Source of the DNA: Nocardioides sp.
Lineage (GTDB): Bacteria > Actinomycetota > Actinomycetes > Propionibacteriales > Nocardioidaceae
Direction of reading: 5' to 3'
Assembly: GCF_024509035.1 (NCBI RefSeq)
Contig: NZ_JANINT010000132.1
Span: 1-36,410 of the forward strand
Length of the DNA stretch: 36,410 nucleotides
Both the position numbers and the translations under genes were made by a program. The notes beneath the pieces were generated by a model. That model ran no database searches and was not told the origin of the DNA. It saw nothing but the letters and a program-made list of their open reading frames with translations. Shown here piece after piece: positions 1-36,410 of this stretch. Positions within the stretch are counted from its first letter, which is position 1. Every line of letters begins with the position of its first letter.

Positions 1-88
1 CTGAGGCCTGAGAGGTTCCGGGGAGGAATTGCCCCTTCGGCGCCCCGCCCGCTGCTCGCGGCCGGGGACTCTCCCGTGCAGGAGTGTC
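1..88 (-). promoter_or_regulatory. Glycine riboswitch (partial, runs off the left edge)
   Basis: Read on the minus strand, this stretch carries the hallmarks of a gcvT-type glycine aptamer: GGGAGAG at 75-69, GCCGAAGGGGCAA near 42-29, and CCTCTCAGGCC near 16-6. These are the conserved opening helix, the glycine-binding core and the closing strand. The continuation, possibly a second aptamer and the expression platform, lies outside the window. The controlled gene must be minus-strand beyond the left edge. By synteny with M. tuberculosis (gcvB follows Rv1830) and the presence of gcvH nearby, it is probably gcvP, glycine decarboxylase. The outer boundary near 88 is approximate. Confidence 0.85.
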
Positions 89-122
89 AGCTCGACCAAT
101 CTACCTCGAAACCCCCACGACG

Positions 123-165
123 ACCTCGACCCGCCCGAAAGTGCTGAGCCCGGGCGGGTCGAGGT
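123..165 (-). terminator. Strong hairpin terminator after the MerR gene
   Basis: A perfect 15-bp GC-rich inverted repeat (123-137 with 151-165, 13-nt loop) begins 22 bases after the stop codon of the minus-strand MerR gene at 187. There is no U-tract, as is common for actinobacterial hairpin terminators. It sits between the end of the conserved operon and the riboswitch-led transcription unit, so it probably isolates the two. Confidence 0.7.
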
Positions 166-186
166 GGAGGACGTGGCGGCGGTGGG

Positions 187-783
187 TCAGCCGGTCTTGC
201 GGGCCGCCCGACGGGCGGCGAGCTCGTCGCCGGCGGCCGGGGTGGCCTCGGGCTCGGCGGTGCGCTCGCTGGGCAGCTCGGCGAGGGTGCCCTCGATCTC
301 CTGCCACACACCGCCGATGGCGATGCCGAACACGCCCTGCCCACCCTGGAGCAGGTCGATGATCTCGTCGTTGCTGGTGCACTCGTAGACCGAGACGCCG
401 TCGCTCATGAGCGTGACGCGGGTCAGGTCGTCGGTGCCGCGCTGGCGCAGGTGCTGGACCGCCGTACGGATCTGCTGCAGCGAGATGCCGGCGTCGAGCA
501 GCCGCTTGACGACCTTGAGCAGCAAGATGTCCTGGAAGGAGTAGAGACGCTGGGAGCCGGAGCCCTTGGCGCCGCGCACGGTGGGCTCGATCAGCCCGGT
601 GCGGGCCCAGTAGTCGAGCTGGCGGTAGGAGATGCCCGCGGCGTTGCAGGCTGTCGGACCGCGGTAGCCGGTGTCACTCGGCAGCGGGGAGACGTCGTCG
701 GTGAAGAGCAGGCCCTGCTCCTCGGCGACGTGCGCAGCCAGGGCCGCCTCGGCGTTCTCCGACTGCTGCTCGTTCTCGTTCAC
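187..783 (-). CDS. MerR-family regulator, Rv1830 (McdR/ResR) type
   Basis: 198-residue MerR-family DNA-binding protein. An acidic N-terminal tail (about residues 1-40) precedes the winged-helix MerR domain (about 41-110), with the typical sequence AAGISYRQLDYWARTGLIEP followed by a basic wing and a dimerisation helix. The C-terminal part has no metal-binding cysteine cluster, so it is not a metal sensor. Position and order match M. tuberculosis Rv1830, reported to influence cell division and growth. The start is GTG at 783 with GGAGG about 8 bases upstream; a convincing promoter lies at 892-920. It is separated from the nuclease gene by 476 bases carrying two hairpin repeats, so it probably has its own transcript. 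Function is inferred from synteny. Confidence 0.88.
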   Translation of the reverse strand: MNENEQQSENAEAALAAHVAEEQGLLFTDDVSPLPSDTGYRGPTACNAAGISYRQLDYWARTGLIEPTVRGAKGSGSQRLYSFQDILLLKVVKRLLDAGISLQQIRTAVQHLRQRGTDDLTRVTLMSDGVSVYECTSNDEIIDLLQGGQGVFGIAIGGVWQEIEGTLAELPSERTAEPEATPAAGDELAARRAARKTG

Positions 784-891
784 ACGGTCCTCCGTGGGCT
801 ACTCCGTTGTGCGTAAATCCCGGGGGGAAGGTGCCGCGCGGCCCGGCAAGCCCGGGGCACCACACGGTGGGAGTTACAACAGAGACACTTC

Positions 892-920
892 AAGGTAGGC
901 CCCGTCCGCAGACCCGTCAA
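892..920 (-). promoter_or_regulatory. Predicted sigma-A-type promoter of the MerR gene
   Basis: On the minus strand TTGACG (920-915) is followed after exactly 17 bases by TACCTT (897-892). Both are close to the actinobacterial housekeeping consensus (TTGACN and TANNNT). The transcription start would fall near 885, giving a leader of about 100 bases before the GTG at 783. Confidence 0.6.
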
Positions 921-990
921 AGACGTGCCCGGCGTGTCGCAACCCTCACCCTCTACTTGAGGGTCAGTGTTTAGGGTCGATTCCGGCTGC

Positions 991-1047
991 CGTTTGGTCA
1001 CCAACGACATCGGTTCGCGCCTGATGTCTGTCGTTGGTGACCAAACG
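991..1047. repeat. Dispersed hairpin element, copy 1
   Basis: Arm GTTTGGTCACCAACGACA (992-1009) is followed after 19 bases by its exact reverse complement TGTCGTTGGTGACCAAAC (1029-1046). One more pair (991/1047) extends the stem to 19 bp. Each arm contains an 11-bp dyad of its own (TTGGTCACCAA at 994-1004, TTGGTGACCAA at 1034-1044). The dyad centres, 999 and 1039, are 40 bp apart. The same geometry recurs at 1102-1156 and 14271-14325. Confidence 0.9.
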
Positions 1048-1101
1048 ACATCGATCCGCCCCTCGGGGACCGCGCCGACCTCGTGGCTGGTCCAGGCTGC
1101 G

Positions 1102-1156
1102 GTTTGGTCACCAACGACACGTGGGAGCGCTCCCGGCCTGCGGTTGGTGACCAAAC
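1102..1156. repeat. Dispersed hairpin element, copy 2 (one arm decayed)
   Basis: The left arm (1102-1119) is identical to that of copy 1. The right arm keeps GTTGGTGACCAAAC (1143-1156) but has lost the matching TGTC, leaving a 14-bp stem. Dyad centres at 1109 and 1149 are again 40 bp apart. The 19-base spacer differs completely from copy 1 and contains the palindrome GGGAGCGCTCCC (1123-1134). Confidence 0.85.
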
Positions 1157-1259
1157 GACATCATTTCCGAGCCGCGGAGCGCAGCCACGATCCCGTTGGG
1201 GTGACCGAAGCGGGCCGTCGAGCGACGACAACGCAGCCAGGTGCGTGCCCTCGGTGCGC

Positions 1260-1736
1260 TCAGGGCTCGGTGGGGGCGTCGAAGTCCTCGGGGGTGACCT
1301 GGTCGAGGAACTCACGGAACTTCTCGACCTCGTCCTCCTGCTCGGCCGGGACGGCGAGCCCGGCCTCGTCGAGGACCTCCTCGGCGCACACGATGCGGGT
1401 GCCGGTGCGCAGCGCTAGGGCGATCGAGTCGGAGGGACGGGCGCTGACCTCGGCCCCGGAGCCGAAGACCAGGTTGGCGAAGAACACGCCGTCCTTGACA
1501 TCGGTGATCTGCACCTCGGTGAGCTCGTTGCCGGTCGCCTCGAGCACGTCCTTCATCAGGTCGTGGGTCAGCGGCCGCGGTGGGATGACGCCCTGCTGGG
1601 CGAACGCGATCGCCGTCGCCTCCGCGGCACCGATCCAGATGGGGAGGTAACGCTCGCCCGAGACCTCGCGCAGCAGCACGATCGGCTGGTTCGAGGGCAT
1701 CTCCACCCTGACTCCCATGACATCGACTTCGCGCAC
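1260..1736 (-). CDS. Bifunctional nuclease family protein (DUF151)
   Basis: 158-residue protein of the bifunctional nuclease family (PF02577), the counterpart of M. tuberculosis Rv1829. Family members are small cytosolic proteins reported to have DNase and RNase activity in plants; the bacterial role is poorly defined. Typical family features are the start MREVDVMGVRVEMPSNQPIV, the segment RYLPIWIGAAEA and the SARPSDSIALALR core (about residues 99-111). The tail after about residue 130 is acidic and variable. The GTG start at 1736 gives the full conserved N-terminus; an ATG at 1718 would cut into it. It lies 40 bases downstream of ftsR and is probably co-transcribed with it; two hairpin repeats follow its stop codon. 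Confidence 0.9.
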   Translation of the reverse strand: MREVDVMGVRVEMPSNQPIVLLREVSGERYLPIWIGAAEATAIAFAQQGVIPPRPLTHDLMKDVLEATGNELTEVQITDVKDGVFFANLVFGSGAEVSARPSDSIALALRTGTRIVCAEEVLDEAGLAVPAEQEDEVEKFREFLDQVTPEDFDAPTEP

Positions 1737-1776
1737 GTCACCACAGTAACCCCCGGCGCCAGCGCACGTCGTGGGC

Positions 1777-2529
1777 TCAGGTCGTGCGGAGCCCGGCCTT
1801 GACCAGGGTGGCGTGCAGTCGCACCGAGAGGGCCGCGATCTCGCTGACCGTCTCCTCCGCCCGCGCCTTGGCGGCAGCGTCGCGACCGCGCTTCTGGGGC
1901 GCGACGACCTGCTCGACCAGACCGACCTCGCGGTCGGCCGCGGTCTTGTAGGCCCGCAGGTGGCGCGGCTCGAAGCCGTAGTCGGCGAGCTCGCGGGCGG
2001 TCTGCGCGATCACCAGGGCGTCGGTGTCGTAGTGGCCGGTGCCGGTGCGCGGCGTGATCAGCCCGAACTGCTCGAGCTGGTCGAGCAGCTCCTCGGTGAT
2101 GCCGGCGATCTTGACCAGCTCGCGGCGCGAGATCCGCACGTGGTCGCTGCGGCGGAACGACGCGGGGCTGGGCAGCCCGTCGGCGGCCAGCGCGACCGTC
2201 GGCACGGTGGGCACCACCGGCTCGATCGGTGGCGGCTCGAGACCACGGTCGATCGCGTCGAGGTGCTCGCCGATCACCTTCAGGGGCAGGTAGTGGTCGC
2301 GCTGCATCCGCAGCACGTAGCGCAGCCGCTCGACGTCGCCGTGGGAGAACTTCCGATAGCCGGCAGGCGTCCGCTCGGGCTTGATCAGCCCCTTGTCCTC
2401 GAGGAAGCGGATCTTGGGGATCGTGATCCCCGGGAAGTCGGGGCGCAGCTGGTCGAGCACCTGCCCGATGTTCATGCGCGCCCGCGCGGTCGAGGAGGCG
2501 CCCGTGGCTGCGGACACGTCCCCGCTCAC
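1777..2529 (-). CDS. ftsR: MerR-family regulator FtsR
   Basis: 250-residue regulator with an N-terminal MerR helix-turn-helix (about residues 19-90: MNIGQVLDQL, then ITIPKIRFLEDKGLIKPERT and a basic GYRKFSHGDVERLRYVLRMQ). A second HTH-like segment follows a Pro/Val-rich linker (about 128-170), and the C-terminus is helical and Ala-rich. This architecture and the position next to garA match Rv1828 and corynebacterial FtsR, a transcriptional activator of ftsZ. The GTG start at 2529 overlaps the garA stop codon (GTGA), indicating translational coupling. An internal ATG at 2475 would still keep the HTH, so the first 18 residues are less certain. Regulatory targets here are inferred only. Confidence 0.9.
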   Translation of the reverse strand: MSGDVSAATGASSTARARMNIGQVLDQLRPDFPGITIPKIRFLEDKGLIKPERTPAGYRKFSHGDVERLRYVLRMQRDHYLPLKVIGEHLDAIDRGLEPPPIEPVVPTVPTVALAADGLPSPASFRRSDHVRISRRELVKIAGITEELLDQLEQFGLITPRTGTGHYDTDALVIAQTARELADYGFEPRHLRAYKTAADREVGLVEQVVAPQKRGRDAAAKARAEETVSEIAALSVRLHATLVKAGLRTT

Positions 2530-3077
2530 CTGCCCGCGTGTCCGGAGAAGAACACCAGGCGGTACTTGCCGATCTGCACCTCGTCGCCGTCGGTGAGCTG
2601 CACCCGGTCGATGCGGTCCCGGTTGACGTAGGTGCCGTTGAGGCTGCCCACGTCGCTGACGGTGAAGGTGTCGCCGGAGCGGTGGAACTCCGCGTGCCGA
2701 CGCGAGACCGTCACGTCGTCGAGGAAGATCTCACTGTCGGGATGGCGACCGGCGTTCACCACGTCGTCGTCGAGGAGGAAACGGCTGCCCGCACCGGGGC
2801 CGCGCTGGACGACGAGCAGGGCGTGGCCGGCCGGCAGCGCGTCGACCGCCGCCGCGTCGACCGCGTTGAGCTGACGGTCGGAGGTCTCGACCTTCTCCCC
2901 GCCCAGGCCGATGGCGATCGTTGCCGTGGACTCCCCCGAGCCCTCGGCGCCACCGGGGGTGGACGGCGCGGGCGTGGACGGGGCCCCTGCCCCGGGCGTG
3001 ACCAGGCGGGTCCCGCACTGGGCGCAGAAGCGAGCGTCGTCGGGATTCTGCGTGCCACACGCGGTGCAGAACGGCAT
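2526..3077 (-). CDS. garA: GarA/OdhI-like FHA protein with N-terminal zinc ribbon
   Basis: 183 residues. The C-terminal FHA domain (about 86-178) is very GarA-like: GRHPDSEIFLDDVTVSRRHA and VGSLNGTYVN contain the phosphothreonine-binding Arg111, Ser125/Arg126 and Asn147. In mycobacteria and corynebacteria GarA/OdhI inhibits 2-oxoglutarate dehydrogenase and regulates glutamate metabolism, switched by Thr phosphorylation in an N-terminal ETTS motif. Here that motif is absent. Instead there is a four-cysteine ribbon (Cys4, 7, 18, 21), a Pro/Gly linker and a Thr/Ser patch around STATI (50-54). The ATG at 3077 has AAGGA 8 bases upstream; an upstream in-frame start at 3110 lacks one. It overlaps ftsR by four bases. 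Confidence 0.9.
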   Translation of the reverse strand: MPFCTACGTQNPDDARFCAQCGTRLVTPGAGAPSTPAPSTPGGAEGSGESTATIAIGLGGEKVETSDRQLNAVDAAAVDALPAGHALLVVQRGPGAGSRFLLDDDVVNAGRHPDSEIFLDDVTVSRRHAEFHRSGDTFTVSDVGSLNGTYVNRDRIDRVQLTDGDEVQIGKYRLVFFSGHAGR

Positions 3078-3101
3078 CGGTCTGTCCTTCGGTCGGGGGC
3101 A

Positions 3102-3125
3102 AACCCTCAAGGCCGGGTTGAGGTT
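3102..3125 (-). terminator. Possible weak hairpin between gcvH and garA
   Basis: AACCCTCAA (3102-3110) pairs with TTGAGGTT (3118-3125) as eight base pairs with one bulge and a 7-nt loop. It lies upstream of the garA start and downstream of the gcvH stop. It could attenuate read-through or form part of the garA leader. No U-tract is present, so the call is tentative. Confidence 0.25.
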
Positions 3126-3138
3126 GACGGTTGCTCCG

Positions 3139-3166
3139 AACCTATCAGCCTCACCCCGGCGATCAA
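3139..3166 (-). promoter_or_regulatory. Candidate internal promoter for garA
   Basis: On the minus strand TTGATC (3166-3161) is followed after 16 bases by TAGGTT (3144-3139), matching the TANNNT -10 pattern. It lies in the 129-bp gap between gcvH and garA, the largest gap between pgsA and the nuclease gene, so a separate garA-ftsR transcript is plausible. Confidence 0.4.
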
Positions 3167-3206
3167 GGACGATCCCGGTGACTGCCGGCCGCCGGGAGCG
3201 AAACGC

Positions 3207-3593
3207 TCAGCCCTCGAGCGACCCCTCGTACGTCGAGGCGTCGAGCAGGCCGTCCAGCTCGGCCCGGTCGCTCGGGACGACCTCGAAGAGCCAGCCACCG
3301 CCGTACGGGTCGTTGTTGACCAGCTCGGGGGTCGTGTCGAGGGCGTCGTTGCGGGCGACGACCTCGCCGGAGATCGGCGCGTAGACGTCGCTGACCGACT
3401 TGGTGGACTCGAGCTCGCCGCAGGTGCTGCCCGCGGTCACGCTCTCCCCCAGCTCGGGGAGCGAGACGTAGACGATGTCGCCGAGCGCGTCCTGGGCGTA
3501 GTGGGTGATCCCGATCCGGACCGAGCCCTCGTGCTCCCCGGGCTCGCGCACCCACTCGTGCTCGGTCGTGTACTTCAGGTCGTCGGGGTACAA
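3207..3593 (-). CDS. gcvH: Glycine cleavage system H protein
   Basis: 128-residue lipoyl carrier of the glycine cleavage system, shuttling the aminomethyl group between GcvP, GcvT and the lipoamide dehydrogenase. The lipoylated lysine is Lys65 in GELESTKSVSDVYAPISGEV, the family signature; the start MYPDDLKYTTEHEW is also typical. I choose the TTG at 3593 because AGGAGG lies 7 bases upstream and the family begins there. The longer frame to 3623 adds ten unconserved residues and has no ribosome site. It lies in the Rv1822-Rv1830 type block rather than with gcvP/gcvT. A glycine riboswitch at the left edge probably controls another component. Confidence 0.95.
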   Translation of the reverse strand: MYPDDLKYTTEHEWVREPGEHEGSVRIGITHYAQDALGDIVYVSLPELGESVTAGSTCGELESTKSVSDVYAPISGEVVARNDALDTTPELVNNDPYGGGWLFEVVPSDRAELDGLLDASTYEGSLEG

Positions 3594-3654
3594 GGCGTCT
3601 CCTCCTGAGTGGACCGCCGGCACGGGCGGGGAGTGGGGTGCTCCAGCGGTGAGA

Positions 3655-4452
3655 TTACTGCGATGGGTCCGGTACGGCGTACTCCGGTTCGGTCGGCTTG
3701 ACGACGCTCTCGATGTCGAGCGAGGCGAGCTTGTCGACCGTCACGCTCGCGCCGTCGTCCTCGAACAGCTGGCGCGGTCCGTCGGGGAACTCGACGCCGG
3801 AGCTGGTCAGCGTCTGCGGCTCGCCGATGACGTCGATGACGTACGGCGAGGTGACCAGCTGTCCGCCGATCAGCAGACCTCCCGGGGCGTCCTCCACGGC
3901 GGTGCTCACCACCACCCGGACCTGTCCGTTGACCTGGATGGCCTCGGCGCCGGCGGTGCGCAGCTCCTGGAAGGTGTCGACCATGCTCTGTACGTCGACG
4001 GTGCCGGTCTCCTCCGTCACCGTGAGGCGGATGCCGGGCCCGGTTACCGGCACGAGGCCGGCGAGGATCGCCAGCTGGTCCGCCTGTTCCTGCGCCTGGG
4101 CGAGCGCCGCCTCGCGCGAGCCCGTCTTGGACAGCAGGTCGTCGCGGGCTCGCTGCAACCGCGCGATCTGCGCCTCCGTGCGCTGGCTGGTGCCGGCGAG
4201 CCCGTTCAGCACGTTGATGAGGTCCTGCTCCCGGAGGCTGCCGTAGGTGTTGTCCACCTCGGTGAAGCGCACCTGCGTGACCGCCGCGAACCCGAGCGCG
4301 GCGAGCAGGACCGCCACGATGACCTGACCGCGCGAAGGGCGCACGAGCGCGCTCAGCAGCCGCTCACGACCGGTGCTCTGGTCGTCGGTGTCGGTCGCGC
4401 CGGCGTGCGCGGGCACGTCGTTCGGTCGCTGATCGGGCACGTGGTCAGGCAT
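3655..4452 (-). CDS. DUF881 membrane protein (Rv1825 type)
   Basis: 265 residues. A charged cytosolic N-terminus (1-40) leads to one membrane helix (about 43-64, GQVIVAVLLAALGFAAVTQV), a coiled-coil stretch (about 70-125) and an extracytoplasmic DUF881 domain (PF05949) with GLVPVTGPGIRLTVTE and EAIQVNGQVRV. The ATG at 4452 overlaps the Sbp stop codon by 8 bases, with GAAGG about 10 bases upstream; the longer open frame to 4536 is low-complexity out-of-frame sequence from sbp. With the second DUF881 gene it brackets sbp. This trio is widespread near division and lipid genes in Gram-positives, and an envelope role is inferred; no biochemical function is established. Confidence 0.88.
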   Translation of the reverse strand: MPDHVPDQRPNDVPAHAGATDTDDQSTGRERLLSALVRPSRGQVIVAVLLAALGFAAVTQVRFTEVDNTYGSLREQDLINVLNGLAGTSQRTEAQIARLQRARDDLLSKTGSREAALAQAQEQADQLAILAGLVPVTGPGIRLTVTEETGTVDVQSMVDTFQELRTAGAEAIQVNGQVRVVVSTAVEDAPGGLLIGGQLVTSPYVIDVIGEPQTLTSSGVEFPDGPRQLFEDDGASVTVDKLASLDIESVVKPTEPEYAVPDPSQ

Positions 4453-4777
4453 GGAACAGGTGCCTTCGGATGGCGGCGGCGTTGGAGAAGATCCGGATGC
4501 CGAGGACGACGACGACGCCGGTCGTGAGCTGGCCACCCACCCCGAGCTTGTCGCCCAGGAAGACGATCGCGGCAGCGATCACCACGTTGCTCACGAACGA
4601 CACCACGAAGACCTTGTCGTCGAAGATGCCGTCGAGATAGGCGCGCAGCGCGCCGAAGACAGCGTCGAGGGCGGCGACCACCGCGATCGGGAGGTACGGC
4701 TCCAACGACGGGGGGACGTCGGGCTGGAACACCACGCCCAGCACGATCCCGACCAGAAGCCCGAGTGCGGCGATCAC
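4445..4777 (-). CDS. sbp: Small basic protein Sbp (DUF1290)
   Basis: 110-residue, strongly hydrophobic protein with three predicted membrane helices (about 3-20, 29-47 and 58-75) and a further hydrophobic segment near 82-97, ending in a short basic tail. Features such as PYLPIAVVAALDAVFGALRA and the FDDKVFVVSFVSN segment are typical of PF06947 (Rv1824; Bacillus sbp lies near ftsA/ftsZ). The GTG start at 4777 overlaps the stop codon of the upstream DUF881 gene (GTGA), and its own end overlaps the next DUF881 gene. This tight coupling suggests the three products are made together. The function is unknown beyond association with the membrane and cell division loci. Confidence 0.9.
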   Translation of the reverse strand: MIAALGLLVGIVLGVVFQPDVPPSLEPYLPIAVVAALDAVFGALRAYLDGIFDDKVFVVSFVSNVVIAAAIVFLGDKLGVGGQLTTGVVVVLGIRIFSNAAAIRRHLFHA

Positions 4778-5646
4778 GGCATGTCCTCCTTCCGAGGATC
4801 CTGCTTGTCATGCATCTTGTGCTGCGCTGCCGTCCCCGCGACGGCGTAGCTCATCCGCAGCAGGCGCTGGGGAGCCGCGGGCAGCGAGAGTCGCTCCACA
4901 TTGTCCATGCTCACGGGCAGCCCGAAGCGAGCAGCCGTGTCACGGAACAGCAGTCCACTGCTCGTCTGCATCAGGTCGGCCTGCAGGGTCCCCCGGTCGC
5001 CGATGGCCTCGACGACGTACTTGGGCGAGAGGGTGCGGTTGTTGCCGACCACGCGGATGGCCGCGCCGGAGTTGGCGAGCCCCGACCGCGCGGTGAGCCG
5101 CTGCCCGTTGATCGCGATGGCCTCGGCGCCGGCGTTCCACAGTCCGTCGACCAGCGCCCGCAGGTCGGCGGCGCGGACGGCGTCATTCGGACCGTCGCCG
5201 ACGGTGACGCGCACCCCCGGACCTGTGACCGCCTGCAGGCCGGTGACGACGCCCAGCCGCTCCACGCGAGCCAGCGCGGACTGCGAGGAGGCGGTGATGT
5301 CGTCGAGATTGTCCTGGAGCGAGACGTTGAGCTCCTGGAGGTCGAACAGGCGCTCCTCCAACGTGGCGACGTCGTCGCGCCGCTCCTCGATGTTCGCGAT
5401 GAGCGAGGCCCGGCTGGCGGTCTGGATGCCCGCCTGCTGGGAGTTCTGGACCGCCGCCACGGTGACGAGCAGGCCGAACGCGGCCAGCACGACGGTCGCC
5501 GTGCCGAGCGTACGACGCCGCGTCGATCCCCCGCCCTGGCTCGCCCGGCGCTCCGCGACGTGTCGGTAGTCCTCGTCGAGCGACTGCTGGGTGATGAGCG
5601 TGAGCAGCGGGATGCTGACGCGCTCGGCGGGGGTCGGCTCAGGCAT
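4774..5646 (-). CDS. DUF881 membrane protein (Rv1823 type)
   Basis: 290 residues. A cytosolic basic segment (to about 45, ending RRRTLG) is followed by one membrane helix (about 47-66, TATVVLAAFGLLVTVAAV), a long coiled coil (about 75-125, rich in EERL and LQD heptads) and the DUF881 domain with LQAVTGPGVRVTVGDG and AEAIAINGQRLT. It is paralogous to the second DUF881 gene two genes downstream; both share the V(T)GPG and EAI.xNGQ motifs. The ATG at 5646 overlaps the end of pgsA by 8 bases. The C-terminal tail after about 262 is basic and appears unstructured. A structural or scaffold role at the membrane is inferred only. Confidence 0.87.
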   Translation of the reverse strand: MPEPTPAERVSIPLLTLITQQSLDEDYRHVAERRASQGGGSTRRRTLGTATVVLAAFGLLVTVAAVQNSQQAGIQTASRASLIANIEERRDDVATLEERLFDLQELNVSLQDNLDDITASSQSALARVERLGVVTGLQAVTGPGVRVTVGDGPNDAVRAADLRALVDGLWNAGAEAIAINGQRLTARSGLANSGAAIRVVGNNRTLSPKYVVEAIGDRGTLQADLMQTSSGLLFRDTAARFGLPVSMDNVERLSLPAAPQRLLRMSYAVAGTAAQHKMHDKQDPRKEDMP

Positions 5647-6247
5647 CCGGAGCGCCCACGCCCTCGTGCCGTCGCTCGGTGGTGGCGAGCAGGGTGCGCA
5701 CCTGCCAGGCGTAGAGCAGTCCGGCCCACCAGTAGAGGCCGATCCCCCACAGCGCGAAGGCCCAGCCGAAGACGTTGGCCAACGTGGCGACCGTCCCGTC
5801 GCCGTCGCCGAGCAGCAGCAGCGGGAAGGCGTAGAGCAGGTTGAACGTCGCGGCCTTGCCGAGGAAGTGGACCGGAAGCGCGCTGTAGCCGCGGGTCCGC
5901 AGCAGCGGCACCAGGCCCCACAGCAGGAGGTCGCGCAGGGGCAGCGACACCGCGGCCCACCACGGGATCACCTCGCGCAGCGCCAGGCCGACGACCACCG
6001 CCAGGATGTAGAGCCGGTCGGCGACCGGGTCGAGGATCTGGCCGAGCGTCGAGGTCTGGCCGAGTCGGCGTGCGAGGTAGCCGTCGAGGAAGTCCGTCAC
6101 GCCGGAGACCATGAGCAGGGCAAGCGCCCAGCCGTCGGCCTCGGGCCCGAGGACGAGCCAGAGGAACACCGGCACGCCGGCGAGCCGGATCAGGCTGAGC
6201 ACGTTGGGTAGCGTCCACACGCGGTTGCGCGTCGAGTCGTCCGCCAC
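5639..6247 (-). CDS. pgsA: CDP-alcohol phosphatidyltransferase (PgsA-like, Rv1822 type)
   Basis: 202-residue integral membrane enzyme of the CDP-alcohol phosphatidyltransferase family, joining a CDP-diacylglycerol to an alcohol phosphate. The catalytic motif DG-x2-AR-x8-G-x3-D-x3-D is complete in the segment DFLDGYLARRLGQTSTLG followed by QILDPVAD (about residues 47-72). About five membrane helices are visible. The synteny partner Rv1822 is annotated PgsA2; whether the acceptor is glycerol phosphate (phosphatidylglycerophosphate, cardiolipin precursor) cannot be told from sequence alone. The GTG at 6247 begins just before the conserved TRNRVWTLPNVLSLIRL segment; the longer open frame to 6463 is shadow coding of the neighbour. 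It overlaps the following DUF881 gene. Confidence 0.88.
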   Translation of the reverse strand: MADDSTRNRVWTLPNVLSLIRLAGVPVFLWLVLGPEADGWALALLMVSGVTDFLDGYLARRLGQTSTLGQILDPVADRLYILAVVVGLALREVIPWWAAVSLPLRDLLLWGLVPLLRTRGYSALPVHFLGKAATFNLLYAFPLLLLGDGDGTVATLANVFGWAFALWGIGLYWWAGLLYAWQVRTLLATTERRHEGVGAPDA

Positions 6248-6311
6248 TGCTCGCCTGTCTGCCCGGGTGCCCTGCCGAGGCCACCCTACTGGCCGTACCG
6301 CCGCGGACGCG

Positions 6312-7361
6312 TCAGGCGTGGTCCTCGAGGTGCGCGGCGTCGCGGATCTCGCCGACCAGCTCCTCGATGACGTCCTCGAGCGTGGCCAGACCCAGCGTGC
6401 GGCCCTCGACGTCGACGACCCGGGCCATGTGTGCGCCCCGCCGCTGCAGCGTCTCGAGCGCACCGTGCAGCGGCTCGTCGGCGACGACCGGGGCGAAGGG
6501 ACGGATCCACCGGTCCGCCACCGGCCGCGACCGCCGCTCCTCGTCGGGCTCGAGCACGTCCTTGATGTGGAGGTAGCCGACCAGCGAGCCGTCGGCCCCT
6601 GTCACGGGGAACCTGCTGAACCCGGTGGCCGCGCAGAGCGCCTCGACCTCCGCCCCGGTCGCGCCGCGCGCCACGGTGGTCAGCGAGTCCGGCGGCATCA
6701 GCACGGCGGCGACGGTCTTCTCGGTGAACCCCAGCGCCCCCGCCAGCCGGTCGTACTCGTCGGCCTCGAGCAGCCCCTCGCCCCGGGACTCCTCGACCAG
6801 CGCCGCGACCTCCTCGCGGGTGTACGTCGAGCTCACCTCGTCGGTCAGCCGGGCGCCCATGAGCCGCAGCACGCCCGAGGCGATCGCGTTGATGACGACC
6901 ACCACGGGACGCAGCACGGTCACGATGCCCCAGATGGGCGGCCCGAGCACGAGCGCAGCACGGTCGGGACCGGCGAGCGCGATGTTCTTCGGGATCATCT
7001 CGCCGAGCACCACGTGCAGGTAGACCACGACGCCGAGCGCGATCACGAACGAGGTCGGGTGGAGGAACGACTCGGGGACGTGGGCGGCGTGCAGGACGGG
7101 CTCGACCGCGTGCGCGACCGCGGGCTCGCCGACCGCACCGAGCACCAGGGAGCACACCGTGATGCCGAGCTGGTTGACGCCGATCACCAGCGAGATGTTC
7201 TCCATCGCCTTGATCGTCGTGCGCGCCATCCGCGATCCGGCCTCCGCGCGCGGCTCGAGCTGGGTGCGGCGGGCCGACACGAGCGCGAACTCCGCGCCGA
7301 CGAAGAACGCGTTGCCGAGCACGAGGAGGATCGCCAGGGGGATCGCGGTCGCCGGGCTCAT
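6312..7361 (-). CDS. CorC/HlyC-type CBS-domain membrane protein (second of pair)
   Basis: 349 residues: a DUF21 (CNNM) membrane domain with about four helices (residues 1-150), then paired CBS domains (about 205-325). The usual C-terminal CorC_HlyC domain appears to be missing or very short, since the protein ends right after DVIEELVGEIRDAAHLEDHA. The DUF21 signature FFVGAEFALVSARRTQLE is clear. Family members are linked to magnesium or cobalt efflux and were historically misnamed hemolysins. The ATG at 7361 has GGGAGG about 7 bases upstream and overlaps the previous gene by four bases (ATGA), so the two are translationally coupled and probably form a heteromer. Confidence 0.9.
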   Translation of the reverse strand: MSPATAIPLAILLVLGNAFFVGAEFALVSARRTQLEPRAEAGSRMARTTIKAMENISLVIGVNQLGITVCSLVLGAVGEPAVAHAVEPVLHAAHVPESFLHPTSFVIALGVVVYLHVVLGEMIPKNIALAGPDRAALVLGPPIWGIVTVLRPVVVVINAIASGVLRLMGARLTDEVSSTYTREEVAALVEESRGEGLLEADEYDRLAGALGFTEKTVAAVLMPPDSLTTVARGATGAEVEALCAATGFSRFPVTGADGSLVGYLHIKDVLEPDEERRSRPVADRWIRPFAPVVADEPLHGALETLQRRGAHMARVVDVEGRTLGLATLEDVIEELVGEIRDAAHLEDHA

Positions 7362-8761
7362 CGGGAGCCTCCCTCGCCGTGGCGGTGCGCCGCACGGCCC
7401 TCGCCGCCCACGGGTCCGTCGTCGGCCCCACCGTCGAGCAGGCGCAGGGTGAGGCGGTCGATCCGGAGGCCGTCCATCCGGGCCACCGTGAGGACGGCGA
7501 GCCGCTCCGCCGGCTCGTCGGGGTCGGACCGGTCGGGCACGCTGACCTCGGCCAGGTCGCCGACCTCGGGCACCCGGCCGAGGACGCGGAGGACCAGCCC
7601 CGCGATCGTGTCGTAGTCCTCGTGGTCGGGCAGTGCGATGCCGGTGAGGTCCTCGACCTCGTCGGGCCGCAGCAGACCCGAGAGCGACCAGGTCCCGTCG
7701 CGCTGCAACCGCCCCTTGGCGCTGAGCCCGTCGTGCTCGTCGGCGATGTCACCGACGATCTCCTCGACCACGTCCTCGAGGGTGACGATCCCGGCGAACC
7801 CACCGTACTCGTCCATGACCACCGCGAGCTGGAACCCGTCCTTGCGCAGCAGGGCCAGCAACGGGTCGAGCCGCAGGGAGTCCGGGACGACGATCGGCTT
7901 GGCCATCAGGTGCTTGACCTTGGTGGTCGCGCGCTCGTAGACGGGCAGCGCGACGGCGTTCTTGACGTGCACCGTGCCCACGACGTTCTCCTCGGCGTCC
8001 AGCACCGGGAAGCGGGAGTGGCCGGTGGCCCGAGTCAGCTCGATGACCGCGCTGGCGCGGTCGTTGGCCTCGAGGCTGTTCGAGCGCACGCGGGGCGTCA
8101 TGATCTCGCCGGCCGTGCGGGCGCCGAACTCCACGGAGCGCTCCATCAGCTCGGCGGTCTCCACGTCGAGGGTGCCGAGGTCGGCCGAGCGCTGGATCAG
8201 CGAGGCGAGCTCGGTCGAGCTGCGCGCCGAGCGGAGCTCCTCCTGGGGCTCGATGCCCAGGCGACGGACCACGGCGTTGGCCGAGCCGTTGAGCACCCGG
8301 ATGGGCCCGCGGGCCAGCGCCGTGAACGATCGCTGGAACCTCTGGGTCGCCCGCGCGACCTCCATCGGCTTGGCCAGGGCCAGGTTCTTGGGCACCAGCT
8401 CGCCGAAGATCATCGTGAGCACCGTCCCGAGGGTCAGGCCGATGCCGACCGCCACCGGGGTGATCGCGCCCTCGGGCGTGCCGAGCGAGCGCAGCGGCCC
8501 GTCGATCAGCTCAGCGATGGCGGGCTCGGCGAGGTAGCCGATGGCCAGGTTCGTGATCGTGATGCCCACCTGCGCCCCGGAGAGCTGGGTCGACAGGCTG
8601 CGCAGGGCCTGCTGGACGCCGCTCGCACCGCTGTCACCGGCCGCGGCGGCGCGCTCGACCTGGCTGCGGTCGACGGTGACGAACGCGAACTCGGCAGCGA
8701 CGAACACGCCGCAGGCGAGGATCAGGAGCAGCGCTGCCACCAGCAGCACCCACGCGGTCAT
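7358..8761 (-). CDS. CorC/HlyC-type CBS-domain membrane protein (first of pair)
   Basis: 467 residues: DUF21 membrane domain (about 1-190, with VFVAAEFAFVTVDRSQVE and GELVPKNLALAKP), two CBS domains (about 205-335; RVRSNSLEANDRASAV, then FQLAVVMDEYGGFAGIVTLE) and a complete C-terminal CorC_HlyC domain (about 355-435, including DEVEDLTGIALPDHEDYDTIAG). The full-length protein is typical of the family implicated in divalent cation, especially Mg2+, homeostasis. The ATG at 8761 has GGGAGAG 6 bases upstream; the longer frame to 8971 runs back into the divergent intergenic region. It is the first gene of a minus-strand unit; the next copy overlaps by four bases, and pgsA follows after 64 bases. 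Confidence 0.92.
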   Translation of the reverse strand: MTAWVLLVAALLLILACGVFVAAEFAFVTVDRSQVERAAAAGDSGASGVQQALRSLSTQLSGAQVGITITNLAIGYLAEPAIAELIDGPLRSLGTPEGAITPVAVGIGLTLGTVLTMIFGELVPKNLALAKPMEVARATQRFQRSFTALARGPIRVLNGSANAVVRRLGIEPQEELRSARSSTELASLIQRSADLGTLDVETAELMERSVEFGARTAGEIMTPRVRSNSLEANDRASAVIELTRATGHSRFPVLDAEENVVGTVHVKNAVALPVYERATTKVKHLMAKPIVVPDSLRLDPLLALLRKDGFQLAVVMDEYGGFAGIVTLEDVVEEIVGDIADEHDGLSAKGRLQRDGTWSLSGLLRPDEVEDLTGIALPDHEDYDTIAGLVLRVLGRVPEVGDLAEVSVPDRSDPDEPAERLAVLTVARMDGLRIDRLTLRLLDGGADDGPVGGEGRAAHRHGEGGSR

Positions 8762-8934
8762 CGTCGCTCTCCCTGCGAGGAGAGCCGGGGACTTTGAGAG
8801 CCGTCCATGAGCTGGGCGTCGGGTCCTCACTGGGTTTCGGGTCTGGTGCCCCAGCACTCTACCGGCGTCGGGGCCGCGACGACATTCCTCGAACAGGCCC
8901 GAGACGACCGATCGACGCTTACGCTGGTCGCTCC

Positions 8935-10542
8935 ATGTCCACCTCTCGGTCTCGGGCCCGGTCTCGGGCACTTCCCCCGGTCTCTCGCCGCGCCGTCGTG
9001 GCGAGCGCTGCCACCGGCGTGGCCGCCGGGACCGTCGTCGGTGCGGGCACCGGGAGGGCCGCGGCCGCCTCCTCGGCGTACAGCCCCGCCCACTACCGCG
9101 GTCGACCCCTGCTCGGCACTGCGGCCCGACACCTGGTCGGGCGCTTCTCCTACGGCGTGACGCCCACCCTGGCCGCGCAGGTCCGAGCGGCCGGCGGCGC
9201 CCAGAAGTGGTTCGCGGCCCAGCTGCGTCCCGCGTCGGTGTCCGACCCCGGCACCGAGGCGCTGCGCGACTGGTGGCCGAGCCTCTCCCGCGGCGCCACC
9301 GAGCTGTGGCGGCGCCAGCGCGACGACGTCGAGGGCGTGTGGGAGGTGATGTTCGACTACCAGCGCTGGGTGCTCGTGCGCCGGATGCGTTCGCGCTGCC
9401 AGGTGCTCGAGGTGATGACCGAGTTCTGGGAGAACCACTTCAACGTGCCGGTCAACGGCGACGCCCAGGGCGTCTGGCGACGGCAGTACGGCGACGCCAT
9501 CCGCAGCCGTGCCCTCGGGCGGTTCGAGGACCTGCTGCAGGCGACCATCACCCACCCCGCGATGCTGATCAGCCTCGACAACGTCGAGTCCACCGAGCGG
9601 CACCCCAACGAGAACCTCGGCCGCGAGCTGCTCGAGCTGCACACCGTGGGCCGGGGCGCCTACGACGAGGGGGACGTCAAGGCGTCCGCGCGGATCCTCA
9701 CCGGGTGGAGCGTCGACATGTGGGACACCTTCCAGGCGGAGTACCGCCGCGCCTGGCACGCGACCGGACCGGTACGGGTGATGGGCTTCAGCCACCCCAA
9801 CGCCGACCCCGACGGTCGTGACGTCACGCGCGCCTACCTGACCTACCTGGCCCACCACCCGAGCACAGCGCAGCGGATCGGCCGCAAGCTCGCGGTGAAG
9901 TTCGTCAGCGACGACCCGCCGCAGCAGCTCGTCGACCAGCTCGCCCGGGTCTACCTCGACCACGACACCGAGATCGCACCGGTGCTCAGGTCGCTGGTGT
10001 CCTCCACCGCGTTCCGCACCTCGGTCGGGGCCAAGGTCCGCGACCCGGGAGAGGACCTCGTCGCCTCCTACCGCGCCCTGGACCTGCGGCTCACGGCACC
10101 TCCCGCCGGCGACGCGGGCGACGAGCACGCCGCCAACGCGCTGCTGTGGCAGGTCGACGGCATCGGCACCAAGCCCTTCGACTGGCCCCGGCCCGACGGC
10201 CAGCCGGTCGACAACCGGTCCTGGGCCTCACCGTCGCGGATGCTGGCCTCGATGGACCTCCACCTGAGCCTGTCCGGGGGCTGGTGGCCGACCGAGGGCG
10301 TCCGCTACCACCCGCCGGCCTGGTGGGTGCCTGACTTCCCGATGCGCTTCGACCTGCTGGTCGACCACCTCTCGCAGGTCCTCCTCCACCGTCGCTCCAC
10401 CTCCCAGCTGCTCGAGGCGTGCTGTCTCGCCGTCGACGTCGGTCCGCGCGAGCGGATCACCCGCGACCACGGCCTGGTGAAGTGGAACATGCCGCGGCTG
10501 CTCACCACGTTCCTCGACTCCCCCGCCTTCCTGACCCGGTGA
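8935..10542 (+). CDS. Tat-exported DUF1800 protein
   Basis: 535 residues. The N-terminus has a twin-arginine signal (SRRAVVASAATGVAAGTVVG, about residues 16-35), so the protein is likely exported folded. The remainder is DUF1800 (PF08811), recognisable from HLVGRFSYGVTPTLA, the EFWENHFNVPV segment, NENLGRELLELHTVG and ARILTGWSVD. Function is unknown; DUF1800 genes are characteristically followed by a DUF1501 gene, as here with a 4-base GTGA contact. The ATG at 8935 has no ribosome site, but TACGCT (8920-8925) lies 9 bases upstream, so a leaderless message is possible. The ORF extends to 8794 without a convincing start. Both proteins may act as an exported pair. Confidence 0.9.
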   Translation: MSTSRSRARSRALPPVSRRAVVASAATGVAAGTVVGAGTGRAAAASSAYSPAHYRGRPLLGTAARHLVGRFSYGVTPTLAAQVRAAGGAQKWFAAQLRPASVSDPGTEALRDWWPSLSRGATELWRRQRDDVEGVWEVMFDYQRWVLVRRMRSRCQVLEVMTEFWENHFNVPVNGDAQGVWRRQYGDAIRSRALGRFEDLLQATITHPAMLISLDNVESTERHPNENLGRELLELHTVGRGAYDEGDVKASARILTGWSVDMWDTFQAEYRRAWHATGPVRVMGFSHPNADPDGRDVTRAYLTYLAHHPSTAQRIGRKLAVKFVSDDPPQQLVDQLARVYLDHDTEIAPVLRSLVSSTAFRTSVGAKVRDPGEDLVASYRALDLRLTAPPAGDAGDEHAANALLWQVDGIGTKPFDWPRPDGQPVDNRSWASPSRMLASMDLHLSLSGGWWPTEGVRYHPPAWWVPDFPMRFDLLVDHLSQVLLHRRSTSQLLEACCLAVDVGPRERITRDHGLVKWNMPRLLTTFLDSPAFLTR

Positions 10543-10547
10543 CCACC

Positions 10548-11786
10548 ATGAGCCGACCCTGCTGCCCCGAGTTCGCGCGGGTCTCGCGCCGCGGCCTGTT
10601 CTCGGGCGTGGTCGCGCTCGCGGGCGCCACGACCGTCGTGGGCTCGGCCGCGATCACCACCTCCGCCTCCGCGCTCACGCCCGCCCGGTCCGTGCTCGTG
10701 GTGCTCTCCCTGCGCGGCGCGGCCGACGGGCTCTCGCTGGTGGTCCCCCACGACGACCCGGTCTACTACTCCTCGCGGCCCGACATCGCCGTCCCCACCG
10801 ATCGTCTCCTCGTCAAGGACGGCAAGTTCGGCCTCCATCCCGAGCTCGCCCCGCTGCTGCCGCTGTGGCAGAGCGGCCGGCTGGCCGCCGTCCACGGCAC
10901 CGGGCTGCCGGCGCCCAACCGGTCGCACTTCTCCGCCATGGAGGAGGTCGAGGACGCCGACCCCGGCTCGGACGCCCGCACCGGCTGGCTCAACCGGCTC
11001 ATCGGCACCGACGCCGGGACCTCCCCGCTGCAGGGCTTCAACGTGGGCGGAGGCGTCGTACCGACCTCGCTGTACGGCACCCAGGCCGTCATGTCCGCCG
11101 GCGACGTCGACTCGGTGCAGATCCCGGGCGACGACAAGTGGGACACCACCAAGGGACGGCGCGCCTCGCTGCACCGTCTCTGGGACGCCGACCCCAGCAC
11201 GCTGGGTACGGCGATGCGCTCGTTGTTCGGGGCGCTCGACGACTTCGCACCGGTCCGCGAGGCCGCCGACCACCGCGCGTCCTACCCGCGCACCGACCTG
11301 GGCCGAGCCCTCTGCGAGGTGGCCCGCGTCATCCGCGGCGACGTCGGCGTCGAGGTGATCACCGTCGACCAGGGCGACTGGGACATGCACGCCGACCTCG
11401 GCAGCTCCGAGCGCGGCTGGCTCCGCGACAACACCCGCGACCTCGCCACCGCGCTCGCCGCGTTCTTCGACGACCTCGGCGACCAGTCGGACAAGGTCAC
11501 GCTGGTGACGATCAGCGAGTTCGGCCGCCGGGTCGCCCAGAACGACAGCTACGGTCTCGACCACGGCTACGGCAACGTCATGTTCGTCGCGGGCGCCGGC
11601 GTCCGCGGCGGCCGCTACTACGGCACGATGGCCCCGCTCACCGGCGACGTCGACTCCGACGTCCCGGTGACCACCGACTACCGCAGCGTGCTCGCCGAGG
11701 TCGTCGCGACCCGGTTCGGGGCCTCGACCGCCGCGGTGTTCCCGCGCTTCTCCCCCGAGCCGGTCGGGGTGATGACCTCGCTGTGA
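10548..11786 (+). CDS. Tat-exported DUF1501 protein
   Basis: 412 residues. The twin-arginine signal VSRRGLFSGVVALAGATTVV (about residues 12-31) indicates export by Tat. The DUF1501 domain (PF07394) has the alkaline-phosphatase-like or sulfatase-like fold predicted for the family: VLVVLSLRGAADGLSLVVPH near the start, LPAPNRSHFSAMEEVE, and the metal-site-like GDWDMHAD and ISEFGRRVAQN with DHGYGNVMFVAG. The substrate is unknown. A GTG at 10539 overlapping the DUF1800 stop codon (GTGA) is the alternative start and would add three residues; the ATG is chosen conservatively. Translation is probably coupled to the gene before it. A KstR-like box for the next gene follows the stop codon. Confidence 0.9.
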   Translation: MSRPCCPEFARVSRRGLFSGVVALAGATTVVGSAAITTSASALTPARSVLVVLSLRGAADGLSLVVPHDDPVYYSSRPDIAVPTDRLLVKDGKFGLHPELAPLLPLWQSGRLAAVHGTGLPAPNRSHFSAMEEVEDADPGSDARTGWLNRLIGTDAGTSPLQGFNVGGGVVPTSLYGTQAVMSAGDVDSVQIPGDDKWDTTKGRRASLHRLWDADPSTLGTAMRSLFGALDDFAPVREAADHRASYPRTDLGRALCEVARVIRGDVGVEVITVDQGDWDMHADLGSSERGWLRDNTRDLATALAAFFDDLGDQSDKVTLVTISEFGRRVAQNDSYGLDHGYGNVMFVAGAGVRGGRYYGTMAPLTGDVDSDVPVTTDYRSVLAEVVATRFGASTAAVFPRFSPEPVGVMTSL

Positions 11787-11807
11787 CCCGGCGCGGGGAC
11801 CGTCGAC

Positions 11808-11821
11808 AAGAACCTGTTCTA
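11808..11821. promoter_or_regulatory. KstR-like operator, imperfect
   Basis: AAGAACCTGTTCTA fits the mycobacterial KstR consensus TNNAACNNGTTNNA except that the first base is A. It ends 9 bases before the GTG of the DapB-fold gene, the same spacing (9-11 bases) as the three better boxes have to their genes. The -10 hexamer here (TATCTG, 11820-11825) is weaker than at the others. The spacing is the main reason to take it seriously. Confidence 0.45.
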
Positions 11822-11830
11822 TCTGCGAGC

Positions 11831-12889
11831 GTGTCGGGCGTGCGCGTCATCCAGTGGGCCACCGGCGGCGTCGGCCGGGCGGCCATCGAAGGAATCCTGC
11901 AGCACCCCGAGCTCGACCTGGTCGGCTGCTGGGTGCACAGCGCCGACAAGCACGGCCTCGACGTCGGCGAGATCCTCGGCACCGACCCGATCGGGGTGCG
12001 CGCGACCAGCAGCGTGGAGGAGATCCTGGCACTGCCGGCCGACGCGGTGCTGTACGCACCGCTGATCCCCGACCGCGACCAGGTCGCCGCGCTGCTGCGC
12101 GCGGGCAAGAACGTCGTGACGCCGGTCGGCTGGTTCTACCCCACCGAGAAGGACGGCGCGCCGCTCGCGGCGGCCTGCGCCGAGGGTGGGAGCACCCTGC
12201 ACGGCACGGGCATCAACCCGGGAGGCATCACCGAGCTCCACCCGTTGATGTTCTCAGCGCTCTCCTCCTCCGTCACCTTCGTGCGTGGCGAGGAGTTCTC
12301 TGACATCCGCACCTACAACGCACCGGACGTGGTGCGCCACATCATGATGTTCGGTGGGCCTCCGGAGGAGGCGATGGGCGGGCCGATGCTCGGCCTGCTC
12401 TCCGGCGGTTTCGTCCAATCGGTGCGGATGTGCCTGGACGCGCTGGGGTTCTCCCGGGACGCGGAGATCCGCACCTCACAGGAGGTCGCGGTGGCGACCG
12501 CCCCGATCCAGACCCCCATCGGAGTCATCGAGCCGGGACGCGTGGCGGGCCAGCGGTTCGTGTGGGAGGCGTTCGTCCGCGACGCGTGCGTCGTACGCAT
12601 CGCGGTCAACTGGCTGATGGGCGAGGAGCACCTCGAGCCGGCGTGGACCTTCGGTCCCCAGGGCGAGAGGTTCGAGGTCGAGGTGCGTGGCGACCCGAAC
12701 ACGTTCGTCACCATCAAGGGCTGGCAGCCGGAGACCGTCGAGGAAGGGCTCGTCCGCAACCCGGGCGTGGTCGCGACCGCACTGCACTGCGTCAACTCGA
12801 TCCCGTACGTCGTGGCCGCCGAGCCCGGGATCCGGACCTACCTCGACCTGCCGCTCATCGCCGGGCGGGCGCACCCCGACCTTCGCTGA
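11831..12889 (+). CDS. DapB-fold NAD(P)-dependent oxidoreductase of unknown substrate
   Basis: 352 residues. The N-terminal Rossmann fold (VRVIQWATGGVGRAAIEGIL, about residues 4-23) and the following HPELDLVGCWVHSADKHGLD resemble dihydrodipicolinate reductase N-domains and 2,4-diaminopentanoate dehydrogenase relatives. The central and C-terminal part (GTGINPGGITELHPLMFSAL and beyond) is the dimerisation/substrate domain found in these amine-dehydrogenase-like proteins, common in steroid-degrading actinobacteria. It is not a lysine-pathway DapB, which is shorter. The GTG at 11831 is chosen because the upstream KstR-like box then has the same spacing as in neighbouring promoters; GTG 11840 is possible. 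Its 3' end overlaps the convergent nitroreductase gene by 35 bases. A role in steroid metabolism is inferred from the box only. Confidence 0.75.
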   Translation: MSGVRVIQWATGGVGRAAIEGILQHPELDLVGCWVHSADKHGLDVGEILGTDPIGVRATSSVEEILALPADAVLYAPLIPDRDQVAALLRAGKNVVTPVGWFYPTEKDGAPLAAACAEGGSTLHGTGINPGGITELHPLMFSALSSSVTFVRGEEFSDIRTYNAPDVVRHIMMFGGPPEEAMGGPMLGLLSGGFVQSVRMCLDALGFSRDAEIRTSQEVAVATAPIQTPIGVIEPGRVAGQRFVWEAFVRDACVVRIAVNWLMGEEHLEPAWTFGPQGERFEVEVRGDPNTFVTIKGWQPETVEEGLVRNPGVVATALHCVNSIPYVVAAEPGIRTYLDLPLIAGRAHPDLR

Positions 12890-13808
12890 CGGCCACGGGA
12901 CGCCGCGGGGTCGGCCGGGCCGGGGCGGTGGGGCCGAGCCGGGCGACCATCTGGGGCACGTGCCCGTGGACGACTGCGCCCAACCGGGCTCGGAGCGCGG
13001 GGCTGGCCTCGCACGGCTGGTTCTCGAAGGCGGCGGAGAGTCCCTCCCGTGTCGCCGTGAGCAGCACCCGTTGGAGCGCCTGGCCGGCGCAGAGCCAGTC
13101 CTCGGGCTCGTCCTCCTGGGTCGCCAGCACGACCACGGCCGGCGCCTCGGACACCAGGCGCGCGTCGGTGGCGCCCAGCCGGCGGCCCAGGTCGAGGTGC
13201 GCCACCACGAACCGGGTCGGCACCAAGGAGGCGACCGAGACCGGCAGCCCGTCGCCACCGTGCCGGATGCGGAACCAGCGGGCGAGCTCCCGGCGCCATC
13301 CGCGGTCGCACCACAAGACGTGGTCCGCCTCGCCCACGAGACCCGCGACGGAGTTGCGCTGCAAGGCGTCCATCACGTGGAGGATTGCCCCCTCGGCCGC
13401 CGCCGCGGCCGTGAGCGTCGCGAGGGTCCGCGCGTCGACCGTCGCCCGCTCGAACGGACCGTGGTGCGTACGTCGCGTGGCGACAGCGTCGTAGAGGTCG
13501 GCCTCGTCGCCGGGTGCGTCGGTCAGGTGCACCGTGGCCAGGTGGTCGGGGTCGGTGTCGCCCTCGGGGTAGGGCTGGACGATCGTGCCCATCCCGGCGT
13601 GCGCGGCCGCCACCCGGAGCGCGAAGAGCGCGGCCCCACAGCTGATGACGAGCTCGCGGCCGCGGGGGTCGTTGACCGGCAGGGCGCGGGCCCGGTCCGC
13701 GTAGAGCTCGACGCGGGACTCGTCGGACGCGACCGCCCACCGCCACGGCTGGGTGTTGTGCGACGACGGCGCCCAGGCGGCTGCTGCGACGAGCTCGGTG
13801 ATCGACAT
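12855..13808 (-). CDS. Acg-type nitroreductase-family protein
   Basis: 317 residues of the Acg family (M. tuberculosis Rv2032 and relatives), a divergent branch of the flavin nitroreductase superfamily in which the FMN site may be self-covered. The family start ITELVAAAAWAPSSHNTQPW (about residues 3-22) and the paired half-domains with ATRRTHHGPFERATVDARTL are clear. Mycobacterial homologues are DosR-dependent dormancy genes, but no DosR-like box was recognised here. The ATG at 13808 has GGGAGG 4-5 bases upstream; an ATG at 13820 has none. It stands alone and its 3' end overlaps the DapB-fold gene convergently by 35 bases. Substrate and reaction are unknown. Confidence 0.85.
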   Translation of the reverse strand: MSITELVAAAAWAPSSHNTQPWRWAVASDESRVELYADRARALPVNDPRGRELVISCGAALFALRVAAAHAGMGTIVQPYPEGDTDPDHLATVHLTDAPGDEADLYDAVATRRTHHGPFERATVDARTLATLTAAAAAEGAILHVMDALQRNSVAGLVGEADHVLWCDRGWRRELARWFRIRHGGDGLPVSVASLVPTRFVVAHLDLGRRLGATDARLVSEAPAVVVLATQEDEPEDWLCAGQALQRVLLTATREGLSAAFENQPCEASPALRARLGAVVHGHVPQMVARLGPTAPARPTPRRPVAVSEGRGAPARR

Positions 13809-13895
13809 GGGACCTCCCATGTCCGAGCCTGACGGGCGGGGCGATCGGGAGGTCAGGGGCGAAGGTCCGCCGGTCGGGAGGCGGTGGACCCGGAC

Positions 13896-14144
13896 CTACC
13901 TCCGGCGGGTGTCGCGGGGGCCGTTCCGGTCGCCCTGCTGGCCGGTCTGCTGGCCGGTCTGCTGGCCGGTCTGCTGGCCGGTGTCGGGCCCGGTGTCCTG
14001 GCCTCGATCGACCTGCTGGACCGAGCTCTCGTCGTGCTGGAGCCGGTCGAGCGCGTGTTGGACGTCGGCGACCTGCACCATCGTGCAGACGGCGGCGATC
14101 GCGATCACGAGTGCGGTGGCGATGGCGTGCAGTACGTCGCGCAT
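13896..14144 (-). CDS. Small membrane-anchored protein with TGQQ repeat
   Basis: 82 residues, not recognised as a known family. An N-terminal membrane helix (about residues 7-26, AIATALVIAIAAVCTMVQVA) is followed by a short helical stretch (VQHALDRLQHDESSVQQ), then four TGQQ repeats (about 55-70) and a basic tail ending DTRRR. The repeats come from four identical 12-bp units. The arrangement suggests a single-pass protein with a polar flexible tail, side uncertain. The ATG at 14144 has a G-rich stretch about 6 bases upstream. The opposite strand is also open with an LLAG repeat, so the coding strand is not proven; the membrane helix and start context favour this one. Confidence 0.45.
   Translation of the reverse strand: MRDVLHAIATALVIAIAAVCTMVQVADVQHALDRLQHDESSVQQVDRGQDTGPDTGQQTGQQTGQQTGQQGDRNGPRDTRRR
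13935..13982. repeat. Four perfect 12-bp tandem repeats
   Basis: CTGCTGGCCGGT occurs four times in a row without a mismatch. On the minus strand it encodes TGQQ in the small membrane protein. Unit length is a multiple of three, so copy-number changes by slippage would keep the frame. Confidence 0.95.
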
Positions 14145-14270
14145 CTCAGTCCCCCCAGACCTGGTGATGCGGGTTGATCCCCTCTGCCACCCATGATGCC
14201 ACCGGCCCGGATGCTGCGCCGCGATCGCAGCGTGATCTTCGCGACGGCCCCCGGGTCACCGACCGTCGTC

Positions 14271-14325
14271 GTTTGGTCACCAACGACATCCCCCGACCCG
14301 AGATCTCTGTCGTTGGTGACCAAAC
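14271..14325. repeat. Dispersed hairpin element, copy 3
   Basis: GTTTGGTCACCAACGACA (14271-14288) and its exact reverse complement (14308-14325) form an 18-bp stem around a 19-base spacer, identical arms to those at 991-1047. The spacer differs and contains GAGATCTC. It lies 51 bases after the stop codon of the minus-strand nitronate-monooxygenase-like gene, in the 231-bp gap before the TGQQ gene. Like copies 1 and 2 it is downstream of one minus-strand gene and upstream of another. Confidence 0.9.
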
Positions 14326-14375
14326 CGCAACAGTCCGGCGCGCGAGCCCGCTGCCGGCCGTGCGTCGGCGCGCGG

Positions 14376-15479
14376 CTACTTGCGGATCGACTCCAGGCGC
14401 CCGACGGCCTCCTCGAACTCCGCGACGAGACCGGCCATGACCTCGGCGACCGGACGCACGTCGTTCATCCGACCGACGATCTGCCCGATCGGCATCGAGA
14501 TGACGTCGGGGTCGCCAGAGGCGTTGATCCGGTTGTGGGCATCGGCGACCAACAGGTTCTGCAGCGGCATCGGCAGCGGCTCGGGAGCCTCCGCCTCGGC
14601 CCAGGCCTCGGTCCACTTCGTCTTGAGCAGCCGCGCCGGCTTGCCGGTGTAGATGCGGGTGCGCACGGTGTCGGAGGAGGTGGCACGGGTGAACGCCTCG
14701 GTCCACCCGGCGTTGGACTGCAGGTTCTGGTACTCCTCGGTGCCGAGCCAGATCGAACCCGTCCACACACCCTGCGAGCCCAGGGCCAGCGAGGCGGCGA
14801 CCTGGCGGCCGGAGCCGATGCCGCCGGCGCCGAGGACCGGGACGTCGGGACCGACGGCGTCGACGATGTCCGGCTGGAGCACCATGCTGGCGATCTCGCC
14901 GGTGTGCCCACCGGCCTCGTAGCCCTGCGCGACGATGATGTCGACGCCGTTGGCGACGTGGGAGCGGGCATGCTTGGCCGCGCCGGCCAGCGCCGCGACG
15001 AGGATGCCGTGCTCGTGGCACTTCTCGATGACGTCGACCGGCGGCGAGCCGAGCGCGTTGGCGATCAGGACCGGTCGGTGGTTGAGCGCGACGTCGAGGT
15101 GCGAGCGGGCCACGGAGTGCAGCCAGCCGAGCACGCCGTCGCGGCCCTCGCCCTCGGGGAGCGGAGGCACGCCGAGCCGCTGCAGGGTGCGCTCGACGAA
15201 GCTGATGTGCTCCTCGGGGATCATCGTCTTCAGGTCCACCGAGGTGCCCTCGGTCGGGATCTTCATCGGCATCACGATGTCGACGCCGTACGGCTTGCCG
15301 TCGGTGTTGTCGTCGAGCCAGCTCAGCGTGCGCTCGAGCTCCTCGGTGTCGTTGAAGCGGACGCAGCCCAGCACGCCGAGGCCGCCCGCGCGCGACACCG
15401 CCGCGGCCACGTGCTCGGAGGGGGTGAACGCGAAGATCGGGTAGTCGATCCCGAAGGTGTCGCAGATCGGGGTACGCAT
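14376..15479 (-). CDS. Nitronate monooxygenase-family flavoprotein
   Basis: 367-residue TIM-barrel FMN enzyme of the nitronate monooxygenase (2-nitropropane dioxygenase) family. Typical features are MRTPICDTFGIDYPIFAF at the start, the VLGAGGIGSGRQVAASLALG phosphate-binding segment (about residues 227-250) and QGYEAGGHTGE (about 203-213), with the His commonly used as catalytic base. Several family members in steroid degraders are not nitronate enzymes; IpdC (Rv3553) of the HIP pathway is one. The gene follows fadD19 by 40 bases on the same strand and is probably co-transcribed from the KstR-like box, which suggests a steroid or acyl-CoA substrate. ATG 15479 has AGGAG 8 bases upstream; ATG 15485 is too close to it. 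Confidence 0.85.
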   Translation of the reverse strand: MRTPICDTFGIDYPIFAFTPSEHVAAAVSRAGGLGVLGCVRFNDTEELERTLSWLDDNTDGKPYGVDIVMPMKIPTEGTSVDLKTMIPEEHISFVERTLQRLGVPPLPEGEGRDGVLGWLHSVARSHLDVALNHRPVLIANALGSPPVDVIEKCHEHGILVAALAGAAKHARSHVANGVDIIVAQGYEAGGHTGEIASMVLQPDIVDAVGPDVPVLGAGGIGSGRQVAASLALGSQGVWTGSIWLGTEEYQNLQSNAGWTEAFTRATSSDTVRTRIYTGKPARLLKTKWTEAWAEAEAPEPLPMPLQNLLVADAHNRINASGDPDVISMPIGQIVGRMNDVRPVAEVMAGLVAEFEEAVGRLESIRK

Positions 15480-15519
15480 GGTCATCTCTCCTGAGATCTC
15501 CTGCAATCGAGGGTGTGCG

Positions 15520-17166
15520 TCAGACGGAGGTGGGGTCCACGACGGCCGCCTTCGCGGCGAAGCCGGCCATCGCCAGCTCCTTGGCCCGCGGGTACTGCGC
15601 CTTGCCGGTGGCGTTGCGGGGGATGCGGTCCACGATCGTCAGCGAGCGCGGCAGCTTGTAGCCGGAGAGGAACTCGCGCAGGTACTCGCGCAGCTCCTCC
15701 AGCTCGAGGCTCGAGCCCTCGCGGAGCTCGACGACGGCGGCCACGGCCTGGCCGTACTTCTCGTCGGGGATCCCGACCACCAGGACGTCGTAGACGGCGG
15801 GGTGGCCCTTGACCGCCATCTCGACCTCCTCCGGGTAGACCTTCTCGCCGCCGGTGTTGACGCAGTTGGACCCTCGCCCGAGGAGCGTCACGCGGCCGCC
15901 CTCCTCGATCCGGGCGAAGTCGCCCGGCACCGAGTAGCGGTCGCCGTCGACCTCGATGAACGTCGCCGCGGACTTGACCGGGTCCTTGTAGTAGCCGACC
16001 GGCACCGAGCCACCGCGGGCGAGCCGACCGGTGCGACCGACGTTGCTCTCCATGTCGAGGATCTTGTTGTCCTCATCGAGCACGACGCTGCCCGGACCGA
16101 GCGCGACGACGGGTCCGTCGGTGGAGATGTTGTTGGGGTCCTGCATGCCCATGCCGCCGAAGCCGGTCTCGGTCGATCCGACCGAGTCGGTGAACACCGC
16201 GTTGGGGAAGGCCGCCATCCACCGCGCCTTCACCGGCGGGCTGAAGATCGCGGCGCTGCTGGAGATCGCGAACAGGCTCGATCCGTCGAACCCGCCGGCC
16301 TCGTAGGCCTCGATGAGGGGACGGGCCATCGCGTCGCCGGTCATGAAGATCAGCTGGACCTTCTCGCGGTCGATGATCTCCCAGGTGCGCACCGGGTCGA
16401 ACTTGGGCTCGAGGATCGTCAGGTGCCCGGCGAACAGGTGCATCAGGAGGCCGGCCTGGGCGCCGCCGTGCATGAGCGGGCTGAGCGGGAACGTGACCAT
16501 CCGCGGGTCCGTGGCCTGCTTGGACTGGTCGTACTCCTCCATCAGCGCGCCGGTGTAGAAGTCGATCCCGCCGCCCAGCACCCGCCAGAAGTCCTCGTGG
16601 CGCCACATCACACCCTTGGGGAAGCCGGTCGTCCCGCCGGTGTAGATGATGTGGATGTCGTCGGGGCTGCGCTCGCCGAAGTCGCGCTCGGCGCTCTGGC
16701 CGGCCATCGCCTCGTCGTAGTGGACACCGCCGTACGACGAGAAGTCCGACCGGTCCGCGGGGTCGAGCGCGTCGTCGAGGACCACGGCGACGCCCAGCTT
16801 CTCGTGCTTGGGCCAGCACTTGGCCACCAGCGGCGCGTAGGAGCGCTCGTGGATGAGTGCGACGACGTCGGCGTTGTCGAAGATGTAGTCGAGCTCGCTC
16901 TCGACGTAGCGGTAGTTCACGTTGATCGTCGTCGCCCGGATCTTGACGATCGCCAGCGTCGCGACGACGTGCTCGATGCTGTTCTTGGCGTAGATCGCCA
17001 CGTGGTCACCCGCACCCACACCCTGGGCCTGCAGGTAGTGCGCGAGCCGGTTGGCGTCGGCCTCGAGCTCGGCGTACGTCACGGCCCGGTCACCGACCTT
17101 GAGGGCGAGGTTCTCGGGGGCGGCGTCGACTGCGTGTTCGAAGAGGTCAGCGATGTTGTGAGCCAC
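15520..17166 (-). CDS. fadD19: Steroid-CoA ligase FadD19
   Basis: 548 residues, the same length as M. tuberculosis FadD19 as I recall it. It is an ANL-superfamily acyl-CoA synthetase that activates the steroid side-chain carboxylate to its CoA thioester via an adenylate. The AMP-binding P-loop [11 protein letters not shown] (175-185) is followed by the FadD19-typical [26 protein letters not shown] and the adenylate-binding [12 protein letters not shown] are present, and the C-terminal domain contains [13 protein letters not shown] and the catalytic lysine in [13 protein letters not shown]. The GTG start at 17166 lies 10 bases from a KstR-like box, with no ribosome site, suggesting a leaderless message. 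Divergence from echA19 repeats the Rv3515c-Rv3516 arrangement. Rhodococcal FadD19 is needed for C24-branched sterol side chains. Confidence 0.93.
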
Positions 17167-17172
17167 GGCGCG

Positions 17173-17205
17173 AGACTAGAACACGTTCTTGTTTTTGGCT
17201 AGCAT
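17173..17205. promoter_or_regulatory. KstR-like operator with divergent -10 elements (fadD19/echA19)
   Basis: The 14-mer TAGAACACGTTCTT (17177-17190) matches TNNAACNNGTTNNA except for the last base. Towards fadD19 (minus strand) TAGTCT (17178-17173) is a good -10 that shares its TA with the box and lies 6 bases from the GTG. Towards echA19 TAGCAT (17200-17205) lies 8 bases from the ATG. Both messages are therefore predicted to be leaderless, and a bound repressor would cover the fadD19 -10 directly. Confidence 0.75.
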
Positions 17206-17213
17206 CGCGCTCC

Positions 17214-18014
17214 ATGACCACCCCGGAGACCGCCGCGCCGCACTGCCTCGTCGAGCAGGACGGACACAAGCTGATCGTCACGATGAACCGGCCCGAGGCG
17301 CGCAACGCCCTCTCCGGGGAGATGATGGCGATCATGGAGGAGGCCTGGGACCGGGTCAACAGCGATCCGGAGATCCGGGTCTGCATCCTCACCGGGGCCG
17401 GCGGGTTCTTCTGCGCCGGCATGGACCTCAAGGCCGCGACCAAGCGCTCCCCCGACGAGAGCTTCAAGTCCGGCTTCGACCCCTCGGTGATCAAGGGACT
17501 GCTCAAGGGGTTCCGTCTCACCAAGCCGCTGATCGCCGCCGTCGAGGGGCCGGCCGTGGCGGGCGGCACCGAGATCCTGCAGGGCACCGACATCCGGATC
17601 GCGGGCGAGTCCGCGAGGTTCGGCGTGGCTGAGGCGAAGTGGAGCCTGTACCCCATGGGCGGCTCCGCCGTCCGACTCCCCCGGCAGATCCCCTACACGG
17701 TCGCGCTCGACCTGCTGCTGACCGGCCGGCTGGTCACGGCACCCGAGGCGAAGGAGATCGGGCTGATCGGCCACGTCGTCCCCGACGGCGAGGCGCTCGC
17801 GAAGGCCCACGAGATCGCCGACCTGATCTGCGCGAACGGCCCGCTGGCCGTCCAGGCGATCCTCAAGACCGTCCGCGACTCCGAGGGCAAGCACGAGGAG
17901 GACTGCTGGGCCGGCGACGCGGCGGTCGGCATGGCCGTCTTCGCCTCCGAGGACGCCAAGGAGGGCCCCCGCGCCTTCGCCGAGAAGCGCGCCCCGCAGT
18001 TCCAGGGCCGCTGA
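17214..18014 (+). CDS. echA19: Steroid enoyl-CoA hydratase EchA19
   Basis: 266 residues of the crotonase superfamily, adding water to the alpha,beta-double bond of steroid side-chain acyl-CoAs during beta-oxidation. The oxyanion-hole segment [14 protein letters not shown] (64-77) and [20 protein letters not shown] (108-127) are clear; Glu120 and Glu140 occupy the positions of the usual catalytic acids. The C-terminus [15 protein letters not shown] is shared with M. tuberculosis EchA19 as I recall it, at nearly the same length. It is divergent from fadD19 across a 47-bp region with a KstR-like box. The ATG at 17214 has no ribosome site and is probably leaderless. PAP2 follows 48 bases later on the same strand but is probably unrelated. 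Confidence 0.93.
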
Positions 18015-18062
18015 CGCGGGGGTTCGTCTCCGCGCGGGCGGTCCCGCTGGCAGACTGGTCAC

Positions 18063-18905
18063 GTGCCGTGGCCGACCTGGGACCAGGCCGCCCTGGCCGC
18101 CCTCCTCAGCGTGATGCTGGGGCTGGTGCTGCGCCGTACCCGCACCGACCTCGCCCGTGCGCTCGAGCCCGCGGCCCGCGAGTTCGCCCTGATCGCGGCG
18201 TTGTACTCGGTGTGGCGGCTGGCGCGCAAGCTGCCACTCGCCACCGCCTCCGGGGCGATGGAGCGCGGCCGCGACATCGACCGGATCCAGCAGGCGCTGC
18301 ACCTGCCGACCGAGCTCTCCTTGCAGCAGTTCGTGCTGCGCCACGACTGGCTCGGTGACCCGACGACCTACTACTACGCCACGCTGCACGTCCCCGCGCT
18401 GATCGCGTTCCTCGTCTGGCTCTTCGTCCGGCACCGCGACCAGTACCCCCACTGGCGCAACGGCCTCGCACTGGTGACCGCAGCCTGCCTGTTCATCAGG
18501 TTCGTGCGCGTCGCTCCCCCGAGGTTCTTCCCCGACCTCGGCTACGAGGACCTGACGCACCACTACGGCATCTCGGTCTACGGCTCGGACGTGACCACCG
18601 GGGTGTCTGACCAGTTCGCTGCGATGCCCTCGATCCACGTGGCGTGGGCGGCGGTCGTCTCGTTCGGCATCGTCGCCGCCTCGACCAGCCGGTGGCGGTG
18701 GGTCTTCCTCCTCCACGTCGTGCTCACCACGCTCGTGGTCGCCGCCACCGCCAACCACTGGTGGATGGACGGCATCGTGGCGGTCCTCCTGCTGTGGGCC
18801 GGGTTGGCCCTCGACACGCTCGTCCGCTCCCGGATCGCACGACGGCGCGAGGCCGCCGCCCCGCTCGAGGTCGCGCCCGCGCCGGCGTACGCCGAGGAGC
18901 ACTGA
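18063..18905 (+). CDS. PAP2-superfamily membrane phosphatase
   Basis: 280 residues with about six predicted membrane helices, of the PAP2_3/inositol-phosphorylceramide-synthase-like branch. The phosphatase motifs are visible: a C2-type AMPSIHVAWAA (187-197, PSIH with His192) and a C3-type ANHWWMDGI (230-238, His232 and Asp236). Arg/Phe-rich VAPPRFFPDLGYEDL (about 150-164) precedes them. Members dephosphorylate lipid phosphates or transfer head groups; the substrate here is unknown. The GTG start at 18063 lies 48 bases after echA19. The C-terminal 30 residues after the last helix are basic and Ala/Pro-rich, probably cytosolic. Its end is 23 bases from the convergent acetylxylan esterase. Confidence 0.85.
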   Translation: MPWPTWDQAALAALLSVMLGLVLRRTRTDLARALEPAAREFALIAALYSVWRLARKLPLATASGAMERGRDIDRIQQALHLPTELSLQQFVLRHDWLGDPTTYYYATLHVPALIAFLVWLFVRHRDQYPHWRNGLALVTAACLFIRFVRVAPPRFFPDLGYEDLTHHYGISVYGSDVTTGVSDQFAAMPSIHVAWAAVVSFGIVAASTSRWRWVFLLHVVLTTLVVAATANHWWMDGIVAVLLLWAGLALDTLVRSRIARRREAAAPLEVAPAPAYAEEH

Positions 18906-18928
18906 CCCGACCGCGACCGGCGGCCGCG

Positions 18929-19897
18929 TCAGAGCGTGGCGCGCAGGTGCCGCAGGCGGCGCTCGTGGTGGGCACCGGGGACCGAGTGGCTCCCGAAGCG
19001 GTGCACCGCGATCTCCTTGGGCGCGTCGATCTCGTGGTAGGCCGCGTAGACCGTCGAGGGCGGGCAGATCTCGTCCATCAGCCCCACGCTCATCAACGTG
19101 GTGGCGCGGATCCGTCGGGCCAGCAGCGCACAGTCGACGTAGCGCAGCGTGTCGAGCGCGCGCTCGGCCAGGTCGACCTGCTGGGAGAGGAAGTTGGCGA
19201 CCTCGCGGTAGGGGAACTCCCCCGTCAGGCCGACGGCCCGCTGGAGGTCGCAGAGGAACGGCACGTCGGCGTGGCAGACCTTGACGAGGTCGGGCTGCAG
19301 AGCGGCTGCGGCCAGGGCGAGCCCCCCACCCTGGCTCGTTCCCTGGACGCCGAGGCGGTTCGCGTCGATTCCGTCGAGCTCCGAGGCGACCCGGACGGCT
19401 CGGGCGGCGTCGGTCATCAGCCGCGTGTAGTAGTAGGTCTCCGGGCTGGTGATGCCACGGGTCATGACCCCGGGGTGCTCCGGGCCGTCGGCCGGGCGTC
19501 CCGGGTCGCCGGTGGCGCCGGTGGTCCACCCACCGCCCTGGCCGCGGGTGTCCATGACCAACGACGCGATGCCGATCGCCGGCAGCGCCAGGTGCTCCAC
19601 GGGAAGGCCCCGGCCGCCGCCGTACCCGATGAAGGTGACGACGACCGGGACGTCCCGGGCTCCGGGGGGCTGGAGGAACCATCCCCGGATCCGATCCCCG
19701 CGCGCGCCGGAGAACTCGACGTCGTAGACGGCGACGGCGCCGTAGGCGTCCTCGGCGTGGCGGGTGAGCGTGGTCGGTGTGGCTGCGGCGTCGGCCTCGG
19801 CGAGACGCGCCGCCCAGAACGCGTCGAGGTCCTCGGGCTCGGGCGTGGCGATGCGGTAGTCCTGCAGCTCCGGTTCGGAGAGGTCGAACCAGGGCAT
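18929..19897 (-). CDS. Acetylxylan esterase (CE7 family)
   Basis: 322-residue alpha/beta-hydrolase of carbohydrate esterase family 7 (acetyl xylan esterase/cephalosporin C deacetylase). The N-terminus has the family's LDAFWAARLAEADA; YDVEFSGARGDRIRGWFLQP and MDTRGQGG follow. The nucleophile is Ser188 in GVQGTSQGGGLAL, the acid Asp275 in SVGLMDEICPP, and the histidine probably His304 in RFGSHSV. No signal peptide is present, so it would remove acetyl groups from imported xylo-oligosaccharides in the cytosol, where GH10 and GH3 then act. It is the last gene of the operon; its ATG overlaps the GH3 stop codon by one base. Family members are hexamers; that is not visible here. Confidence 0.92.
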   Translation of the reverse strand: MPWFDLSEPELQDYRIATPEPEDLDAFWAARLAEADAAATPTTLTRHAEDAYGAVAVYDVEFSGARGDRIRGWFLQPPGARDVPVVVTFIGYGGGRGLPVEHLALPAIGIASLVMDTRGQGGGWTTGATGDPGRPADGPEHPGVMTRGITSPETYYYTRLMTDAARAVRVASELDGIDANRLGVQGTSQGGGLALAAAALQPDLVKVCHADVPFLCDLQRAVGLTGEFPYREVANFLSQQVDLAERALDTLRYVDCALLARRIRATTLMSVGLMDEICPPSTVYAAYHEIDAPKEIAVHRFGSHSVPGAHHERRLRHLRATL

Positions 19898-22185
19898 CAG
19901 CGGGCCTCGACCACGACCGTCGGCTGGAGCACCCGCTCGGCGCCGACCTGGCGGGTGGTCCCGACCAGCTCCAGACGGAGCACCTCGCGGATGTCCGTGC
20001 TCGAGGCGCCGACGCGCAGCTCGACCGCCCCCGGCTCGACGATGCGGACCAGGTCACGACCCGTGAACGACGTCAGGTCGGCCGACAGCTCGAAGCGCAC
20101 CCGCGTGCGCTCGCCGGGCTCGAGGTCGACCCGCGCGGCAGCGACGAGCTGCTGCACCGGGCGCACGACCGAGGAGACCGGGTCGTGGAGGTAGACCTGG
20201 ACGACCTCGGAGACCGATCGGTCGGCGTCGTTGGCGAGCTCGACCGCGATCTCGCAGCTGCCTTCGGTGTCCCACTGCTCGCCGCTGACGGCCGAGACGT
20301 CACCCCACGTCGCGTCCGCGTACGACAGGCCGTGGCCGAACGGGTAGAGCGCGGTCGGGTCGACCACGCTGACCTCGCTGCGCTGACCCAGCGGGGCGGC
20401 GAGGTACGTCGACGGCTGGGTCGACCCCGCACCGGGGAAGCTGACCGGGAGTCGGCCGGAGGGGTTGACCCGGCCGCTGAGCACGTCGGCGATCGCGCGG
20501 GCGCCCTCCTCGCCGGGGAAGAAGCCGCAGACCAGGCCGGCCAGCCGGTCGGCCTGACGGCTGAGGTCGTAGGGCCGGCCGACGAGCAGCACGGCGACGA
20601 CGGGCTTGCCGGTCGCGAGCAGTGCCTCGAGCAGCTCCTCCTGGCGGCCGGGGAGGTCGAGCGTGGCGACGTCGCAGCCCTCGCCGGACGTGCCCTTGCC
20701 GAACAGGCCCGCCTGGTCGCCGAGCACCGCCACGCACACGTCCGCCGCCTGGGCGGCCGCGACGGCCTCCGCGATCTGCTCGTCGGAGCCGCCGAGCACC
20801 GGGCAGCCCTCGGCGTACGTGACGTCGTAGTCGGCGGCCAGCGACTCGCGCACCGTCGGCACGTCCAGCCCGATCTCGATGTCGTCGTAGTGCACCAGCA
20901 CGTGCATCGGGAAGGAGTAGCAGCCCATCATGGCCTGCGCCGTGTCGGCTCGGGGGCCGACGACAGCGAGCCGGGCGCCGTCGCGCAGCGGGAGCGTCCC
21001 GTCGTTGGCCAGCAGCACCGTCGAGCGCCGAGCCAGGTCGAGCGCGATCGCGCGCGACGTCGGGTCGTCGAGGTCCACGTCGCCCACCTCGGCGGGAGCC
21101 CAGCCGGGATCGAGCAGGCCGAGCTCGCACTTCTGGGTCAGCACCCGGGTCAGGGCACGGTCGACGAGCTTCTCGTCCACCAGCCCGGCCTCGACGGCCT
21201 CGAGGAGCGGGTCGCCGTAGGCGTTCACCGACGGGAGCTCGACGTCGATGCCGGCCTCCAGGGCGAGCCGGGCGGCCTCGCCGGGCGATCCTGCGACGTG
21301 GTGGAGCGTCTCGAGGAACGCGATCGCGAAGTAGTCGGCCACGACGACCCCGTCGAAGCCCAGCGTGTCGCGCAGCAGCGTCGTGAGCAGCGCCCTGTCG
21401 GCGGCGGCGGGGACGCCGTCGGTGTCGGTGTAGGAGTTCATCACCGAGCGGGCTCCGGCGCGCAGCGCCATCTCGAAGGGCGGCAGGATCACGTCGGCGA
21501 ACTCACGCGGCCCCATGGACACGGGCGCGAGGTTGCGCGCCGCGCGCGACGCGGAGTAGCCGGCGAAGTGCTTGAGCGTCGCCACGACGCCACCGGACTC
21601 GAGTCCGCGGACGTAGGCGCTGCCGACGAGGCCGACGAGGAACGGGTCCTCGCCGAGGCTCTCCTCGACCCGGCCCCACCGGGCGTCGCGGACGACGTCG
21701 AGCACCGGGGCGAGGCCCTGGTGGATGCCCAGGCGGCGCATGTCGGCGGCGATCTTGGCGCCCATGCGCTCCACCAGCGCCGGGTCGAAGGACGCCGCCC
21801 AGCACAGCGGAGCGGGGTAGACGGTGGCCTGCCACGCGTTGAGGCCGGTGAGGCACTCCTCGTGGACCTGGGCCGGGATGCCGAACCGGTTGGCGGCGAC
21901 GACCTGGCGCTGCCGCTCGGCCAGGGCTTCGAGCCCCGCCGCCGGCGTGACCGGCTCGGTGCCGAAGGGCCGGGTGAGCTGGCCGAGGCCGTCGGCGATG
22001 AGGTTGTTCCAGAGCTGGGCGGGCCCCATCCCGTCGCGCAGCATCGGCGCCATCTCACCGACGTCGGGGTCGACCTTCCAGATGCCCGAGAGCTGGCTGA
22101 TCTTCTCGCTGAGCGTCATCCGCCCCATCAGGTCCGACACACGCGCCTCGACGGAGGCTTCGGGGTCGTGCCACAGCTCGGTCAT
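19897..22185 (-). CDS. GH3 glycosidase, likely beta-xylosidase
   Basis: 762 residues without a signal peptide: an N-terminal TIM-barrel domain (about 1-320), an alpha/beta-sandwich domain (about 370-590) and a C-terminal fibronectin-III-like domain (about 655-735). KHF is at 205-207. The nucleophile is Asp284 in VVVADYFAIAF; the more usual SDW/SDY context is ADY here. GH3 enzymes release terminal beta-linked sugars; the operon partners (CE7 esterase, LacI regulator, importer, GH10 xylanase) favour xylose over glucose. The ATG at 22185 overlaps the stop codon of the lacI gene (ATGA), so translation is coupled. The specificity for xylose is inferred from the neighbourhood. Confidence 0.92.
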   Translation of the reverse strand: MTELWHDPEASVEARVSDLMGRMTLSEKISQLSGIWKVDPDVGEMAPMLRDGMGPAQLWNNLIADGLGQLTRPFGTEPVTPAAGLEALAERQRQVVAANRFGIPAQVHEECLTGLNAWQATVYPAPLCWAASFDPALVERMGAKIAADMRRLGIHQGLAPVLDVVRDARWGRVEESLGEDPFLVGLVGSAYVRGLESGGVVATLKHFAGYSASRAARNLAPVSMGPREFADVILPPFEMALRAGARSVMNSYTDTDGVPAAADRALLTTLLRDTLGFDGVVVADYFAIAFLETLHHVAGSPGEAARLALEAGIDVELPSVNAYGDPLLEAVEAGLVDEKLVDRALTRVLTQKCELGLLDPGWAPAEVGDVDLDDPTSRAIALDLARRSTVLLANDGTLPLRDGARLAVVGPRADTAQAMMGCYSFPMHVLVHYDDIEIGLDVPTVRESLAADYDVTYAEGCPVLGGSDEQIAEAVAAAQAADVCVAVLGDQAGLFGKGTSGEGCDVATLDLPGRQEELLEALLATGKPVVAVLLVGRPYDLSRQADRLAGLVCGFFPGEEGARAIADVLSGRVNPSGRLPVSFPGAGSTQPSTYLAAPLGQRSEVSVVDPTALYPFGHGLSYADATWGDVSAVSGEQWDTEGSCEIAVELANDADRSVSEVVQVYLHDPVSSVVRPVQQLVAAARVDLEPGERTRVRFELSADLTSFTGRDLVRIVEPGAVELRVGASSTDIREVLRLELVGTTRQVGAERVLQPTVVVEAR

Positions 22186-23264
22186 GATGCGCCTCCTGGC
22201 GATGTGGTCGAACTGCGACGCACCAGGGTGGTCTCGAGCTCGGTGTGGATGTGGGGCAGGTCGTGGCCCTCGATGAGGGCCACGAGCATCGTCATCGCGT
22301 CGTACCCCATCTGCCGCATCGGCTGCTGCACCGTGGTGAGCGGGGGGTCCGCGAGCGCTGACTCGGGGATGTTGTCGAAGCCCACGACCGAGAGCTGGTC
22401 GGGGACGCTGATGCCGAGCTCGGCGGCCACCTCCAGGGTGGCGAGCGCGGTCCGGTCGTTGGCGGCGAAGATCGCCGTGGGCCGATCGCGCATCATCAGC
22501 AGCTCGCGAGCGGCGTCGCGACCCTGGTCGTGCTCGAAGGCGCCGAGTCGCAGGAGGCTCTCGTCGACCGGAACACCGGCGGCGGCGTGCGCCTCCCGGT
22601 AGCCGCGCTCACGCAACCGGGCCGAGATCAGGTCGGGTCGTCCGGTCACCATGCCGATCCGACGGTGGCCCAGCTCGAGCAGGTGGTCGACGCCCAGCCG
22701 GGCGCCCTGCAGGTTGTCGGCGGTGACCGTCGGCAGGCTGGAGCGGCCCGTGTGGGGGTCGACCGCCACGATCGGGCCGTCGTGCTGCACGTCGGTCACG
22801 GTCGGCGTGACGAGCACGGCCCCGTCGACGAGCGTGCCCATCAGCCGGGAGAGGTAGCGCCGCTCCCAACCGACGTGCTCGTCGACCCGGCCGCCGGCCG
22901 AGTAGGCCAGGAGCTCGAAGCCGGTGCCGCGGATCGCGTCCGCGGCGCCCTTGAGGACCTCGGCGCTGAAGGGCTCGAAGTCCGCGACCAGCACGCCGAT
23001 GACGTTGGTCCGGCTGTTGCGCAGGCTCCGGGCGACGAGGCTCGCCTCGTAGCCCAGCCGGTTGACGACAGCCGTCACGTGGTCGAACGTCTCGCTGGCG
23101 ACGCCGTACCGCCCGTTGATCACCTTCGAGACGGTCGACACGGAGACGCCGGCCTCGGCGGCCACCTGTTGCATGGTGACCCGGCCGGGGACGGACAGCT
23201 CCGAGGATGCATCGTGTCCGTCTCGGCCCGGCGTCCTGCTCTTCACTTCGAGGTCCTCTCCCAC
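22182..23264 (-). CDS. LacI-family repressor of the xylan locus
   Basis: 360 residues. The LacI helix-turn-helix and hinge are clear (about 28-80: VTMQQVAAEAGVSVSTVSKV, then NGRYGVASETFDHVTAVVNR, then the hinge LVARSLRNSRTN), followed by the periplasmic-binding-protein-like sugar domain. A 27-residue N-terminal extension precedes the HTH. The GTG start at 23264 lies 12 bases after the upstream permease stop codon; GAAGG precedes it by 3 bases only. It sits in the middle of the operon it probably regulates, so it would be autoregulated. Its probable operator is the 20-bp palindrome at 26493-26512 between the lipoprotein and GH10 genes. The inducer is presumed to be a xylo-oligosaccharide. Confidence 0.92.
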   Translation of the reverse strand: MGEDLEVKSRTPGRDGHDASSELSVPGRVTMQQVAAEAGVSVSTVSKVINGRYGVASETFDHVTAVVNRLGYEASLVARSLRNSRTNVIGVLVADFEPFSAEVLKGAADAIRGTGFELLAYSAGGRVDEHVGWERRYLSRLMGTLVDGAVLVTPTVTDVQHDGPIVAVDPHTGRSSLPTVTADNLQGARLGVDHLLELGHRRIGMVTGRPDLISARLRERGYREAHAAAGVPVDESLLRLGAFEHDQGRDAARELLMMRDRPTAIFAANDRTALATLEVAAELGISVPDQLSVVGFDNIPESALADPPLTTVQQPMRQMGYDAMTMLVALIEGHDLPHIHTELETTLVRRSSTTSPGGAS

Positions 23265-23276
23265 GTGCCTTCGGGC

Positions 23277-24116
23277 TCAGCCCTTGACCGCACCCTGCAG
23301 TCCACCGACGATGCGTCGCTGCATCGTCAGGAACAGCAGGAGGGCCGGGATCATCGCCAGCGTGGTGAAGGCGAGGACGCCGGCAGTGTCGGCGGAGTGT
23401 TCGGTCGAGTAGTCCGCGACGCCGAGCGGAAGAGTACGCATGTCCTCCTGCAGCAGCAGCAGCGGCAGCAGGTAGGCGTTCCACGAGCCGACGAAGGCGA
23501 GCACACCGGTCGTGATCAGGCCCGGCACGGACAGCGGAAGCGCCAGCCACCGGAAGATCCCGACGCGGGACGCGCCGTCGATGAGCGCGGCCTCCTCGAG
23601 CTCCTTGGGGATCGCCATCAGGAACGGTCGCAGGATCACCACGGTGATGGGCAGTGCGAACGCCGCCTGCGGAAGCGCGACACCCCACCAGCTGTTGCCC
23701 ATGTGGAGGTCCCGGGTGACCAGGATGAACAGCGGGATGATCGCCACGGCAGCCGGGAACAGCAGGCCGAGGACGAACACCATGAACAGCGGCTCGCGCA
23801 GCTTGAACTGGTAGCGCGCGAGCGGGTACGCCGCCATCACGCCGAACAGCACCGCGACCACGGTCGTGATCAGCGCGATCACCGTCGAGTTCATCGCGTA
23901 GCGCCAGAAGTCCGGGTTGCTGATGACTCCCGAGTAGTTCTTCCACACCCAGGGGTCGGGCAGGCCGGCGGGGTCACGTGCCAGCTGCTCGTTGCTGCGG
24001 AACCCGCCGAGGGCGCCGTAGAGAACGGGCCCCACGGTCAGCGCGACCGCCGCGAGTGCGAGGAAGTAGACCAGAGGACTGCCGCCCCCGAACTCCTTCT
24101 TGCGCCGCGATGCCAT
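23277..24116 (-). CDS. Sugar ABC transporter permease (MalG-like)
   Basis: 279-residue CUT1-type permease with six predicted membrane helices. The cytoplasmic EAA loop that contacts the ATPase is seen as ELEEAALIDGASRVGIFRWL with ALPLSVPG following (about residues 183-212). It pairs with the MalF-like gene two bases upstream to form the channel for the oligosaccharide bound by the lipoprotein. The ATG at 24116 is preferred, with GAGG 8 bases upstream; GTG at 24125 is possible and would add three residues. It is the third gene of the six-gene operon and no ATPase gene accompanies it. Confidence 0.92.
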   Translation of the reverse strand: MASRRKKEFGGGSPLVYFLALAAVALTVGPVLYGALGGFRSNEQLARDPAGLPDPWVWKNYSGVISNPDFWRYAMNSTVIALITTVVAVLFGVMAAYPLARYQFKLREPLFMVFVLGLLFPAAVAIIPLFILVTRDLHMGNSWWGVALPQAAFALPITVVILRPFLMAIPKELEEAALIDGASRVGIFRWLALPLSVPGLITTGVLAFVGSWNAYLLPLLLLQEDMRTLPLGVADYSTEHSADTAGVLAFTTLAMIPALLLFLTMQRRIVGGLQGAVKG

Positions 24117-24126
24117 GTCCTTCACC

Positions 24127-25101
24127 TCACCCTTCGGTCTGGGTGTCGCGCCGGAGCACGAACGTCTGGTAGGCCAGCGCCATCACGAATCCGATGACGA
24201 ACAGCACCACCGACGCCGCCCCAGCGATGCCGTAGTTGTAGCGCCCGGTGCCTTGGTTGATCAGGTAGGTGGCCATCGTCGTCGTGGCGTTCGCGGGACC
24301 GCCGCCCGTCAGGATCCACACCATGTCGAAGAGCTGGATCGACCCGATCATCGACAAGAACGCCCAGGTCCGGATCGTCGGGCCGAGCAGCGGGATCGCG
24401 ATGCGTCGCTGGGTCTGCCACCAGGTGGCACCGTCGAGCTGGGCGGCCTCGTAGAGCTCGTCCGGCACGCCCTGCAGGCCCGCCATGAACAGCAGGATCG
24501 CGAGGCCGAGGTACTTCCAGGTGAGGACCACGAACACGGTCCACAACGCGAGGTCCGGCGTGCCGAGGAAGCCCTGCTCGGGTGGTGTCAGACCGATCCC
24601 CGAGATGATCCCGTCCACCACACCGGACTCGGGCTGGAGCAGCTGGAACCAGACCACACCCGCGATCACCTCGGCCAGGACGTACGGCACGAAGACGACC
24701 GTGCGGAGCACGCCGCGGAACCGGATCTTGCGGTTGAGCAACAGCGCCACCGCCAGCCCGAGCGGCAGCTGCACGAGGATGGACAGGATCACGATCGTGA
24801 AGTTGTGCATGATCGCGTCGGTGAAGACCTGGTCGTGCAGGACGCGGTCGTAGTTGCGCCACCCCACGAAGTCGTCCATCGGGCCGAAGCCCTTCCAACG
24901 GTAGAACGACATCCGCACCGCGGAGGCGATCGGCCAGACGACGAAGACCGCCATCAGGGTCAACGCCGGCGTCACGAAGAGCGCGATCTCCAGGCGTTGC
25001 CGCCAGGGCCCTTCCTGCCGGGGGGTCACCCGGCGCGCTGTCGCGCGCCGGGTGACCTCCGCGTGCGCGGGTGCCGCAGACACGGCGCCCTCGTTTGCCA
25101 C
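24127..25101 (-). CDS. Sugar ABC transporter permease (MalF-like)
   Basis: 324-residue CUT1-type permease. A cytosolic basic N-terminus (about 1-38) precedes six predicted membrane helices beginning at LEIALFVTPALTLMAVFVVW. The ATPase-contacting EAA loop is DELYEAAQLDGATWWQTQRR with IAIPLLGP (about 216-244). It follows the lipoprotein gene by 7 bases and is followed by its partner permease, so the three form a BxlEFG-like importer. The GTG start at 25101 is the first in frame after the lipoprotein gene. The presumed substrate is a beta-1,4-xylo-oligosaccharide from the enzymes encoded around it. Confidence 0.92.
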   Translation of the reverse strand: MANEGAVSAAPAHAEVTRRATARRVTPRQEGPWRQRLEIALFVTPALTLMAVFVVWPIASAVRMSFYRWKGFGPMDDFVGWRNYDRVLHDQVFTDAIMHNFTIVILSILVQLPLGLAVALLLNRKIRFRGVLRTVVFVPYVLAEVIAGVVWFQLLQPESGVVDGIISGIGLTPPEQGFLGTPDLALWTVFVVLTWKYLGLAILLFMAGLQGVPDELYEAAQLDGATWWQTQRRIAIPLLGPTIRTWAFLSMIGSIQLFDMVWILTGGGPANATTTMATYLINQGTGRYNYGIAGAASVVLFVIGFVMALAYQTFVLRRDTQTEG

Positions 25102-25108
25102 AGTCAGC

Positions 25109-26410
25109 TCACTTCGCCTCGTCGGCTGCCGTCTGGGTGGCGTCCACGACGTCCTGCGGCGAAGCCTTGCCGGCGAACAGCAGCGCGATCTCGTCGTTCA
25201 TCGCCCCACCCACGGACTGGCCGAAGGCGGTGTCGAAGTACAGCTGGATGAACGGCGCCGCGTCGCGGACCTCGAGCAGGCCGGCCAGGGCCGGGTCCTT
25301 GACGGAGCCGGACGCCGCCGGGTTGGTCGGCAGACCCATGTCGTTCTCGGCGAAGCCGATCTGGACCTCGTCGGAGAGCAGGTACTTCACGAGGTCGACG
25401 GCCTGGTCGGGCGCGCCCTCGGACACGGCCCACGCGTCGCCACCACCGAGCTGTGCTGCGGGGTCACCCGCGCCACCCTCGACGGCCGGGAACGGGAACC
25501 AGGCGGTCTTGTCGCCCAGGCCCTTGCCGTCATCGGTCAGGCCCTGCATGACACCGGGCTCCCAGTGGCCCTGCATCTCCATGGCCACCTTGCCCGTGGC
25601 GAGCAGGCCGGACGCGGAGGTCGCGCCCTCCTGCGCCGGGGTGCTCAGGAAGCCGGGGTTGAACGGCTCGGTCTTGAGCAGGTCCTCGACGACCTCGCCG
25701 GCCTTGACGAAGCACGGGTCGCTGAAGTCGAGGCTCGTGACGGCGCCCTTCAGGACGTCCTCGGAGCACGAGCGCAGCGCGGTGTAGTACCAGTAGTGCG
25801 CGGCCGGCCACTTGTCGCCCGCACCCACCGAGATCGGGGTGATGTCGGCAGCCTTGAGCTTGGCGATGACGTCGTAGAGCTCGGTCATCGTGGTCGGGGG
25901 CGCGGTGATGCCGGCCTTCTCGAACAGGTCGGTGTTGTACCAGAAGCCCACGACGCCCATCGAGAACGGGAGAGCGTAGGTCTTGCCGTCGTTCTGCCAG
26001 CCGGCGACGGAGCCGCCGATCTTCGCGATCTCGTCAGCAGCGTCGTCGGAGATGTCGCGGACCAGCCCGGCCTCGACGTGGTCGGCGAGCTCGCCGCCGC
26101 CACGCTCCATGTAGATGTCGGGCATGTCACCGCTCTGGAAGGCGGCGGCGAGCTTGTCGACCATGTCCTCGTGGGCCATGGCGGTGATCTCGACCTTCAC
26201 GCCCGGGTTGTCGGCCTCGAAGTCCTTGGCCACCTGCTCGTAGTAGCCCTTACCGGGCTCGTTGTTCGAGTTGTGCCACCACGTGATCGTGGTGTCACCA
26301 CCCTTGCTCGACGAGTCACCCCCGTCGCTGTCGCTGCCACACGCCGACGCGAACATCAACGCGCCGGCACAGAGCGCAGCAACCGCTGCGCTACGAGTCT
26401 TCCGCCTCAT
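25109..26410 (-). CDS. Sugar-binding lipoprotein of ABC importer
   Basis: 433-residue extracellular solute-binding protein (SBP family 1). A lipoprotein signal peptide ends in FASAC, with lipidated Cys24 and a following Gly/Ser/Asp linker (to about 38). The domain then starts TTITWWHNSNNEPGKGYYEQ, typical of CUT1 oligosaccharide binders, and contains the conserved ATGKVAMEMQGHWEPG segment. It captures the imported oligosaccharide at the outer face of the membrane. It is the first gene of the operon; GGAAGG lies 7 bases before the ATG at 26410, with a 50-base leader from the predicted promoter. Divergent GH10, GH3 and CE7 genes suggest a xylo-oligosaccharide ligand, similar in design to BxlE of Streptomyces. 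Confidence 0.93.
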   Translation of the reverse strand: MRRKTRSAAVAALCAGALMFASACGSDSDGGDSSSKGGDTTITWWHNSNNEPGKGYYEQVAKDFEADNPGVKVEITAMAHEDMVDKLAAAFQSGDMPDIYMERGGGELADHVEAGLVRDISDDAADEIAKIGGSVAGWQNDGKTYALPFSMGVVGFWYNTDLFEKAGITAPPTTMTELYDVIAKLKAADITPISVGAGDKWPAAHYWYYTALRSCSEDVLKGAVTSLDFSDPCFVKAGEVVEDLLKTEPFNPGFLSTPAQEGATSASGLLATGKVAMEMQGHWEPGVMQGLTDDGKGLGDKTAWFPFPAVEGGAGDPAAQLGGGDAWAVSEGAPDQAVDLVKYLLSDEVQIGFAENDMGLPTNPAASGSVKDPALAGLLEVRDAAPFIQLYFDTAFGQSVGGAMNDEIALLFAGKASPQDVVDATQTAADEAK

Positions 26411-26465
26411 TGGGAACCCTTCCGTTTGCCCACGGCCTCTGTGGGACGTCCGTCACACACAACGC

Positions 26466-26494
26466 AACCTCCCACTACCCCTTGCGCATGTCAA
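26466..26494 (-). promoter_or_regulatory. Predicted promoter of the xylan operon
   Basis: On the minus strand a perfect -35 TTGACA (26494-26489) is followed after 17 bases by GAGGTT (26471-26466), a modest -10. The -35 abuts and overlaps by two bases the 20-bp palindrome at 26493-26512, so a repressor there would block RNA polymerase. The message would start near 26458, about 48 bases before the lipoprotein start codon. Confidence 0.55.
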
Positions 26495-27789
26495 TCGTTA
26501 TCGATAACGATTTCGACGTGATCACGCTCTCGTCCTCCCACCGCTCCCACTCCACGGTCGTCACGCTGCGCGGCCCCGACGGCGCCCCGCTCGCGGACGC
26601 CGACGTCATGGTCCGGCAGGTCCGCCACGCGTTCGCCTTCGGCAACATCGGCTTCGACTTCGTCGACCTCGCGGCCGCACAGGTGGGCATCGCAGCCGAC
26701 GGGCCGCACGTCTTCGGCGGTGCCGACCGCGAGTCCGCCGAGCGGCTGGTCGAGCTGTGGCTCGACGTGTTCAACACCGCCACCCTCCCGTTCTACTGGG
26801 CCGGCTTCGAGCCCGCGGAGGGCCGGCCCGACACCGAGCGGTTGCTCGCGGCGGCCCGGTGGTTCCGCGAGCGCGGCGTCTCCCTCAAGGGCCACCCGCT
26901 CGTGTGGCACACGCTGGCCCCCGGCTGGCTGCGCGACCGCCCGGACGACGAGGTCGAGTCAGTCGTCCGAGCGCGGGTCCGACGCGAGGTGGGGGCGTTC
27001 GCGGGCCTCATCGACACCTGGGACGCGATCAACGAGGTCGTGATCATGCCGGTGTTCGACAACGAGGAGCGCCAGAACGCCGTGACCCGGCTGTGCCGGC
27101 GGATCGGCCGGATCCCCACGGTCCGACTGGCCTTCGAGGAAGCACGAGGCGTCGGCGCCGGAGTGCGGCTCGTGCTCAATGACTTCGACATGTCCACCGC
27201 CTACGAGTGTCTCATCGAGGGCGTGCTCGAGGCGGGCATCCAGGTGGACGCGATCGGCCTCCAGAGCCACATGCACCAGGGCTACTGGGGCGAGGAGCGG
27301 ACCTGGGCCACCCTCGAGCGGTTCGCGCGCTACGGGCTGCCGCTGCAGATGACCGAGACCACGCTGCTCTCCGGTGACCTCATGCCGCCGGAGATCGAGG
27401 ACCTCAACGACTTCCAGCCCTCGTCGTGGCCCTCCACCCCCGAGGGCGAGGAGCGACAGGCCGACGAGGTGGTCCGCCACTACCGCACCCTGCTGGCCCA
27501 CCCGGCCGTCGAGGCGGTCAACTACTGGGGGATCACCGACCGGGGTGCCTGGCTCGGCGCGCCGGCCGGGCTGGTGCGCGCCGACGGCACGCCGAAGCCG
27601 GCGTACGACGCCTTGCGTGCGCTGGTCAAGGACGAGTGGTGGCTCTCCCCCACCCCGATGCGCACCGACGGGGCGGGGCGGATCACGGTCGAGGGCTGGT
27701 GGGGCGACTACGCCGTGGACAGCGGCGCCTCGACCGCGACCTTCGCCCTCGAGCGCGACACGCCGTTGGTGCAGGCCACGCTGGCATAG
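26488..27789 (+). CDS. GH10 endo-beta-1,4-xylanase (cytosolic)
   Basis: 433 residues. An N-terminal beta-rich segment (about 20-55) precedes the GH10 TIM barrel (about 75-390). Catalytic residues are Glu183 (acid/base, in TWDAINEVV) and Glu290 (nucleophile, in LQMTETTLL); the GHPLVWH motif (135-141) is also present. About 35 residues after the barrel (LSPTPMRTDGAGRITVEGWW) form a small beta-rich tail. No signal peptide is seen, so it probably acts on imported xylo-oligosaccharides. The start is uncertain: ATG 26488 has no ribosome site and the probable operator falls inside codons 2-9, whereas GTG 26518 would start just after it. The gene diverges from the importer operon. Confidence 0.88.
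   Translation: MSIVIDNDFDVITLSSSHRSHSTVVTLRGPDGAPLADADVMVRQVRHAFAFGNIGFDFVDLAAAQVGIAADGPHVFGGADRESAERLVELWLDVFNTATLPFYWAGFEPAEGRPDTERLLAAARWFRERGVSLKGHPLVWHTLAPGWLRDRPDDEVESVVRARVRREVGAFAGLIDTWDAINEVVIMPVFDNEERQNAVTRLCRRIGRIPTVRLAFEEARGVGAGVRLVLNDFDMSTAYECLIEGVLEAGIQVDAIGLQSHMHQGYWGEERTWATLERFARYGLPLQMTETTLLSGDLMPPEIEDLNDFQPSSWPSTPEGEERQADEVVRHYRTLLAHPAVEAVNYWGITDRGAWLGAPAGLVRADGTPKPAYDALRALVKDEWWLSPTPMRTDGAGRITVEGWWGDYAVDSGASTATFALERDTPLVQATLA
26493..26512. promoter_or_regulatory. Probable LacI-family operator (20-bp perfect palindrome)
   Basis: AATCGTTATCGATAACGATT is a perfect palindrome with a central CG-containing core, the form of LacI-family sites. It lies between the divergent lipoprotein and GH10 genes, overlapping the -35 box of the former and codons 2-9 of the latter. 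I found no second copy in the window. The cognate regulator is probably the lacI gene in the same operon; that assignment is inferred. Confidence 0.8.
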
Positions 27790-27792
27790 GGC

Positions 27793-29421
27793 TCAGCCGA
27801 CGGCGCGGTCCCCGGTCCAGTACTGCGCGCGGAGGGCCTTCTTGTCGGGCTTGCCCAGCGCCGTGAGCGGCAGCGCGTCGGCGACGATGACCTGCTTGGG
27901 TGCCTGCACGGAGCCCTTGCGCTCCTTGACCATGTCCTGGATCTCGGTCGTCATCCGCGCGATCGACTCCTCGTCGCGCGCGGCGTCGGAGCGGAGCACG
28001 ACGATCGCGGTCACGGCCTCCCCGAACTTCTCGTGAGGGGTGCCGATCACCCCGACCTGGGCGACGGCCGGGTGCGCAGCGACGACGTCCTCGACCTCGC
28101 GCGGGAAGACGTTGAAGCCACCGGTGACGATCATGTCCTTGGTGCGGTCGACGATGTACCAGAACCCGTCCTCGTCCTCGCGCGCAACGTCACCGGTGTG
28201 CATCCAGCCGTCGCGGAAGGTCTCGGCGGTCTCGTCGGGACGGTTCCAGTAGCCGCCGGCCAGCAGCGGCCCGGCGACGCAGATCTCCCCCGGCTCACCG
28301 ACCGGCACCGGCGTACCGTCCTCGCCGAGCAGCGCCGTGCGGATGAACGCCGAGGGCCGCCCGCAGGAGGCGAGCCGGCGCTCGTCGCCCCCCTCCCTCA
28401 ACGCCGCAGCGTGGTCGTCCTTGGCCAGGTAGGTGATCGCCATCGGCGCCTCGGACTGCCCGTAGTACTGCGCGAAGATCGGCCCGAACCGGTCGATGGC
28501 CTCCTTCAGCCGCACCGGGTTGATCGCGGAGGCGCCGTAGTAGACCGTCTCGAGGGAGGAGAGGTCCCGGGTCTGCGAGTCCGGGTGATCCATGAGCGCG
28601 TAGAGCATCGAGGGCACCAGCATCGTGGCGGTGATGCGCTGCTCCTCGATCGTGCGCAGCACCTCGGCCGGGTCGAACTTCGCGAGCACGTAGAGGCACC
28701 CGCCCTTGAGGACGGTCGGCACGAAGAACGCCGCGCCGGCGTGCGAGAGCGGTGTGCACATGAGGAACCGCGGGGACTCGGGCCACTCCCACTCGGCCAT
28801 CTGGATCTGCGTCATCGTGTGCATCTGGCGGGAGGTGCCGATCACGCCCTTGGGCTTGCCGGTCGTGCCCCCGGTGTAGGTGATCGACACGATGTGGTCG
28901 GGCTCCAGCGTCACCGCCTCGAGCGGCACCGGGTCGAAGGACGCCGCGGCCGCGTTGAGGTCGGACCCGACGTGGCTGAGCTCCTCGGGCACGGGACCGA
29001 TCGTGAGGACCTTCTCGAGCTTGGGGCAGCGCTCGAGCAGCCCCAGCGCGCGCTCGACGAACATCGGCACCGGGTCGATGGTGATCGCGGTGATCTCGGC
29101 GTCGTTGATGACGTAGGCGTGGTCCTCGAGCGAGCCGAGCGGGTGGAGTGACGTACGCCGGTATCCCTGGGTCTGCCCGGCACCGAGGATGAAGAGCACC
29201 TCGGGCCGGTTGAGCGCGAGCAGCGCACCGGCGGTGCCGCGGCCGGCGCCGAGCGACTCGTACGCCTGCACGTACTGGCTGATCCGCTCGGCGGTCTCCC
29301 CGCCGGTGAGCGTGGTGTCCCCCAGGTGCATGACCGGCTGCCGCCGGTGCCGCTTGAGGGCGGCCACCATCAGGTGGCCGTTGTGGGTCCCGACTCGCAT
29401 GGCGTGGGTGTCGTCGCGCAT
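27793..29421 (-). CDS. fadD8: Acyl-CoA synthetase, FadD8-like
   Basis: 542-residue ANL-superfamily ligase that forms an acyl-adenylate and then an acyl-CoA. The P-loop is YTGGTTGKPKG, followed by VIGTSRQMHT. YYGASAINPVRLKEAIDRF, YYGQSEAPMAITYLAKDD and GWMHTGDVAREDEDGFWYIV (the adenylate-binding core) follow; the catalytic lysine is in LTALGKPDKKALRA near the C-terminus. Length and the NGHLMVAALKRH start resemble M. tuberculosis FadD8; the acyl substrate is unknown. A perfect KstR-like box lies 11 bases upstream, which places it in the steroid regulon. ATG 29421 fits the leaderless spacing; a later ATG at 29400 is possible. The gene ends three bases from the convergent GH10 gene. Confidence 0.87.
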   Translation of the reverse strand: MRDDTHAMRVGTHNGHLMVAALKRHRRQPVMHLGDTTLTGGETAERISQYVQAYESLGAGRGTAGALLALNRPEVLFILGAGQTQGYRRTSLHPLGSLEDHAYVINDAEITAITIDPVPMFVERALGLLERCPKLEKVLTIGPVPEELSHVGSDLNAAAASFDPVPLEAVTLEPDHIVSITYTGGTTGKPKGVIGTSRQMHTMTQIQMAEWEWPESPRFLMCTPLSHAGAAFFVPTVLKGGCLYVLAKFDPAEVLRTIEEQRITATMLVPSMLYALMDHPDSQTRDLSSLETVYYGASAINPVRLKEAIDRFGPIFAQYYGQSEAPMAITYLAKDDHAAALREGGDERRLASCGRPSAFIRTALLGEDGTPVPVGEPGEICVAGPLLAGGYWNRPDETAETFRDGWMHTGDVAREDEDGFWYIVDRTKDMIVTGGFNVFPREVEDVVAAHPAVAQVGVIGTPHEKFGEAVTAIVVLRSDAARDEESIARMTTEIQDMVKERKGSVQAPKQVIVADALPLTALGKPDKKALRAQYWTGDRAVG

Positions 29422-29428
29422 GGGCCCG

Positions 29429-29447
29429 AGACTAGAACGTGTTCTAG
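29429..29447 (-). promoter_or_regulatory. KstR-like operator with overlapping -10 (fadD8-like gene)
   Basis: TAGAACGTGTTCTA (29433-29446) matches TNNAACNNGTTNNA exactly; the flanking C and G extend the dyad to 16 bp (29432-29447). On the minus strand the last TA of the box begins the -10 hexamer TAGTCT (29434-29429), which lies 7 bases before the ATG at 29421. The sequence GAGACTAGAAC is shared with the fadD19 promoter, suggesting one design. Confidence 0.8.
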
Positions 29448-29521
29448 CTTCGGGCAATCCTCGGTCCGACCCGGGCCGTTCGCCACTGGCGCTCCTGGCC
29501 GGTCAGCGGTTTGCTGGCGCC

Positions 29522-30426
29522 ATGGGCGTGGTCGTGGTCGATCACCTGCACAAGTCCTACCGCCGGACCGTGGCCGTCGACGACGTCTCGTTCGAGGTCG
29601 AGGCGGGTGAGATCTTCGGGATCCTCGGGCCGAACGGCGCGGGCAAGACGACGACGGTCGAGTGTGCCCAGGGCCTGCGCCGCCCCGACTCCGGGACGAT
29701 CCGGGTCCTCGGGCTCGACCCGGCGACCCAGGGCGGGCAGCTGCGCCAGCGCGTGGGCTCGCAGCTGCAGGCCTCCTCGCTGCCGGGCCGGCTGAGGGTC
29801 GCGGAGGCCATCCGGCTCTTCGCCGCCTTCGCGGACCACCCGGTCGGCCGCGACGAGCTCCTGCGGCGCTGGCGCCTGGAGGTCAGCGTGGCCAGAGCTT
29901 CGACAGCCTCCCGGGTGGCCAGCGCCAGCGCCTGTTCATCGCGCTCGCCTTCGTGAACTCGCCCGAGCTGGTGTTCCTCGACGAGCTGACCCAGGGGCTC
30001 AACCCGCAGGCGCGGCGTGCGACGTGGGACCTGATCCGCGAGATCCGCGAGGGCGGTACGACGGTCGTGCTGGTGACGCACTTCATGGACGAGGCCGAGC
30101 ACCTGTGCGACCGGGTGGCGGTGGTGGACGGCGGACGGGTGGTGGCGGTCGACACCCCCCAGGGGCTCATCGACGGCCTGGGACTGCCCTCGATCGTCCG
30201 GTTCACCGCGAGCGGGCAGGAGCTGGACTGGCTGGCGAACGTCCCCGGGGTCGGCTCGATGTCGTGGCGTGGCGACACCGTCGAGGTCCGGGGCACCGGT
30301 CCGCTGCTGGCCCTGGTCGCCGCCGAGCTCGTGGCGCGCGGCATCAGGCCGCTCGACCTCCGGGTGGACCGCCCCACGGTCGAGGACGCGTTCCTCGCCC
30401 TCACCGGCCGAGAGCTGCGGGAGTGA
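29522..30426 (+). pseudogene. ABC transporter ATPase, frameshifted
   Basis: Reading from ATG 29522, the first part contains a normal Walker A (GILGPNGAGKTT, about residues 35-46) and runs to about 29881. The rest of the protein, from QRGQSFDSLPGGQRQRLFIA through Walker B LVFLDEL and the HFMDEAEH switch to the stop at 30426, continues in the -1 frame. A single base is missing near 29881-29883 compared with a continuous gene. The signature is LPGGQ rather than LSGGQ. The intact protein would be about 301 residues, a drug- or ABC-2-type exporter ATPase, and the permease gene follows. It is either a recent frameshift or a sequence error; I see no slippery site for programmed shifting. Confidence 0.85.
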
Positions 30427-30431
30427 TCGCG

Positions 30432-31196
30432 ATGCGCGGCTACCTGACGATGACGAGCACCGAGCTCCGACTGCTCCTCCGCGAGCCCTTCTCCGTGGTG
30501 TTCGTGCTGGTCTTCCCGCTGATGATGATGCTGCTGCTCGCGGCCGTCTTCGGCAGCGACGAGGCCGACGCCCGCGACATGGAGAACGGCATGCTCGTGT
30601 GGCGTGGAGCGACCCCCGCGACGTACTACACGGCCGCGTCCGTGGCTGCGATCATCGCTGCGCTCGGGCTGATGACCCTGCCCATCACCCTGGCCGGCTA
30701 CCGCGAGCGGGGCATCCTGCGCCGCTTCCGCGCGTCGTCCGTCTCGAAGACGGCGCTCGTGTGCTCGCAGCTCACGATCGCCCTGCTGACGTTCGGAGCC
30801 GGTGCCGTCGTGATGGCCGTCGTCGCCCGGATCGCCTACGGCACGAAGCTGCCCGAGGACGTGCTCGGTGTCGTCGTCGCGCTGCTGGTGGGGACCGCCG
30901 CGTTCGGCGCGATCGGTCTCCTGCTGGCGAGCGTCCTGCGGACGAGTCGCTCGGCCCAGGGGATCGGACTCCTGCTGTTCTTCGCGCTCTGGCTCATCTC
31001 CGGGACCTCGCCACCCCGGGCGGTCCTGCCCGCCGGGCTGCGCGAGGTCGGCGCCGCACTGCCACTCGGTCCGTTGGTCGACGCGCTGCAGGACCCGTGG
31101 TTCGGCTTCGGCTGGAACGGGACCGGCCTCGCCGTGCTCGCGGCGTACGCCGTCGCCGCGGCGATCCCTGCGCTCTGGCTCTTCCGCTGGGACTGA
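30432..31196 (+). CDS. ABC-2-type exporter permease
   Basis: 254-residue membrane protein of the ABC-2 transporter family with six predicted helices. The first is LREPFSVVFVLVFPLMMMLL (about 14-33); a soluble extracytoplasmic loop (about 40-65) follows. The central ERGILRRFRASSVSKTALVC loop (about 96-115) is typical of ABC-2 drug or daunorubicin-type exporters. The ATG at 30432 has GGGAG 8 bases upstream; a GTG at 30423 overlaps the ATPase stop codon (GTGA) and is the alternative. The frame is intact, but the partner ATPase is frameshifted, so the exporter may be inactive unless another ATPase serves it. The substrate is unknown. Confidence 0.88.
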   Translation: MRGYLTMTSTELRLLLREPFSVVFVLVFPLMMMLLLAAVFGSDEADARDMENGMLVWRGATPATYYTAASVAAIIAALGLMTLPITLAGYRERGILRRFRASSVSKTALVCSQLTIALLTFGAGAVVMAVVARIAYGTKLPEDVLGVVVALLVGTAAFGAIGLLLASVLRTSRSAQGIGLLLFFALWLISGTSPPRAVLPAGLREVGAALPLGPLVDALQDPWFGFGWNGTGLAVLAAYAVAAAIPALWLFRWD

Positions 31197-31232
31197 CGCG
31201 GCCCGGCGAGCGGGCGGCGCAGGGTCCGAGGG

Positions 31233-31973
31233 TCAGCGCAGGGTGATCGTCGTGACCAGTCGGGGGTGGTCGGAGCCGGCGTTGCCGGTCGTCCACGCGC
31301 GAGTGGCTCGCACACCCCGGGTGTCGGCGTAGAGGTGGTCGATGCCCGTCCGACCGCCCTCGCGCCGGATCGGCTTCAGGCCGGGCAGGTCGAGGTAGGC
31401 CACCCGGTTGAAGTCCCCACAGGCGAGGACGGGGATGGTGGGGTCGGCCTGTCGCAGCTCGCGGCGCAGGACGCGCGCGTGCTTGCGCCAGTTCTTCTGC
31501 CGCATCTGCTTGAACGGCTTGCGGCGGTCGTTCCAGGCGCCCTGCACCATGTGCGTGTTGTAGACCGCGACGTCACGTCCGGTGACGTTGTCGATGAGCA
31601 CGGCGCGGGCGACGTAGCGCGGCGGGGAGTAGCTCTTCACACGCGACGCGGCCTGGGTGGAGCTGCCCTCGACCAGGGTGAAGCGATCACTGCGCCAGGA
31701 GATCGGCACCTGCCCCGGCAGGCCCGGCTCCATGTACTGGTCGTAGCCCGAGAGGTTGGCGACCAGCTTGCGCTTGGAGTCCGGCAGCGCGACCTCCTGC
31801 CAGCAGATGATGTCCGCGAAGCCGGCGAACCGCGCCGTGCCCCGATGGCTGTTGTGGGTGCCGAACGTGAAGGACGTGGCCCCGGACGCCTGCTCGGCGG
31901 TCGCGGTCGGTGCACTCAGCAGCGCGCCGGTGGCGAGGAGGACGAGGGACAGGGCGGCGACGAGACGTGACAC
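31233..31973 (-). CDS. Secreted endonuclease/exonuclease/phosphatase-family protein
   Basis: 246 residues. A Sec signal peptide (about 1-27, LVAALSLVLLATGALLSAPT followed by ATA) precedes an EEP-fold domain. Metal and catalytic motifs are visible: FGTHNSHR (start of the fold), ICWQEVALPD (metal-binding Glu), YNTHMVQGAWND, ACGDFNRVA (Asp/Asn) and GSDHPRLVTT (Asp-His at the end). The family spans DNases, sphingomyelinases and phosphatases; the sequence alone does not pick one. The GTG start at 31973 is the only one giving a signal peptide. It is convergent with the exporter gene and 106 bases downstream of the LLM gene. Confidence 0.85.
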   Translation of the reverse strand: MSRLVAALSLVLLATGALLSAPTATAEQASGATSFTFGTHNSHRGTARFAGFADIICWQEVALPDSKRKLVANLSGYDQYMEPGLPGQVPISWRSDRFTLVEGSSTQAASRVKSYSPPRYVARAVLIDNVTGRDVAVYNTHMVQGAWNDRRKPFKQMRQKNWRKHARVLRRELRQADPTIPVLACGDFNRVAYLDLPGLKPIRREGGRTGIDHLYADTRGVRATRAWTTGNAGSDHPRLVTTITLR

Positions 31974-32079
31974 GGGGACCTTCGGGTGGTGGAGGTGCGG
32001 CGCGTCGTCGCGCCCGAGACACCCCCACCATCGGCAGGGCCCACGTGTTCCTGAGGCAGGCCCCCGCGACCGCCGCGCG

Positions 32080-33123
32080 TCAGGCGAGCAGCTCCGCCAC
32101 CGAGCGCACCTCGTCGGCCGAGCGGCAGCTGAGGAGCAGCGTGGTCACGCCGGTCTCCTCCCACTGCGCGACCTTCTCCTTGACCTCGCCGGCGGTGCCG
32201 ATGATGTGCATGTCGTCGACCAGCTCGTCGGGGATGAGCGAGGTCGCGCGGTCCTTCTCCCCCGCCAGGTAGAGCTTCTGGACCTCCGCCGCGAGGTCCT
32301 CGTAGCCCATCCGGACGAAGACCTGGTTGTGGAAGTTCGCCTCCTTGGCGCCCATCCCGCCCATGTACAGCGAGACGAACGGACGCATCGCGTCGAGGAC
32401 CGCCGCCTTCTCCTCGGCGTTCGCGACGACCTGGAGGTGGCACGTCGCGGCGATCTCGAAGTCGGCGCGGGTACGGCGGGCGCCGGGTCGTGCGAAGCCC
32501 TCGTCGAGCCACGGCTGGTACATGCCGGCCGACTTGGGCGTGTAGAAGATCGGGATCCAGCCGTCGGCGATCTCGGCGGTCTGGGCGACGTTCTTGGGTC
32601 CCTCGGCGCCCAGCCAGATCGGGACGTCGGCGCGCAGCGGGTGCACGATCGGCTTGAGCGGCTTGCCGAGGCCGACCGAGCCCTCACCCTGGAACGGCAG
32701 TGGGTAGTGCGGGCCGTCGTTGGTCACCGGCGCCTCACGGGCGAGCACCTTGCGGATGATGTCGACGACCTCACGGGTCCTGGCCAGCGGCTTGGCGAAC
32801 GGCTGGCCGTACCAGCCCTCGACGACCTGCGGCCCGCTGACGCCCATGCCGAGGATCACACGCCCACCCGAGAGGTGGTCGAGCGTCAGCACGTGCATCG
32901 CGATCGAGGTCGGCGCCCGCCCGGACATCTGCACGATCGACGTACCGAGCTTGATGCGGGAGGTCTCCCGCCCCCACCAGGCCAGCGGCGTGAACGCATC
33001 GCTCCCCCAGGCCTCGGCCGAGAAGATGGCGTCGAAGCCCGCGTCCTCCGCGGCGGCGACGAGCTCACCGACTCCCTGCGGGGGCTGGGCCCCCCAGTAG
33101 CCGAGCTGCAGTCCGAGCTTCAT
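32080..33123 (-). CDS. F420-dependent LLM-class oxidoreductase (Rv3520c type)
   Basis: 347 residues, the same length as M. tuberculosis Rv3520c as I recall it. It is a luciferase-like TIM barrel of the F420-dependent class. Nearly identical segments to that protein include MKLGLQLGYWGAQPPQ, ELVAAAEDAGFDAIF, GVSGPQVVEGWYGQPFAKPL and LGAEGPKNVA. The substrate is not established; co-regulation with sterol genes suggests a side-chain intermediate or ring reduction. The ATG at 33123 has AAGGAG 7 bases upstream; an earlier ATG at 33150 adds non-family residues. Expression starts from TAGGAT (33168-33163), whose TA belongs to the KstR-like box; this transcript has a leader, unlike the divergent gene. 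Confidence 0.92.
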   Translation of the reverse strand: MKLGLQLGYWGAQPPQGVGELVAAAEDAGFDAIFSAEAWGSDAFTPLAWWGRETSRIKLGTSIVQMSGRAPTSIAMHVLTLDHLSGGRVILGMGVSGPQVVEGWYGQPFAKPLARTREVVDIIRKVLAREAPVTNDGPHYPLPFQGEGSVGLGKPLKPIVHPLRADVPIWLGAEGPKNVAQTAEIADGWIPIFYTPKSAGMYQPWLDEGFARPGARRTRADFEIAATCHLQVVANAEEKAAVLDAMRPFVSLYMGGMGAKEANFHNQVFVRMGYEDLAAEVQKLYLAGEKDRATSLIPDELVDDMHIIGTAGEVKEKVAQWEETGVTTLLLSCRSADEVRSVAELLA

Positions 33124-33162
33124 GGGTCTCTCCTTCGTGGCGATGGACACGATGCTTGCCCG

Positions 33163-33184
33163 ATCCTAGAACGTGTTCTACTTT
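33163..33184. promoter_or_regulatory. KstR-like operator with divergent -10 elements (LLM/DUF35)
   Basis: TAGAACGTGTTCTA (33167-33180) is an exact TNNAACNNGTTNNA match. Rightward, TACTTT (33179-33184) uses the TA at the right end of the box as its -10 and lies 6 bases from the ATG at 33191, predicting a leaderless message. Leftward, TAGGAT (33168-33163) uses the TA at the other end. One bound repressor dimer would cover both -10 elements. Confidence 0.8.
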
Positions 33185-33190
33185 CGGACC

Positions 33191-34165
33191 ATGACACGAA
33201 CACTGTCAGCACCGGTCACCGTAGCGTTCGACTACACCCGCTCCACGGGACCGGTCCTCGGACGGTTCCTGACCGGACTGCGCGACGCCACCGTCGTCGG
33301 CGCCCGCACCTCCGACGGCACGGTCGTCGTGCCGCCGCCGGAGTACGACCCGGTGACGCACGAGCCGGTGACCGACTTCGTCGAGGTCGCCTCGACAGGC
33401 ACGGTCACCTCGTGGACGTGGGTGCCCGAGCCGGTGAAGGGCCAGCCCTTCGACCGGCCGTTCGCCTGGGCCCTGGTCGCCCTCGACGGCGCCGACGCCC
33501 CCCTGCTGCACGCGCTCGACGTCGCCTCGCCCGAGCAGGTCTCCAGCGGGATGCGCGTCCAGGTCCGCTGGGCCGAGGAGCGGGTCGGCGCGATCACCGA
33601 CATCGCGTGCTTCGAGCCGGAGGGCGCGGAGGCTGCGGGGGTCTCGACGAGCTCGACCACCGACGCCGGCTCGACCACGGGCGACGGCGTCACCGGCGTC
33701 ATCACGCCCGTGTCCCTGGACTACCTCTACGCCGCCAGCCCCGAGGAGTCGGCGTTCTACCGCGGGCTCAACGAGGGCCGCATCGTCGGGCAGCGCTGCC
33801 CGTCGTGCCAGAAGGTGTACGTCCCGCCGCGCAGCGCCTGCCCGTCCGACGGCACGCCGACGGCCGAGGAGGTCGAGGTGTCGCAGACCGGCACGATCAC
33901 GACGTTCTGCGTGGTCAACGTGCCGTTCCTCGGCCAGAAGATCACCCCGCCGTACGTCTCGGCGTACGTCCTGCTCGACGGCGCCGACATCGCGGTGCTG
34001 CACCTGATCCTCGGCGTCCCCGCCGAGGAGGTGCGGATGGGCATGCGGGTCAAGGCGGTGTGGAAGCCCCGCGAGGAGTGGACCTACTCGCTGGAGAACA
34101 TCGACCACTTCGAGCCGACCGGCGAGCCCGACGCCGACTACGAGTCCTATCGGCACCACCTCTGA
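33191..34165 (+). CDS. DUF35/OB-fold zinc-ribbon protein (Rv3521 type)
   Basis: 324 residues with two OB-fold parts. The first (about 20-135) has no ribbon cysteines; a Ser/Thr linker (about 150-165) follows; the second has the DUF35 rubredoxin-like zinc ribbon CPSCQKVYVPPRSACPSD (about 204-221; three of four ligand cysteines are visible, the last being replaced or more distant) and its OB domain (PVTFCVVNVPFLGQKITP-like region, to about 310). DUF35 proteins partner thiolase-like Ltp proteins and are essential in steroid side-chain retro-aldolases such as Ltp2-ChsH2. The following ltp4 gene is the likely partner. The ATG at 33191 lies 10 bases from the KstR-like box and lacks a ribosome site. 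Confidence 0.9.
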   Translation: MTRTLSAPVTVAFDYTRSTGPVLGRFLTGLRDATVVGARTSDGTVVVPPPEYDPVTHEPVTDFVEVASTGTVTSWTWVPEPVKGQPFDRPFAWALVALDGADAPLLHALDVASPEQVSSGMRVQVRWAEERVGAITDIACFEPEGAEAAGVSTSSTTDAGSTTGDGVTGVITPVSLDYLYAASPEESAFYRGLNEGRIVGQRCPSCQKVYVPPRSACPSDGTPTAEEVEVSQTGTITTFCVVNVPFLGQKITPPYVSAYVLLDGADIAVLHLILGVPAEEVRMGMRVKAVWKPREEWTYSLENIDHFEPTGEPDADYESYRHHL

Positions 34166-34195
34166 CCCGGACCCGCTGGAACTGAGAGGCAGATG

Positions 34196-35263
34196 ATGAG
34201 AGACGTTGCGGTTGTGGGCTTCGCCCAGCGACAGATGGCGGAGTTCGACGGGTCGCCGACCTGCGTGGAGCTGCTGGTCCCGCTGTTCGCGGAGTGCTAC
34301 GAGCAGACCGGGTGGACCCGCCGCGACATCGGGTTCTGGTGCTCCGGATCGTCGGACTACCTGGCGGGTCGGTCGTTCTCGTTCGTCCAAGCCGTCGACG
34401 CGATCGGCGTGATCCCGCCGGTGAACGAGTCGCACGTGGAGATGGACCTGGCCTGGGCGATGTACGAGGCCTGGTTGAAGATCCAGACCGGCGAGGTCGA
34501 CACGGCGTTGGTCTACGCGTTCGGCAAGTCCTCGGCCGGCGTGCTGCGCCGCACCCTCGCGCTGCAGCTCGACCCGTACACGATGACGCCGCTGTGGCCC
34601 GACACGGTCTCCCTCGCGGGGCTGCAGGCGCGCGCCGGGATCGACGCCGGCGTCTGGGACGAGCGCGCGATGGCCGAGGTCGCCAACCGGTCGCTGACCG
34701 ACGCGGAGAAGAACGAGTACGCGATCCGCAAGGGGGGCTCGTCGGTCGAGGAGCTGCTCGCCAAGCCGATGTACGCCGACCCGCTGCGCAAGCACGACTG
34801 CGCGCCGGTGACCGACGGTGCGGCAGCGCTCGTCCTCGCCGCGGGAGACAAGGCCCGGAAGGTGCGCGACCGGCCGGCGTGGATCGGTGGCATCTCCCAC
34901 TACATCGACCCGATGAGCATGGGCACCCGCGACCTGACCCGGGCGCCGTCCGCCGCCCGAGCGGCTGCCGCGGTCGACCTGGACGGCGTGGAGGTGGCCG
35001 AGCTGCACGCGCCGTTCAGCCACCAGGAGCTGATCCTGCGCCGCGAGCTGGGCCTGGCCGACGACGTACGCGTCAACCCCTCGGGCGGCGCGCTGACCGG
35101 CAACCCGATGTTCTCGGGCGGCGGCATCCGGGTCGGCGAGGCGGCCGCCCGGATCTGGTCCGGCGAGACGTCCAAGGCGGTCGCGCACGCGACGTCGGGA
35201 CCCGCCCTGCAGCAGAACCTCCTCTGCGTGCTCGGCTCCACTACCGAAGGGACGACGAACTGA
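34196..35263 (+). CDS. ltp4: Thiolase-like lipid-transfer protein Ltp4
   Basis: 355 residues of the thiolase superfamily, SCP-x/Ltp branch, the counterpart of Rv3522. IGFWCSGSSDYLAGRSFSFV (about 43-62) and ESHVEMDLAWAMYEAWLKIQ followed by ALVYAFGKSSAGVLRR are strongly family-typical. C-terminal segments include NPSGGALTGNPMFSGGGIRV and AVAHATSGPALQQNLLCVLG. In Rhodococcus, ltp3 and ltp4 are needed to degrade C24-branched sterol side chains and are thought to act as aldol lyases rather than thiolases. ATG 34196 has GAGAGG 6 bases upstream; ATG 34193 is an alternative. It follows the DUF35 gene by 30 bases and overlaps ltp3 by one base. Confidence 0.92.
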   Translation: MRDVAVVGFAQRQMAEFDGSPTCVELLVPLFAECYEQTGWTRRDIGFWCSGSSDYLAGRSFSFVQAVDAIGVIPPVNESHVEMDLAWAMYEAWLKIQTGEVDTALVYAFGKSSAGVLRRTLALQLDPYTMTPLWPDTVSLAGLQARAGIDAGVWDERAMAEVANRSLTDAEKNEYAIRKGGSSVEELLAKPMYADPLRKHDCAPVTDGAAALVLAAGDKARKVRDRPAWIGGISHYIDPMSMGTRDLTRAPSAARAAAAVDLDGVEVAELHAPFSHQELILRRELGLADDVRVNPSGGALTGNPMFSGGGIRVGEAAARIWSGETSKAVAHATSGPALQQNLLCVLGSTTEGTTN

Positions 35264-36410
35264 TGGGCAAGCAGCCTGCCGCGGTGGTCGGCGTCGGCCA
35301 GACCCACCACCGCGCCAAGCGCGAGGACGTCTCGATGGCCGGCCTGTGCCGCGAAGCCATCGACCGCGCACTCCTGGACGCGAACATGAGCCTCGACGAG
35401 ATCGACGCGATCGTCGTCGGCAAGGCGCCCGACCTGTTCGAGGGCGTGATGATGCCCGAGCTCTTCCTCGCCGAGGCGCTCGGTGCCGCGGGCAAGCCGC
35501 TGCTGCGCGTCCACACCGCGGGCTCGGTCGGCGGCTCGACCGCGATCGTCGCGTCCTCGCTCGTGCAGGCGGGCGTGCACAAGAAGGTGCTCACCGTCGC
35601 CTACGAGAAGCAGTCGGAGTCCAACGCGATGTGGGCGCTCTCGGTGCCGCTGCCGTTCAACATGCCGGTGCACGCCGGCGCCGGCGGCTACTTCGCACCG
35701 CACGTGCGCTCCTACATCCGGCGCTCGGAGGCTCCGACGCACGTCGGCGCGATCGTCGCGGCCAAGGACCGGCAGAACGCACTGAAGAACCCCTACGCGC
35801 ACCTGAAGAACCCGGACACCACGGTGGAGTCCGTGCTCGCCTCGCAGATGTTGTGGGACCCGATCCGCTACGACGAGACCTGCCCGTCCTCAGACGGCGC
35901 CTGCGCGCTGGTGATCGTCTCCGAGGACGTCGCCGCCGCCTCACCGAACCCCGCGTGGATCCACGGCACCGTGATGCGCTCGGAGGCGACGACGGCGGCC
36001 GAGCGCGACCAGGTCAACCCGCAGGCCTCCCGCGACGCGGCGGCCGCGCTGTGGAAGCAGGCCGGCATCACCAACCCCCTCGAGGAGATCGACGCGGCCG
36101 AGATCTACGTCCCGTTCTCGTGGTTCGAGCCGATGTGGCTGGAGTCGCTGGGCTTCGCCGAGGAGAACGGCGGCGGCTGGCGGCTCACCGAGTCCGGCGC
36201 CACGGCGATGGACGGCACGATCCCGGTGAACTGCTCAGGCGGGGTGCTCTCCTCCAACCCGATCGGCGCGTCCGGGATGCTGCGCTTCGGCGAGGCCGCG
36301 CTCCAGGTGCGCGGCGCCGCCGGTGAGCACCAGGTGGACGGTGCCCGGCGCGCCCTCGGCCACGCCTATGGCGGCGGCTCGCAGTTCTTCGCGATGTGGG
36401 TCGTGGGGTC
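35263..36410 (+). CDS. ltp3: Thiolase-like lipid-transfer protein Ltp3 (3' end missing)
   Basis: At least 382 residues, open to the end of the window; family length (about 394 for Rv3523) implies only a few residues are missing. It is of the same thiolase/Ltp class as ltp4 but a different subfamily, with MGKQPAAVVGVGQTHHRAKR at the start, LLRVHTAGSVGGSTAIVASS (about 85-104), YDETCPSSDGACALVIVSE (about 205-223), VNCSGGVLSSNPIGASGMLR (about 325-344) and GHAYGGGSQFFAMWVVG at the visible end. The ATG at 35263 overlaps the ltp4 stop codon (TGATG), indicating coupled translation. It probably works with ltp4 and the DUF35 protein in cleaving C24-branched sterol side chains; that division of labour is inferred. 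Confidence 0.92.
   Translation, partial: MGKQPAAVVGVGQTHHRAKREDVSMAGLCREAIDRALLDANMSLDEIDAIVVGKAPDLFEGVMMPELFLAEALGAAGKPLLRVHTAGSVGGSTAIVASSLVQAGVHKKVLTVAYEKQSESNAMWALSVPLPFNMPVHAGAGGYFAPHVRSYIRRSEAPTHVGAIVAAKDRQNALKNPYAHLKNPDTTVESVLASQMLWDPIRYDETCPSSDGACALVIVSEDVAAASPNPAWIHGTVMRSEATTAAERDQVNPQASRDAAAALWKQAGITNPLEEIDAAEIYVPFSWFEPMWLESLGFAEENGGGWRLTESGATAMDGTIPVNCSGGVLSSNPIGASGMLRFGEAALQVRGAAGEHQVDGARRALGHAYGGGSQFFAMWVVG

Follow-up and report, generated by a model that had tools for sequence, protein, structure and literature searches.

In a window of 36,410 nucleotides of DNA from Nocardioides sp., a soil bacterium, the whole stretch analysed here, four palindromic boxes resembling the operator of the TetR-family repressor KstR lie shortly before start codons. 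Judging from the DNA sequence, we consider it very probable that the boxes are KstR operators incorporated into core promoters. The grounds are their sequence, spacing and statistics, the presence of a KstR homologue, the co-occurrence of box and regulator, and conservation. Altogether, the arrangement of a box within a leaderless promoter looks real and conserved.

The four boxes of the window

Two patterns were used to describe the boxes, a stricter palindrome, TAGAACNNGTTCTA, and a looser core, TNNAACNNGTTNNA. The window scan with TAGAACNNGTTCTA gave four sites, two exact and two with one mismatch, whereas the mean was 0 for exact sites and 0 for those with at most one mismatch when the window was resampled 60 times under a first-order Markov model. 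The looser pattern with one mismatch matched five times in the window versus 1.07 expected. In the whole genome, six exact sites were found (0 for the reversed control), together with 27 sites at no more than one mismatch, as counted from the scan list; none of the latter arose when 374,533 bases of the same genome were resampled 12 times under a Markov model. A chance origin of the boxes was rejected on the basis of the reversed control and the resamplings. The real 374,533-base background sample also held 0 boxes with at most one mismatch, a count set aside as a control because its contigs were picked after the box scan and outside its box contigs. Boxes with two mismatches were dropped genome-wide as noise (83 sites versus 141 in the control).

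The sequence-only reading had located the boxes at 11808-11821, 17177-17190, 29433-29446 and 33167-33180, which the window scan reproduced. It had also described them as fitting TNNAACNNGTTNNA. This is exact for the boxes at 29433 and 33167, but at 17177 (TAGAACACGTTCTT) and 11808 (AAGAACCTGTTCTA) one terminal base deviates in each case.

In the case of the exact operator at 33167-33180 (TAGAACGTGTTCTA, window and genome scans), the final two bases provide the TA of a candidate -10 element, TACTTT (33179-33184, plus strand), ending 6 nt before an ATG at 33191. A -35-like TTGCCC (33156-33161, plus strand, read by eye) precedes it at a spacer of 17 bp. This ATG, at a box gap of 10, is the putative leaderless start of a DUF35/ChsH2-type gene (33191-34165, plus strand; PF01796 twice, PF12172). 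As a palindrome, the operator can also lend the TA at its opposite end to a divergent candidate -10, TAGGAT (33163-33168, minus strand). This would belong to a leadered promoter, with AAGGAGAG before the ATG at 33123 of an F420-dependent LLM oxidoreductase of the Rv3520c family (32080-33123, minus strand; TIGR03559, 479 bits, cut-off 335). That the palindrome at 33167 can serve a second promoter on the minus strand had been overlooked in the earlier reading.

The operator at 29433-29446 is likewise exact (TAGAACGTGTTCTA, window and genome scans). Its TA is shared with a putative -10, TAGTCT (29429-29434, minus strand), which ends 7 nt before the ATG at 29421 and has a -35-like TTGCCC (29452-29457, minus strand, read by eye) across a 17-bp spacer. 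The gene with this putative leaderless start, at a box gap of 11, is fadD8 (27793-29421, minus strand; NF004838, 1035 bits, cut-off 875).

At 17177-17190, the operator carries one mismatch, at a terminal base, and reads AAGAACGTGTTCTA on the minus strand. A candidate -10, again TAGTCT on the TA of the operator (17173-17178, minus strand), ends 6 nt before a GTG at 17166. This is the putative leaderless start, at a box gap of 10, of a fadD19-like acyl-CoA ligase (15520-17166, minus strand; NF005863, 714 bits, cut-off 543), the name fadD19 following the sequence-only reading. On the opposite side lies echA19 (17214-18014, plus strand; NF051848, 434 bits, cut-off 400). A TAGCAT with the box upstream (17200-17205, plus strand) is a possible separate -10 for this gene; at 8 nt it lies too far before the ATG at 17214 for the strict class of 6-7 nt and was excluded from the leaderless count.

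The weaker box at 11808-11821, with its one terminal-base mismatch, is followed after 9 nt by the GTG of a dehydrogenase with a DAP_DH_C domain (11831-12889, plus strand; domain search). The overlapping TATCTG lacks the final T and hence is not TANNNT, which places the 11831 gene outside the leaderless class. Two further DAP_DH_C genes of the genome (C254 and C442) have exact boxes, gaps of 11 and 10, and a full TANNNT.

Several claims of the earlier reading thus held: the last TA of the box is the TA of TANNNT in three promoters (TAGTCT-6-GTG, TAGTCT-7-ATG and TACTTT-6-ATG), and the box-to-start gaps of the four genes, given as 9-11, are 10, 11, 10 and 9. Its view that ribosome sites are absent agrees with the sequence just upstream of the four starts, where reading by eye found no GGAG, GAGG or AGGA.

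Regarding regulon membership, boxes precede FadD8, EchA19, FadD19-like, ChsH2-type and Rv3520c-type genes of steroid catabolism. By flanking genes, the three window boxes at 17177, 29433 and 33167 are counterparts of the Rv3515c/Rv3516, Rv0551c/Rv0552 and Rv3520c/Rv3521 sites, respectively, all of them bound by M. tuberculosis KstR in EMSA (PMC1995591, Table 3).

Spacing and leaderless features beyond the window

Gene starts were computed from frame and GC3 rules rather than taken from annotation, and sides with fewer than 400 bases left were excluded (2/54 in the own genome). In the own genome, 41 gene sides face a box, and 24 of them have a TANNNT 6-7 nt before the start, well above the 24 of 194 background first genes. 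The background was a non-random sample of contigs already in use, all without boxes of at most one mismatch, and genes were chosen in it by a rule that differed from the one applied to box sides. Among the 24 sides, one has its start in common with a second box, and the gap exceeds 60 in three; when only gaps up to 60 are counted, 21/36 sides are leaderless-type. Eight of the 27 boxes have no such side within 60 nt.

Coding-frame start codons peak 10-11 nt past the box, with 13/52 sides in the own genome and 50/181 in the genus. The final T of TANNNT, which played no part in locating this peak, is present on 13/14 own sides at gap 9-11 versus 10/38 others (p 1.9e-5) and on 47/50 versus 50/131 in the genus (p 9e-13); outside the genus it is weaker (15/27 versus 33/107, p 0.024), all p-values taking related sites and genomes as independent. 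The genus statistics cover 91 of 217 boxes, namely all of six genomes, 4/8 of a seventh and one automatic locus from each of 16 others. Those of the class cover 68 boxes, from 30 automatic loci plus 40 regions that were selected, mostly from one family. By the strict rule, only 20/93 box-facing gene sides in the class outside the genus are leaderless, the background set being from the own genome only. A median gap of 10-11 was obtained in 27 of the 47 protein clusters of leaderless-type sides.

Conservation can be followed further in the DUF35 gene. Among the best 80 of 560 relatives, which include a few pairs from one genome, 72 have a box, with up to three mismatches allowed, and an in-frame ATG or GTG 8-11 nt past it. 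The box ends in CA, not TA, in 23/41 of the relatives from Nocardioidaceae. Outside this family, the hexamer is TACTCG in 22/31 and the T is kept in only 2/31. In relatives outside the genus generally, most gaps are 8-11, and TANNNT frequently lacks its final T.

In the dominant arrangement, with transcription starting at the start codon itself, the 14-bp palindrome would span about -24 to -11 and end in T-12 and A-11 of the -10 element. Bound KstR would then keep RNA polymerase from the spacer and from the upstream edge of the -10, and an inducer, steroid-derived according to PMC5348764, would free the promoter. The messages would start directly with the ATG or GTG, and their translation would do without a ribosome site. 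Tentatively, and as a possibility we hold at rather less than even, the operator half-site may itself be the upstream part of the core promoter. A single palindrome would in that case set KstR binding, T-12/A-11 and, through leaderless initiation, the place of the start codon. This register would have been retained throughout Nocardioides and, in the case of the DUF35 gene, in several further actinomycete genera, despite the divergence of proteins and spacers.

The messages could alternatively be leadered, starting further upstream, with KstR acting as a roadblock in the 5' UTR. The transcription starts given here are putative and the start codons computed; for several own boxes without a leaderless-type side, the first computed start follows at 34-75 nt, and PMC1995591 describes motifs overlapping or inside coding regions with a suggested block to RNA polymerase progression. 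We nevertheless regard a roadblock as unlikely, as Shine-Dalgarno motifs are nearly absent on leaderless-type sides (1/24 own, 0/77 genus, 0/20 class, versus 11/17, 39/73 and 46/73 on other sides), the TANNNT spacing of 6-7 nt is sharp, and T is enriched at the expected -35 place (70% of 60 versus 34% of 173).

The regulator of the boxes

A KstR homologue, whose absence the sequence-only reading had named as a refutation, was found in the own genome (G000:C349), in a gene interrupted by a contig end. Its best solved-structure match is KstR (E 4e-46). Its NF033703 score of 213 bits, from model positions 1-133 of 185, is under the cut-off of 280 bits. Its helix-turn-helix part aligns closely with that of solved KstR. 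Among 58 genomes, a KstR match (E 1e-30 or better) occurs in 24/24 box-bearing and 3/34 box-free ones; only 1/27 of these matches reaches the NF033703 cut-off, the rest scoring 213-277. Together with the genome scan, the homologue supports the earlier proposal of a repressor that would sit on the -10 of leaderless-type promoters. The kstR gene itself is without this design, the upstream box found by eye having three mismatches and lying about 116 nt before the GTG.

Another TetR-type regulator could be the true ligand, and there are 52 TetR_N matches in the genome. The KstR-like paralogue C112 is an example, its protein resembling KstR with E of about 1e-17 to KstR chains. This appears about as unlikely as a roadblock, since the KstR match is found in every box-bearing genome, whereas the C112 type is found in at least 11/24 (up to 54 candidates scored per genome, with misses possible). 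Furthermore, the C349 helix-turn-helix closely resembles that of solved KstR, the sites bound in EMSA by M. tuberculosis KstR share the palindrome, and the boxes differ from the KstR2 palindrome, AAGCAAGNNCTTGCTT (PMC8228715). A further TetR protein, C91, was rejected as KstR, although its own gene has a gap-10 box: no protein of solved structure matched it at E 0.001, Pfam was likewise negative for the start used, and its score against the KstR model was only 27.5 bits.

Least probable of all is an extended KstR operator, in which the T of TANNNT and the GT after the box would form a longer palindrome with the -10 likeness as a by-product. Both G at +1 and T at +2 are common whether or not a gene starts on that side, so the operator reaches slightly past 14 bp, but the +4 T, which a palindrome should show on both sides, is concentrated on start-codon sides at gap 9-11 (genus, 47/50 versus 50/131), a gene-side asymmetry that disfavours such an extension, and TANNNT 6-7 nt before starts also occurs in sampled contigs without a box.

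Known KstR promoters and implications

The principle of KstR operators within such promoters is known from mycobacteria; new here are the register, the leaderless enrichment and the conservation. In M. smegmatis, Uhia et al. in 2011 reportedly found that the KstR-dependent promoter of MSMEG_5228 gives a leaderless message from the ATG, with a KstR footprint said to extend from about -5 to -35 and to cover both -10 and -35. This is reportedly the design described here, established by experiment at a single promoter of another genus.

The Mycobacterium KstR regulon (Kendall et al. 2007, PMC1995591) has the palindrome TAGAAC(N2)GTTCTA and the regulator type seen here, with matching targets in fadD8, fadD19/echA19 and Rv3520c/Rv3521. 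The earlier reading had taken the promoter design to be read only from the present sequence. This does not hold: that paper had already described the KstR motif as overlapping part of the -10, and a leaderless box promoter was proposed in 2017 for kstD3 of Rhodococcus ruber Chol-4 (PMC5348764). The word "leaderless" is absent from the accessible text of PMC1995591. The kstD3 box, TatAACgtGTTctA, lies near the ATG without a Shine-Dalgarno motif, and 23 bp upstream of the ATG were enough for promoter activity, a length that may be explained as 14 bp of box plus 9. Unlike here, its authors put the -10 on the left box arm (TATAAC); their start-site mapping gave no result for kstD3.

Leaderless transcripts of M. 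tuberculosis, about a quarter of its transcripts, also have a -10 hexamer a few bases before RTG and no Shine-Dalgarno motif (Cortes et al. 2013, PMC3898074; Shell et al. 2015, PMC4633059), the hexamer being TANNNT (PMC3898074). KstR has 0 occurrences in the main texts of both papers as available, and the leaderless class there is not tied to it. The accessible portions of PMC3068626, PMC7807495, PMC4301838, PMC5270728 and PMC12529400 hold little more on the design.

For Nocardioides-type actinomycetes, our results suggest a compact rule, in which the box plus 10-11 nt gives the start codon of many KstR-controlled genes. Such a rule would correct gene starts, tell real boxes from chance ones and serve as a filter for predicted regulons of steroid degraders. 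It also raises the question why leaderless-type starts are so common in a catabolic regulon. Operators outside this register tend to lie about one helical turn further upstream, at gaps of 19-23, and the helical phasing of these secondary positions (Rayleigh p of about 0.03, 17 clusters) gives a hint of a face-of-helix constraint.

KstR-type boxes and putative core promoters in the window

Each box is described by its gap, i.e. the nucleotides between the box end and the start codon. The window holds two exact copies of TAGAACNNGTTCTA and two with one mismatch (boxes at 11808, 17177, 29433 and 33167), and Markov resamplings of the window gave no copy, exact or with one mismatch. The box at 17177 had been said to fit the loose consensus, and is one base off. 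The assembly comprises 4.75 Mb in 453 contigs, the window being contig C132; genome-wide there are 6 exact copies vs 0 for the reversed control and, counted from the site list, 27 sites at up to one mismatch, with no such site when 374,533 bases of this genome were resampled under a Markov model. Two-mismatch boxes were dropped genome-wide, as that pattern is noise.

The sequence-only reading had three promoters in which the TA of the box is also the TA of a TANNNT hexamer 6-7 nt from the start, and hexamers and spacings were read exactly so. The last TA of the box opens TAGTCT, ending 6 nt before GTG, on the fadD19-like side, TAGTCT, ending 7 nt before ATG, on the fadD8 side, and TACTTT, ending 6 nt before ATG, on the side of the ChsH2-like DUF35 gene (33191-34165, plus strand). 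A TTGCCC precedes the -10 by 17 bp at two boxes (29433, minus; 33167, plus). In the case of the 11808 gene, the gap of 9 is present and the hexamer absent. On the other strand, the left end of the 33167 palindrome gives TAGGAT for a divergent gene of the Rv3520c type; this gene has a leader that includes AAGGAGAG. Boxes flanked by TANNNT on both sides number 5/25 in this genome and 25/90 in the genus. If transcription started at the start codon, the box would cover -24 to -11 at a gap of 10, its TA forming T-12/A-11. Judged from sequence, the earlier reading is right, and the arrangement is of an ordinary kind, with predicted KstR operators lying within core promoters of the leaderless type.

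The M. tuberculosis genes fadD8, fadD19 and echA19 are among those given by Rv number below. A leaderless KstR promoter was reportedly mapped in M. smegmatis by Uhia in 2011. In Kendall 2007, the KstR palindrome is given as partly overlapping the -10, and EMSA-positive sites are listed at Rv0551c/Rv0552, Rv3515c/Rv3516 and Rv3520c/Rv3521; three window boxes match these three sites by their flanking genes (PMC1995591). R. ruber kstD3 has been proposed as leaderless, with a KstR box adjoining the ATG (PMC5348764), and 71 N. simplex operons have predicted KstR sites (PMC7807495). No regulon-wide statement of a leaderless register was found in the literature surveyed, whose coverage excludes most subscription papers. 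What this analysis adds is a quantified register, the enrichment in leaderless-type starts and its conservation.

Two neighbouring features were also observed. To the right of the fadD8 box, an ABC-type ATPase frame (29522-30426, plus; family assigned by eye) seems frameshifted, with its first part in one frame, giving no Pfam match at E 1e-15, and its LPGGQRQRL part in another; this seems to be an assembly error or a broken gene. Between echA19 and fadD8, within the steroid gene neighbourhood, lies a xylan/sugar-use island (18929-27789) with acetyl xylan esterase, GH3, a LacI-type regulator, two permeases, a binding protein and GH10.

Start-codon register and leaderless-type starts

Both flanks (sides) of boxes were read in this genome (52 sides, all 27 boxes), the genus (181 sides, 91 boxes) and the class (134 sides, 68 boxes). 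Starts opening coding frames peak at gap 10-11, with 13 in this genome (9 and 4; the remaining gaps up to 49 have 0-4 each) and 50 in the genus (32 and 18; 0-14 each elsewhere in that range). This peak was located without reference to the -10, and the T at +4, the last place of TANNNT, was tallied afterwards. It is found on 13/14 sides with gap 9-11 vs 10/38 remaining sides in this genome, 47/50 vs 50/131 in the genus and 15/27 vs 33/107 in the class. By these counts, the T at +4 tracks the gene side and not the palindrome in the genus.

A leaderless-type side within 60 nt, i.e. TANNNT 6-7 nt before the start, was present at 19/27 boxes of this genome, 65/91 of the genus and 19/68 of the class (13/27, 46/91 and 14/68 at gap 10-11). 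Grouped by protein, the 114 leaderless-type sides with gaps up to 60 make 47 clusters, with a median gap of 10-11 in 27 and of 19-23 in 8; in some clusters, relatives alternate between 10-11 and 20-23. Over the three sets, leaderless-type sides thus show a second favoured box position at gap 19-23, roughly a turn of the helix further upstream than the main position.

As background, 306 called genes of sampled contigs were used, 194 of them first in the transcript. TANNNT stands 6-7 nt before the start in 24/194 first genes, and no other distance between 2 and 24 has more than 3; this genome thus employs promoters of the leaderless type in any case. On gene sides that face a box, the hexamer is present in 24/41 cases (Fisher 1.7e-9 against background), or 21/36 with starts within 60 nt only. 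KstR targets therefore look about fivefold enriched in leaderless-type starts, a factor that is approximate because the background is a convenience sample and the gene rules of the two sets are similar, not identical. Shine-Dalgarno sequences were almost lacking on leaderless-type sides (1/24, 0/77 and 0/20 for own, genus and class) and frequent on other sides (11/17, 39/73 and 46/73), which the count favours, since a motif before one of their first four starts was enough.

The candidate regulator

The sequence-only reading called for a KstR homologue in the genome, and a protein on contig C349 provides one. It is the best match to the KstR model among the TetR-type genes (213 bits, next 90 bits), and KstR is its best match among solved structures (E 4e-46); its gene is cut by the contig end. 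Among 58 genomes, KstR matches at E 1e-30 or better were found in 24/24 with exact boxes and in 3/34 without, where misses are possible in large genomes outside the genus, for which only 47 candidates were scored. In box-free genomes of the genus every candidate was scored; within the genus, box and match gave 24/0/3/10 (both, box only, match only, neither; p 8e-7 with relatedness ignored). The same search gave matches in 0/14 control genomes, and only 1/27 KstR matches passes the curated cut-off. G021, G026 and G028, of the same genus, have a KstR match and no exact box.

Of the 24 box-bearing genomes, only 11 gave a KstR-like paralogue of the kind on contig C112, with at most 54 candidates scored in each. 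On contig C91, a regulator (L052:6595-7126, minus) matches TetR_N but, read from the chosen start, has no match in PDB or Pfam. It adjoins a cytochrome-P450-like frame (read by eye), and its own gene has a KstR-type box upstream, with TAGGTT and a gap of 10; it is possibly a second regulator under KstR.

Spread of the box and DUF35 orthologues

Exact boxes occur in 73/296 genomes drawn from the class, across 20/105 genera, many with one or two each, near the reversed-pattern count in some genomes. One family (f7), by inference that of Mycobacterium, is rich in them.

For the DUF35 product, named relatives were read (the best 80 of 560), the closest being Nocardioides at 85% and less, which points to that genus for this genome as well. 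A box with up to three mismatches and an in-frame ATG/GTG at gap 8-11 was present in 72/80, namely 41/44 Nocardioidaceae and 31/36 others, which include Nocardia, Rhodococcus, Prescottella, Saccharopolyspora and Amycolatopsis. The A at the box end is retained in 72/72; the final T of TANNNT is found in 30/41 Nocardioidaceae vs only 2/31 others, and CA replaces TA at the box end in 23/41 Nocardioidaceae. These counts indicate that the box position is old and that full TANNNT sharing is strongest in Nocardioides. Read by eye, several Nocardioides relatives (L260, L261, L267, L279 and L285) carry tandem KstR-type boxes with a TTTCA right arm upstream of the DUF35 gene, the second copy adjoining the ATG.
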